Assembly (NCBI GenBank): GCA_029204225.1
Contig: CM055097.1
Coordinates: 48,444,052-48,508,051 of the forward strand
DNA: 64,000 bases
Reading direction: 5' to 3'
From: Diphasiastrum complanatum
Lineage: Eukaryota > Streptophyta > Lycopodiopsida > Lycopodiales > Lycopodiaceae
Position 1 is the stretch's first letter, and every line of letters begins with the position of its first letter. The notes under the pieces were generated by a model that was given only the letters and a program-made list of their open reading frames with translations, was not told where the DNA came from and made no database searches. The translations under genes were made by a program, and so were the position numbers. Positions 1-64,000 of this stretch are shown here, piece by piece.

Positions 1-60
1 AGACCCATGATTCGGAATGTGATCGGGGTCGCCTTCTGAACATAAGGGTTGGGGTTTTCC
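1..60. repeat. Possible hAT terminal fragment with CGGAATGTGATC-type motifs
   Basis: ATTCGGAATGTGATCGGGG followed by a TTCCGGAAC box resembles the repeated GATCCGGAATGTGATC units at the right end of the hAT element near 46.9 kb. It is probably the edge of another copy that continues outside the window. The similarity is short, so this is tentative. Confidence 0.35.
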
Positions 61-1525
61 GGAACTCAATTTCTTTTGTTCTTTTTTTATTTACTTTTCC
101 TTGAAATTTCTTGCTTTTACTTGAGATTTTTTTAAGGGAACCATATAAAAGGGTGGAAGTATGTTGCTTTATCAACAGTAGACTATTGAACAACTGCGTA
201 ATGAGGGAAGCCCTTTAGAATCATGAGCTATTGCGAGTAATTATCACTCTTAATGCTAGTTGAGTCTCAAACTTTCAAATGATTAGTGAGAATAAGGATG
301 AACCTACAAGAGCCAGCTTCATGGTCTGCTTTACGAATAAATTGTCAACAATCTGGATATCATGACGTAGATAAATGAGCTAATTTTTTTCTTTGGAACT
401 TGGATTTGGGAACAAAATGATGAAAGAAAAAAACTGAGGTTGATGAGAGAAATTTTTCCATATTAGATGGGACCTTAGAAACCCGTTTTAACCCTTTTGG
501 GTCAGAACGTACAGTACGTACCGGAACGTACTGGGTCGGAACATTTTTCTTTTAAATAAAAGAACAGCACACCTGCTGGCCGCGATCTATGGAACAGGCA
601 ACTATGGATCAGACATTGGTGGCATTATCAAACGGTGTCCGAAGTGCTGCCTTCAGCGAGTGACAGTTTGATCGTATGCTGTTATCTGTTTTGGTGCTGG
701 TCCTTCATGTATCATTTTATTTTTTCACCACTTGATTACTATATGCCATATGGACAAAGAGTTTCCATTTCCACAACACGTTTATCCAATTCTGCCACTA
801 TTTTATCATGCAATGAGACTAGCAGGATCCACGACCTATCAAATGGTATACTTTTTACAATGTAATCATCAACAGCATACGCACATGATAAGACGAGATT
901 CAAGATTGTAGAAACAGATGAACCAAAGAGATAATAAATTTAACATCCTTCATGAAATAAAAGAATACATAGATGAAGATCCACTATCCAGAGAAGAGGA
1001 TTCACTGACTAGAAAATAAGCTACGATTAAGAAAGAATTTTGTTTCTTATATACATGAAACAAGTCTCAAGCATTCATATAAGTGCTTCTTGAACTATCA
1101 AGGGTCTATGCACATCACTATGATGAGCTACAATGGTAGGTATGCAAGTTACCATAGGTAGACACACTAACTTTAGTGATTATGGCATGAAATAATAAAT
1201 AAATAAAATTCTTATCACCCCCCCTTTTTGTAAATTGTTATTTTACACACACCAAGGTGATCTATGAGGTTTTCAAAATCCCAATGAGAAAAAATATCCA
1301 ATAGTATGATCTTCAACAGGGCCACCATTGTCGGGTCTTTTTAAAAGTCCACTCTAGCTATAGTTGACAGCGAAATTTTTACGCATAACATTGACTATCC
1401 AACATGAGAATGTTACCAGCACGAATAGTCGTCATTTTTCAAATCGTTCTGTGTCCAGAAAAAAAGCATATTCCAACAATCAATGTTGTGCACTTCCAAG
1501 GAATGAGCAAAACTTAGGTACATAC
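61..1525. other. Intron downstream of exon j; no gene recognised
   Basis: AT-rich sequence. A palindromic cluster near 507-537 repeats GAACGTAC/GTACG elements. I found no MDR glycine-rich exon on the minus strand here. Confidence 0.5.
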
Positions 1526-1621
1526 CTTCTCCAAGCCAAGTGAGGCCGTAAGACCAGATGTGATCAAAGAAACAACTTGGGGTGTTGCTTCTGGCACCGG
1601 TATGATAAATGTTGAAGGAAC
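1526..1621 (-). CDS. NQR: NQR-like gene, exon j: entry to MDR cofactor domain
   Basis: The exon is exactly 32 codons: VPSTFIIPVPEATPQVVSLI followed by TSGLTASLGLEK. VP-x(5)-PVP and the SGLTAxxxLEK helix precede the glycine-rich AAxGGxG NADPH loop in the family. The acceptor is GTGCAG; the donor is GTATGT, phase 0. The glycine-rich exon is not found between 1 and 1525, so it should lie outside the window. Confidence 0.92.
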
Positions 1622-2093
1622 CTGCACCACCATGATGTGGTAAAGATAAGAGCAGCTTAAGAGAGTCATCTAAACAATGGAATAATTAATAAGAATACCT
1701 AAACCATCATATGGAGATAATCCCCAATACATTCTTCAAACAGCATATATGGTGTTATGACTTGGTGTTGGTTGTTACAATGCATGAAATGAATAGAGAA
1801 ATTATAGCTTAAAGAAACTTCACAACGAACTGGGGAATCCATGCCACAGCCTGCTGCAGTGCTGCAGGCCCAGCATCTGCAGAAGCTGGTCATGCTCGAC
1901 TGTGACCTCCACCGTCACATGACAATCTTTATGGAATCTTTTCTAGAAAATGTATCCTTTGTTGTTCATATGAACAAATTTGTATAGCAGGATTGGTTTA
2001 TTAGTTATCATAAAGGAGGAGTAGGCTAATGGGTGAGTTTCTGGTTCAATTCAAAGCATAAAATCATTTTTGAAAAAGCGAGTACATGTAATT
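1622..2093. other. Intron sequence between exon j and copia A
   Basis: Nothing recognised beyond AT-rich intron sequence, with a locally GC-richer CTGCAG-rich stretch near 1850-1885. Confidence 0.5.
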
Positions 2094-2098
2094 CACCC

Positions 2099-2400
2099 TG
2101 TTAGAAATAAATGACTATGCTTAAGTTAATCCATAGGTTACTTTGACCCAAAAGGTTGAGATTTGTGTAACCATGGGTATTTAGTTATTTAGGCCATGTT
2201 AAGTTTGTCTTAATTTGTGATGGACCCAATTTTGGTCATGTACTGACTTGTGGGTCCTTAGAGGTCTAATTTGGTTTAGGGGCCCTATTTTGACTTTTGG
2301 GGGTGCCCTACATTCAATAAGTAGGTAGAGTACATATTGGCTTATTGTGTCACATTTTTCAATTTGGGCTAAGCATTGGTCTCCATTAGTTGTGTTGTTG

Positions 2401-2464
<64 letters not shown>

Positions 2465-2552
2465 GAGGAGGCCGCCCAGCCTCTTCTCTCTTGTGTCTTG
2501 TGGAGATTGATTGATAGCTAGATCTTGGTCCCATGACTCTTGTTTTCCTACA
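2099..2552 (+). repeat. Copia A 5' LTR with internal (CT)n tract
   Basis: Begins TGTTAGAAATAAATGAC and ends TTTTCCTACA. It includes a pure CT tract at about 2404-2461. The 3' LTR carries the same tract at about 5242-5280, shorter, which explains most of the length difference (454 versus 433 bp). Confidence 0.92.
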
Positions 2553-2562
2553 TGGTATCAGC
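2553..2562 (+). other. Copia A primer-binding site (initiator tRNA-Met)
   Basis: TGGTATCAGC immediately follows the LTR terminus CCTACA. It is complementary to the 3' end of plant initiator tRNA-Met, the usual primer of plant copia elements. Confidence 0.85.
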
Positions 2563-3224
2563 TTGTATGTTGGCGCCTACTCTACTTTTTGTTTTGAAAT
2601 TTCAACATCCTGCTGATTTTTCGAAGTGGAGTTTAAATAAACTTTTTTGTCTCTTTTCAGGTTGAAAGAGGGCGCCCATCATGGATCTTGGAGGAGCAAT
2701 TTTTGGCGCCCAAAAATCAGCATCTCAAATCTGATTTTTTGCAGCCAATTTTCAGCAAGTCTTGTCTTGACGAGGGCGCCCAAAAATCTGCTTCTCATTT
2801 GGGGTTTTGTAGCCACCTTGCTGTTTTTTTTTTTCAGGATTGCAGTTGTAAAGGAGGGCACTCAATATTCAGCATACCCTATTGTGGGTTAGGGCACATT
2901 TGTGGCTAGAAAATTGCAGATTTTCAGCAAGCAGTAGGGCGCTTTCAACAGCCCTATTGAAGTGTGTGTTGATCACACTATTTGGCTTCCTAATTGGGTT
3001 TCAGTGTAGGCTTCAATTGAAGCTAACCATATTTTCAAGAAGCTGGCTTTTTTGTGCAAAAAAAAGGCCATCTATCCATTATTTGTTGGGCACTTTGGTT
3101 GCAGATTGGAAGACATCTGGTGCTCCTATTTTCAGCTTATTGTTTGCTGCAAATTTTTTAGTAGATTCGGTTGTGGAAAGGGTCTCTTTCCTATCTACTA
3201 CAAGCTGAAATTCTATTGCAGGTA

Positions 3225-3637
3225 ATGGCTAAAGAATCGAAAGCTATCAGTTCTTTGTTTAATGAAGATCGGTTGGATGGCACAAACTACTCCTTATGGA
3301 GTTACATGATGAAGAATCTTCTCATAGCGAAAGGGTTGTGGGATTTGGTCAATGGTGATGAGGAAAGGCCTCCGTCTTTGGCACCACCTACACCTCGTGG
3401 ATCATCATCATCATCATCATCTTCTACATCTTCGGAAGAAAAAAAAAAAGTGGGATAGAAGGGATGCACAAGCACATTCTATGGTTGCTCTTGCTGTGAA
3501 AAGATCTATCTTACCTCATATTAGGTCTTGTAAGACATCTAAAAGTGCTTAGGATACACTTGATACTATGTATAGAGTCAAAAATCCAGCAAGAGTGGTG
3601 TATCTCAGAAATCAACTTTCTTTGTTGAAGATGCAAG
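3225..3637 (+). pseudogene. Copia A gag remnant
   Basis: Starts MAKESKAISSLFNEDRLDG with the copia gag pattern LDGTNYSLW. A serine-coding TCA repeat near 3402-3421 and an A-run near 3437-3450 precede a frameshift. The gag then continues in another frame (RDAQAHSMVALAVKRSILP) and hits a TAG at 3550-3552 where element D keeps Trp. It stops abruptly at the deletion junction about 3637. No zinc knuckle remains. Confidence 0.85.
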
Positions 3638-3639
3638 TA

Positions 3640-4442
3640 GTAACCTCTTTGGCTACCCATTTTGGTTGGCGTTTGCGGCAATTTGACATAAAGACAGCAT
3701 TCCTCAATGATAATCTCAACGAGGAAGTGTACCTTTAACAACCTGCTGGTTTTTTGTTTGAAGGCCAGGAAGATAAAGTTTGCCTTCTTAGGACGACACT
3801 TTATGGACTGCAACAAGCCCCAAGGATGTGGTATCAAAAGATACATGCCTACTTTTGTGATCGTGGGTTTACTAATAGTCCTACCGATCTACTCTTTATG
3901 TCAAGCATACTTCAGATTATATCATCATTATTTTGCTTTATGTTGATGATATTATTATTACGAGAAGTAATGAGCAGCAGATTGATGCTGTAATACTTGA
4001 CCTTGGTACGGTTTTTGAAACCTCAGATTTAGGCCTATTGCACTTTTATCTTGGTCTTGAGTTTGTAGAAGAAGGGGCTGGAATTTTCATCTCTCAAAAA
4101 CGCTACATTGGGCAGATTTTGAAGCGGTTCAAGATGGAAGATTGCAAGCCGGTTGCTACACCTATGGAGACAAGCCTGAAATTAAGTAGTCAAGGTGATG
4201 GTGAACCACTTGATACTACTTTATATTGTCAAGCTATTGGCTGTCTCATTTACCTATGTAATTCAAGACCAGACATTTCTTATAGTGTCTCACTCATGAG
4301 TCAATTCATGCATGCCGCGATGACATCACATTGGAAAGCATTGAAGAGGATCTTTCGAAATCTTCGAGGAACAAGAAGTCATGGACTGATTTTTCCTGCT
4401 TGTGATGATGCATGTTTGGTTGGTTTTAGTGACTCGGATTGA
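3640..4442 (+). pseudogene. Copia A reverse transcriptase remnant
   Basis: Encodes FDIKTAFLN, LYGLQQAPRMWY and, at 3936-3956, the catalytic YVDDIII box. The frame is broken by TAA at 3736-3738, frameshifts between about 3870 and 3935, and TGA at 4440-4442 within SDSDWGG, where the sister copy A' retains Trp. N-terminal RT motifs are deleted. Inactive. Confidence 0.88.
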
Positions 4443-4890
4443 GGTGGACATCAAGACACTAGACGCTGTATAAGTGGACATTGCTTTTTCTATGGAAATT
4501 CTGCAATTTCTTGGTCAAGTAAAAAGCAGCTCACTATTGCTACTTCTTCTAGTGAGGCAGAATATAAAGCGATATTTTCAGCCACAACGGAGTGTTTATG
4601 GCTGAGAAGACTACTTGTTGACATGAAGTTTGGCGAGCCCTCAGCCACTCTTATCTTGAGTGATAGTCAAAGTGCTATTGCCATTGCACGGAATCCTGTT
4701 TTTCATGCGAGGACGAAGCACATCGAGATCCATTATCACTTTTTTGGAGAGAGGCTTCATGATGGCGACATTTTACTTGAGTATTGTCCTACAGAGGATA
4801 ATCTTGTGGACCTCTTCACTAAGGCGTTGCCTAGAGTCAGATTTGAAGCTTTATGCAAAGCTTTAAATTTAAAACCACGTGGTGGCTTTT
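4443..4890 (+). pseudogene. Copia A RNase H remnant
   Basis: Carries SKKQLTIATSSSEAEY, LSDSQSAIAIARNPVFHART and KHIEIHYHF, then EYCPTEDNLVDLFTKALP, the standard C-terminus of copia polyproteins. The catalytic acidic residues (E of SEAEY, D of SDSQSA) are present. It is separated from RT by the TGA at 4440. Confidence 0.88.
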
Positions 4891-4938
4891 ATTACATAGT
4901 GAAGATTTCAGTTTTTTTGCATTGTCATTTAAAGAGAG

Positions 4939-5239
4939 TGTTAGAAATAAATGACTATGCAAAAGTTAATCCGTAGGTTACTTTGACCCAAAAGGTCGAG
5001 ATTTGTGTAACCATGGGTATTTAGTTATTTAGGCCATGTTAAGTTTGTCTTAATTTGTGATGGACCCAATTTTGGTCATGTATTGACTCGTGGGTCCTTA
5101 GAGGTCTAATTTGGTTTAGGGGCCCTATCTTGACTTTTGGGGGTGCCCTACATTCAGTAGTAGGTAGAGTACATATTGGCTTATTGTGTCACATTTTTCA
5201 GTTTTGGCTAAGCATTGCTCTCCATTACTTGTGTTGCTG

Positions 5240-5283
<44 letters not shown>

Positions 5284-5371
5284 GAGGAGGGCGCCCAGCC
5301 TCTTCTCTCTTGTGCCTTGTGGAGATTGATTGATAGCTAGATCTTGGTGCCTTGACTCTTGTTTTCCTACA
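4939..5371 (+). repeat. Copia A 3' LTR
   Basis: The same sequence family as 2099-2552, ending TTTTCCTACA, followed by target duplication CACCC. It contains a CT tract of about 40 bp. Confidence 0.92.
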
Positions 5372-5376
5372 CACCC

Positions 5377-6008
5377 TATCGATAATAATGTACTATTGCT
5401 AAGGATCTGTTGATATCTTACCCTGTTATTATGTTTTAAGCTACATTCGAAATTAAAATATTCCTTTTAAAGTCTTTTATGTTTAAGTATCTGATTGTTG
5501 ATGTATATTTACGAAAATCAATTCTCCAACATATATCTAGGAGAATAAGTTCTACGTGAAGCTGAAACTTGGTATAAGAGATGATCTATTTAATTTCTAG
5601 CTCTTTGGCCTAGTGTACATTGTCTTAATTCTTTGATATAAGAGAGGGTTGCAGGCTAAGTGCTTAATAGATAATTTGTTAAGGCAAAGTGGTGAATATT
5701 TAAGGGTTTTCACAAATTGTACATGGTTATGTGTCACCTGTCACAATAGATAGCAGGGGTTTTGATCATAATATGCGGATCAGAGTTTGCCTCTGCAAAT
5801 CCATAGCATGACCAATACTATATCTTGTACCACAAAATGTGATTCTCTATTTTGAACGTATGTCAGAAACTGGCTGAAAAAGACATTCTCACCTTTTAAA
5901 AATGATATCTGCTAGACAAGAGTAAACAGCTGATTTCTCGCCACAAATTTAACTGACGAACCACAGAAAAGAAATGTGAAACACAATTTTATGTCGAACA
6001 ATACATAC
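5377..6008. other. Intron between copia A and exon i
   Basis: AT-rich, with no coding or repeat structure recognised. Confidence 0.5.
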
Positions 6009-6116
6009 CTGTGAGTACTCTGCAAAACCTCCAAAATTACAACTTGCAACAGATGATCCCAGTCTTACATCTGGAATATTCACGCCATCACCTAAACCAG
6101 CTACAATGCCTACAGC
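6009..6116 (-). CDS. NQR: NQR-like gene, exon i: GIVAGLG and GGFAEYS of MDR
   Basis: The exon is exactly 36 codons. It starts AVGIVAGLGDGV, completing GFE|AVG of exon h, and ends SCNFGGFAEYSQ, the GxxAEY motif before the cofactor domain in quinone reductases. The acceptor is TTGTAG; the donor is GTATGT, phase 0. The next intron (4.4 kb) carries copia element A. Confidence 0.92.
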
Positions 6117-6984
6117 CTACAAGGAGCATCTTCCACATAATCACATTCTCCACAATAACGTTATAAGAGAATTAGCATACAACCAGAAGAAAATAACAAG
6201 ACAATTAGAAAAAATGTCGTACCCGCTACAATAACACCACATGGTAAGTAGGTTAGCCATCTGCCAAAGAACCTGTAAGCCCTAGTTACATGATGGTAGA
6301 AAGGAAGAAGCAACCTGCTGTATGGTGACTGCTGCTTATGTCACCTCTCGTGGGAGCACTAAATTCACAATTAAGCAGCTGAGCCATTCTCAGTTTCCTA
6401 CTCAGATAAACTTTGTTTGTTCGAATTTTTAAGTATTCATAACTATCTAATTATCTAGATTTGATGAGCCAGAATAATAAAATGTGAAGCACTCCAAACC
6501 ACCTTTTGGTCTGATACTTGATATGTGTAATATCTCTGTAACAGGAAATGGATAACAGCGATGACGAAATTTTAATGTACAGAAAACAAAAAAAAATTCA
6601 GGAAATTTGGAACATAGTAAAATAAATAACTAGCTTGCATGCTGTCAGCAGCAGTCATGCTGCAGTGCAGTAGACAGTTGAAAAGAGACTTCAGTTCTAG
6701 TTCGATCAATCACCAGCTAATTCTATAGAAGTACGAAATCAATGCTTTCAGCACTAACTGTCTATTCACAACTTAGAACTTATAAATAATTCACAAGTAA
6801 CAACACCATCACCAACATAAATTACTGCTTAGAAGCCCGTTCCGACCCTTTTGGGTCCAGGCAACTAAGAATTACTGTCACTACATTACCAAGACAGTAC
6901 ATGACAGATTAGAGAGCTCATAAAGAGAAAGATACCACAGCAAAGTTGAGGGAAGTGGCAAAAACAAAAGGTTTTTCTTCACAC
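6117..6984. other. Intron between exons h and i
   Basis: 868 bp of AT-rich sequence. A CCCGTTCCGACCCTTTTGGG stretch near 6838 echoes a motif near 482-510, hinting at an old short repeat shared by both sites. Otherwise nothing recognised. Confidence 0.5.
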
Positions 6985-7062
6985 CTCAAAGCCTGCATCA
7001 TATGGAAGGCGCTGTAAAGCATCCTGTTTATTTTTGAAGTAGCTCCCAGAAGTAAAGTTGAC
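6985..7062 (-). CDS. NQR: NQR-like gene, exon h: VNFTSGSYF segment of MDR
   Basis: The exon is exactly 26 codons: VNFTSGSYFKNKQDALQRL then PYDAGFE. It continues NASD from exon g across a 17.8 kb intron. VN(F)xSG and LPxDxGFE are quinone-oxidoreductase MDR hallmarks. The acceptor is ATCAG before GTCAAC; the donor is GTGTGA, phase 0. Codons are open only in this frame. A short 868 bp intron follows. Confidence 0.92.
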
Positions 7063-7785
7063 CTGATTCCCAGCGACATTCCCATGTTAACACTCTCTTC
7101 ACAACATTTTCTTGTCAAATGCCAATGAACTCATAATTTTAACATTTCAGCTATTGTATGAAGATTTACTATTGCAGCTAAATTGAAGGTTACTTTCTCT
7201 AAGGGAAATACAAAGAATGTCGTATGGCTGCTATGAATATATTCCAGCCAATATAAATGACGAGATATTTGACTGTAAAAAATCTCCTCGTTAGTAGCAC
7301 ACCTACAAGATCTCGATTGGAGAGTCATATAAAAAAAACATTAGTGTGTTAAAGGCTAATGTCAACTAAAAACATGGACTATGAAATTCAACCAAATAGA
7401 CTAGAACCAATCACTCCAGCCTTTAGTTTGATGTTTAATCTGAAGTGCATTTATATGCCTGCCTCTACCTTAGAAAGCGAGGTAAGTTTAGTTTTTGATC
7501 AAACTTAAAATTAAAAATTCACGCTTCTTCCTATTAACTTGATTGTATTTTTCTGTTAAGCTAGCAGCTTTTAGCCTAAAGGTTTGTGCATCCACAACAG
7601 GTTGCTGTTAAACTAAGAACATCAAAGATATGTGAATATTTCTACTGGAATGTTTGGAATTAATGCTTACCTCTAGAGGTACCCATAAACCTGGAAGGTT
7701 TGCTTAAAGTATTTCTCACAAAGCCATCATGTGACGCTATAGTAGCAGCTCTATCACGCCTTTTAAAGGGGACCAATTCCAACAT
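7063..7785. other. Intron upstream of exon h
   Basis: AT-rich. Apart from short unsupported ORFs, nothing is recognised. Confidence 0.45.
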
Positions 7786-9000
7786 TTGGCAGTTTATGAA
7801 TATATCACATGTTCAGAAGCGTGGCTGTCAACCCAAATCACTAGGATGGCGGGCCTTAAGAATATTGAGGTGAAAGTAGCTATGATTTTTGCAAGATCAA
7901 TAGAATATGTTGAAGCTTGCAAACGAGAGCATACAGAGTTCAACGGCTCGAGCTCACCATTATGCTAATCAGAAAAAAAGTCACCAAGATCTCTTAACGA
8001 AGAGATGATTGTTTACTTAAATGTTCCAAAGAACTCAAGTAAAAAAGGTTTGTAAGCTGTCTCCAAGATATTGCAGACCTTACAAGATAATCAAGAAGAT
8101 TAGTGACGTCGCATATCGTTTGGCATTACCACTTGGAACTAGAGTTCACCCTGTCTTTCAGGTCAACAGATTGAAACAGAAGTTGGGTGAAGGGGACAAC
8201 ACAGTTCGAAGAGATATCTACCATTGTTCCTTATGAACCTAAGGCAATTATGAAAAGGAGAGATCGGAAGTCAAGGAATGGAATAGTTCCTGAACTCCTA
8301 ATTAGATAGAAACGTAGATCAGAGGATGAAAATACTTGGGAGAATGTTGAATCCTTAAGAAAAAGATTTTCAGCTTTTATGAACCATAACTTTTCTATTA
8401 AGCGGCAGAGAATGCTACATCCCGACATAACTGGATTGGTCTTGGAATTACGGAAGTCTAGTAGGCTAGCAAGGACATACCTTAGTTCACCTACAATTAT
8501 GGTTTATCATATTCTGCAAACAACAAGAATTTTGGGTCACTAAGCTAATGGATCGAGTTGATGCAAGAGTTTAATTTTGGGTAGCATACAAGAAGAAAAA
8601 AGCATTGTTGTGGTAGCTTGGGATCTCAAGACATTGATCAAAAGTGCTCAACAACAAATCCATGTTATTGTTGTCCTTTAGAGTCTAGACCGCAAGATTT
8701 AAATGGATAGTGCAAGAGAATTAGCTATTGTACTATGAAGGACAAAGAGAGGTTAGACTTTGTCTTTGTAGTAGTGCATTGATTGACCAAGTGGCCATTC
8801 ATTTGCAACTAAAAAGTAAAGTAATAGCTCCCCAACAAGAGTTGAGTTGTCTCTTCTAAACTTCGTGAAATTGTTTGGACTCTTCGAAGTCCATAAACTC
8901 ATGTACATATCCCAAAAGGGGATATCATAGTTAAGAGTTCACCAAGTTGGGAACACACCTATTGACTAGTGGAAAACATTTACAGACATATGGGTATAGT
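7786..9000 (+). pseudogene. Degenerate Ty3/gypsy pol fragment (integrase end, chromodomain-like)
   Basis: 8021-8236 encodes KLSPRYCRPYKIIKKISDV and VHPVFQVNRLKQKL, the C-terminal integrase region of gypsy elements. A frameshift later, 8237-8370 gives RRSEDENTWENVESL, a chromodomain-like W-ENxTWE pattern. Further right, 8750-8990 holds badly decayed pieces resembling the integrase core (LTKWPF-like). No LTRs found. It is a different family from the 9940 element. Confidence 0.65.
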
Positions 9001-9461
9001 GATAGGGGCTAATTAATGTATAGAGGAAAGCTTTTGTGTATATCTTTGTGTAATGCAAAAAATATGGTAAAGTATCTACTTTACTAACTGTTTCTCGTGA
9101 TCACAAGGAACACGTTTTTACTAAAAAGTAGATACTCGTTGATGGTGATTATATACTCTTGGAGACTAGGATTTCACAATTGCTTCTGTCATATATTGAA
9201 TAAGTTAAGGTCTATGGTTAGATGTATCTTGCTCTCGCTATGCAATCATGTTCTTGAACAAGTTATTTCTCTACTTACATGAATCATTGAATATAGCATA
9301 CATCCCATTGTTAGGTCCAACTTGAAATCACATCATTAATTCACTTATTCATAATCCACACTAACTAGGAAATATCTTGTGCATGGGATTTACCCTCTAG
9401 AAGCCCATATATCATTTGATAATGTACCTACCTATTGTGCATAGCTATCTACTTCATTGAA

Positions 9462-9939
9462 TCCTACTACGGCGAGATCTATGTCAGACATCTCAGCATA
9501 TTATTTCTCAGCCTCTGATTACCTCTTTTCTATAGGAGGTGGTCACAACGCGACCCAAAGCATGATGATGATGATGATGAAGACATATCTATTCACAAAG
9601 ATCAGAGACAACGCACCACTCATAGCCATGTTGCTGCTTGAGTCGTCAGACCTCTTATGAGCAGACACACTTCTCACCTTCCTAGACGACATCAGTGGCT
9701 ACTAGAGCTCCCCCATGTTGCAACTCGCATCACATCTTTCTATAGCATCAACATCAGTAGGACATCATGATAGTGTTATCCTTTCTTCTAGACATCCAGT
9801 TGCATTTATGCTCCTACATATCTCACCACATTTATTTCAGTTCATAGTAAATGTTTCTTTCTTACTATTTCGAAGTTTCATACACTCCCACTATTACCAC
9901 ATATCTGACATGTATTTTTACTAGTCTTATATGCCTTTT
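9462..9939 (+). mobile_element. LINE copy L1, 3' part, cut by the gypsy insertion
   Basis: Aligns with the C-terminal coding end and 3' UTR of the LINE copies at 17.3-17.8 kb: CAGCCTCTGATTAC region, a run of GATGATG, TTCTATAGCATCAA, then ACATGTAxxTTTACTAGTCTTATATGCC. It is interrupted at CTTTT (9935-9939). The missing end, GGCATGGAAAAGCCATTAAT, resumes at 16319. Confidence 0.85.
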
Positions 9940-10297
9940 TGTAATAGATCCTAACACCACAGTAGGGCAAACACAAACTGAACTACCCAACCTTGCCTAC
10001 TCCCTGATATAGAGTAAGCCCCTCCTAGCCCAGTGTGAGGACTGATAGCATGCTACTGCCAAGTGTCGGCCACGTGTCACTGACGTGGCCGACTACACGT
10101 CGGGACCCAACTGGGGGCCCTATCCTGCTGACAGGGTCCCTAGGCTGTGTTAGGCCCGCCATGGCTATGGACCGTGCTGGGGCACACTACTCACACTGTC
10201 TTGCCCTGTTGGTCATGTACACTAGACACGACCCTGACTGTGGTATCTGACCTATCTGTGTTCCCTAGGGTTCGGCACTGGTTACGAGCTCGTAACA
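9940..10297 (-). repeat. Gypsy 3' LTR (relative to element)
   Basis: 358 bp, the same family as 15956-16313 and, reversed, as the 21456-21807 LTR. The pol reading frame runs 33 bases into this LTR before stopping at 10265. Confidence 0.93.
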
Positions 10298-12136
10298 CTC
10301 CCTCCCGTCTTGGTCCTCTAAGACAAAGTCTGGAAAAATCTTGCGAAGGACGCTGCCTCTTTCCCAAGTGGCATTCTCAACAGGCTGATCATTCCACTTA
10401 ACCAGATATTCTCGGTATAGAGTATGACGAGTCTGCGTCTCTCTACTATCAAGAATCTCCTCTGGTTCATGTGGAGGTTGTTGAGGATCCAATGGGAGAA
10501 CTAGAACACTGTCCCCTACCAGATTGTCTGATCTGGTTAAGGCTTTTCGTAACTGACTTACATGAAAGACTGGAAAAACCTTACTGCTGTGTGGGAGTTC
10601 TAGTTCATAGGTGACCTCGCCTAGTCTCCTACTGATGGTAAAGGGACCACAATACCTTGGAGACAACTTAGCACACACTCCTGATTTGAGGGTTTTAGAG
10701 TCAACTGGGACTCTCAAGTAGACTTTCTCACCAGTGGAGAACTGCACATCCCGTCTGTGTGGATCTGCATAATGCCTGGCTCGATCCTGGGACTCCTTAA
10801 TGCTACGCTTAGCATGTTCTATCATCTGGTTTAGGTCCTCTAAAAAGTTTCTGGCTGCTTCAACTTTTTCTTGTTTAAACCCTACAGCTGTGGGTGAGCG
10901 TGGCTGAAAACCGTACATTAGCATAAATGGGCTGTATCCCGTAGCTGAATGTTTGGTACTGTTGTAAGCAAACTCTAATATCGAGAGATACTCCTCCCAA
11001 TTAGTTTGCTTCTTGCTGACGTATGCTCGAAGCATATCCTCCAGCACTTGATTTACCCTTTCTGTTTGACCGTCCGTCTGTGGATGGTCGGTGGTACTCA
11101 TATTAAGTTTAGTATGGAGATGATGGAATACTGCCCTCCAAAAATTTCCAGTAAACTTACTGTCCCGGTCACTGACTATGCCGGAAGGTAGACCGTACAA
11201 TTTAAATAGCCCGTCTACAAACAACCTCGCTAACTCTGGAGCTCTAACGGTTGTTTTGGTTGGAATGAAATGAGCCATTTTGGTCAGACGGTCAACTGTG
11301 ACCCATATAGCGTCATTACCCTTTTGGGTTTTAGGCAGGCCTACTATAAAATCCATGGAGATACTCTCCCATTTACCAGCTGGTATTTCTAAGGGATGCA
11401 ACAACCCTCCTGCCTTTAAACGCTCTGCTTTATTTACTTGACATTTATGGCAACTGGTTACATACTGGTGGACGTCCTTTTTCATACTGGGCCAGAAAAA
11501 TTGCCTACGAAGAAGCTCATAGGTCCTCTGTATGCCTGGGTGTCCCGCACTAGGATTGTCATGATATTCATATAGGACCTGCTGCCTATAATCCTCTGAA
11601 TTGGGGACACATACTCTATCTCTATAGAGCAAGTACTCATCCTGAATGGAATACTGTTTCCATTTGAATCCTTGAGTCAACTGACCCTCAACCACTGGGG
11701 TTTGCTTGGGTAATACAGGCTCAGAATCCTCAACGTCCTCTGACGACGTATACTCGGACTCATCATCATCCTCAACGGAAGCTGCCGTATTCTTGGATGA
11801 ACTAGCACCAGCCCCGGGAACTGGTTCTGGAGTCTGTATCTGTCTGTTCTGGACTGAGTTCCAGATAGTAGAGAAGAATGCATCATGCTGGCATTTCCCT
11901 CTCAAGGACTCGAGTAACTCATTACGAATCTGAGTAAAATTCAGCTCGTTTATCATAGGCATTCTGCTAAGGGCATCTGCTATCGTATTGAATTTTCCAT
12001 GCCTATATCTGATAGACATGTCAAACTCTTGCATCAACTCTGCCCAACAAGCTTTTCGACCTCTAAGCTCAGGTTGATTGCAAAGGTATCTGAGACTCTC
12101 ATGGTCTGTCAGGACCTCAAAGTTGGCACCATACAA
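10265..12136 (-). pseudogene. Gypsy RNase H end, integrase and chromodomain (623-codon open frame)
   Basis: An open frame through RNase H (LTDHESLRYLC, ADALSRMP), the integrase zinc region (H-P-G... C-H-K-C), the catalytic core with D in SMDFIVGLPKT, D in VSDRDSKF and E in TDGQTERVNQVLED, the GPF/GPY module (LSPRYCGPFTISRR), and a C-terminal chromodomain (EYLVKWNDQPVENATWE). The chromodomain places it with chromoviruses, which target heterochromatin. The stop lies inside the 3' LTR: relative to the 20.2 kb relative, an 11-base deletion near 10308 removed the normal stop and part of the purine tract. Confidence 0.93.
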
Positions 12137-13138
12137 ATAATGCCTCCAAGTCTTAAGGGCATGTACTATAGAAAAGAGTTCCTTTTCATAGGCACTGTAC
12201 CTAGTCTGAGTTGGCTCGAGTTTTTTACTCTCGAACGCAACTGGTCGTCCGCCCTAAGTTAGCACAACACCTACTGCAAAGTCGCTAGCATCTGTTTCAA
12301 CCACAAATGGCTGATTGGGGTCGACGACTTTTAAAACTGGTGCTGTAGCTAAGGTTGTTTTGAGAGCATCAAAGCTCTCCTGCTGTGCGGACTCCCAAAT
12401 GAACTCCTTTCCCTTCCCCTTAAGGAGATTTGTCATAGGAACTGCTATCTGAGCATATTCCTTGACAAATCGTCTGTAATATCCCGCCAGACCAAGAAAG
12501 ATCTGAAGTTCCAAAATATTCTGAGGTCTCAGCCAACTGAGTATGGCTTTAACCTTATTTGGGTCCATCTTAATCCCATCTGAAGAGATAATGTGACCCA
12601 AATATGCTACTTCTTCAACGAAGAATTCACACTTGGATTGTTTAGCATAGAGCTTATGCTTTCTGAGCAGTCGAAACACCTTTCTGAGGTGTTTTAGATG
12701 CCCCTTCCTCGTTTTGCTGTAGACGAGGATGTCATCTAAAAATACGACTACAAACTTACCCAAGTATGGTCTGAGGACACTGTTCATCAAGGTCATAAAG
12801 GTAGCTGGAGCATTTGTGAGCCCAAATGGCATCACCTTAAACTCATAATGACCGTGACGAGTCCTAAAAGCTGTTTTCGAGACATCTTCCGATTTTATAC
12901 GGACTTGATGATATCCCGATCTGAGGTCTATTTTGCTGAAAAACTTAGCCCCGTCGAGTTGATCAAACAACTCGTCTGCCCGAGGCATAGGGTATTTATT
13001 CTTAATTGTGACTTTTTTGAGGGCTCTGTAATCTACGCAAAGACGCATAGACCCCTCTTTCTTTTTCACCAATAGGACTGGTGAGGCCCATGGTGAACTA
13101 CTGGTCTGAATTTGGCCTTTCCCAAGATAGTCTGTTAA
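12137..13138 (-). pseudogene. Gypsy reverse transcriptase and first half of RNase H
   Basis: After the 13139 stop, the frame continues through [46 protein letters not shown] and the catalytic FLDDILVYS. The thumb/connection [11 protein letters not shown] and the RNase H start [15 protein letters not shown] follow. A TAG at 12254-12256 replaces Gln before GGRPVAFESKKL. Apart from these point stops the domain is well kept, so decay is recent. Confidence 0.92.
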
Positions 13139-15084
13139 CTACCTAGTTATTTCTTCATCCTCTGTTCGGCTGACCCGATACGGAGGTTTAGAAACAGGTG
13201 CTGTACCTGGTACTAGGTTTATTACATGATCTACCTCTCTGCTAGGTGGTAAACCATGTGCCAAATCTTCAGGAAAAACATCTTTAAATTTAGACAATAA
13301 AGTTTCTAATTTACTGATTTTCTGCTGAATAGAACTGGAAATAGAAACTTCAGGAATAAACTGAAAGTCACATAAGAATACTTGATGGTCTTCGTCTCCG
13401 ATTAGCTGACAGAGCTCTGAACTGCAGACCATAGGGCTGTTGGGAACATCATGCTCCCCATGCAACTGGATCTCTCGGCCTTTATGCTGAAAGCTGAGGG
13501 TGTTCTCCTGATAGTTTCTGTGGAGGGAAGGTCCTAAACTGTAGAGCCAATCTCTCCCGAGAACAATGTCTGTTCGATCCAGGTGCATTATCTGAAAGTT
13601 TATTTCATCTTCGTACCCCTGAATACCAAGATTTAACTTACTTACCATAGTTTCCCATATTTTTTTATCTTCACCCTTAGCTAATGAAACTATGTACCTA
13701 TGCTGACTAGGTACTTCTGGTAGTTTAAGCTTTTTAACCAGGGTGTAGTTGATGAAATTATGGGTTGCCCCATCATCAACCATGACTCTTACTGACTGGT
13801 TACCAACTTTCCCATGCATACGTACTAGGTCATGCGGCCCAAAGCTGAAGGGTCTCGCTAGCATTGCAGAGGTCAGCTGGCAACAGTGTTCATGATCTTC
13901 ATGATACACTTTGATCTCGGAAGCTGCCGAGTCACTGGGGAAACATACAGTCTGAACAAGATGAACTTGTTTTTTATCTTTCTTATCTTTTTTAGTGAAA
14001 GGCCCCTTGGGACACTGTCTGACTGTGTGTCCCTTGCCCATACACACAAAGCACAAATGTTCTTGTTTGGCTTTCTCAAAATCATCTGGTTTTAAGGGCT
14101 GTATGAGTGAAGGGCGTTTCTGAGGAGCTTCACTTTTAAATTTATCTTCTTTCTTTCTTTTTAAAAATTTCTTTTTAAATTGAAAGTCTTTCTGAGGAGG
14201 CTGCTCAGAAAGTGGTTGCTGTCTCGCTCTCTTCTTACCCACTGAATCATCATAGATTTGAGCATATCTGAGAGCTTGCTCAAGGGTAGTAGGCGAGTTT
14301 CTCTGGACCTCTACTTTATATTCATCTTTGAGGCCACGGACAAATCCCCTGATTTTCTGATAGTCATCCATATTTTTAATCTTTAAAATTGCTTCTCGAT
14401 ACTGCGAGATATATTGGATGAGGGATTTATCCATTACTGTTCTTTCCCAGGCTTCCCAGGCTCTATCCAGTTCATTTTCTGGTAGAAATTCTCTTAGGAA
14501 AGCTTCTTCAAAAGCTTTCCATGATCGGGGAGTCTGCCCAGTCTCCTGGAGATTTAACCACCACTTATAGGCCATAGGCCCTAAGGAAAGACTGGCCTCA
14601 ATTGCTTGCAAATGGTCAGGGGTCTGTTTAAGAGCATGAATGTTCTTCCATTTGCTAAGGAAGGTTTGTAGAATATCTGCATTTCTATCCTTCTCTTCCC
14701 CATTAAAAGTAGGAGGCTTTAAATCTTTAAAAACACTGGGGTGAGACCGTAAAGTCTCACCCGAAACTGATGGAAGTGGAGAAGGGGATAACTGAGAAAT
14801 GGAGGGAAGGCTTCCTTTCGCGGAACCAAAATCAAGTTTTTGAGTTCAGCGAACGAGTCGTCCACACTGGACTTGAAATTGGCTAATGCCAACTTCAGTT
14901 CATCCACTTCTGTTACCAATTGGAGAAACTGCTCCTTGGCAACCAGTTCGTCGAGTTCTTCGGCGAACTGTTCATGTTCTCCCACTTCCATGGGTTCCTT
15001 CCCTTTTCTGTAAGCCAAGGCTTCTGTTTCAAGTTCGTCGAAGCCTCTCTTCGGGGGTTGATCAGGTCCCTGAGGAGTGGTCAT
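13139..15084 (-). pseudogene. Gypsy gag-protease and start of RT
   Basis: Begins MTTPQGPDQPPKRGFDELE with an acidic, probably coiled N-terminus. A one-base frameshift near 14835-14845 separates it from the main gag body (AYKWWLNLQETGQ region, then FVRGLKDEYK). The zinc knuckle CFVCMGKGHTVRQC fits C-x2-C-x4-H-x4-C. Protease shows VDDGATHNFI, where the family usually has D-S/T-G, so the catalytic Ser is replaced by Asp. Pol continues to DHVINLVPGTAPVSKPPYR and ends at a TAG (13139-13141) where gypsy elements keep Gln. Confidence 0.9.
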
Positions 15085-15941
15085 CTTCGGAACTGAAAGA
15101 AAGCTACCTTAACTTCTGAAGGAAAAAAGTCTAAAAGACTAATTTACAACTGTACAAGGGAAAGGAAAGATGACTTAGCTGTTTCTGATGACTGTACTTC
15201 CAAAGAAATTACGAAAAGGAACCCTCTCAGCTCTTCCACCCAAAATTTCAGACCTGCTGTCCCGGAAAGTCCCTGTTTATGGCTCCAAAATAGCACCAAG
15301 ATTTTCGGTGTCTTGAGTAGAGTTGCTCACTGCTCTGATTGCAAACGTGGGGCTCCAAAAAGCGAGGTAAAGGACCTTGAAAAGTATAAAACTTTCTGAA
15401 ACTGAAAACTGTCTACCCTCGCTGATCTGACAGCATCTGAGTTGGTCCAAAAAAACAAGTTTGAAGCCAAAAAAACCACTCCAAAATCTGGATTTTCGAT
15501 GGCACCCTGCTCGCTGATCTGTGGCAAGAAAAGTTGATGCCTAAACCTTCGAAAATCTTGCAACTCAGAAATGAATTTTGACTCCTTTCTCTTCCCTGTC
15601 CAGCGCTGGCCCTGCTACTACCTTTTGATTAGAACTTACTCTAATCTACTCAAAACTTGCTACAATTTTCAGATCTGAAGGCTAGCTATACAGCGATGGA
15701 TCTGCCCATCCTTTTCTCTTGAAATTCCACTCAGACTCACAGTGATCTACACTCGAAAATCAGAGAGGAAAACTGATTTTTCAGCGCTGAAGCTATTCTA
15801 AAAGATATGCTTCCAAACTGCTGAGAAATCCAGCAAATTGGGCGATTTTCCTCCTCTATTCTTTCCTAAGAATCTAAGAAATCTTTCCTATCTTCTGATA
15901 GCTTTCTCTACTGCTGCTACTTAGTTCCCTAGGATGGAGAT
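15085..15941 (-). other. Gypsy untranslated leader
   Basis: The 0.86 kb between primer site and gag start has no convincing coding sequence; it is the expected leader and packaging region. Confidence 0.6.
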
Positions 15942-15954
15942 GGCTCTGATACCA
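15942..15954 (-). other. Gypsy primer-binding site (initiator tRNA-Met)
   Basis: Minus strand reads TGGTATCAGAGCC one base inside the 5' LTR, a 13-base match to the initiator tRNA-Met 3' end. Confidence 0.93.
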
Positions 15955-15955
15955 G

Positions 15956-16313
15956 TGTAATAGATCCTAACACCACAATAGGGCAAACACTAACTGAACT
16001 ACCCAACCTTGCCTACTCCCTGATATAGAGTAAGCCCCTCCTAGCCCAGTGTGAGGACTGGAAGCATGCTACTGCCAAGTGTCGGCCACGTGTCACTGAC
16101 GTGGCCGACTACATGTCGGGACCCAACTGGGGGCCCTATCCTGCTGACAGGGTCCCTAGGCTGTGTTAGGCCCACCATAGCTATGGACCGTGCTGGGCCA
16201 CACTACTCACACTGTCTTGCCCTGTTGGTCATGTACGCTGGACACGACCTTGACTGTGGTATCTGACCTATCTGTGTTCTCTAGGGTTCGGCACTGGTTA
16301 CGAGCTCATAACA
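15956..16313 (-). repeat. Gypsy 5' LTR (relative to element)
   Basis: 358 bp, bounded by TG/CA ends. It contains a CACGTG core and an inverted GGCCACGTG/CACTGACGTGGCC arrangement shared with the other LTR, candidate G-box promoter sites. About 13 substitutions distinguish it from 9940-10297, by hand count. Confidence 0.93.
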
Positions 16314-16340
16314 CTTTTGGCATGGAAAAGCCATTAATAA
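16314..16340 (+). mobile_element. LINE copy L1, terminal 3' end resumed after the gypsy
   Basis: After the second CTTTT (16314-16318) comes GGCATGGAAAAGCCATTAAT and AAAGCT, the LINE 3' terminus. Removing the gypsy plus one target duplication restores ATGCCTTTTGGCAT exactly as in intact copies. Confidence 0.9.
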
Positions 16341-17829
16341 AGCTCCACCACCTCTCCTGAAAGACCTTCGCATATGGACCGAATATGCTACCAGCCTATA
16401 TACCATACCTACTGATGCACCCATCTCTATCTCCCCACGTCCCTCTGAGTTCACCTCTGCTTTAGGAAGTCCATCCGAGATGCTCGTAGTAAGTGCATAT
16501 ACTCTTTGACACTATTGTCCCCCCCCCCCACAGCCTTGTATGGAGCAGAGACATGGTGTACCGGTCTTCCCTCATCACACTGGGCCATCATTTCACGATT
16601 ACAGACCACCATGATAGCTCGTATGATTCGGGCGAAGCCTTCGGTTCCACATGAGATCCTTCTTGTAGAGTTTGCCACCCATTCAGATAGCTGCAGCTTT
16701 TCAGCTCATCACATATATATCAGAGAGTTCAGGATCTGCCAGATATAGACACGAGATATACGCAGGCATCACTTGCCTCCTCACACTACCTTCATGATGG
16801 GCTACCGATTGTCGTGGTTCTCACAGGCATCCCATTTCCTCCTTGTTTCATTTGGCATCCTCCCCTCAGGTACTCATCAGTATATCAGGTGCTTCTTATA
16901 TCAGACATATCTCGACCGTACTTGCAGGCGACAGCTTGGGTTCAAACCCGCCTATTACTGGACTCATTTCATTGAGCTTGACATAGCAGGGTTCCCAGTT
17001 TTGCCACACTATTTGGACTCAAGTTTATCACACGGCCTCAGATTTACATTGGGACAGTTTCGCGTATCATCACATCAGTTGGCCATTGAGACTAGGAGAT
17101 TCCAGGGTAACCCCGAGAGAAGAGCGGATTTGTCAGTTATGTTCCTTGGATGAGAGGGAGTCAGAGGAGCACTTTATCTTTAGGTGCCCGGAGTATTACG
17201 AGATCAGAGGGAGATACCATTGTATGTTCTGTGACACGCCTGCCACCCTACGATCCCTCCTAGCCTATGAGGACTCCCGTTGCGCCGCACTCATGATACG
17301 AGAGATGTTTATTCTGCGACAGGATCTGTGTCAGTTAGCCCAGCGGAGTCATGTTTCTCAGCCTCGGATCACTTCTTTCTTCTCCAGGAGGAGGAGACGA
17401 GACCTAGCATTTGTTGATGATGAGGTTGATGACGACTTACATGCCCACCGAGATCAGAGACAGTGTCCAACTCATACTCATGTTGTTGCACGAGCTGCAC
17501 GACCTATTATGATGAGGCCTCATCTTCCTAGACAACGTCAGCGACCACCAGTGGTTCTTCATGCTGCAGCCTGTACTACATCCTTTTATAGCATCAATGT
17601 GACAGGATTGGATGATAATGTCATACCGTATTCATGACATTTAGCAGTATATATGCTCCCACACGCTTCATATATCATTCAATTTCCATTTCAGTTCATA
17701 GCATTTAGATTTGTTATTTCTGTTATAGTTTTGGAGACGTTTCATACGCTCCTACGGTTACCACATACTTGACATGTACATTTACTAGTCTTATATGCCT
17801 TTTGGCATGGAAAAGACATTAATAAACCT
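16341..17829 (+). mobile_element. LINE copy L2, internally deleted, fused to the 3' end of L1
   Basis: Starts in ORF2 (IWTEYATSLYTI, ISISPRPSEFTS, matching the 57.5 kb copy), then a deletion removes the RT core. It continues TALYGAETWCTGLPSSHWA and, at 17086-17637, the C-terminal zinc knuckle C-x2-C-x9-H-x4-C (CQLC...HFIFRC) and an Arg-rich tail. The 3' UTR ends with hairpin ATGCCTTTTGGCAT and ACATTAATAAA at 17829. A C10 run sits at the deletion point near 16520. It begins directly at L1's terminal AATAAAGCT. Confidence 0.88.
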
Positions 17830-19093
17830 AAGCTCATCAGAGACATGGAGTACGGGCCTGACGGCTACCGAGTGGGCACGCATTTTACGACTTCAGATTC
17901 ATATGCTATCTCGGATGATACGGGCTAAGTCCTCTACACCACATCATATTATATTGGCAGAGTTCGTCGTCCCCCCTATTCAGCTAGAGGCACTGTTCCA
18001 TATTGTCACATTCATACAGCGCCTGGAGGATCTTCAGGGTAGACACACATACTATGCTGCAGCGGCTTTGGCATCATCACAGCACCTACATTCTGTGGGA
18101 CACTCCTTTTCGTGGTATTCCCAGGCTTGTCGTCTCCTCTCCACGTGGAGTATTCACATTACGGATCTGGCGGGTACGCATCAGTATATTCGAGGACACT
18201 TGTATAGAGCATATCTTCAGAGCACTTGGCAGGTTCCATCTGGGGTGGAGACGGAGTTTTATCGGACACATTTTCTCTCTCGGGATCATGCTGGATATCC
18301 TACTGTTCCCGGATATCTAGTGGATAGTATCTCACACAGCCTGCGGATAGTGATGGGTCAGTTTCGGGTTTCCTCTCACTAGCTAGCCATTGAGATTGGC
18401 AGATACAGTGGCATCCCGAGAGATGCTCGAATTTGTAGTATGTGTGATACACACGACGTAGAGGATGAGTTTCATTTTCTCTTCAAGTGCCCAGCCTACT
18501 ATGAGATCCAAGGGAGATACTACTGCTTGTTTCAGGATCATCCACTCACACTTTCTACCTTGATATCGTATGAGGAACCCAGATGTGTTGCGCTGATGAT
18601 CCGAGAGATGGAAGACCTGCGTATGGCGAGACTAGACGCTGACACCTCCCCCTTGATACAGCTGAGCATACAGGAGTGTTTATCACGTCGGAGGCAGAGG
18701 CAGGAGAATACTGATTCTGATGGAGAGGCTGAGATCCCGGACGTCTCCATGCATAGACGGCAGAGACAATGTCGGCGACTAGAGGGACAGACAGCCCACA
18801 GGCCACTATCTACAACTTCACGGCAGCAAAGATGCCACCGACCATCCACTCAAAGACAGAGAGACACAGTTCGTTCAGCGACAGTGTCTCAACATACTTT
18901 ACATCACTATTTATATGATGATAAGGCTCTCCTTGTCTATCATCATTATTTCCTGTTTACCTGTAGTCTTGTTTCTTTGTTCTTTTAGGTGGTAGAGCTT
19001 TCATGCTCCCACCGTGCATACTTGACATGTACCTTTTTCAGTCCTATGTACCTTTGGGTATTTCATGGACATTAATAAAGATCTTTCTTTATT

Positions 19094-19178
<85 letters not shown>
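17830..19178 (+). mobile_element. LINE copy L3, 5'-truncated, fused to the end of L2
   Basis: ORF2 C-terminal half: SSETWSTGLTATEWARILRL through 18382, then after one stop a second open piece (18440-18988) with zinc knuckle CSMCDTHDVEDEFHFLFKC. The 3' end has the variant hairpin GTACCTTTGGGTAT, then ACATTAATAAAG and a tail that changes from CTTT repeats to pure CT (about 19082-19178). It starts right at L2's AATAAA end. No RT core. Confidence 0.88.
19082..19178 (+). repeat. Compound (CTTT)n(CT)n tract, LINE tail
   Basis: CTTT repeats grade into about 50 bp of CT directly after ACATTAATAAAGAT of LINE L3. It is the tail of that copy and the junction with L4. Confidence 0.9.
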
Positions 19179-19912
19179 TGAGACTAGTAGATTCCAGGTG
19201 CCCCGAGAGGAGCGGATTTGCCAGTTATGCTCTTTAGAGGAGGTAGAGTCAGAGGAGCACTTTATCTTTAGGTGCCCGGTATATTACGAGATCAAAGGAG
19301 ATACCACTGTTTGTTCTGAGACACACCTATCACCTTACGATCGCTCATAGCTTATGAGGATTCCCGATGCGCGGCACCTATGATACGAGAGATGTTTATA
19401 CTACAACAGGATTTGTATCAGACAGCCCAGCAGAGTCAAGTTTCTCAGCCTCAGATCACTTCTTTCTTCTCCAGGAGGAGAGGACGATTTGATGACGGTG
19501 ACGATGACGATGATGATGACCTACTTGCCCACAGAGACCAGAGATAGCGTCCCACACATACCCGTGTTGCAGCACGAGCTACTCGACCTATCACAAGGAG
19601 ACCTCTTCATCCTCCCAGACGATGTCAGAGACCACTAGTGGCCCTTCATGCCGCAGGCCGTATTACATCCTTCTATAGCATAGCACCAGCAGGACAGGAC
19701 TAGATGATAATGTCATACCTCACTCATGACTGTTAGCAGTATACCACATGTTTCTTATAGCATCACATCTATTTTAGTTTATAGCTTTAGCTCTAGATTT
19801 GCTACTTTTGTTATTGTTTTGGAGACGTTTCATACGCTCCTATGGTTACCACATACTTGACATGTACATTTAATAGTCTTATATGCCTTTTGGCATGGAA
19901 AAGACATTAATA

Positions 19913-19981
<69 letters not shown>
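19179..19981 (+). mobile_element. LINE copy L4, 5'-truncated, inserted at the CT tail of L3
   Basis: Begins ATTGAGACTAGTAGATTCC directly after L3's CT tail. It encodes CQLCSLEEVESEEHFIFRC and an Arg-rich end with GACGATGA repeats, then a 3' UTR nearly identical to L2's, hairpin ATGCCTTTTGGCAT, ACATTAATAAAG and a (CT)n tail at about 19915-19981. Frameshifts are present. Confidence 0.88.
19915..19981 (+). repeat. (CT)n tract, LINE L4 tail
   Basis: About 33 uninterrupted CT units follow ATTAATAAAG of L4. Confidence 0.92.
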
Positions 19982-19984
<3 letters not shown>

Positions 19985-20204
19985 GGATGGCGCCTCCACG
20001 CAAACAGGCCAGCCTAGGCCAGCCTTCGATCCACCACATGCGCCCTCTCCCCTGTGCTCCCCTCCAGCCCACGCTGTCCCTCTTACCTCCCTCGCTGATG
20101 TGTCTCCTACCCTCGTTGCCCCCCCTGCTCGCTCTGCTCCAGCCCTTGTGTCTCCTACCCTCGTTGTCCCCCCTGCTGGCTCTACTGATGTGTCTCCAGC
20201 CCTC
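19982..20204 (+). other. GC-rich Pro/Ala/Ser-coding repeat of unknown origin
   Basis: An unusually C-rich stretch between the L4 tail and a gypsy fragment. It has imperfect repeats of about 55 bp containing CCTACCCTCGTTG and CCCCCTGCT. All frames encode Pro/Leu/Ser-rich sequence; one begins MAPPRKQASLGQP. It may be the 5' part of another LINE, captured gypsy hinge sequence, or neither. Confidence 0.4.
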
Positions 20205-21807
20205 GTTCCCTTCCCGGGACTGGTGCCAGTTCATCCAAGAATACGCTAGTATGAAAAAGGACGTCCAGCGGTATGTACTTAGTTGCCAGAAGTGTCAGGT
20301 TAATGAAGCAGAGCGTCTAAAGGGAGGAGGATTGTTACAGCCCTTAGATATACCAGCTGGTAAGTGGGACAGTATTTCCATGGATTTCATAGTAAACCTA
20401 CCTAAGACCCAAAAGGGTAATGACACTATTTGGGTCACAGTTGAACGTTTGACCAAAATGGCTCACTTCATTCAGACTAAAACAACCGTCAGAGCTCCAG
20501 AGTTAGCAAGGTTGTTTATAGATGGGCTATTTAAATTGTACGGTCTCCCTTCCGGCATAGTCAACGACTGGGACAATAAGTTTAATGGAAATTTTGGAGG
20601 GCAGTATTCCATCAACTCCATACTAAACTAAACATTAGTACTACCAACCATCCACAGACGGACAGTCAAACAAAAAGGGTAAATCAGGTGCTGGAGGATA
20701 TGCTTCGAGCATACGTCGCCAAAAAGCAGACTAATTGGGAGGAATATCTCCCGATATTAGAGTTTGACTATAACAGTACCAAACATTCAGCTATGGGATA
20801 CAACCCATTCATGTTGATGTATGGTTTTCAACCACGCTCACCCACAGCTGTAGGGTTTAAACAAGAAAAAGTTGAAGCAGCTAGAAACTTTTTAGGAGAC
20901 CTACACCAGATGATAGAACAGGCTAAGCATAGCATCAGGCAATCCCAGGATCGGGCCAGGCATTATGCAGATACACACAGACGGGATGTGCAGTTCTCTG
21001 CTGGTGAGAAAGTCTACTTACGAGTCCCAGTTGACTCTAAAACCCTCAAATCAGGAGTGTGTGCTAAGTAGTAAGTGGTCTCCTAGGTATTGTGGTCCTT
21101 TTACCATTAGTAGGAGACTAGGCGAGGTGACCTATGAATCAGAACTCCCACGTAATAGTAAGGTTTTTCTAGTCTTTCATGTACATCAATTACGAGAAGC
21201 CTTAACCAGATCTGAAAATCTAGTAGGGCACAGTGTTCTAGTTCTCCCATTGGATTCTCAACAACTTCCACATGAAACAGAGGAGATCCTTAGTAGTACA
21301 GAGACGCAGACCCGTCATACTCTATACCAAGAATATCTATTCAAGTGGACGGATCAGCCTGTTGAGAATGCCACTTGGGAAAAGGGCAGCATCCTTCGCA
21401 AGTTATTCCCAGACCTTGTCTTAGAGGAACAAGGCGGTTCTTAAGGGGGAGGGAGTGTTACGAGCCTGTAACCAGTGCCGAACCCTAGAGAACACAGGAG
21501 GTCAGATACCACAGTCAAGGACGTGTCGTACACGTCCAACAGGGCAAGGCAGTGTGAGTAGTGTGCCCCTGCGCGGACCATAGCCATGGCGGGCCTAACA
21601 CAGCCTAGGGACTTTGTCAGCAGGATAGGGCCCACGTTGGGTCCCGACGTGCAGTCGGCCACGTCAGTGCCACGTGGCCGACACTTGGCAGTATGCATGC
21701 TACCAGTCCTCACACTAAACTAGGAGGGGCCTACTCCATATAGGCAGTTGGCAAGGTTGGGTGGATCAGTTATTGTTTGCCCTACTTTGGTGTTTAGATC
21801 TCTAACA
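20205..21807 (+). mobile_element. 5'-truncated gypsy element of the same family as 9940-16313
   Basis: Starts with GTGASSSKNT (the pol hinge before integrase in the 9940 element), jumps by deletion to SMKKDVQRYVLSC, then gives integrase to chromodomain with several frameshifts: MDFIVNLPKTQKGND, GIVNDWDNKF (second catalytic Asp kept, R to W beside it), MLEDMLRAYVAKK, SPRYCGPFTISRRLG, YLFKWTDQPVENATWE. It stops at GGS before the purine tract (21444-21454). The 3' LTR follows at 21456-21807. No 5' LTR. Confidence 0.9.
21456..21807 (+). repeat. Gypsy 3' LTR, plus-strand copy
   Basis: TGTTACGAGC at the start, CTCTAACA at the end, about 352 bp, visibly more diverged from the two 9940-element LTRs than they are from each other. 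The target duplication cannot be checked because the 5' end is missing. Confidence 0.85.
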
Positions 21808-22205
21808 ATCATTGCCAAGCTTGTCATAATAACTAAGATTCCACTAGATCATGATTCATTCTTAAAGACTCACAATTCAATTTCAAAAAGGTTTGGCCAT
21901 TTTGAAACTTCAAGAGACTTCCCTTTCTTTTATAATGTCCCATTTGCCATTGGGAATAGGTTTTCTCCTATTTTTCCTAGCTATGAGGGCTATCAATGCA
22001 AAGTGAAGACATCATGAAGGATACAAACACATCGTGAAGGCTATGAAGGCATCTGAAACAGCCATTGCGATAGAACACTATGAACTCATCCTGAAGTTTC
22101 TCTGACATCTAAGGCATTGTGATAGAAGGAGAAAACATAGATTTTTTTGTTCCTAATTGTTGTAGCATAACCTTCTTAGCCTTCTACCTACCCTATCAAG
22201 ATCCT
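21808..22205. other. Intron sequence between gypsy fragment and LINE L6
   Basis: AT-rich, with imperfect repeats of GAAGGCTATGAGGGC/ACATCATGAAGG near 21985-22055. Otherwise nothing recognised. Confidence 0.45.
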
Positions 22206-23430
22206 AGAGAGAGAGAAAAAGAAATCTTCATTATCCCAAAAGGCACATAAGACGAAAAAGTACATGCCAAGTATGTGGTATCAATGGGAGCATATGAAAT
22301 GTCTCCAAAACAAAAAAGAGAAAGTAAAAGTAGATCTCACTCCTAAAGCTAAATTGAGTGAGGTATCAATGTAAAAAACATGTACTGTTACAAATCTAGA
22401 ATGTGCTACCAACGTCATCTAGAAGGTCATCGATGAGATGTGTGTCTCTTCAAAGTAAGACAGATAGCTCCAATGGCAACATGGCTCTAAGTGATACGTT
22501 GTCTCTAATCTACATGTATGCATGTCATCATCATCATCATCAACTAACTCTGGATCTGGTCTTTTCCTAGGGAAGAAGGATGTAATTTGGAGTTGTGGAT
22601 CTGGATGTCTTTCCTAATTTATCTAATATAGGTCTCGTCGTAGTAGGAACATCTCTTGTACCATAAGTATCTTGTCTCCTATCCCTCTCACAACCATATG
22701 TAAGAGTATCTGCGTCCTCATCATCTGACTCTCAATTTGCCCATGGTCTTTGTTTGAAGAAGAAGTCCACAATTTGAGGTTATGTCCCAATGATTAGACT
22801 AATCGTACCTACACAAATCTCTTCATAGTAAGGACATCTTGCATATCATAAGGGCAACACATTTGGGATCATCATAGGCAACGACAGAGTGTAAGGTGTG
22901 TGATTCTCTAAAAAGACTATAATATCTCCCACGAATCTCACAGTAAACAAGACATCTAAAAATAAAGTGCTTCTCAGACTCAATCTCCTTCAAAGAACGC
23001 ATTTATCCTCATGTGGGATACCATGGAAGCATCTTGTCTCAATGGCAAGCTGGTGCAAAGAAATGAGAATCTACCTCAAGGTAAACATCAAACAATGTGA
23101 TAGTCTAGAGACAAGATATTGTGGTAGGACTAGGAATCCTATTGTGTCCCCAAGAAATATGTTCGATACAAGATGTGTAACTGTAGGCTTAGCCCAAATC
23201 ATTCGAGATAACATAGTGACCTGAAGTTGGGATATAGTAGCCTAGTTGAAAAAGTAAGGCATGTCTGCCAAGCCTCATCTACATAGTGTTGTGGAATGAC
23301 CAACCTCTAAATAAGAAAAGGTTGCGGAACCGAGTCAAAGGTTTTCTTGAAGTCCACAAAGCAACAATAAACTCTCTCATCTATGCCTAGTCTCTCATGG
23401 CATGAACTGTGGCTCTAGGAACAATCCGAG
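22206..23430 (-). mobile_element. LINE copy L6, degenerate, minus strand
   Basis: The tail (GA-rich, 22206-22225) and 3' end rc CTTATGTGCCTTTTGGGAT lie at left. Moving right on the minus strand come the C-terminal zinc region (HFIFRCLVYCEIRGRY, about 22890-22975), a MICAK/IIWAKP-like segment (about 23185-23215) and an RT fragment resembling VDFRKAFDSVP (about 23325-23375). Many stops. It is sense-oriented to the host gene. Confidence 0.7.
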
Positions 23431-23439
23431 TCTGAGTAG

Positions 23440-24128
23440 TACACCGTCTCTAGTCTCTAGGAGTAATAGATAACAAAGTAACCAATAAGGGGGATGGCCT
23501 TACTAACTATAGGTAATTGAACAAGTCTCCAAGTCGTACTCCTCATCCATAGCTTTCCTCCAAACTTCTTCTTGCAATCTTGCAAAAACAATCCCTTTCT
23601 CTCACCAAAAAGCCTGCTCTGATACCATGTCAGAATTTGTCATACAAATTCTAGATGGAGCACTCACAAATCAAGCATAGACATTAAAGAGATCATAGAT
23701 TGTAGAAGAATTGAGCAAAGCTCAAACACACTAGAGTGAATTTGTGTGGGGCACCAGCCTACATATATAGTTTCTCTAATCTATGTGAAAAGCTAAAAGC
23801 ATAAAGCAAATAGCAAAAGACAAAAAGCTATTTGCTAATATTACTACCTATATTGGGTAAAGACCCAAGATGTATTTCTAAGTAAAACAAGTTCTATTCT
23901 AGTAGTAGTGTGCCACTTACATGCATGAGTAATGAAAATGACTTACCATAATAGTAATGACCCCTATAAAATGACTTACTAGTTCTATTCTAGTAGTAGT
24001 GTGCCCACTTACATGCATGAGTAATGAAAATGACTTACCATAAATAGTAATGACCCCTATAAATGACTTACTAAAAATAGCAATGACCCACCCCCCTGTA
24101 ATAGCACGCAGGCATGGCCAATCTAACA
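23440..24128 (-). mobile_element. Copia element C fragment: 5' LTR, primer site and fused pol remnant
   Basis: LTR 23628-24128 (minus strand begins TGTTAGATTGGCC, ends TTCTGACA), then primer site TGGTATCAGAGC reading leftwards from 23627. The short interior (23440-23612) fuses directly to a copia RT-start sequence (MDEEY..., VQLPIVSKA), so nearly all of gag-pol is deleted. Similar coding segments recur in copies at 48.3-49.9 kb and 50.4-50.9 kb. Confidence 0.8.
23888..24072. repeat. Direct duplication inside the copia C LTR
   Basis: A unit of about 90 bp beginning GTTCTATTCTAGTAGTAGTG and including CATGCATGAGTAATGAAAATG and AGTAATGACCCCTATAAA occurs twice in direct succession. Confidence 0.85.
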
Positions 24129-24133
24129 TTAAG

Positions 24134-24620
24134 GGTTATCAAATAAACATTAAATCCTAACGCTATATTTATTGAGTCATATGTGGAGTGGGGGGCCTTA
24201 GTAGGGAGCACTATTTTCCCTCCCTATTCTTTTCTCCCCTTCATTTTGAATTCCTACATTGGGGTTCACTAGTGGGGTATATATAGTGCACTTGTACATT
24301 GATTATTCAGCTTATTGATTAGTATTGCTTAGGCTCTCTTAGTGGGAGAAACTATTGTCTGTGATGCTAGTTAGCCATTCTTCATGGGAGATTGATTAAT
24401 TAGCCTACATGCTATCTTTTCATGTTTCAATTATGCAAAATCTGTGAATTAGATACTAACTGCTTCTGTACATGTTACGCACATGACCTGCGAGCACTCA
24501 GCTTATGGATATTCGTCTAGAAGTTTCCCATGATCTATGGCCATTGTGTTTATGATAAGAAGCATCATGAAAATTCAAATTTGACGCCCATTTCATTAGC
24601 TAGATGCATAACAGGATGGT
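24134..24620. other. Intron sequence left of the exon g duplication
   Basis: AT-rich, with no recognisable gene or transposon. Confidence 0.5.
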
Positions 24621-24625
24621 CACAG

Positions 24626-24982
24626 GGGGTGAATCCTCGGTCATGGTCTAGCAAGAAAAATGATGAGCGTGAAAAGCCGATTCAAAGCTATACAAAACTT
24701 CCACAATTATTTCTTGTACTTACATCACTGACGTTGACACCGACATAAAAATATTTACTGATACATGGCCAACTGTCACAGGTGGTTTGAATTGGACTGT
24801 TACTAGGTGAATTCTGATTGATGGTCTAGGAAGAAAAATGTTGTGCATTAGAAGATAATTCAAAGCTATACAATACTTCAACAAGTATTTCTTGTACTTA
24901 CATCACTGGCGTTAACACCGACATAAAGATATTTCACTAATACATGTCCATCTTTCACAGGTGGTTTGAATTGGACTGTCAC
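24626..24982 (-). repeat. Tandem duplication of exon g with its donor; downstream copy decayed
   Basis: Two units of about 180 bp (about 24626-24805 and 24806-24982) share an intron stretch, the GTAAGT donor and the exon g coding end (VTVQFKPPV then a VGHV/DGHV variant). The left, downstream unit has lost one base inside the segment encoding VKYLYV, which shifts its frame, and its 5' part of the exon is missing. It is therefore a pseudo-exon and probably not spliced, although its donor is intact. Confidence 0.8.
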
Positions 24983-25028
24983 TATCTTTGTGGCTGCTCT
25001 GAAGTTGTTGCTTAAGGTGGTTACAACC
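24902..25028 (-). CDS. NQR: NQR-like gene, exon g: start of quinone-reductase-like MDR domain
   Basis: The exon has 127 nt, one base plus 42 codons. It reads VVTTLSNNFRAATKIVTVQF... HVLVKYLYVGVNASD, the GroES-like beginning of quinone-oxidoreductase MDRs, with VGVNASD matching the family motif NP/AxD. No structural-zinc cysteines are visible. The acceptor is TTTGCAG; the donor is GTAAGT, phase 0. A decayed duplicate of this exon lies just downstream at 24626-24805. The following intron is the longest in the window (17.8 kb). Confidence 0.93.
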
Positions 25029-25306
25029 CTGCAAATTTCATGACATCTAGTGAACATTTGGTTCTCTTAAATAACTTCCAAACAGAATAGGCAACTGACA
25101 TTTTGCTGAAGGCAGTTAAAACAAATTCCATCCATAATCTAGTAAACATTTGACAAATAGAATGAGCAACTAAGCTTGTATGGAAGAAGCAACATACACG
25201 TGGTTCCACTTCTTAGCTTGCTCTCTTTTAATGGAAACTATAAACTATATTGTTAAATCAAAAAGCAGGTGAATGCTTTGACTGTACTCTGAATACCCCT
25301 ACTCAC

Positions 25307-25508
25307 ACTTTTCTGAAAGTGGATGGAACAGGTGGTATAACATGTACAGAATATTCAGCAGAAGATGGCAAGACTGTTTTCTTTGGAAAAAAGGCCAGTA
25401 AATATTTTTTCTTTTCTTCATCGCTAGGCCAGTATTGAAGACCTTTTCGATTAGATATCCAGAGACAAGCTCCAGCCTGGCGATCATTCTCAATCAATTC
25501 AGATGCAC
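25307..25508 (-). CDS. NQR: NQR-like gene, exon f: SDR end and linker to MDR
   Basis: The exon has 202 nt: two bases, 66 codons, two bases. It encodes ASELIENDRQAGACLWIS, typical of the SDR C-terminus before the fusion point, then NRKGLQYWPSDEEKKKYL and a Pro-rich stretch entering the MDR half. The linker identifies the fused SDR-MDR type instead of a stand-alone SDR. The acceptor is GCCAG before GTGCATC; the donor is GTGAGT, phase 2. The next intron, at 278 bp, is the shortest of the gene. Confidence 0.93.
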
Positions 25509-26344
25509 CTGGCACAAGCATTCAATTTTTACAGGTGACAATGATGGTGAAAAAATTTCTCAATCACGTCAGACACAAATAATACCATGCACCTTTGAAT
25601 AAAACTAACTGTTACGAGATTACACTTAAAAGAAGATAAATGGTCACATGCAAAAATAAATTTGAATGCTGGAGTTTAGGAAGATTTCCAGCAGATTGTC
25701 AAGTTTGGCAAGTACACATGACAGAATTTTGATATTTGGAAGCATCTTACTAACAAAATTCGATACTTACGAGTGTATCACCAGTAAGAGAGTTTTAAAA
25801 CGATTGTCAACTTTGGTAAGTACAACAGACAGACTTTGCTACTTATGAGCATCTACTAATGGATCAAACACATGTAACATTAGAAAAAGCAGACACATAC
25901 CAAACACTTTACCAAAACATACTGAGCAATGCTTAGTTAGAGAAGCTAAACGGACCACTTATTGTTTCTAGCTTACCAAAACCTGAAGCAGCTCAGATTT
26001 TCTTTAAGCAGTTTGCCTATTGGTAGGGAGTATTCAATTACAACTATCAGTGTCAGCAGCTTAATTTCGAGAGCTTGATGGTATAGGCAACCTTTGATCA
26101 GGGCAGTGTAGCATTCAAACATTTGAAACATATATAACTCAAACGTTTTAGACATTGTGGGATTCTTCTAAGTTTCTATTTTTGGTTTCTGAGCAATCCC
26201 AAGTACTAATTGAAGGGTTGGAAGGTTAAATGTATTATTATAGCGGCTGAATGAGCATGTATATTGAATTCAATCTATTGTGCTTAACAAAATCATAATC
26301 TTCCATGCAAAAAGCTTTTGATTTGTCTGATAGTTAAAAAGTGC
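25509..26344. other. Intron sequence upstream of exon f
   Basis: AT-rich. 25660-25860 contains an imperfect repeat (CAGATTGTCAAGTTTGGCAAGTAC versus GATTGTCAACTTTGGTAAGTAC). No coding sequence recognised. Confidence 0.5.
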
Positions 26345-26404
26345 TCTGTTGGGGTTGAGAAACGATGTAATGCGAGCTGCTGAAGGAGGCAAAGTAAAAC
26401 AGGA
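26345..26404 (-). mobile_element. LINE copy L7, downstream piece left of copia A'
   Basis: Minus strand CAGCAGCTCGCATTACATC resembles the LINE segment at 9725-9750 and 19650-19675. It is probably the continuation of the LINE interrupted at 32657 by copia A'. The match is short, so tentative. Confidence 0.5.
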
Positions 26405-26408
26405 GTGT

Positions 26409-26856
26409 TGTAGGAAAGCAAGAGTCAAGTCACCAAGATCTAGTTATCAATCAATCTCCACAAGAAACAAGAGAGAAGAGGCTGGGTGCCCAACTCTAAG
26501 AGAGAGGAGAGAAAACAGCAACAAGAGCAATGGAAAGCATTGCTTAGCCAAACTGTTAAAATGGAATACACAATGAGCATCTAACTACTCTACCTGGATG
26601 TGGCCAAATGCCACCAAACCCTGAGTTTAACCACTTACTAAAGGTAGGGCACCCCCAAAAGTCAAGATAGGGCCCTTAAACAAAATTAGACCCGTAAGGA
26701 CCCACGAGTCAGTACATGACCAAAATTGGGTCCAACTGAACTCAAGACAAACTTAAGATGGCCTAAATAACTAAAAACAAATGGTTACACAAATCTCGAC
26801 CTTTTGGGTCAAAGTAACCTATGGATTAACTTCAGCATAGTCATTTATTTCTAACA
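26409..26856 (-). repeat. Copia A' 3' LTR
   Basis: The minus strand starts TGTTAGAAATAAATGAC and ends TTTCCTACA, 448 bp, homologous to 2099-2552. The CT tract of the other LTRs is here reduced to a short interrupted GA-rich run near 26500-26513. Confidence 0.9.
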
Positions 26857-26899
26857 CCCTCCTTAAATGACAATGCAGAAAAACTGAAATCTTCACTAT

Positions 26900-28038
26900 G
26901 TAATAAAACCATCATCTGTTAAATTTAAAGCTTTGCATAAAGCTTCAAATCTGACTCTAGGCAACGCCTTAGTGAAGAGGTCCGCAATATTATCCTCCCT
27001 AGTCCTTCGTCCTTGCATGAAAAACAAGATTCCGCGCAATGGCAATAGCACTTTGACTATCACTCAAGATAAGAGTGGCTGAGGGGCTCGCCAAACTTCA
27101 TGTCAACAAGTAGTCTTCTCAGCCATAAACACTCCGTTGTGGCTGAAAATATCGCCCTATATTCTGCCTCACTAGAAGAAGCAGCAACAGTGGGCTGCTT
27201 TTTACTTGACCACGAAATTGCAAAATTTCCATAGAAAAAGCAATGTCCACTTGTAGAGCATCTAGTGTCTTGATCTCCACCCCAATCCGAGTCACTAAAA
27301 CCAACCAAACATGCGTCATCACAAGCAGGAAAAACCAGTCCATGATTTCTTGTTCCTTGAAGATATCAAAAGATCCTCTCCAATGCTTTCCAATGTGATG
27401 TCATCGGGGCATGCATGAATTGACTCAGTGAGATACTATAAGAAATGTCCGGTCTTGAATTACATAGGTAAATGAGACAGCCAATAGCTTGACAATATAA
27501 TGTAGTATCAAATGGTTCACCATCACCTTGACTACTTAATTTCAGGCCTGTCTCAATAGGTGTAGCAACCGGCTTGCAATCTTGAACCGTTTCAAAATCT
27601 GCCCAATAATGTAGCATTCTTGAGAGATGAAAATTCCAGCCCCTTCTTGTACAAATTCAAGACCAAGATAAAAATGCAATAGGCCTAAATCTGAGGTTTC
27701 AAAAACCATACCAAGATCAAGTATTACGGCATCAATCTGCTGCTCATTACTTCCCGTAATAATAATACCATCAACATAATAATACTTGATTTTGTATACC
27801 CATTTAGAACCAATTGCCTTCTTCCCATGAGGAAGATCAACAAGAACCCAAATCTGGTTCTCATAAGTGAGTCATACTCATCTTGCATCGCATCCTCCCA
27901 ACATTTTACTCCCTTGGCCTGCTCATAAAAATCAGGTTCTTCTGCAATATCTCCAGATGTAAGAGCAAAATCTGAAAAATCAGATGTAAGAGCAAAACCA
28001 GATGTAAGAGCAAAATCTGAAAAATCAGCATAGTTCAC
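26900..28038 (-). pseudogene. Copia A' RNase H and RT remnants
   Basis: RNase H: MVGFSDSDWGGDQDTRCSTS (27308 leftwards, with the Trp that copia A has lost), SSKKQPTVAASSSEAEYRAI, then a frameshift before the SDSQSA region. RT end: LKLSSQGDGEPFDTT and CLIYLCNSRPDISYSISLS (27617-27366). The region 27630-28038 is heavily shifted and has a small tandem repeat encoding SDFALTSG. The YVDD box region is deleted. Confidence 0.85.
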
Positions 28039-29198
28039 TGATTTGTAGAGGCACGTGTCTTTCCATCATAAGATGAACTTACTTTGCTGTCCCGCAAAGT
28101 CGACAATAGCCACCGTGGGACTGTTTTGGGCTGTCCAACAGCCATGTCTCTTCTTACAATTTGTTGGCCAAGATCATCCGACACCGCACTTGGCTGTCCA
28201 AGATCTTCCAAAACTGGTCCTTGCTGTCCAACAGTTCCTGCAGGCTGATTGTGAGCAACAACGAGCGGTTCTTGATGAACATTAGGCTCTAAACTTGATG
28301 AGGTGTTGGGCAGGTCGAAATTGGTTGATTGCTGCCCCTTATCTCCAGCAATAGAAGATGGTACCAAATCTAGAAAAACTTCAACATTCACACTATGTGG
28401 GTTGTCCCCCTTCAAGATATGAGTTGGGGCCACATCCAATGAATTCTTTTCCTCAAAATGCACATCACGACTAACAATAATCTTGTTAGTGCTCAAATTG
28501 AACAGCCTATAACCTTTGCTTTCACTACTATAGCCAAAAAAAATGCATTTAAGTCCTTTATCCTCAAGCTTTGTACGATTATCCGCAACAAAAGCATAAG
28601 CTGTACAACCAAAAATGCGAAAGTGAGAGATTGTAGGCGTCTTTCCATACCAAACTTCATAAGGAGTTAATACTTTCAATGCTTTAGTAGGACAGGGATT
28701 GCTTATGTATGTTGCCATTATAACCGCTTCAGCCCAAAACTTGTGAGGCAGCCCCTTTGCTTTGAGCATGCAATCTCCATAAGTGTGCGATTCTTTCGCT
28801 CGGCAACACCATTTCATTGAGGCGTATAGGGAGTTGTCATTTGATGTAGAATTCCCTTTTCTCGAAGAAATGCACCAAACGTATTCTTGATGTATTCAAA
28901 TCCCTCCTCGATCGGTGCGTAGGGTCTTCAAATAATGCCCAAACTGATTTTCCACCATTGCTAGAAAATCTTTGAAACATTGAAAAACTTCTGATTTAGC
29001 CTTCATAGGATAGATCCATGTAAAACGGGAAAAGTCAAGTCACAAAATAGATGCACTTTCCAATGGATCCGGTCCTCATTGGACCACAAACATCACTATG
29101 AACCAAATCAAATTTATCAAGAACCCTTATAGTTCCATCAATTGGAAAAGGTTTCCTTCGAAACTTTCCAAGTATGCACCCCTCGCATACATGCCCTT
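28035..29198 (-). pseudogene. Copia A' integrase and linker
   Basis: 28817-28035 is open: LPHKFWAEAVIMATYISN, YEVWYGKTPTISHFRIFGCT, KGYRLFNLSTNKIIVSRDV, then a Gln/Pro/Ser-rich linker before RT. To the right (28818-29198) the integrase core continues with stops and shifts, including the zinc-region end. It parallels copia D at 40.6-41.5 kb. Confidence 0.85.
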
Positions 29199-29309
29199 CC
29201 GGCTGTTATAGAATTGAAAATAGAGATAGAAAGGATCGTTAAATCGAGGTTTACCAACCTAGGAATCCTTGATGGTCTTCTACAACTCAAAATAGATCAA
29301 AATCAGCAA

Positions 29310-29400
29310 CATGCAAGCAAATACAGTGACATGCAATCAACATGCAAGCAAATAAAGTGACATGCAATCAACATGCAAGCAACTAACATGCAACATGCAT
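29310..29400. repeat. Minisatellite of ATGCAAGCAAATA(C/A)A-type units in copia B 3' end
   Basis: Two nearly identical 33-bp units (CATGCAAGCAAATA..., GTGACATGCAATCAA) and a third partial unit, rich in CATGCA motifs. They lie between the RT remnant and the element's terminus. Confidence 0.8.
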
Positions 29401-29676
29401 GGACTAGTACTTGCACATGCAAACGGAGATTGATAGCAGATTGTAATTTTGTTGACATGCAATGAATAGATCAAACTTTCGAAGTAATCGGATCTGCTGG
29501 CTGTGGAGGGCAGCGAGCAAGATGAAGAGGATGCGAGCAGACATAGCCTGATGGCTGCTTCATAACAATAGTTTCATCAAGTGTGCCATACAAATATGAT
29601 GTTTTCACATCTATTTGATGCATTTCTAGATCATAATAAGCGGCCAAAGCAACTAACAAACGTATGCTAGCTTGCT

Positions 29677-30552
29677 TTACAACGGGAGAAAACGTATCAA
29701 AATAGTCAACTCCAAACTTTGAGAATAATCTTTTGCTACAAGGCGAGCCTTGAAGCGCATAATATCACCTTCAAGTGAAAATTTTAGCTTATAGAGCCAT
29801 TTGCAATCTATAGCCTTTCTTCCTGGTGGTAAAGGCTGCAGCTTCCAAACTTGGTGTCGATACATGGACTCCATCTCTTCATCCATAGGAACAAATAAAT
29901 ATGCTAGACATCCAAAAATTCTAACATGTGTTAACTTGGGCTTTTTCCCAGTCAAACATTCATAAGGAGTTTTCTCCTTATCTAGAGATTGTAAAGTACG
30001 ATTCTGCAAGTAATGGACAGTATTAACTGCTTCCGCCCAAAATTTAGCAGGTAACTTTGCATGAATCATCATGCAGCGTGCTACCTCAACAAGAGTTCGA
30101 TTCCGCCGTTCTGCAACACCATTGTGCTGAGAGGTGTACACAACCGTAAACTGATGTAGAATGTTATTGCTGGTACAAAACTCTTGAAATTCTGCAGAAA
30201 TATATTCACCACCACGATCTGAACGTAGTTGTCTAACTCTCTTTGAAGCCTTAGAGTGCACAAAACTGAGAAATTCATTAAATTTCGAAAGAACGTCACT
30301 TTTATTAGCAATAAAATAAACCATTGCTAATCGACTAAAATCGTCAATGAATGTGACAAAATAACGTGCACTTCCAATAGAGTTAACAGGCAAAGGTCCA
30401 CAAACATCTGAGTGAACTAATTCAAGAAGTTCTTTAGATCTATGGCCCTCCTTATTGAATGGAGAGCGAGTCATCTTGCCCAGCATGCAAGAGTCACATG
30501 GATGATATGAAGTGGGAATATTGATGTCAAAATCAACAACCCGTTCAAACAA
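29677..30552 (-). pseudogene. Copia B integrase and RT start
   Basis: A 291-codon open frame: CDSCMLGKMTRSPF (zinc region), ELVHSDVCGPLPVNS with catalytic Asp, YFVTFIDDFSRL, HNGVAERRNRTLVEVARCM with catalytic Glu, KFWAEAVNTVHYLQNR, then WLYKLKFSLEGDIMRFKARL of RT. The core residues are intact though the element is dead elsewhere. Confidence 0.88.
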
Positions 30553-30579
30553 CTTTTTCTTTGCTGCATCAAGAATGCT

Positions 30580-30992
30580 TCACATGCTCATGTGATAGAG
30601 CCTAGCATGCCATAATGCATGCATCTTGTCTTCGACGGCTAAAACTTCGTCACATGCAATAAGAACTTTTGCATGATACAGGTTCTCCCTCCGTAAGCAT
30701 GTTGCAAGCTGCTTTCCACTTTTTGTGTCCATTAGCCTGCAATCGTTGTCAATAAATAGAACTTTGATGCCCACATCTGTCATGCGGGCTACTGACAATA
30801 AGTCCTTTTGCATGGTTGGTACATGCAACACATAGAACCTGCAATTGTGAGTAAACTCAAGCTTCCTATTCCTGAAACATCATGTTGACTACCATCTCCT
30901 AAAATGACATATCTCTGAGTGTAACTAGGAGAATAACTAGACAACATAGCTCTATTAGAGATGATATGAGCAGTAGCTCCAAAATCTATCAC
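30580..30992 (-). pseudogene. Copia B protease and pre-integrase region
   Basis: MIDFGATAHIISNRAML is the protease active-site region, with Phe in place of the Ser of the usual D-S-G-A. Then LLSVARMTDVGIKVLFI... and LWHARLYHMSM of the pre-integrase zinc region. The two parts are in different frames. Confidence 0.82.
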
Positions 30993-31051
30993 AACTTCGG
31001 AAGTATTATCAGTAGAATTAAAACAATCTTCTACACAAACAAAAGCAGCAG

Positions 31052-31871
31052 CTAGAGTGCTTTCCTCTTTGCTTGAGTTAGAAGAAAGTTGTTCCTCTTG
31101 ACAAACATTGGCTTTACTATTGTTAGGCCTAGAATAGCATTTGAAAGATGAATGACCAGTTTTGCCACAATGTCTACTCTAGGATTAGCCCAACATTTAT
31201 CAAGAGTATGTCTTGGCTTTTTACAATAGTTGGAAAAAGATGTCTTTGACTTAGGCTCAGATGATTCCACTTTGGAATCTTTATTGTTTGGATCTTGCAT
31301 GCTAGTAGCTTGGATCTGGTTTCCGCGTCCTTTTGCCTTGCCCTTTACTTTCTTCGCATATAAAGCTCTAGCTCCTCCTTGAAAAGGTGAGCTTCCTTGC
31401 CGCATGAGATACTCCTCTCGAAGGCTTTGAATGGCCTCTTCAAAGGATTTACCTGTAAGAACAGGTCGCATGTAGATGTAGGAGGGTGGTAGTGCTCGCA
31501 GTAGGTACGTAAGTTTCTCCTCCTCGGGAGTTATTCTAACTGCACTTTGTAGAGCACTAAACAAAGATTGTAACTTGAAAAGAAAAGTATCACAATCTGA
31601 AATTCCATCCCACTTTAAACTAGTAAGTTTGTGATTTGGACTCAAATCTTCGAGCAAGTTCATCCCACATCTCCTTTGCTGTAGCAGAATCGGCAACGGT
31701 GAGAAAGATATCTTCCGAAATGGTTTGGGAAATAATTACTTTAGCTTTCGAATCTGCATGCAACCAGTCGTGAAGATCTTTTAAATCTTCTTCAGGATCA
31801 GTCGAGTCTTTGATCTCTATGCAGGGTAGTTGGATCCATCTAGGATTAAGTAGGTGAAATAGGTATCCCAC
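31052..31871 (-). pseudogene. Copia B gag
   Basis: Two overlapping frames separated by a frameshift near 31640: DLHDWLHADSKAKVIISQTI and WDELARRFESKS, then KLTSLKWDGISDCDTFLFKL, LLRALPPSYIYMRPVL and EEAIQSLREEYLMRQGSS. A degenerate zinc knuckle CKKPRHTLDKC has lost the first cysteine pair. Differs from the gag of copia A and D. Confidence 0.8.
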
Positions 31872-32656
31872 ATGCTAAGCATGCACTTTCCCTCTTCATG
31901 CAATGATTTGCCTTGGTCCACAAGTTTCCTATATAGGAAAAATGCGCCCTCCTACAACATAAGAAAATTCATATAGTTCCAACATATAGTTGGTAGCATG
32001 TAAAATTACCCCCTAGGGTCCCATGTACAACTTATGGGCCTACTCAAGGTTTTAAAACCTTTACAGTAAATTTTTATAATATTTACAAACTTGGTAAGAC
32101 TTTGAGAGAATACAACGCAAATTAAAATTGCGTGGTGCTAAAATACATGGTGAAATTGATCAAACTTAAACCATAACACCGGCTGCTCAATAGTAGGAAT
32201 ATCTTCTACCATATTAAATGTCTTCAGCTTCTTCAAACTTGCAAAGTTGAGATGTCCAAACCTTGCGTGCCACAATATAGAAGCAACAAGACATATAGAG
32301 GGAATTCGTCGCTCATAGGTATCCATAATGAATAAGCCAGCATGCATTGTTACCGAAACAATAATCAAGAGAGATCTTTTAGGATCCTTGACAAGACACT
32401 TATCTTCTTTGAACTCAACAACTAGTCCTTGCTTCAACATAGTTGAAACCGAAAGAAGATTCTTTTTTATTTCCGGTACTTTTCTTCACCATTAGGCAGA
32501 ATGATGGCTACAATTCCAATTCCATGAACAGAATAAGATGCATTATCCGCACATTGTACGGCCTAAATAACTAAATACCCATGGTTACACAAGTCTCGAC
32601 CTTTTGGGTCAAAGTAACCTATGGATTAACTTCAGAATAGTCATTTATTTCTAACA

Positions 32657-33500
32657 CGTGCGCTGCTGGTGTCACCTAGAAGATGGTCGACGTGATGTGC
32701 AACCCCTCATGGTAGGTCGGGTAGCTCGGGTCGCAATGTCTGATGCACTGTCTCTAATCTCTGTGTGTGAGGGCGCGTGTGTGCGCGTCATCATCATCAT
32801 CAGTGGTAGCCGTGGACTCTGGATCTCTGTCCGAGGTCTCCTCCTAGGGAAAAATGATGTGATCTGACACTGTGGTGCTGGATGACTTTGTAGATCTGTC
32901 TGACATAACTCCTGTCGAAATAGGAACATCTCCCATACCATAAGGGCGAGCAGCGTGGATCCTCATATGTCATGAGTAACGTAGTGTGACTGGCATGTCT
33001 CGGAATACGCAATGATATCTCCCTCTAATCTTGTAATAGATGGGGCATCGGACGATGAAATGCTCCTCAAACTCCACCTCATGTAGAGAACATAACTGAC
33101 AGATCCTCTCATCTCTAGAAATACCCTGGAAACGTTCGGCCTCAATCCCAAGTAAGTGTGAAGAGGTATGTAAGTGACCCTGTATGAACCTAAGGCTATG
33201 AGATAGTCCAAAAGCCAAATAATGTGGTAAAATTAAAAAATAGAGAACCCAACTGTATCCAATTCTAACAAATGAGTCCGATAATAGTCAGGCTTGACCC
33301 CTAAGTGGCCCCACCATACTCAATCCAAATATGCTCTATATAACACGCCTGATAAACTAGTGTGTACCCGACGGGCCCCTTCAAAATCCTCATAGGTACG
33401 CCTTTTATAGCGAAGCAAGCGATGGAGAGAACGGCGGGTGGAACAGAGGAGGTGTGGGGCGTGTATACGTGCGTGAGTTACAAGAGAGTGTTGGGACTGC
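32657..33500 (-). mobile_element. LINE copy L7, upstream piece right of copia A'
   Basis: C-terminal ORF2 on the minus strand with frameshifts: SLSGVLYRAYLD, PDYYRTHLLELDTVGF, GLSHSLRFIQGHLHTSSHLL and zinc knuckle CQLCSLHEVEFEEHFIVRC (33218-32970), then SQCQITSFF-like tail and acidic/His repeats to 32672. Interrupted at 32657 by the copia A' LTR stub. Confidence 0.82.
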
Positions 33501-34825
33501 ATTCATCATCAAACCAGGGAGGGTATGGGGGTTTAGTGGGTGTGGAATTTTTGGTTCTATCAGGTTTGGAAGGGAAGGGCAGAGAGGCAGCGGTGTGGAG
33601 TGATGTGGTGAGGAAGGAGGCTTGTGATTCTAATGGAACGTCATTCTAGAGATCCTTATAGAATCATGCTATCAAGGATCAATTTATCATTGTAAATAAA
33701 TCCAAAAATGCTCTAATAGTAGTTTATCTATAAGAAACTTCTATTGGTTAACTAGTTAAGGAGATTGACAAGACAAACTGATTATCATTGATAAATGCTT
33801 TACGCTTTAGGAGAAAAGACAATGCACATCCCAACGACATCTGTCTTGAAGAAGGAATCAATTACAAAAGAGGAGATTAGTTACAGGAGGTGATGATTAG
33901 TTAGGAAAATAGGAGATAATCCTTCTTGTGATGTAATTTGTTTCTTTTGATACTAATGAAATGTTAGCGAGGAAACATGGTCAAGGTAGCTAAATCTATA
34001 TATCTGGTAGGTGTGCAGGCAAAGTGAGTGTTGCTCGTAGCACTCTTTGTTTTCTCCTATGTTTTGGTTGCATCAGAAGTTTCTCTAATTTTAGGTGCCT
34101 TCCCATTTCGGTGGATGGAGTAAGCTTGTCACATTGATTGTTCTCAGCCCAACATGTTTCTGGTTTGCATGTATCTCTATTTGTGATTGAACAGATTAAT
34201 ATAGCCTTGTGCAATGTTATTTTTGCCTCTTTCAATACAATACACATACATAGATGACTCATAACAAGACAGTCTATGAGTCTCATTAAAGCATCCTTTC
34301 TTTCGAAAATGCCACGAGCCACATAACTATCAAATATCTAGAGTGCCTTCAATAATTGAGATTTGTTTGATACAATTTTATATTTAATCGTAAATCGAAT
34401 TATTCTCCACCAACAAACTATTCTCCACCAATTTTCTGTTTGTTGTTTGTATTTACATCTTTGTCAATATCTAACAAATAGAAGGCATTATGTGCTGGTT
34501 GAAATGAGTCTTTTATAGACTCCCATACACTAGTTTCACCTACTCTCAGCCCACTTAGTATTGTCTACTTCGCAAGTGGTCACAAACAATGTCACCAATT
34601 GCAAAGCCTTCGGTGATATGCTAATGAGATAGTTTCCCACCATCATTTCACCTCCACGCATTGTCCATTACACAATATAAGCCATCTATGCTGGTTGTCA
34701 TAGATCACTGCTACTACTACATCCCTGTTCACTTTCATTATAGGAAAGCAACATGTGCTTGCCTTTTTCCATATCTATAGTCACTTGGAAATAAAGAAGT
34801 TCGCACCTATACAATTTTCTTCTCA
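33501..34825. other. Intron sequence, no gene recognised
   Basis: AT-rich. A G-rich plus-strand stretch (33420-33640) may be decayed LINE or unknown. Short ORFs here have no recognisable family. Confidence 0.4.
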
Positions 34826-35095
34826 CTTGATACTATAGCACTTGTTGCTTGTGCGCTACGAGAGATGCAAGATGGCTCCTAACTACGAGCTCCTTAACAT
34901 ATAGTTCAGCCAAACAAGATTTGATGACAAGCTGTGGCAGCAGGCGAGTAGGTAATCAGAATGTTGCATCCAATTTATGTGGTCCTTTGCCTATGAGATT
35001 GTTTGGGCAACATCATGTGAATCATCTTAAGGTTCATTGGACTGATTACGGAGGACCTTCCACAGCCCCTGCAAGTAAACTACAATTCTGTTAGC
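34826..35095 (+). pseudogene. Possible hAT transposase fragment
   Basis: Shifted frames read REMQDGS..., DDKLWQQA and RMLHPIYVVL, resembling the segment downstream of DUF659 in plant hAT transposases (WxxA... VxPLYxVLRxxD). Only short motifs agree, and no termini were found. Confidence 0.35.
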
Positions 35096-35324
35096 TTTTT
35101 TCATAAAATTCATGTGTAATTTTACTTGTTCACAACTTGTCTAATGCAATCCTTCGTTTGTGACTACACAATGGTACAGACTCAAAGACTTTGTTGAAGA
35201 AGTGGGAGAAGCTTCAATAGCCTATGCAATTGCACACTTGCTCTACCCACTTGCACATCCAAATGTTGTGAGAGCAACACAAAGCTCTAGATTCATTTCA
35301 TTATTTGGAGGGCATAGATCTTAG

Positions 35325-35577
35325 TAGGGAGAGAAAGAAAGAAGCAAGCTTTTATTAATGTCTTTTTCATGCCAAAAGGCACATACGATCCTGTCGTAGT
35401 AAAAACATCTCTTTGACAATGAGTGCAGTGTATATATTTGATAAGACGAAAAATGGCATCAAGTTGTGGTGGTGGAACTACAAACTCTGCTAGAATGATT
35501 TGATGTGGGACGGAGGGCTTAGCCCATATCATACGTGATAGCATAAGGATCTACAAGCGTGAGATATTGGCACAGTC
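35325..35577 (-). mobile_element. LINE copy L8, short internally deleted minus-strand copy
   Basis: Tail GAAAGAAAGAAG at 35331-35345, rc 3' end ACATTAATAAAAG with hairpin GTGCCTTTTGGCAT. It then jumps to ORF2 sequence MLSRMIWAKPSVPHQIILAE at 35544-35470. The zinc-knuckle part is deleted. Confidence 0.82.
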
Positions 35578-35599
35578 AAAGAGACAGACAAACAGACGG

Positions 35600-35815
35600 A
35601 GAGGCAGAGAGAGAGAAAGCTTTATTGATATCTTTTGATGCCAAAAAGGCATATAAGAGACGATACATGTCAATTTTGTATAATGAAAAATTGCGGGAGC
35701 GTAAACAAATGTTTCTAAAACTATTAAAACATATAGAAAATCTACAACTAAGGGCATAAAAAACCTGGAATAAAATATAGACATAAATAAAAGTGATATT
35801 GCTGAAACATGTCAT
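35600..35815 (-). mobile_element. LINE copy L9, 3' end only
   Basis: GA-rich tail at about 35600-35619, then rc ATATCAATAAAGC and hairpin ATGCCTTTTTGGCAT, and an AT-rich 3' UTR. It lies 23 bp from the upstream edge of L8, again end to end and in the same orientation. Confidence 0.78.
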
Positions 35816-35817
35816 CA

Positions 35818-35945
35818 GGTCCATATATTATGAGATTAGAGGGAGATTCTTTTGCCTCTTTAGAGAATCTCTACTCACACTACGCTCTCTCGTCACATAT
35901 GTGGATCCACGCAGTGTCGCTCTCTCATGACATGTTACTACTTCG
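35818..35945 (+). pseudogene. LINE ORF2 C-terminal fragment, plus strand
   Basis: Reads YYEIRGRFFCLFRESLLTL and TYVDPRSVALS, the segment just after the zinc knuckle, opposite in orientation to L8 and L9. Confidence 0.65.
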
Positions 35946-37565
35946 GAGCAGCAGTTGCAAGGTACAGTAGCAAAGTCATACCTCACAGTAATCTGCCTGT
36001 CTCAATAGCCAACTGCTGTGAGGAGACTCTGAATTGTCCCAAAGCTATGAAGCATAGGGAGAGGTCATTCTATAGGTGATAGAGATGCATACTCGAATGC
36101 TTATTGACCAAACACCATGAGGCTAGATTAAAGTCAATGACTTGGCAACCATTTTCAATAAACCTATTCCCCATTGAGGAAACTAGTCTCTTGCATCCTC
36201 ACTCAAGACTAATCAACGTTCATGTCTGAGAGCAGATGTAGCAGCTTGCCACTTACTCACATGACGAGGAGCAAGTTATCAGTTCAATGGTGTGAGAGAT
36301 CGGTGTTTTGCAACAGCGATTTGAGGCTTGTTTGGCACCTCAAAAATCTGACAAAGCCGATTGGAAGGAAATCTGGATGCATACCTGTTGCAAATGCATC
36401 TATGGTTCCACTTTCACCTACTCCATGAAGGTTGACAAAGATTTTATTCAAACATTTTACTAGGTGCATCACATAGCAGTAGAAGGTAAGGGGGCTAGCA
36501 AATGGTGTGGCAAAGTCTCTATAGACATAAAATGGCATCCTTTTATGTCAGTTCCTAGGATATATATTTTCCAACGAAGCACAAATAAAACAATAGGGTG
36601 TTACTTGTTGTGATCTTTCATCGACTAGCTTCCCTATGTCTCACATTTACAAAGGGAGCAGGTTCTTGGTAAGGATGACATCAAGTAGGAGTTCAATCAA
36701 CTGAACACATGGCCGTAACTTAAAAAACTCTAATTTGGGCGCTAGACAATATTGAACAGGCTTGTAGGGCATCCATTATGCTTAGGTAATCATTGGAGAG
36801 TAGAGTAAGCTTTCAGCTTTGATCCTTGGCATACTGGTTTAGTTAGTTGGTACAAAAATGTTGTTGGTTTATTTTTTTCAAATGCATTCCCATTCCGTAT
36901 TATTGTAATCTTAGTCGCCAATAGAGGCAAAGGCAGATCACCAAGTAATGATAATGAGGAAAATATTGTGGCTGAAACTTTGTTCTAGCTCCATATGTGG
37001 CTTTGTGTTGCATTTGGAAGGTAGCTAGTCTAAGGAAGGATCCAGGAATCAATGTCAAGTTGTACTTAGTAGACTTCTGATTCCAAGACTACAATTTTGT
37101 AATGCATTGTTATGTATGGCCCACACATGTTTCTACGGTTTTGAGACGTAACATTATATATCCAATCACGTTCAGCTATTTATTATCTCTTTGTAGCTAT
37201 CATGGATTTCATTGATGCCCTTTTGAATATCAAACATTTACTATTTCGCAAGTTGAATGTTTGATAGAAAGAGTACAGATTATATATTAAGATTTTGTTG
37301 TCAACTTCTAGCTTGTTGATGTTTGTTTGCTAACCATCAAGAATAATGGATGACTTTGTAGTTCTCAATGATGTTTAGGGTCAAGGTTGTTTGAAAAGTG
37401 TTAATTTTCAACATTTAGCAATTATTTTGGCAGGTTGATCCCTTGTTAATATAATTCTCAATGAGACTCAAAGAAAAGCAACCATGTATTAAGGTGGTCA
37501 ACCAAGCAGTAAGACAGACAATATCTGCAAATGACAAGGCTAGTGAAGGAAAAAAACAATCTCAC
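35946..37565. other. Intron upstream region before exon e; nothing recognised
   Basis: AT-rich, with no clear gene or transposon. A minus-strand ORF at 36538-36284 has no recognisable family. Confidence 0.45.
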
Positions 37566-37653
37566 CTTGAACTATGGTGCTCATGGGAAGGAAGCCATTG
37601 GTAGCAGCAATTAATTCTCTATCCACAACCTTTGTCAATGGAGTCTCTACGAA
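37566..37653 (-). CDS. NQR: NQR-like gene, exon e: SDR substrate-loop region
   Basis: The exon has 88 nt, 29 codons plus one base. It reads FVETPLTKVVDRELI... FLPMSTIVQ, the post-PE loop (ET/DT-L pattern) of SDRs that covers the substrate. It follows exon d in phase 0. The acceptor is TTAACAG; the donor is GTGAGA. It sits alone between a 6.1 kb and a 12.1 kb intron. Confidence 0.88.
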
Positions 37654-40239
37654 CTGTTAAAAAGCAGGTATAAGTTGAATAATTTAGGTGCATTCAATAA
37701 ACACAAATATGAAATATACAAACACTTACCACAAAGGTGGACAAAGAACATAGTTGAACCTATGAAACTCCATGACATATTGAGTCCTCATGCCTTGGCA
37801 GAATAGAATTTAAAGTACATCACCATACCAAATTTGAAGACTTAAAAGACAACATATACATCATAGCAGATTTTTGCTCTCAAATCCATATTGATAAGGC
37901 AAAATCTAGGAGAGGGGGTTTATTGTTGTTTTGTTCATTTCACAAACGCCTTCAACTTTGTGTCGTGTCACATGTTGATCTAGAGACTAGGCAATCTTGG
38001 TTTATCCGTAGATCGACACTGACTATTATGGCACTATATGAGAGGGCATAGGTGGCTTCAGGAGAGATGAGGGGATATCTTGACAAGTGGATAGCACTAT
38101 TGGTGTGGAGCAAGGTTGTTCATTTCAACCTACATTATTTGGACTCTATATTGATGAGCTAGATGTCACGTATATAAAATGTTGGTAATTTAATTATGAG
38201 GCCCTCATAAGTGTCAATCATTAATACCAAAATAACTAAGTAGACCCCTATTATACATTGAATTAAATTCAAGGGTCCTACTTAATTGTACATTCTATGT
38301 TAACTTTACATGGTAGTAGAAGATTCTAGAAATTCCTATTATGATTAGAGTAGAGTAATCTAAAATGTTCAGCTTCTAGAATTTTCTTAAAAAAAATTTA
38401 AAATAGAGAGTAGGATCTATTTTTAGTAGAACACTCCAAGAGAGAGAGTGAATCTACATGAGCAAATTTTGTACAATCTATTAGGAGAACTAATAGTTCT
38501 TGAGAGGATAATGACCAAAACAGAATGGAGAAAGGTTCAGATCAGAAAATCGCTTTACAGAAGCTTGAGACATCATTTAGATGTTCAGTAGATTTGATTT
38601 TCTATCATGTTCTTCTATTTTCTTTGTATTTTCAAGAAAATGAAGATTTCTTTCACAAAATCCATCATACACTGACTATCTAATGTTTCCGTTTGATTCA
38701 TTTCTTAAGTACTATCCCAATAGTATGTAAATAATATTCAGACATCAATACTTATCTCACATGTGTGAGAATCAATCATCATTTTACTTTTTACAAGATT
38801 TTGTGAAGGATTTCACATTTTTATCCACAATTTTTTGGTGAATGATCCAATTAAGTTCTGTAAAGTGGAGATAGGGCGATTTATACTCTACCAGGACTAT
38901 TTTGTGTCACACAGGTCATGCCACGCGTCAGTATGATACTTGTCCAACGTGAATAGGCTGATACAGAAACAGAAAACTGACCAAAAATCAGTATACAGTC
39001 TTCTGTAGTGATTTTTATGATTTTTATCTCACATTACTATCACTATCTTCAACTACAAAGCAAAGGGACAAGTCTGACGATTGAATAATAGGAGCAATGG
39101 TAAGGGCTATATGTTAAGGTCCATTGACGTAAAGAAGACATGAAAAAGGTGTATGCCAACATATGAAAGAGAGAAAATGTCCGAAAACTAAAAATTGAGA
39201 ATTCAAACAGCCTAACCTTCAGACATCAAAGTAATAGAGTATAAAGTACGTCAGAAACACCTTATTATAGGAAGAAAATCAACACCCAAATTTCCTAAAA
39301 TGATGAAGTTTCAAAAACTAGAGAAAACCAAAATCTATAAAAGTGAAATTGCATACTTCCAAATGATGAGCTATAAAGAAGAATACAAGCACCATAATGC
39401 AGGAAGAGGGGTGCTGTAAAAGGCTTTAGAAACTGACCTAAAAAGTATAAGACAAAATAGTTTCAAAAGTTGGTGAAACTTGAAAATTAGTTAGTGGACT
39501 TCTAGACATCATAATCAAAAGGTGTAAAGTGGAATGCAAGTGCCACTACATCTTGCAGTAACTTTTTCATGGTATCAGAAGTGAAATGGCTATAGCAAGA
39601 GCTAATAATAAGAGCAATTCTTCAAGCAGATCCAAGCATACAACAGAGGACAGAAAAAATGTAGTGCAAAGATTGGATGGAAATAGAAATTTAGAGACTA
39701 AACTTCCATCCACACATCCAAATCAAGATTTTTGAAGAAACAAAAGCACTGTAATGTAGGACGATCAATCAATATGAACATCTCTACAAAAATCCCCAAA
39801 AATGACAGGCAATGACTACTTCAGAAACTAGCAAAAGTGGATCTTCTGATGTTCTATTTTCTGTAACACGCAATGACAAAAAAATGAAGTCTTTTAGCGC
39901 CTAGCCACAAGGAGTCTGAAAATGCAAATGGAGCACATTTGAATACTACAAAGAAAACTAGAGCTAAAAACAGCAAAGAGTTTCTCCCCAAATCAAGAAC
40001 TAACACAAAGTAAAATCATATGCTCTACAGACATGAACGTTGTAACAGTTGGCATCCTACCCTCTTAGCCTAGGAAAATGCTTTGATATAAAGCTATGGA
40101 TAGACATCCCATAAGTGGTAAATTCACGATCACATAAGCAATCTTGACCGAAGCCAACGTACAGTAGTTAAGTAATGAGCATCTTGAAAACAGAGGGCCG
40201 ACAACATGATTTCGGACCTTCACATTTTTTCCCTTTATG
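37654..40239 (+). other. Intron sequence with one LINE RT fragment
   Basis: Mostly AT-rich and unrecognised. At about 37960-38175 the plus strand gives pieces such as TIMALYERA and GVEQGC...QPTLFGLYIDELD across frameshifts, the LINE RT segment GVKQGCPLSPTLF-x-LYIDxLE. This segment is missing from the 57-59 kb LINE. Confidence 0.6.
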
Positions 40240-40660
40240 CCTTAAAAAGCACCTTCTTTTTTTTTGCCTTCTTCACCCTTTTTCGTACCTTCACAAAAAA
40301 TGCAACACATTGACCAGAATGACTTAGAAACCATTTCTGGACCACCTTCGCCTTTTCCGCCTCTTTGCAAAAAAAGCGACAAAGTACCCAGAATGCCTTA
40401 AAACCAGTTTAAGGCACCTTCGCCTTTTTCGGTTTAGGGTTTAGAATCTAATCTAAGGCACTTTTTCGCCTTCTTCACTGTCTTAAAACTAAGGCACCTT
40501 CGCCTTCTTCGTTGCCTTTAGTCTAAGGCACCTTCGCCTTCTTTGTTGTCTTCAGTATAAGGCACTTTCGACTTTTTCTCCTTTTTCGGCTTCTTCGCTG
40601 CCTTAAATCTAAGGGCACCTTCAGGATTTGCATACCTTCAGTCTAATGGGCACCTTCGAG
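40240..40660. repeat. Imperfect minisatellite of AAGGCACCTTCGCCTTCTTC units
   Basis: About eight to ten units of roughly 35-45 bp with cores CTAAGGCACCTTCGCCTT and TTCGTTGCCTT, degrading leftwards into CTTTTT-rich variants. It abuts the 3' truncation of copia D, whose reading frame runs into its right edge. Confidence 0.85.
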
Positions 40661-41963
40661 TGGGCGCAACATCATAGGTGGTCTTTTCATCAAAACGAAC
40701 ATCACGACTCACTATGATTTTATTAGTATCCATATTAAACAACCTATAGCCCTTGCTTTCGCTACTATAGCCAACAAATATGCATTTAACTCCTTGATCA
40801 TCAAGCTTGGTTCTTAGCTTATCGGGAATGAAAGCATAAGTCGTGCAACCAAAGATGCGTAAGTGAGAAACAGTAGGCTTCTTACCATACCAAACTTCAT
40901 AAGGAGTTAATATCTTCAAGGCTTTAGTAGGACACCGATTACTAATGTAAGCCGCCGTTATAATCGCTTCAGCCCAAAACTTGTGAGGTAGGCCCTTTGC
41001 CTTGAGCATGCATCGAGCCATCTCCATGATAGAGCGATTCTTTCTTTCGGCAACACCATTTTGTTGAGGTGTGTAAGGAGTTGTCATTTGATGATGGATA
41101 CCTTTGCTTTGAAGATAAGTACCGAACGTATTCTTTATATATTCCCCTCCTCGGTCGGTACGTAAGATCTTCAAAGAGTGCCCAAACTGGTTTCCTATCA
41201 TTGCTAGAAAATCCTTAAAGCGTTGAAAAACTTCAGATTTTGCCTTCATAGGATAAATCCATGTAAATCTTGAAAGGTCATCAATAAAAGTAACAAAGTA
41301 CTTACACCTTCCAATGGATTTGGTCCTCATTGGACCACATACATCACTATGAACCAAATCAAATTTGCCATTAACTCTAATAGTTCCATCAATTGGAAAA
41401 GCTTGCCTTTGAAATTTTCCAAGTATGCATCCTTCGCATACATGTCCTTCGGGATGCTCAATATTAGGAATGTCTTCAACCACATTGAATCTCTTCAACA
41501 TCTTCAAGCTAGCAAAGTTGAGATGTCCAAACCTAGCATGCCATAATTCAGCCAAATCCAAAGAATGTGAACTTGATGCAACAAGACAAAAAGATGATGA
41601 AGCTCTTCGCTCATAGGTATCCATAAGGAACAATCCACCACGTAATGTTCCCGAAGCAATGATCATAAGAGATCTCTTTGGGTCTTTGATAAGACACTTG
41701 TCTTCTTTGAATTCCACAACCAATCCTCGGTTCATAATTGTAGACACCGAAATGAGATTCTTTTTTATTTTTGGAACATAAAGTACATTACAAATGTACT
41801 TCTCCTCACCATTGGGTAAGATAATGGGGATCACTCCAATACCTTTGATAGGATAACAGGGTTTATCAACACCTTGAACTTTGCTTCCATCATGCACTTT
41901 TACAAGCTTTGTGAAGACTTCTTTGTGATAAGTCATATGGCGTGTGGCACCACTATCAATCAC
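40638..41963 (-). CDS. Copia D protease-integrase open frame (441 codons)
   Basis: Starts at MIDSGATRHMTYHKE with an intact D-S-G-A protease site. The pre-integrase zinc region HARFGHLN... CEGCILGK follows, then the integrase core with D in LVHSDVCGPM, D in LRTDRGGEY and E in NGVAERKNRSIMEMAR, and KFWAEAIITAAYISNRCPTK. It ends KIIVSRDVRF and runs into the minisatellite. It is the best-kept copia coding block in the window, but it has no RT and lacks a natural end. Confidence 0.92.
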   Translation of the reverse strand: MIDSGATRHMTYHKEVFTKLVKVHDGSKVQGVDKPCYPIKGIGVIPIILPNGEEKYICNVLYVPKIKKNLISVSTIMNRGLVVEFKEDKCLIKDPKRSLMIIASGTLRGGLFLMDTYERRASSSFCLVASSSHSLDLAELWHARFGHLNFASLKMLKRFNVVEDIPNIEHPEGHVCEGCILGKFQRQAFPIDGTIRVNGKFDLVHSDVCGPMRTKSIGRCKYFVTFIDDLSRFTWIYPMKAKSEVFQRFKDFLAMIGNQFGHSLKILRTDRGGEYIKNTFGTYLQSKGIHHQMTTPYTPQQNGVAERKNRSIMEMARCMLKAKGLPHKFWAEAIITAAYISNRCPTKALKILTPYEVWYGKKPTVSHLRIFGCTTYAFIPDKLRTKLDDQGVKCIFVGYSSESKGYRLFNMDTNKIIVSRDVRFDEKTTYDVAPTRRCPLD

Positions 41964-41990
41964 CCAATCAATAGATGAAAAAACAGCAAC

Positions 41991-42900
41991 TTATAAAGCT
42001 AAAGATGAGCTGTTTTCTGCTGAAAAACCAGCAAGATTTGAAGTGGCAAAAATCTCGCCTTGAAGAGAGATGAGATTATTAGGTGACAAAAGCATAATCA
42101 TTATTGAAAAGATTATCCTCCTTTCCAATTTTTGTTCCAAAGTAATGATTGCGGTACTTGTATCGTTACCTTTCTCTTTTTCCTTTGCAAGCCTCTTCTT
42201 ACATTCTTTGATGTGATGCCCAAACTTCTTGCAATAGTGGCACTTACCCTTCTTCTTGGAGCCTTGATCTTGAGCTTCCTTAGATTTTTGATCATCTTTG
42301 GAAGTTTTGAAAGAAGGCTTCCCTTTCCAATTGCCTTTGCCTTTGCCTTTTGCAAAGAAAGCTTGATCTTCTTGTTCACCAAAGTTGATCCTTGTTTGCT
42401 CTTCTTGAAGAAGTAAGCCAACAAGTTCGTCGAAGGAGATTTGTTGTCCCCTAAGAGAAATGCTCAATGATGACACAAATGGAAGGTAAGAATTAGGAAG
42501 AGAGTTGAGAGTAATAGATACAAATTGTGAGTTCTCAATCACCTCATCAATACTAAGAAGCTCCTCTCGAAGATCCTTGATCCTTGTCAAGTGGTTTGTA
42601 AGCAAATCACCTTCTTGCATCTTCAAGATAGAAAGTTAATTTCGAAGATATACCACTTTTGCCGCATTCTTTACTTGAAACATCTTTGCAAGAGTCTCCC
42701 AAGCACTTTTGGAAGTCTTTCATGATCTAATATGTGGCAGGATAGATCTCTTCACTGATAATGCAATGACGGAATGTGCTTGTGCATCTCGTCAATCCCA
42801 CTTCTTTTGCTCATCATAAGACACAACCGTTGATGATGAAGTAGTTGCTCTAGTTGGTGTAATAGGTGCCAAGGTAGGCGGCCTCTCTTCGTTACCATTA
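41991..42900 (-). pseudogene. Copia D gag
   Basis: Upstream part broken by stops but readable (RDAQAHSVIALSVKRSILP, SKSAWETLAKMF). 42626-41991 is open: MQEGDLLTNHLTRIKDLREE, LPNSYLPFVSSLS, a Lys-rich stretch, and zinc knuckle CHYCKKFGHHIKEC (C-x2-C-x4-H-x4-C). Confidence 0.9.
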
Positions 42901-43159
42901 ACTATGTCAAGTTGCGGTACTTAATGTCACAATTAGGCCTAGTGGACCCATGAGTCCCTACCAAGTTAATTTCATACTAACTTAGCTAACTCTAAGTTTA
43001 GTAGGCCTAATATAATAAATGACCATGGTTACACAACACTCGACCTTTTGGGTCAAAGTAACCTATGGTAAAATATCATTTCCATTTCTAGATTCTAACA
43101 CATTGGAAATCACTAGATAAGAAATGGGAACACACTTCCATGGATTCATATGTTGGAAT

Positions 43160-43562
43160 CGTAGTTGCACTAACGAATCCCAAATCACAATTCATATAGC
43201 GATCTGAATCGTGACCCCTGAATCGCTGGGGGTTTTCGCAAAAAAATAAAAATTCATAAATTTATTCAATATGGGTATCAGTGGAAAGAAATAATATAGA
43301 GGATTAACAGTAAATGCGTTCGGTAGTTTCAGCCTACTTTTAGGTTCAATTTCAGCACATTGTACGTCCAATTCCAGTACATTTCAGGTCAAAGGATAAA
43401 GAGTGAATGTGTTTCTAGTGTTTCGGCCTACTTGCAGGTTCAATTTCAGCATATTATAGGTACATTTCAGGTCAAAAAAAATTCCGAGCAAAAAAAATTA
43501 AAATAAATAAATAAATAAAATTTGCGATTCATTGAACCGAATCGTGATTTGCTGCAACTACG
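43160..43562. mobile_element. hAT-type MITE with perfect 8-bp target duplication
   Basis: 403 bp bounded by perfect 10-bp inverted repeats CGTAGTTGCA / TGCAACTACG, with further imperfect symmetry (AAATCACxATTC and GAATCG on both sides). The 8-bp duplication GTTGGAAT occurs at 43152-43159 and 43563-43570. The interior has a tandem imperfect repeat (TTCGG...GCCTACTT...AGGTTCAATTTCAGCA, twice at about 43318-43475). No coding capacity. An 8-bp duplication is diagnostic of hAT-superfamily transposition. Confidence 0.92.
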
Positions 43563-43709
43563 GTTGGAATTAATAAGACTAGAAATGGCCTTAAGAAGCT
43601 TTCCAACCCCCAGCTTGTGTTTCTAGAACTCTTCAAGGGTACAAGAGTTACTAGCTCAAAAATATATGTAATTAGCCAAGAGCATAAACAAAATGGAGAT
43701 ATCTATTAC

Positions 43710-43786
43710 CTCAGGGCAAAGAGCATTCACACGAATACCATGCTTACGAAACTTTGATAGAGCTCTTGTAAATAAAACAACGCCAC
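43710..43786 (-). CDS. NQR: NQR-like gene, exon d: SDR C-terminal GIRVNALCPE segment
   Basis: The exon has 77 nt. The frame continues K-G-G-V-V-L-F-T-R-A-L from exon c and ends GIRVNALCPE, the conserved SDR strand and PG-type turn (here PE) after the active-site helix. The acceptor is TTGCAG before GTGGCG; the donor is GTAATA, phase 0. A 403-bp hAT-type MITE lies 148 bp past the donor, followed by a copia element, in a 6.1 kb intron. Confidence 0.93.
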
Positions 43787-44229
43787 CTGCAAAAATGTCA
43801 AGAGGAAACAGTCAAAAAGTGATAGACAACAACAAAGTGCGCATAATAGCGAACAAGGAGTTTCAAGAAAAAAATGTAAGCATATAAAAAAGAACTGAAA
43901 TTCAACAGCTTTTCTTAGAATGGCAAATTAGCAATTAGCTTCAAGACTCTAAACTCTAGACATCATAATAAACAAGTAGAAAGTGAATGACCCTTCAGAA
44001 AACTCCACATTGATAGCAATTGATGTTCTTACATGATAAAATGAAGAATTTTTGTAATTAAATAACAACGCTTCACTAAGTAATGCCAAATATATGCATC
44101 TTATAAAGTATGCTTCTCTAGTTCAAATATTCATTATCATTAAGAGAAAAATCAGGCAATCTAGCATCATATCATATCGACCAAGCACTTCACTAGCTAT
44201 AAAAGTGTTTTACACTCAATGATTCTTAC
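43787..44229. other. Short intron between exons c and d
   Basis: 443 bp, AT-rich, no transposon. One of only three short introns (278, 443, 868 bp) in the window. Confidence 0.7.
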
Positions 44230-44335
44230 CTTTGCTACTAGAGTAGATAGGACCATCATGTGTGGGATAAAGCCCAGCAGCTGAAGCAAGATTTAGAATT
44301 ACTCCCCCATGACTTTCTTCCAGCATTGTTTGAAT
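44230..44335 (-). CDS. NQR: NQR-like gene, exon c: SDR catalytic Ser and Tyr-x3-Lys
   Basis: The exon has 35 codons plus one base. It carries VILNLASAAGLYP, with the catalytic Ser, and PIYSSSKG, with the Tyr-x3-Lys pair. The two motifs sit 14 residues apart (Ser to Tyr), normal for classical SDRs such as 15-hydroxyprostaglandin dehydrogenase. The acceptor is TTTTCAG; the donor is GTAAGA, phase 1. The next intron is short (443 bp) and shows no transposon. Confidence 0.93.
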
Positions 44336-44564
44336 CTGAAAAGTTCCATCAACTATTAAAAAATGTGGAAACTCACAGGCTGAGTGTTCTACAACTAAAA
44401 TAATATTCTAGCATGATATAGAAAATATTTGATCATTTCTATTCTATCACAAATGTGCTTACAAGAGGTTTTTCAAATAAACTTCAGGTTTTTTCTGATT
44501 TCTTCTTAAAGGTCATATTTTCCCTTCATTTCTCTTGATGGAATCAAAGAAAGTATATCGATAG

Positions 44565-46975
44565 TTGTGTTGCAGCGGATCGCGATCTGGAAGGATCTTG
44601 ATCCGGATCGAGCGTTCCGAGACCAAAAACGCTGTCCCGGAACGCAAATAAATTTTCAAATTGTTTTATGTGGGCCGCAAGCAAGCAGCCCGCGGCCCAC
44701 ATAAAAAAATTTGACTTGTGAGAGTTGGAGAGTGAGAGAGAGCAAAGGTGAGGAGGTGATGGTGGATTGTGGGCAGCGTGGAGTATCAATCTGTGCGTGA
44801 TCAAGCCGGTGGAAGCGACGAGGTGGTGGCATTTGTCTCCAAAACGATTTTAGGTAAGTTTTGAGTTCAAACCTTGGTGCCTCATAGAATAAGTTGTAGG
44901 TAACGTAATGAAGTGGTTTTCGGTTTCAAATCATCTGTATTGAACCCCACGGACATGCTCATGCTGTTAGTTTTTCCCATTTTTGCTTGTATCAAAACTA
45001 TGAATCTCATGCCCCTTTTCCGTGTGTTTTTTACTCTTTTCGCAAACTAGCTTATATCATCTGATTGAGGTGCAATTTTAGGCTAAACTGTGTTTCTTCA
45101 TGCCCACAAACATGCTTGTGCTGTTAATTTCGGTTTTTATCACTTGTAGAGAAAGTTTTCGGTGGCATGCCCAAATCACATGCATTTTGTAACTTGTAAG
45201 CAATTGATATTTGCATCACTCCGAATGTTGTTGCTACCAACAGAATACTGAAATGTGATTGTTTGCTTCCTCTTTTGCAAGTCTGAGTCACACGATCTGA
45301 TACATTGACAAATTTACATGATGCCGGTCCTTGGTAGAGGCATTTGGTCAAAGGTAGAGTTGACAGAGGGGGATGTGGCTACGCACCAGGGATCAGGTGC
45401 CCGCAGATGGAGATGCATGCATTGTGGCGGCATCTTCACTGGTTCTCTTACCAGGGTTAGGGCCCATTTGCTACGACTCACCAGGCCAGATGGGCGCGGG
45501 ATGGGCATATCCATTTGCCCTCGCATATCAGATGCAAAGGTGGAGAGATTGATGGACACATACGGGCGTGACGGTACATCTCTTGAGCCTTTGAGACCAT
45601 CTCAGAGTGTTGTTCATGGGTCAGTGGCAGGAGCAGGGACTAGAGCAGGTTGAGGACATGGTGCAGGTGTAGGGTCTAGAGCAGATGCAGAGGCAAGGCC
45701 TAGTCACATGGGGGGAGATGTTCCTAGAGCTACCATCACACATGCAGCCTCTCCTCCAGTTGTTCCTTCAACAGCAGGTCCATCTCGTCTAGCGTCGTCA
45801 TCAGCTGATGACGCACCATTTACAGAGCTAGATCATGCCACAGGGGGCCGCAGCGATGCATCAGGCGATGCTCCACAGTCAGACACACCTTCAGCACGCC
45901 CATCTGTTGTTTCTGGTGGGCGTTCTAGACCAGGAGAGTCCTTTGTGCAGCAGAGAGCAGTTAGGGCTAGGCAGCAGACCTTGGACCGAGGTGCGTGGCA
46001 GAGCCATCATCATGCCCTGTGTACCCGACGGATTGGCCAGCTGTTCTATGAGTGTGGCATTCCTTTGGCTGTTGCAGACACTTGGATCTTTAAGGACACT
46101 TGCCTTTAGATTGCAGCAGCTGATTCCTCATGGAGGCCTCCGAGGAGAGAGGCATTGTGCACGACCATGCTACGACAGGAGGAGGAGACCATCACACGGG
46201 AGCTGAGCTCCATCCGCACAACGTGGCAGACGTAAGAATTTGTTGCTACTCTTTACCACTTAATTTTTTTCACTCTACAAATTACCACAATGTTTGCAAG
46301 TGCACATGTCTAAGAAATGTTGTATTTTTGCAGCTATGGATGCTCGATATTGAGCGATGGATGGACTGACACTCGTCAGTGATCTGTCGTCAATATCCTA
46401 GTGTCTTGCCCAATTGGCACAGTCTTCCTACAAGACGTGGATGCTACTCGAGCTGGTGGAGCCATCACGGCCGAGTTCATCTATGAGGAAGTCATCTATG
46501 TAGTGCAGGAGATTGGGGCAAAGCACGTGGTTCAAGTTGTCACAGACAACGGCTCGAACCGCAGACTAATGGGAGAGATGGTGATGAGGGAGCACCCGAG
46601 TATTGTGTGGACCCCATGTGCTGCACATTGCATCGACCTTCTCATTCAGGACATGGTTGCACTTCCATGGAAAATGATTTCATTTCACACAATAATGTAG
46701 AAAATGATATAATAGTGAAAAATAACTTGATGGTAGAAAATCACTCAATGCTTTGAAAATGGACGACAATGGTCTTGAAATCGATGGAAAACTTGATAAA
46801 TGAACTACTCTTGAAAAAACCTTCCATTTGATACCCATATTGGCATTAAAAAGATTTCAAAAAAAAAACATTCCGAGGAACCCTAATGGGAAATCCTGGA
46901 ACGTGATCCGGAATGTGATCCGGAATGTGATCGAAATCGCGTTCCGGATCGTGGCCTGCAACTTTGATCGATGGT
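44565..46975 (+). mobile_element. hAT element with truncated transposase gene
   Basis: The coding region (below) is flanked by GATC/CCGGAA-rich subterminal repeats: left 44572-44650 (GGATCGCGATC, GATCCGGATCGAGCG), right about 46880-46965 (GTGATCCGGAAT repeated twice, then CGCGTTCCGGATCG). The ends share GTTGCAG: left GTGTTGCAGCGGATCG, right (reversed) AAAGTTGCAGGCCACGATC. Exact termini and target duplication are not clear. It lies in the 10.6 kb intron between exons b and c, antisense to the host gene. Confidence 0.75.
45318..46700 (+). pseudogene. hAT transposase: BED zinc finger and DUF659, C-terminus lost
   Basis: 45318-45653: WRCMHCGGIFTGSLTRVRAH, a BED-type zinc finger. Stops and shifts follow (45654-45707), then RRIGQLFYECGIPLAVAD. 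A small intron 46232-46333 (GTAAG...TTTGCAG, 102 bp) separates RTTWQT from GCSILSDGWTD. The DUF659 part has two acidic catalytic candidates, D in SDGWTD and D in VVTDNGSN, then PCAAHCIDLLIQDM. It ends at 46700 without the C-terminal region holding the catalytic Glu and the dimerisation domain. Inactive. Confidence 0.85.
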
Positions 46976-48129
46976 TTATATCCTATCACGCCATTTCTAC
47001 TATTCTCATTGCATTTATACTCAACATTGTGTATCATTTACTTTGCTATTCTTTAAAGAATCCCAAACTCTGTAACTCAAAATATGGTTAATTTTCAACT
47101 TCAATTTGTCAGATGTCCCATGAAAATTAAAAAATGTTTCAAAAATGCTACAACACTTTCATAAAGCCTCCCACTCAATGACAAGAAATTTAATGATTTG
47201 CTAGGCAAAATAGAGAACACAAGGAAAACAACATGAAACTATATAGATATGTTTACTTATTAGAATGGGCTAATGATGTTATATCGTTGCACTTGGAACC
47301 TTCTTAAATTGTATAGATCCCTAGAGTACTTAACTAGTTACATTGGCTCCATCTTAGGTTATTTGGTTAATTTCAAGTCATGTGGGCATGACGTTTTAGT
47401 GTGGTTCACAAAGGACTCTCAATCCCTAACCCTAATACAAACTCCAAAAGGAATAAATACTTGTCCTCTCATTTAGATCGTTGAGTGTTATAAGGACCTA
47501 GAAATTCTCTATAGAACACTACGAGCATTGTTCCTTTTGGACAATGGTATACAATAGTTCATTGTTGAGTATTTTGAGATCCGAATTGAACAATAATCTT
47601 CAATTTCTAGTGTGTTCTCCACACTTTTAAATGTATGTTGTTTGATTGTTTTTGCTTTGCGGCTATTTTTTGGTGGTTATTTTTCGCTCTGTGGCTATTT
47701 TTCGCTATCTTTGGTGGCAATTTTAATGGACTGTTAGAAGTAGCACTTCTGCTACACTGGGCAGCCAGTTTTGCAAAACAAAAAAACATTAGTAGATGTA
47801 ATTCTAGTCAATCTCCAAAACATTTGGCCCCAGTTCTAGCGGCTACATATGGCGGCAATTCTAGTGGCTATTTTGGCGGCAGTTCAACAAATTTTAGCCT
47901 CCTATTTGGTAATAGTTCTGGCATATCTTTTGCAAATTTTTCAACCACATTTGGCAGTAATTTGGTGGCAATTTGGCCTATCTTTGACGGATAGCCAACA
48001 CCTTTCCCAGTCTTACATGGCGGCTATTTTTTACCTTTTTGCTGATTCTCTAGGGCTTTGTCCAGCCCTATTGTAGGGCCTACATTGGGGTGACAATTCT
48101 ACTATCTCAAAGTTTGTGCTTCTTCCGTA
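46976..48129. repeat. Intron sequence with GGCGGCAATTCTAGTGGCTA-like low-complexity region
   Basis: 47635-48030 repeats TTTTTGGTGGTTATTTTTCG, GGCGGCAATTCTAGTGGCTA and TTTGGCGGCAG-like words on the plus strand. It may be the leader of the copia gag that follows. 46976-47634 shows nothing recognisable. Confidence 0.5.
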
Positions 48130-48262
48130 CTCCCTATAGCATGGCTTGTGGCTCTACATTTGCTTCTCAGTCAGACAAGACCCCTCAATCTTCTAGTATC
48201 AACTTTCTTGTTCAGCAGTTTCTGTCAAAATTTGACCCACAAATTCTAGATGGAGTTAACTA
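48130..48262 (+). pseudogene. Copia gag N-terminal fragment, plus strand
   Basis: MACGSTFASQSDKTPQSSSI then [10 protein letters not shown], the copia gag start pattern (LDGxNYxxW), stops after 44 codons where it meets a minus-strand copia. Confidence 0.55.
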
Positions 48263-49850
48263 GACTTTTGAAACTTTTCTTTGGCAAGTCCTTTGGTAAA
48301 GATATCCACAACTTGCTCTTCCGTAGGGCAATAGATAAGCTCCACTTCACCACTCTGAATCTTCTCTCAAATAAAGTGTTGTTGTATTTCTATGTGCTTT
48401 GTCCTACTGTGAAAAACTTGATTCTTCGCCAATTTGATACAACTCTGATTATCGCACTGAAATATTGTAAGTGTATCATGTATCATATGTAGATCATGTA
48501 GAATTCTTCGTAACCATGTTGCTTCACTTGCTGCACTCGTCGTAGCCCGATACTTGGCCTCTATAGATGATATGCAATAGTATGCTGCTTCTTTGAACTC
48601 CAAGAAATAGCACCAGAACCAAGACTAAAAACATAACCTGTAGTAGATCTTTGGTCTTCTGCATCTCCGACCCAATCAACATCCGCATCTCCGACCCAAT
48701 CAGCATCCAGAAATCCATTCCGGAATGCAGTCTTCACAGCCATTTGTTGAATATCCCATCCAAACTGAGTAGTTGACTTAGCAACTGGTGCAAAAGTTTC
48801 TTTACAGTCAATCCCTTCTTGTTGAGCCTAACATTCTGCCACCAATCTTGCCTTATGTTAATCTACAGGACCATCTGATTTGTACTTATTTCTATAGACC
48901 CACTTGCATCCAATGGCCTTTTTACCTATCGGTAATTGAACAAGGCTCGAAGTCTTGTTTTTCATGATTGAGTCGTACTCCTCATCCATTGCTTTCCTCC
49001 AAATGTCCTCTTTTTCAGCCTCCCTAAAAGTAGATGGATCCTTGGTTTCCAATACTATGTCCATATATGCAAAGTGTACATACCCATCCTCATGATGATC
49101 CTTCTATCGATCCTGATCTTCATGTTGCTTTTCAAGCCTAGCCGATCTCCTAGTCCCGTGTGTATTGGACTCTCCCTGTTTCCATAATGACACTATCCTT
49201 GATAGTCTCATAGTACCATCTAGGCAATCTTCTATTATCTGACGTAGGATGCTTCCTGGCTGGTAAAGTAGATGAATAAGTATCTCATATACTTGATCTC
49301 TCCTTCCTCTTTCCTTTCTCAACCAAGGTCACTCTAGGTACTTGGATTGGTGTAGGCGGTACACGTGCTGAGTTAGGCTCCTGTAATGACTCCTCACACA
49401 AGATAGGAATTTCTCCATCTTGCTTCCTATCATAAGACATCTTTGTATCTTTATGAGATCCATCCTCATCAAAGATCACATCCCTACTTATGATGACTTT
49501 CTTACCCTCCAAGTCATAAAACCTGTATCCCTTCTCTTGACTTTCACATCCAAGGCCGCCTTAGAATCCAATTTACTCCTTGAATCCTTAGGTATGTGAG
49601 CATAAGCAATACTTCCAAACACTCTCACATGACTTACATCTGGTTTCCGATCCGTGTAAGCTTCCTCTGGAGTTTGACTCTCTACAACCTGTGTAGGACT
49701 TCGATTCAAAAGTTAAACCGCCATCTTGACAGCTTCACCCAGATTCTTACTCTTGAGCATACTCCTCGCAATTTCTACAATAGACCGGTTCTTCCTTTTC
49801 ACAACTTCATCTTGTTGAGGCATGTCCGTGCTTGCAAATTGTCTTGATCC
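48263..49850 (-). mobile_element. Copia C-type fragment, minus strand
   Basis: Broken pol: integrase end NRSPTQVVESQTPEEAYTD and VSHVRVFGSIAYAHIPKDSR (49709 leftwards), SRDVIFDEDGSHKDTKM, RT start RKAMDEEYDSIMKNKTSSL and IGKKAIGCKWVYRNKYKSD, then deletion to RNase H ([57 protein letters not shown]). The integrase zinc region and RT core are missing. At its left, TCTAGAATTTGTGGGTCAAA resembles the end of the copia C LTR. Confidence 0.85.
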
Positions 49851-50229
49851 TTGCAAAACACCTTAAATTCCGAGCGTAGTATCTTGATTTTTGTCTGTTT
49901 CTTTCTATAGGAATTCGGTGGGCCTTCAACAGATACGACTTAACCTTTCTGGTTCAGAGGTTGCACCAAAATCATGGAGCCTTTTGCCCCTTCCGTGAGC
50001 CGCGTTCCGGGATCCCGTCCCCGGACGCCTAGCCGCCCACGAATCCAAGTGCTCCCCCTTACCCGCAAAGGGGCTAGTACTAGGGGACATTAAACACTTA
50101 GACATTTACCACTTATATCCACTTTGAACAAAGTCCCACTTCTACTTATGGGATTTCTTTGAGCGTGGGCTGTTGCTCCACTTTCATGCCCTCCAATATC
50201 GCCCCTGATTCATGACTTTATCGAAAATA
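49851..50229. other. Unassigned intron sequence
   Basis: GC-rich patch GTTCCGGGATCCCGTCCCCGG near 49998-50020 recalls the hAT subterminal motif. Otherwise not recognised. Confidence 0.4.
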
Positions 50230-50908
50230 GTTGGCAACAATAGCAATCAGCTTTTTGCCTTTAGCTTTTGCTTTTTGGCATTTGGCTTTTCACAAGTCAT
50301 AAAGAAAGTATTTAAGTAGCCTGGCGCCCCACAATAGATTCATTCCATTGTATAGAGCTTTGCTCATTCCTCTATAATCCAAATATGTTTTGGGGTGGGG
50401 AAGTTAAGTCAGCGGTTTATCTTTTGAATCGAAGTCCTACAAAGGTTGTAGAGAATCGGACTCTAGAGGAAGCTTACACGATATGGAAACCTTATGTGAG
50501 TCATTTGAGGGTTTTTGGAAGTATTGCATATGCACATACCTAAGGATTCAAAGAGCAAATTGGATTCAAAGGCGACCAAGTGTTTATTTCTTGGATATGA
50601 TAGTCAAGAGAAGGGATACAGGTTGTATGACTTGGAGGGTAAGAAAGCCATCATAAGCAGGGATGTGATCTTTGATGAGGATGGATCTCATAAAAATACA
50701 AAGATATTTTATGATAGGAAGCAAGATGGAGAAATTCCTATCGTGTGATGAGTCATTACAAGAGCCTAAATCAGCATGTGTACCGCCTACACCAATCCAA
50801 GTACCTAGAGTGACCATTGGTGAGAATATCACCCCAGTTAGACAAGATGGTATTTGCAGATTTTCATTGGTCCACATTTGCCCTAAAACGTCTTTGAAGG
50901 GCAATTGA
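50230..50908 (+). mobile_element. Copia C-type fragment, plus strand
   Basis: 50260-50385 matches, in reverse, part of the copia C LTR at 23.7 kb (GAGCTTTGCTCATTCCTCTA). Then integrase-end sequence KSAVYLLNRSPTKVVENRT, VSHLRVFGSIAYAH, SKLDSKATKCLFLGYDSQEK, IISRDVIFDEDGSHKNTK. A frameshift near 50540 and a stop at 50746 break it. Truncated at both sides. Confidence 0.82.
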
Positions 50909-51512
50909 AAAGCATTTGACGTGGGTTTGAAAATCTCACACTTGCTTTTGGAAAATTCTAGAAAGAGAACACGTGCATTTTTAAACTTCTAGAAAGAGAC
51001 GTTTCTAGAGAGAGAGAGCGCGCTCAATGTATGCACACGAAACCATCGCTGCTACTGCACCTTGCTAAACACTGCTTCTTTACAAACAAGGTTGCTGCTC
51101 CATTCTTTCAAGAATAGAGTTATGTTCCTCCCTCGTTGAAGCTGTTCGCCCCCTCTCCAAGAAGCAAGAACAAGTTTATGAATGGGATTTGGCTTAGACA
51201 ATGGCATCTTCATGGGGATTCACGGGCTCCTCTTTCTTTCTTTCAGGGACACGTTGCCACCATAGCATTTGCTTGAAGCCAATTGGTAAGCCATGAGGAG
51301 TGAGAAAATCTAACAAAGAAGCATGGGAGCGATGGCGAGCATTGCAGGCAGCAGAAGCGCCAATTTCCTTTCATGAGACAGCAGCAGCTTCCGCTCATAC
51401 TGGTATATGGAGCAGGGGCAACAGAGCGGGGAGAAGAGCAGAAGAGGAAGGAAAGACAGAGCAAGAGATAGCGTGAGGGAGATGGAGGATATGAATGATG
51501 ATGCGGCTGTCC

Positions 51513-51518
<6 letters not shown>
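50909..51518. other. Unassigned intron sequence left of LINE L10
   Basis: No family recognised. A CTTTCTTTC run at about 51232-51243 may be an old plus-strand LINE tail. Confidence 0.4.
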
Positions 51519-51560
<42 letters not shown>

Positions 51561-51570
51561 AAGAAAGAAA
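51519..51570. repeat. (GA)n(GAAA)n tract, LINE L10 tail
   Basis: About 38 bp of GA followed by GAAA repeats and GCTTTATTAACGTC, the reversed LINE terminus. Confidence 0.9.
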
Positions 51571-51798
51571 GCTTTATTAACGTCTTTTCCATGCCAAAGG
51601 CGTATAAGACGAACAAGTACATCAACTAAGTTGGACACAAGACGGATCAGTGCCGTCAAAGCAGAAAAAAACAAACTAACTAACTAGGAAGAGAGTCAAA
51701 TAGCCAGGATTATATGGTACGTAGACCATTTACATGTTCAACTGGACATCTCTTCATTTCTCTATCTCAAATCCTATCTCATCTTTAACTATAGGCCT

Positions 51799-52719
51799 TC
51801 AATCTACCAGTCTGATAATACCATCACAATAGATAAGCTGTTTACCAGTTGATAGAGCTTCTTGTCTTGCCTTCTTACGTTCTTGAACTTGGATGAAGGT
51901 AAGATCTTCGTCCAGGTAGATTTTGATTTCCCGCAATTTCAATCTCTTCCCTAGAACTTCACGCCGGTGAGACACTGATGTGAAGCGGATGACAAGAGTA
52001 TCCAGGTCCTTCTTAGGTCGCCAGGCAGTTTCCATTCCTTTGCTATGGTGTTGAAGATTTCCTTCCAAAAACTTCTCAGCTTCTGCAACACCATTTTGAG
52101 AGTTTGGAATACCTCTAACACGAACATTGAGATCTTTATGCTCTCGCAGACGACTCTCAGTGAACGTGGCTGAGATAAGCGAAGGTGAAGGCGGAGGTGG
52201 AGAGATAATTGGCGACGAACCTTTAAGCAAATTTGCCCATGACTGAACAGCCATATGGTGTTGTTCCACCTGATTTTCGAGCTGCTGGATTTTTGCCGAA
52301 GTAGCGTTTTGGGAAGAGGCTTCACTTTTTATAATTGTAACTTCGTTCTTGAGTTCTTGAATGGAAGTATCCAACTTTTGAAGATGCGATTGCACTCCTA
52401 GAAGCAGGGAATCATGAGAAGCCAGTTGCTCTCTGTGATTGTTGAGGTATTCAAATAGACGGAGTTGATCATCCCGAAGAAGTTTGACCAATGCATATGG
52501 AGGGAGAGAAACAGGTGCTTCTGGAGTGTTTGGAGTCAAGGGAATAGCTCCAGTAGTTTCACTATTGTCAAGAATAGGGTTTGATGGGGAGATAGGAACC
52601 GCAACAAGCATAGAAGGAGGAGGGGTAGGTGGATCTGGCTGTAAGGAAGATGTTGAAGCAGTGTTGGAGACGGAGGATGGTTCAAAAGTGGTGGCAACGA
52701 CTCCTTTGCGACGTGGCAT
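51799..52719 (-). CDS. LINE ORF1 protein (L1 ORF1p-like), 306 codons, intact
   Basis: Starts MPRRKGVVATTF. Residues 1-75 are Pro/Ser/Thr-rich, about 80-165 form a predicted coiled coil (LVKLLRDDQLRLFEYLNNHR, LQKLDTSIQELKNEVTIIKS, KIQQLENQVEQHH), about 200-265 an RRM-like region (NVRVRGIPNSQNG ... LVIRFTSVSHRREVLG), and about 265-306 a basic C-terminal part (FIQVQERKKARQEALS). This order matches L1-type ORF1p, a trimeric RNA-binding chaperone. No stop or shift; a decayed homologue lies at 56.48-56.80 kb. Chosen start: first ATG in frame after the leader. Confidence 0.88.
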   Translation of the reverse strand: MPRRKGVVATTFEPSSVSNTASTSSLQPDPPTPPPSMLVAVPISPSNPILDNSETTGAIPLTPNTPEAPVSLPPYALVKLLRDDQLRLFEYLNNHREQLASHDSLLLGVQSHLQKLDTSIQELKNEVTIIKSEASSQNATSAKIQQLENQVEQHHMAVQSWANLLKGSSPIISPPPPSPSLISATFTESRLREHKDLNVRVRGIPNSQNGVAEAEKFLEGNLQHHSKGMETAWRPKKDLDTLVIRFTSVSHRREVLGKRLKLREIKIYLDEDLTFIQVQERKKARQEALSTGKQLIYCDGIIRLVD

Positions 52720-53106
52720 TATGAGGGATCCAGCAGATCAGCGATGAGGGACAACAGGTGCGATGGAAGACAGCGATAGATGGAGCAGGTGCGATGGAGG
52801 AAGGGCGATGGAGGACGATCAGATAAGACGGCGATCTGAGAAAGAGCAATGGAACTGATCTGATGGACAGCAAGCCGAGTAGCAGGGGCAGTTCCGCTCA
52901 GGGCAGCATTGATGGAGGCGGCATCAATGGGCAGTTCCGCAAGGCAGCAGATCGTCTGAAGCATTGGCGAGGGCACCCTATGAGCAGCAGGGCACCGGCG
53001 ATGGGCAGTGATGGAGAACTGCAGGTGGAGCGCCTTGCTGGAGCTGGTCGATGGAGCTAGGCCATCGCTGGCCTTTGGAGGTCTGCCATCGCTGGCCGCT
53101 GGCCGC

Positions 53107-53108
<2 letters not shown>

Positions 53109-53148
<40 letters not shown>
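53109..53148. repeat. (GA)n tract flanking the 5' side of LINE L10
   Basis: About 20 GA units directly beyond the L10 leader. Probably the pre-existing target repeat or an expanded target duplication. Confidence 0.88.
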
Positions 53149-53153
<5 letters not shown>

Positions 53154-53900
53154 ATTATAAATAATAAAATAAAATAAAAAACATTGTTGAGACCAAGTCT
53201 CTCGTCCTAAAATTGTAAAAAAATGATAATAGTAGCCATCATTTTACAACATATCAAAAGAAACACTATGATTAGCAAGAATCTACGCTACATGCTTCAA
53301 AAAACACTATTAGTAGAAGAAACTAAGGGATGAAGAAGCACAATGAAAGCAACAACCTTCTAGTGTTTTTGTCTAAAATCAGCTTCATCCCTAAAATCTG
53401 TTACTGCATGTGCATGCTTTTTGGCACGTCATTGGATCATTGTGACTACTCAATCTCCCCATTCTATACATATCTTAACTTGTTCATTTGACCAACTAAC
53501 AGTTCAACAACTGGATTTGTAAGATCAACAGCAACACTAATCCCAATTAAGTTGGACTCATAGGATAAAAAGTATTGATCCTTGAGTAATCATGCCCCTA
53601 ATCAACTATGACTGGCCAATCCTCCTACCACGCTTAGGTAGTCCATCTGGTGGTTAGTCCTTCACCTACTCAAAGTAGAAAGTCCTTTGGCCATTCAAAC
53701 GGTGAAATCAATCTTTAGACCACTCGAACCCCATTTGCTGAGTAAACAGTCCTTTGTTACCCGAAGTAGTTAGTTCTTGGAGAGCTCAGCACCCATGTTG
53801 GTTAACTAGAACATAAAGTCCTTACATCAAAATACAAATTATTTTGCAATGCATGCTACTAACGTAGCATCATTATAATGATTTTTTATATTATACTCTG

Positions 53901-53926
53901 GGGGACCAGCGCCGGCGCTGGACCCC
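53901..53926. repeat. GC-rich near-perfect palindrome
   Basis: The core CCAGCGCCGGCGCTGG (53906-53921) is a perfect 16-base palindrome extended by GGGGA/ACCCC arms with one mismatch pair. It stands out sharply from AT-rich surroundings. Confidence 0.9.
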
Positions 53927-54839
53927 TGGAGGCTGTTTTTTAATTCATTTTTTGCATTTCTTTTGCATACTCAGTTGTTTGTTATTTCCTCAAATTTGCT
54001 CAACAATCGGACATCAACACTATCTTCAAGCCTTTTGAACACAACGGCTATCAACAATCAAACATTTTCAAGCCTTTTGCAAAGATTAGTCATACTTTTT
54101 ATGGCCACTCCATAGGTATGACAAATAAAACATAATCCGAGTGTTACCCATACAGTAAAGTTTAAGTAACGCCTATTTTTAGAAATCGATTCAAAAAACA
54201 TTCATAGAAAGTCCATCTAGTAAGCTTTTGTACCTGGATGATGCTTTGAAATCATATCAATTACAAGCCATATTTGCTCATGTAGTTGACAAAAAAAACA
54301 TCATAATGAAATCTCGCTAATGGTGATTTAATCAAAATGCAGGAACCAATTGCTCGTTGTCAAATGCAAGACTTAATCTTATTTAGCTAGACATTTATGG
54401 ATCTACTATGTTACTACGGATCAGTATTTGCAATGAACTTGTGAAATAAATTGTTGGTCCAAGAGAATAGTCATAGAGGTATTTCTCATTTTCCATCATA
54501 GAAACAGGCATTTTCAAATTTCATCTAAAGATGAATCAGTTTATCTATAGCTAAAGCAGCCAGTAGTCACTTGGAGTTTTGTCATAGAGTAAAATAGCTT
54601 CTTGATAAATAGAGTCAAAAGGCTCCACATTGAATTTCACATAAACTTCACAACTCTAAATAATATGTCCTTAAAGTTCTCCCTTTCAAATTAAAAAGTG
54701 CATCCTCAAACACAGAGAGGTGAAGAAAGAAATGGAGAGAGGAGAGAGACAGAGGGAAGCAAAAAAAGAACTAGAAGTATTACCATCTTTCATGCAAAAC
54801 AATAAGAGAGTTGAGTATATCCAAGCATTCTACACAAAC

Positions 54840-54863
54840 AGACACACACACACACACACACAC
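54840..54863. repeat. (AC)n microsatellite
   Basis: About 12 AC units, the only AC-type tract of this size noticed in the window. Confidence 0.9.
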
Positions 54864-54978
54864 ATATTTCTAGCTAGAAACCTTCTGTGAGAAGGGAGTG
54901 ATTTGATAAGAATGCAGTAAGCAAAGTGGCCACTTTTCTTCAAAAAGGTAGAACCCTTCACCTAAGATAATAACTTAC

Positions 54979-55163
54979 AGCGAACCGTGTGCAATCAATG
55001 ACAGCAACTAAATTGATATCAATGACACGTCTCCACAAGCCTGTTCCATCACTGCTTTTGTCTTTAGTAAAAAATTCCTTCTCTGCTACACCAGCACTAT
55101 TGATGCAAATATCTAACCTTCCAAATATTGTCTTGTGTTGAGCAAATGCAGATGCAACTTCTC
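54979..55163 (-). CDS. NQR: NQR-like gene, exon b: NSAG motif and catalytic Asn
   Basis: The exon has 185 nt: two bases completing the Gly split from exon a, then 61 codons. It encodes FGRLDICINSAGV, where NSAG replaces the classical SDR NNAG motif, and WRRVIDINLVAVIDCTRFA, whose Asn in the INL segment is the tetrad Asn of classical SDRs. The acceptor is CAG before GAGAAG; the donor is GTAAGT, phase 0. The following intron is 10.6 kb and contains a hAT element, copia debris and a LINE derivative. Family assignment is firm from motif order; substrate is unknown. Confidence 0.9.
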
Positions 55164-56469
55164 CTGTTTAAATCAAACCAAAACTCATCACCTACAGCTG
55201 ATAACATCAAAAGCAAGATCTTGCTTAGCAAATATATGTACAACCTTTAAAATCTGGACATCAAATGGAAATACATACACATCTCCATAATAAGGTTATA
55301 GAAGGGATACCTTATGTATGTTAAGAAGCAGAAATCATAATCAACAAGTAACAAAATCAACCTACATGACTAGCATGATAATTTACCTTGTCACTAAAAA
55401 TTGAATAGTGAACAACTATTGCAATTTTACCAAAACATAAATGAACAACTATTGCAGGTTTACCAAAAATAATGAAGGTGCAGGCCCGCACAATGAAACA
55501 ACTTCATACTTCACTCTAATATTTTTGAAATTTCGTTCAGAATTCAACTAGTGAATATTTTCAGTATTCATTACAACCAAGTAAGGTTTTAGCATGTCCT
55601 CGGATGGAGCAATCAAGCTTGGTGCATGTAATGTAACTTACTAATAGATGAGTAGATTTTTGCTGATAATTTATTGTGTCATGGCGAGACTGTCTGACAA
55701 GGTAAAGAGGCACGCTTGTAGTATCAGGACGTCAAACAAAGAGGGACCAAAAGTGAATGGCTTAGGGATACCAGTTTTCAGAACTAGAGGAATGGCCAAT
55801 CAAGCAATTTGTAATGTTACATGTTGAGAAAGATAATTATGGTAGTTGACGGAGGCCCAAACATGGTACTCGGGTAGGACTGGGATTACATAGGCCCATG
55901 ACCAAGTGACTTGGTATTCATGAAAGTATCCCCATGGTCGGGAGGACCTTCATTCTACAGAATGGCAAGCTTGAGCGCAAGCTTTAGAGCACAACGCACG
56001 CAAGTTGGGCAGTGTTTCAGAATTTGCTACCAGAGCCTTGCGAGGATTAGAGGAAGGAGAAGAGGGAAGCTGCCATCACTTCTGAAGATCATGTGCACAT
56101 TGGAGGATCTTGAATTATGGAGCACAATGGATGCACCTCCATTTCTGTGAAGCCGTTCCTTTTCCTTGCATAAGAGCAAGCAGAACAGTGAGTTACACTC
56201 TACTAGAGGGATGGTGCCAACTTTTATGTCTAAGCTTTCAATAAGTTGATTCCTATCATTGGCAAAACTTTGGTGAATCAGCTAGCTGGAAAACTTCATC
56301 AACTCAGCTCAAAGATATTCGTTCTCGAGGATAACCTCAGCATATACCTTTCAAAAACCGAAACCACAGCCTCTGGCTTATCTTCTTGAGGTGAATGTTT
56401 ATCATCAAGATAGAGCAAGTTTGATCCTCATAACCAGTAAGGTAGCTTGTCATTTTGCTTTCAGCCACA
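55164..56469. other. Intron sequence between exon b and LINE L11
   Basis: AT-rich to about 55680. Then 55700-56160 has higher complexity with a 79-codon plus-strand ORF of no recognised family. Nothing firm. Confidence 0.4.
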
Positions 56470-56477
56470 GAAGTTAG

Positions 56478-57203
56478 ATACTTCCATTCAAGAACTTAAG
56501 AACGAAGTTGCAGTTATAAAAAGTGAAGCTTCTTCCCAAATTGCTACTTCGGCAAAAATCCAACAGCTCGAAAATTAGGTGGAACAACACCATATGGCTG
56601 TCCGGTCATGGGCAGATGTGCTTAAAGGTTCGTCTCCAATTATCTCTCCACCTCCGCCTTCACCTTCGCTTATCTCAGCCACGTTCACTATGAGCCGTCT
56701 GTGAGAGCATAAAGCTCTCAATGTTTGTGTTAGAGGTATTCCAAACTCTCAAAATGCTGTTGCAGAAGCTGAGAAGTGTTTGGAAGGAAATCTTCAACAC
56801 CATAGCAAAGAAAGCTCATTGCTTAACCATTTTGAATGGCCTTCCTTACTGGCCTTCGTCATATCATTTTACTTGTCACCCACATGGAGGAGGACATATT
56901 GTTGTTAACTACTTTATTGGGTCACCGGCTTTGATCCCATTTCTTCATACCTTCCGCATTATACCTCCTACCATTTCTGATCACTCCCTCCTACTTCTAT
57001 CCCTTGGTCATCATAGTACCACAGTCACAACACACCGTCCCACTCATCACCATCGCCCGGTTTTCTCTCCATCTGGTTTTCCCCTTTACACCAAATTCCT
57101 AGTTACTTTTCTCCAAGACTTCCCCTTCACCTCCTCAGTTGACCAACAAGCTATCTTTTTATCTCAGTCTCTTTTGCAATTTGCCAATACTGCCTATCCT
57201 TAG
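56478..57203 (+). pseudogene. LINE L11 ORF1 fragment and endonuclease end
   Basis: 56478-56806 is closely similar to the L10 ORF1 coiled coil and RRM start but has TAG at 56576 and TGA at 56701 plus shifts. At 56806 it joins endonuclease sequence (GLPYWPSSYHFTCHPHGGGH, PPTISDHSLLLLSLG), where the SDH motif holds the catalytic His of AP-type endonucleases. The N-terminal endonuclease is deleted. Confidence 0.85.
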
Positions 57204-57373
57204 AAAACCTTCCCTTCGCATAAACGCACTCACAACAAATGGTATGATACAGAGTGCTTCTCATTGCATAAACAAGTTGTATACGCTAGATACCACTCTC
57301 CTCACACCCTAGCCTTGAAACAAAAAGAATATCACAAAGTGACTCTGAAAAAAAGACAGCTTATCTCGAGTCC

Positions 57374-58864
57374 TTGGGAAAAAAACTTGTTGATGCTATT
57401 GCCTCCCCATCCTCCCATTTCTTTTGGCGGATGTTCTCTAAAAACCCGTATAAACCCGCTCCTATTGCTATTGAATCATGGATAAATTATGCTACTAAGC
57501 TTTATACAATTGACTCTCTTTCCATTTCTCTTTCCCCACGCCCTTCAGAATTCACCCTCTTTACCCCGTCCATGGTTGAAAACGCCATCCAAAATGGTCA
57601 AACTGATGTTGACCTGCTAAGTATGGACTTCCTAAAACCAGTTGTTCACATTATTGCCCCATACATTTCCCATATCTTTAACCAATCTGTCATCTTCGGT
57701 CTCCCCACATCGTGGTGCACCAACCTTTTACACCCTATCCTCAAAGTCGGGGATCCTTTGATTGTTGACAACTATCGCACTATTATGATCGGTCATACTA
57801 TGGCCAAGCTATATGGATCCGTTTTACAGTCTATTGTCAGCTCACGGGCAGAGACAGAGGGGTTACATGCTATGGGACAGGCAGGTTTTCGCGCTGGCTA
57901 CTCCACGGTTGACCAGATATTCATCTTGAGATGCATTATTGAGGAGGCTAAGTTCAGGAAGCAGAGGGTTTATTGTTGCTTTGTGGATTTCCGCAAAGCC
58001 TTTGATTCTGTTCCGAGACATCTTTTACTCCAGTGCTTAGCATCGCTTGGCTTTTCTCAGGAGATCATTGCTGCTATCGTCACATTGTGTGAGAGAGTGC
58101 TGGCCCGTTTTCGAGATGGTGATGGATGGTCCTCTTACATTCTCTTTGCTCTATATATTGATGATCTTGAGCGGATTATTAGGGAGGAGGGTGGAGATGG
58201 TTGTCCGTTAGCAGATATGATTATCCCTATTCTACTGTATGCGGATGACGTGATACTTCTATCGAGATCCGCATCTGGGCTTCAGCAGCACCTTGATGCT
58301 TTATATACTTTCTGCCAGACATGGGGTTTGATGGTGAACATTGGTAAGACTAAGGTCATGGTGTTCAACACCAATCGACAACATATGAGAGACACAGTGT
58401 TCTACTATGATGGGCTTCCACTGGAGATAGTAAACTCTTATGCTTACTTAGGTGTCCTTTTCACTGGTCCATTGCTCACTTTTAGACCAACTGCACTGTC
58501 TAGGCTCCGCAAGGGGCACTCTGCTCTTGTCCAGATGGAGAGGTTTTCCTCTATTTACTATGTACATGATCCTGATATGCGCTGTCGCCTTTTTTCTGCC
58601 ACTGTCTCTCCGGTGGCTCTATATTCAGCAGAGACGTGGTGTCCTGGCTTGTCCAGAGATACTTGGAGTGATATTTCACGTTTGCAGATCCTTATGCTTA
58701 GCCAGATGATCTGTGCGAAGCAGTCAGTTCCCCATGATATCATACTGGCAGAGTTTGCCTCACCACCTCTGATTGTCGAGGCTATATTTCGGATTATCAC
58801 ATTCATTCATAGAGTCTCGGAGCTTGATTCATCCAGATATGTTGCCCATCCTCTCACAGTCTAG
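57374..58864 (+). pseudogene. LINE L11 reverse transcriptase block (496 codons open)
   Basis: RT motifs in order: LLHPILKVGDPLIVDNYRTI, AGFRAGYSTVDQIFILRCII, YCCFVDFRKAFDSVPRHLLL, then LYIDDLE, and catalytic YADDVILLSRSASGLQQH. Between the DGDGW and YILFALYID segments the conserved GVKQGCPLSPTLF stretch is missing, replaced by a short in-frame junction, so RT is probably inactive despite the open frame. Then AETWCPGLSRDTWSDISRLQ and ILAEFASPPL, shared with L2, L3 and L8. Ends in TAG at 58862. Confidence 0.9.
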
Positions 58865-59622
58865 CTAGTCAGCAGGCTAAGTCCTCATGGTTTCAGTGTG
58901 TTTCTGACCTTTTGAGTAGGTGGGGTTTATCTATATCTGATCTCCCGAATGGGTCACACGCATATATCCGCCAGCAGATTTACAGAGCTTACATCAGCAC
59001 AGTGTGGTCTCACCCAGATCCTGCACGGGTCAAGCTTCATTTTTATCACACTCATCTTCTTTAGCTTGATGTTTCCGGGCTTCCCATTCGGCCAGGTTAT
59101 TTGTCTCAGACATTATCTTTCGGCCTGCGTTACCGTCTTGGTCAGTTTAGGGTCTCTTCTCACCAGCTTGCTATTGAGACAGGCAGATACACAGACACAC
59201 CTCGACCCCCACGGATTTGTCAGTGCTGCTCTTTACAGGAGATTGAGGATGAGTTCCATTTTATTTTCCGATGTCCAGCCTACTATGAGATCAGAGGCAG
59301 ATACCATTGCTTATACAGAGATACTCCACTTACACTTGCTTCTTTCCTTGCCTTCTCAGATGCGAGATGTGTTGGTTTATTATTGCGAGAGATGTTTACT
59401 CTGAGATCTTCCTTTTTATTGGATGTTTCTGATGTGGATCATAGCCAGTCCCACATTACGCACTTTTTCCAGAAGAGGGATAGAGATGAGACTTCTGACA
59501 GTGAGATAGACATTCGACGACCAAAGCTCCAGCATCCTCTTCGCTCCTCCAGGCCCAGGGCTCTTCACCGGAGGCCAACACCTGCTTCTCACCATATCAC
59601 GCATTTTTTTATATCCACTTAG
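58865..59622 (+). pseudogene. LINE L11 ORF2 C-terminus with zinc knuckle
   Basis: After the 58862 stop the same protein continues (QQIYRAYISTVWSH, then a stop near 59062) and 59101-59622 is open: FGLRYRLGQFRVSSHQLAIE, zinc knuckle CQCCSLQEIEDEFHFIFRC (C-x2-C-x9-H-x4-C), YYEIRGRYHCLYRDTPLTL and an Arg/His-rich tail HITHFF. The same C-terminus is the part preserved in all truncated copies. Confidence 0.9.
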
Positions 59623-59796
59623 CCAGTTAGCTAACTTATTTCAGTTTTCTCTTTCCCTCTGTGTAGCTGGTGGTTAAGCTACTGATATTGTACCCTCAAC
59701 AGAGCTAGAGGTTAAGCTTTGTTTTTCTTCTTTTTTGATGTACTTTCTACTTGTCTTATGTGCCCTCGGGTACTTGACAGACATTAATATAATTCT

Positions 59797-59800
<4 letters not shown>

Positions 59801-59857
<57 letters not shown>
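59801..59857 (+). repeat. (CT)n tract, LINE L11 tail
   Basis: About 28 CT units directly after ATTAATATAATTCTAATT. Confidence 0.92.
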
Positions 59858-59859
<2 letters not shown>

Positions 59860-60015
59860 CCAAGTGGACAAATGAGGCACAAATGGGCCCTCGCTGTGAA
59901 TCCGACTGGAACCCCAGCCGATTCGAATCGTCCAGTTCCAATTCGATTCAGAATCGCCAATTCGCTGCTCTTGAATGGGCAATTCGTGAAACTAGATTTT
60001 GCAACTTTGAATTAG
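59858..60015. repeat. Possible hAT-related fragment with GATTCGAATCG motifs
   Basis: Contains CCGATTCGAATCG, AATTCGATTCAGAATCG and CAATTCGTG spaced like subterminal repeats, ending TTTTGCAACTTTGAAT, close to the right end of the 46.97 kb hAT (CTGCAACTTTGATCG). It follows the LINE L11 tail immediately. No left terminus found. Confidence 0.4.
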
Positions 60016-60502
60016 GGCTTTCCAAATAATCACGACCTGATCTAAATCACGTGTTCTTTTCCATGATACAGTAAGCAGGAGCAGGGAGTGCACTTATTGT
60101 GATTGTTTACACTCTCTTCCATCAGCAACTTCAAATCTTGATAAAATTCTTGTATGTACAAAAATAGTGTAGTAGCTAGGTCAGCTTATGCCTATGAAGA
60201 ATCTTGCTTTGCAACCCCAATCAGAGGTCAAAGAATCTGTTAATTATATAAGCTTCACCCACATGAACCAACATATACTTCCAGATTGATAACTCATGGC
60301 AAGCTGTATGCAATCAATTGCTTCGAACATATTCTCAATTGCTAAATTCCAAAATTGAGCACCACAACAGATGTCAGCAGCAAAATGCAATAACCGTTCT
60401 GAATTTTCTGTGAAACATTTTCACTTATCAGTTATTATTTCTTGTATAATCAACCAGAAAGCACTCAACCTACAAAATTGCTTGATTAGCACAAGAACAC
60501 AC
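60016..60502. other. Intron sequence just downstream of exon a
   Basis: AT-rich, nothing recognised. Confidence 0.5.
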
Positions 60503-60676
60503 CAGGATTTGTGACATCACATTTGATAAAAACTGCTGTCAGATGACTTTCAGGAAGTTTCAGCTTTGCATGTTCTTCTTTCACCAAGGCAACTGTTTCT
60601 TGTCCAATTTTCTCCAAAAAATCAACAACAGAGAGCTTTACTCCCTTTTTGGCAAGATCCAAAGCCAGTGCTCGAC
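60503..60676 (-). CDS. NQR: NQR-like gene, exon a: SDR Rossmann start
   Basis: The exon has 58 codons counting the split ones. It reads (G)RALALDLAKKG..., the helix after the glycine-rich NAD(P) loop; the preceding TGxxxGIG exon is not in the window. VVDF puts an acidic residue at the end of beta-2, which in classical SDRs usually favours NAD(H). CDVTNP supplies the Asp that packs on the adenine. The acceptor is CAG before GTCGAG. The donor is GTGTGT, leaving one base (phase 1). The next exon lies 5.3 kb away behind a LINE. Confidence 0.9.
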
Positions 60677-61380
60677 CTGTTTCAGTTAGAGATGAATATC
60701 AAAACATACCACTTGAATCAAACCAAATGCTTGGTATACTACAACGTATAGAAGGCATTCAGCAAAAAGTTAGGAATCCAAAAGTGACATGATCCAGAAA
60801 TGCAACAAAGATGTGTCCTAGGTCAAGGCCTTGGACACCTTTGACATTGGACTTACTTGACCTTCACCTACATGATGAATAGCTTGGTTGATATCGAATA
60901 GCTTGGTTGATATCAAGGTACTACTTTCAAGATACAATAGAAGTCCATAACTCACTTTCTAAAATGTAATGTACAAAAGTTTCACGTTTTACAACCTAGG
61001 TTAAACTACGCCAATAAGATTTGCAAAATACGTAATAAAAGTGCTTCCTATTGAAAGGGTATATTGGAAAACTAACTTTACAAGTTGCTATGAAACAGCC
61101 TATATGAGAAGTTTGCTTTGGATTTTATTAAGCATATCTACTTGAGCCTAGGACAAGGTTACACATACAAAATAGTTACCCGGGTTATATCCCCTTACAT
61201 AGCAACTTAGAATCGTAGGTTTTACAAGAGCGGTTCTTAGCAAGCTTATACACAAACTTGACGTTAGGGGGCATTTACTGCTTTTGGCGGTGGTTTTGCA
61301 AAAATGGTGGTCTTTCTAGGAAAAAGGGCTTCAGATTCAAAGACGACCCCAAAGGGCCCCCAAAAGCCTCTCTCTACTTG
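60677..61380. other. Intron sequence upstream of exon a
   Basis: AT-rich. Searched on the minus strand for the expected TGxxxGIG-coding exon ending in a split Gly; none seen. Confidence 0.5.
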
Positions 61381-61790
61381 GGCAAGAAGTACATACCCAC
61401 ATCTGCTGGATAAGGTGGTCCAACGTATTTAACATACTCCACCTGGAAACTAAGCAAACAGTTGAGCTTCATCAAGCTTACTTCAGGCTGCCACCCCTGA
61501 ACAAAATCACGCAGTACACGAGAAGCTCTCGCATGCAAAAAGTGAAACATTTATAAAATAGGCATCCTCATCACTAACCCTTCCAAAATCTTCCCCCTGA
61601 TACTCAAAGTCCAATCTAAAAAAATATAACTGTATTGCACTCCACCTAATTGCAACCCAATCATTATCGTGGTCACTCCATTTAATGTATTTGTAATATT
61701 CCAGCCAATGTTCCGTTCCGGAACACGATCCAGGAAATCCCATGGGGTTTCCCGGAACGTGCACTGAATTTTTTTTCAAAAAAACAGAAT
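61381..61790 (-). other. Unassigned coding-like stretch next to hAT-type terminal sequence
   Basis: The minus strand carries GTTCCGGGAAACCCCATGGG and TTTCCTGGATCGTGTTCCGG (about 61770-61715), like the hAT right subterminal region near 46.9 kb. An ORF then contains YQGEDFGRVSDEDAYF, and after a stop FQVEYVKYVGPPYPADVG, flanked by CAG and GTATGT. The protein-like part is not recognised; it may be host sequence captured by a hAT element or an unrelated decayed gene. Confidence 0.35.
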
Positions 61791-62678
61791 TGTGAGTGTG
61801 CGAAATTGTTTAGACTGTGTAAATTTTTTTCTGCTACTATTAACTTTTTATTTTGGTGATTTAGTGTTTTTTTTTCAAATCAAACAATACTACCCCATTC
61901 AAACAAGCAGTTATGGGGTACATTCCCATATACTCACTTTAACTTGCACAAGTAAACTCCAGGCAGAAATTTTGAGAATGTACTTGCTGCATAAAGCAAA
62001 TCAAAAGGCGCTAAAAAAGCCTTTGAACCTTGTTACCTTTGTTTTGAGCAACTTCCATGTTTTTACTTGTGCCTCTTTTGATTATACTTTGTAGTTTTGG
62101 TTATGACCTAGCTTCCTCAACTTTATAGAATATCTTTTTCTTTTGTAGCATTGGGGGCAAAATTTTTGTTAATTGGGGAGTGTGACATAGATACAATAGT
62201 TTTAGAGTTTATTGGCCTAGAACTCATTTTCCTTCGCAAGCTAGCGATTAACTTATTCACAAGATAGGCTGTGTCATAGTAACCAATGGGCTGTTTCAAG
62301 TTACATTTGGAACATTCATTACTTTTATTCATAAGGTAAGTTGGAGCTCTAGAGGAGTGCACTATTTTTTGAGAACATTGTTCCTCTTCTTTTGCACTTC
62401 CCTTTCAAATTAGAAGTCAAGACATTCATTTGGTAGCTTATGATCTGAATAACTCGTGTTCTTTCTGGAAGACTCATAGCTCTTCCTTGCAGGGGACTAG
62501 TATTGACTCTCAGGAAGCTATTCTCTTCATCTTTTATGATCAATTTGTGCTTAATGTGATGCTAAACCTGTGATCGACTTCATAACAAAACTCCTAACTC
62601 ATTGGCTCTAGATAAGGTTCAGAAGTCAACTTTTATTCTATAATAGTTTCCTTGAAGGTTCCCTTCAGGGCCTCCAAA
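61791..62678. other. Intron sequence, nothing recognised
   Basis: AT-rich, with no supported gene. Minus-strand ORFs here lack family features. Confidence 0.45.
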
Positions 62679-63080
62679 CTAGAATATAGGCTCTTTACTT
62701 GCCTTAGAATCTTTCGGAATTCTAAGATATACCCAATCTCCAACTTGAAAGTACCGAGGCAATCCTTTCAAATTAGCAAAATGTCTGACCCAATCCTGGG
62801 CACTCTGTACATTTCCCCTTGGTAACTGTAGCATCTCATGCATTTCCCACGAGAAATTGGCCACTTTCTGAACTTTGATCGTCTTGGTTTCAACCGTTAT
62901 CGGAGATCTAGGCTGAAATCCATACATAAGCATAAACGGGCTATATCCAGTAGCCGAATGCTTACTACTATTATAAGCAAACTCAATCAATGGAAGGTAC
63001 CTCTCCCAATGAGATTGCCATCAAGAGACATATGCTCAAAGCATCTGTTCTTTTTACCACTAACGTTACCCTCTCTTGAA
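62679..63080 (-). pseudogene. Gypsy integrase C-terminal fragment
   Basis: The 62990-62679 frame reads EFAYNSSKHSATGYSPFMLM, GFQPRSPITVETK and YFQVGDWVYLRIPKDSKASK, the region after the integrase core in the 9940-family and related elements. It is truncated before the chromodomain. A different subfamily by divergence. Confidence 0.82.
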
Positions 63081-64000
63081 AGTCAAATACAAACTGGAAT
63101 CTGAACTATGATTCACCAATCACAATTCACCAGATTGCCTATGTTTCCCAACTAGTTTATGCATGCAAATAAACTTTGTCCAATGAACACATACTGGATC
63201 CACAGAGGATTAAGAACTTGTGCATAATAAAACATGATCCCACTATGATTCACTACATAGCATATCTCCACAGATCTTACCCAATCTACATACATTACAT
63301 ATCTAAATGAGAATACTATAGCCTAGTTAACCCAAGAGAGTATATCTCTCAAAAAGTGCTATTTCATTGAATATGAAACCAAAATCTCAATCGGAGATAA
63401 TTTCAAAAGAATATATCGTTAAGAGGGAATTTCTTTCATTGCATCAACTTCTTATGGACCCTAGTTCTCACTAAGATCAAGTTGATCAAAAAAACAATTC
63501 TAGTCCTGATACCAATCAATCGGATTCGTAATTAGTGACTTTTTATCCGTACAAGAATGGTTTCTAAATTTTAGCACCATACATCTTCTAACTGGATTCA
63601 TTCTAACAATCCTCAAAAGATTCCAACAGTATTCAAAAATATCCTATCAATCATGATTCTAAAATAGGTCTTCAATCTATACATATTACGGATTCCGCCT
63701 GGAATCAATGTTCTAGATGTTTTAGGTAACTGTTCTATCACCCTACTTCTCCCCTAGACACATATCTCAAATGAGATTCTCGTCCAACTTGTGACCCGTT
63801 GTGTGCTGATTTTTCTAATTTTGGTGGTGCATTTCACTCCTCAACTATGCTTTATGATTAGGTTTTGAGCAACCGAAAGTGGTGAATTATAATCTTCGAC
63901 ATGATGGAATCCACCCACAGAGTCTTATCCAATCAACTGCATCACATAGTGCAGATCAAACGCTATCACGTCCTAGCTCACTTCATCAATCCAAAAGTTG
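63081..64000. other. AT-rich sequence at right edge
   Basis: No coding sequence or repeat recognised. The missing first exon(s) of the host gene were looked for on the minus strand and not found. Confidence 0.45.

What the first reader, a model, noticed from the sequence alone, without database searches (positions are those of the whole stretch)
1526..60676. A single SDR-MDR fusion gene spans almost the whole window in ten tiny exons
Ten minus-strand exons of 77-202 nt join in one frame with canonical splice sites over 59 kb. No single ORF shows this gene, and standard gene callers could split or miss it because transposon ORFs are far longer than its exons. The SDR tetrad (N in DINLVA, S in NLASAAG, Y-x3-K in YSSSK) and MDR motifs are intact, so the gene is probably functional despite the load.
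Basis: partly seen in the sequence, partly recalled or inferred. Interest (0 to 1): 0.9.

Follow-up and report, generated by a model that had tools for sequence, protein, structure and literature searches.

The report
Clubmoss enzyme gene with huge introns
The window holds ten small middle exons of an ordinary, already annotated plant enzyme gene from a clubmoss, stretched over 59 kb by mobile elements lying in its introns.

Summary
In detail: ten minus-strand exons (77-202 nt, 1,241 nt) join in one frame with AG/GT sites from 60676 to 1526. The joined 413-aa protein is 100% identical to residues 11-423 of the 632-aa NCBI protein O6H91_06G095600 of the clubmoss Diphasiastrum complanatum. So these exons are already annotated as one gene, an orthologue of plant AT1G49670. 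Its introns hold retroelement remnants, as reported for ferns and gymnosperms.

Three corrections. (1) The window holds only the middle of the gene: the C-terminal 209 residues, with the MDR cofactor motif, lie outside it, so 'MDR motifs intact' is untestable there (the deposited protein keeps AAGGTG). (2) Gene callers did not miss these exons. (3) The SDR motif TGxxxGIG is in neither the window nor the deposited protein, which starts MIIVSLEERG; 118 of 120 aligned proteins have the motif. A mispredicted first exon is likely, real loss possible.

Mechanism, inferred: a 15-PGDH-like dehydrogenase fused to a PTGR3/ZADH2-like enone reductase, working in series on lipid-derived allylic alcohols in peroxisomes (about 0.3). 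No transcript was seen. Interest is low.

The parts
60503..60676 (-). internal coding exon, SDR part, 174 nt (starts at residue 11 of P0001, after the expected TGxxxGIG site)
54979..55163 (-). internal coding exon, SDR part, 185 nt (DINLVA, tetrad N)
44230..44335 (-). internal coding exon, SDR part, 106 nt (NLASAAG, YSSSK: tetrad S, Y, K)
43710..43786 (-). internal coding exon, SDR part, 77 nt
37566..37653 (-). internal coding exon, SDR part, 88 nt (not seen by tblastn)
25307..25508 (-). internal coding exon, end of SDR part and linker, 202 nt
24902..25028 (-). internal coding exon, start of MDR part, 127 nt
6985..7062 (-). internal coding exon, MDR part, 78 nt
6009..6116 (-). internal coding exon, MDR part, 108 nt
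1526..1621 (-). internal coding exon, MDR part, 96 nt (last one in the window; 209 residues follow outside it)
24628..24805 (-). tandem copy (85.5%) of the 83-nt tail of exon 25028-24902 plus intron head; frameshifted, second GT donor
2099..5371 (+). Copia-type LTR element remnant in an intron; LTR pair 91.6% identical
   Evidence: RVT_2
9940..16315 (-). Gypsy/chromodomain LTR element in the 17.8-kb intron; LTR pair 96.4% identical
40638..42626 (-). Copia-type gag and integrase open frames in an intron
57374..58864 (+). reverse transcriptase (RVT_1) open frame in an intron; element type not assigned

Best explanation
This is the middle part of the AT1G49670-type SDR-MDR fusion gene of the clubmoss Diphasiastrum complanatum. 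Shown: ten exons in one frame, identity to the deposited protein, retroelement open frames and LTR pairs in the introns, conservation like that of other plant orthologues. Inferred: the pre-mRNA is longer than 59 kb and is spliced to an enzyme of about 630-640 aa; the gene's size is the passive result of retroelements landing in introns. Inferred with lower odds (about 0.3): the N-terminal half oxidises an allylic lipid alcohol with NAD+, as 15-hydroxyprostaglandin dehydrogenase does, and the C-terminal half saturates the resulting enone with NADPH, as prostaglandin reductase 3/ZADH2 does, in plants usually in peroxisomes. The confidence given is for the gene's identity, architecture and TE-filled introns.
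For: Gene model and identity to P0001. Pfam: adh_short and ADH_N in the window part; adh_short, ADH_N and ADH_zinc_N in P0001. Conservation: 84 of 88 near-invariant positions kept in the window part, as in Marchantia (84 of 88). Tree of 32 of the 120 rows: P0001's end branch 0.56, Selaginella's 0.57. Solved structures, profile of 120 rows: MDR half best with ZADH2/PTGR3 (361.5 bits; next kind 138), SDR half best with 15-PGDH (171.7; next SDR 128). AlphaFold model of the Selaginella orthologue: best match 2c0c (human ZADH2), TM 0.90 by target, 46% identity. PTS1-like C-terminus in 113 of 120; AT1G49670 named a confirmed peroxisomal protein (PMC3633942, one passage); animal PTGR3 has a PTS1 and is a 15-oxoprostaglandin delta-13-reductase (PMC8919083, passages).
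Against: No transcript seen. P0001 lacks TGxxxGIG and ends SCM, so neither NAD binding nor peroxisomal targeting is supported for this species. P0001's branch is three times the tree's median end branch (0.18), and it does not group with Selaginella; it ranks 8th from lowest of 120 for kept positions. With single sequences the 15-PGDH lead is small: 93 against 84.7 bits, 123 against 113. The 50 fold matches shown were led by MDR chains, so the SDR fold link was not tested by structure; pTM is 0.55, so the domain arrangement is unknown. The tomato orthologue is listed as trans-2-enoyl-CoA reductase in a chloroplast stroma study (PMC10493611, one passage). Bacterial PTGR3-like genes are not paired with 15-PGDH-like genes (2 of 15 have any SDR nearby).
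Confidence: 0.93

Rival explanations
1. The two halves catalyse unrelated or differently ordered reactions, for instance an enoyl-CoA or quinone reductase joined to a generic alcohol dehydrogenase, and the 15-PGDH/PTGR3 pairing is only similarity to the nearest solved structures.
For: Tomato orthologue named trans-2-enoyl-CoA reductase (PMC10493611, passage); many rows named quinone oxidoreductase; small single-sequence lead of 15-PGDH over other SDRs; no bacterial gene pairing.
Against: The lead of ZADH2/PTGR3 over other MDRs is large (361 against 138 bits), and 15-PGDH leads among SDRs in all three searches.
Confidence: 0.6
2. The clubmoss gene has really lost the first exon's TGxxxGIG and the PTS1, so its SDR half is dead or altered and the protein is a cytosolic MDR reductase.
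For: P0001 starts MIIVSLEERG and ends SCM; no TGxxxGIG exon in the 3.3 kb upstream of 60676; 1 of 4 near-invariant N-terminal positions kept.
Against: Tetrad and strand-2 Asp kept and 84 of 88 near-invariant positions in the window part kept, not what a dead SDR half would show; a short first exon far upstream is easily missed by gene callers. One other row (P0046) also lacks the motif.
Confidence: 0.08
3. Pseudogene, or an assembly artefact that strings exons together.
For: No transcript seen; a decayed tandem copy of one exon tail lies at 24628-24805.
Against: No stop or frameshift in 413 codons, AG/GT sites at the 20 exon ends, conservation like other plants, and exons in protein order on one strand.
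Confidence: 0.03

Closest known systems
AT1G49670 family of green plants (SDR-MDR fusion; rows named prostaglandin reductase-3, quinone oxidoreductase or putative 15-hydroxyprostaglandin dehydrogenase)
   Same: Domain order, length, tetrad, AAGGTG; 52-61% identity of P0001 to the other 119 aligned rows
   Different: P0001 lacks TGxxxGIG and a canonical PTS1; very long introns (those of the other genes were not examined)
Human PTGR3/ZADH2 (2c0c, 2x7h, 2wek)
   Same: MDR half: best profile and fold match
   Different: The solved chains (341-370 aa) hold no SDR half
Human 15-hydroxyprostaglandin dehydrogenase (2gdz, 8cvn and others)
   Same: SDR half: best profile match among SDRs
   Different: Chains of 255-267 aa without MDR half; modest score lead
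TE-stretched plant genes (Ceratopteris genome, MSH1, DNA-PKcs)
   Same: Short exons in long introns; TE-rich in the first two (PMC9477723, PMC10487979, PMC10419180; passages)
   Different: Those reports are of ferns and gymnosperms above all; this gene is a lycophyte's and smaller than their extremes

Membership tests
AT1G49670-type SDR-MDR fusion | SDR then MDR domains in one reading frame | tested here: met
   window part: adh_short and ADH_N; ADH_zinc_N only in P0001, outside the window
AT1G49670-type SDR-MDR fusion | full-length similarity including the linker | tested here: met
   the Arabidopsis sequence itself was only a recalled probe
classical SDR | catalytic N-S-Y-K tetrad (motif positions recalled) | tested here: met
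   N118, S147, Y160, K164 of P0001; same residue in 116, 120, 120 and 120 of 120 rows
classical SDR | TGxxxGIG cofactor motif | tested here: inconclusive
   not in the window nor in P0001; in 118 of 120 aligned rows, lacking in P0001 and P0046. The genome upstream of base 64000 could not be read
MDR, PTGR3/ZADH2 type | AAGGTG nucleotide-binding motif | tested here: met
   in 120 of 120 rows including P0001; outside the window
PTGR3/ZADH2 | reduction of 15-oxo-prostaglandin-type enones | not testable with these tools
   needs an enzyme assay
15-PGDH | NAD+-dependent oxidation of the 15-hydroxyl of prostaglandins | not testable with these tools
   needs an enzyme assay
peroxisomal PTS1 protein | C-terminal [SACP][KR][LMI] (pattern recalled) | tested here: not met
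   P0001 ends SCM; 113 of 120 rows meet it, 7 do not (P0001, P0016, P0026, P0027, P0034, P0040, P0119)

The most novel reading that the evidence does not exclude
The plant fusion is a self-contained oxylipin-inactivating enzyme: the two successive reactions that animals run with separate 15-PGDH and PTGR3 are fused in one peroxisomal chain, so that a reactive enone passes from one active site to the next. The clubmoss copy may have lost the cofactor site of the first step and the peroxisomal address.
Probability: 0.25. Interest if true: 0.5.

Novelty: already known. Interest (0 to 1): 0.15.

Why it matters
As a gene finding it is ordinary: an annotated orthologue with long TE-filled introns. 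Two small points are useful. The public clubmoss protein probably has a wrong first exon, a caution for studies that use gene models from long-intron genomes. And the two halves of this widely conserved plant enzyme, for which I found no assigned function, are closest among solved structures to two enzymes that act in series in animals, which makes its substrate class directly testable.

Tried and rejected
5' exon: neither a TGxxxGIG-type peptide nor the deposited MIIVSLEERG is encoded in 60677-64000 on the minus strand. 3' exon: peptides AGKME and ESGETAL, which follow in P0001, are not in the window.

Bacterial fusion: one scan of genome contigs gave 25 loci, none covering both halves (18 match the MDR part, 7 the SDR part). 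The scan used two peptide patterns, both from the MDR half, so it is no proof of absence. Gene pairing: of the 15 strong PTGR3-like loci (L001-L015), 2 (L002, L005) have an SDR match in the flanks held (29% and 35% identity); several flanks are short.

NCBIfam: in the best 25 rows shown for each of three proteins no family reaches its cut-off. My first count of the glycine motif (117 of 120) looked at the first 60 residues only; P0011 has the motif at residue 84, so the right count is 118 of 120. No dN/dS: no DNA of a close relative was at hand. Expression: none tested.

Literature: eight answered searches listed no paper titled on the function of AT1G49670 or on a two-step 15-PGDH/PTGR3 fusion in plants. 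Of the eight papers that name AT1G49670 I saw passages of four and only the listing of the other four. The library lacks most subscription journals.

Full report
Observation. On the minus strand there are ten exons: 60676-60503, 55163-54979, 44335-44230, 43786-43710, 37653-37566, 25508-25307, 25028-24902, 7062-6985, 6116-6009 and 1621-1526. Each lies between AG and GT, the phases join, and 413 codons hold no stop. The nine introns are 5339, 10643, 443, 6056, 12057, 278, 17839, 868 and 4387 nt. The exons make up 1,241 of 59,151 nt, 2.1%. Pieces of these lengths drawn at random from the introns would all be open in one frame with probability about 1e-8.

Identity. The joined protein matches NCBI protein O6H91_06G095600 of Diphasiastrum complanatum (P0001, 632 aa, contig of 75.6 Mb) at 100% over all 413 residues, E 8.6e-272. 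The window is therefore from this clubmoss (family Lycopodiaceae) or one almost identical to it, and the ten exons are already annotated as one gene. The next listed row is at 59%. Of 2,535 hits 120 were listed; rows whose shown name gives an organism are land plants. Two rows (P0084, P0090) carry EukProt names beginning SM000, which I recall as the streptophyte alga Spirogloea; if so, the fusion is older than land plants.

What is outside the window. P0001 runs on for 209 residues after the last window exon, including AAGGTG and the ADH_zinc_N match. At the other end 118 of 120 aligned rows have TGxxxGIG; P0001 and P0046 do not. P0001 starts MIIVSLEERG. Neither that peptide nor TGxxxGIG is encoded in 60677-64000. 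The simplest reading is a mispredicted first exon in the public model, the real one lying further upstream; a true loss is possible. The genome could not be searched: the genome search did not complete.

Constraint. Among positions at least 97% uniform in the other rows, P0001 keeps 84 of 88 in the window part, 74 of 76 after it, and 1 of 4 in its first ten residues. For the window part it stands 8th from the lowest of 120, level with Marchantia. In a tree of 32 of the 120 rows its end branch is 0.56, like Selaginella's 0.57 but three times the median of 0.18, and the two lycophytes do not form a group. SDR tetrad: N in 116 of 120 (D in 4), S, Y and K in 120 of 120; Asp at the end of strand 2 in 116 (Glu in 4). 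None of this looks like a decaying gene. A transcript was not seen, and P0001's cluster has one member, from ncbi, uniref and nr only.

Introns. All 19 open frames of 150 aa or more were scanned against Pfam: 11 match retroelement families (one of these, 19987-20631, below its cut-off) and 8 match nothing. LTR pairs are 96.4% identical (9940-10299 / 15956-16315) and 91.6% (2099-2552 / 4939-5371). A tandem copy of an exon tail lies at 24628-24805 (85.5%), frameshifted, with a second GT donor; reading on to it meets stops. Long TE-filled introns are known in related plants: in Ceratopteris the mean intron is 5,555 bp, 17,745 introns exceed 10 kb and 706 genes exceed 100 kb (PMC9477723, passages). 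MSH1 reaches 805,861 bp in Cycas, with gene length correlated with intron TE content (PMC10487979, passages), and DNA-PKcs about 794 kb in Cycas (PMC10419180, passages). I found no intron statistics for D. complanatum.

How it probably works. With a profile of the 120 rows the MDR half is nearest to ZADH2/PTGR3 (361.5 bits; next kind 138) and the SDR half to 15-PGDH (171.7; next SDR 128) among solved structures. With single sequences the SDR lead is small (93 against 84.7 bits; 123 against 113). A model of the Selaginella orthologue (mean pLDDT 82.8, pTM 0.55) matches human ZADH2 best; the 50 matches shown are led by MDR chains and say nothing about the SDR half. That 15-PGDH and a 15-oxo-prostaglandin reductase act one after the other is recalled knowledge; PTGR3 as such a reductase with a PTS1 is in PMC8919083 (passages). 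Of the 120 plant proteins 113 end in a PTS1-like tripeptide, and AT1G49670 is called a confirmed peroxisomal protein (PMC3633942, passage). So the fused enzyme may oxidise an allylic lipid alcohol and then saturate the enone; I give this about 0.3. Against it: no assay, the tomato orthologue listed as trans-2-enoyl-CoA reductase in a chloroplast stroma study (PMC10493611, passage), no pairing in bacteria (2 of 15 loci with an SDR nearby), and P0001's own SCM end. AT1G49670 stands in a plant SDR inventory without an assigned function (PMC3541173, passage) and in a list of stress-induced genes upregulated in an apomictic Boechera (PMC7761559, passage).

Verdict. Real, ordinary and already annotated. 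What the public record probably has wrong is the first exon, which the window does not contain.

Noticed in passing
P0001 residues 1-10; window 60677-64000: The public protein starts MIIVSLEERG and lacks TGxxxGIG, which 118 of 120 aligned rows have; probably a mispredicted first exon.
   Followed up: partly
P0001 residues 630-632: Ends SCM, while 113 of 120 rows end in a canonical PTS1; peroxisomal targeting may be weakened in this clubmoss.
   Followed up: no
24628-24984: Head-to-tail duplication of 178/179 nt (85.5%): exon tail plus intron head; the downstream copy is frameshifted and carries a second GT donor.
   Followed up: yes
L001-L015: Unfused bacterial MDR genes from Anaerolineae/Chloroflexi and one Rhodothermales MAG are 45-53% identical to the plant MDR half, close enough to ask about ancient gene transfer.
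   Followed up: no
52035-52380 and 56468-56813: An inverted pair, 93% identical, in two neighbouring introns; the open frame 51799-52719 over the first copy has no Pfam match.
   Followed up: no
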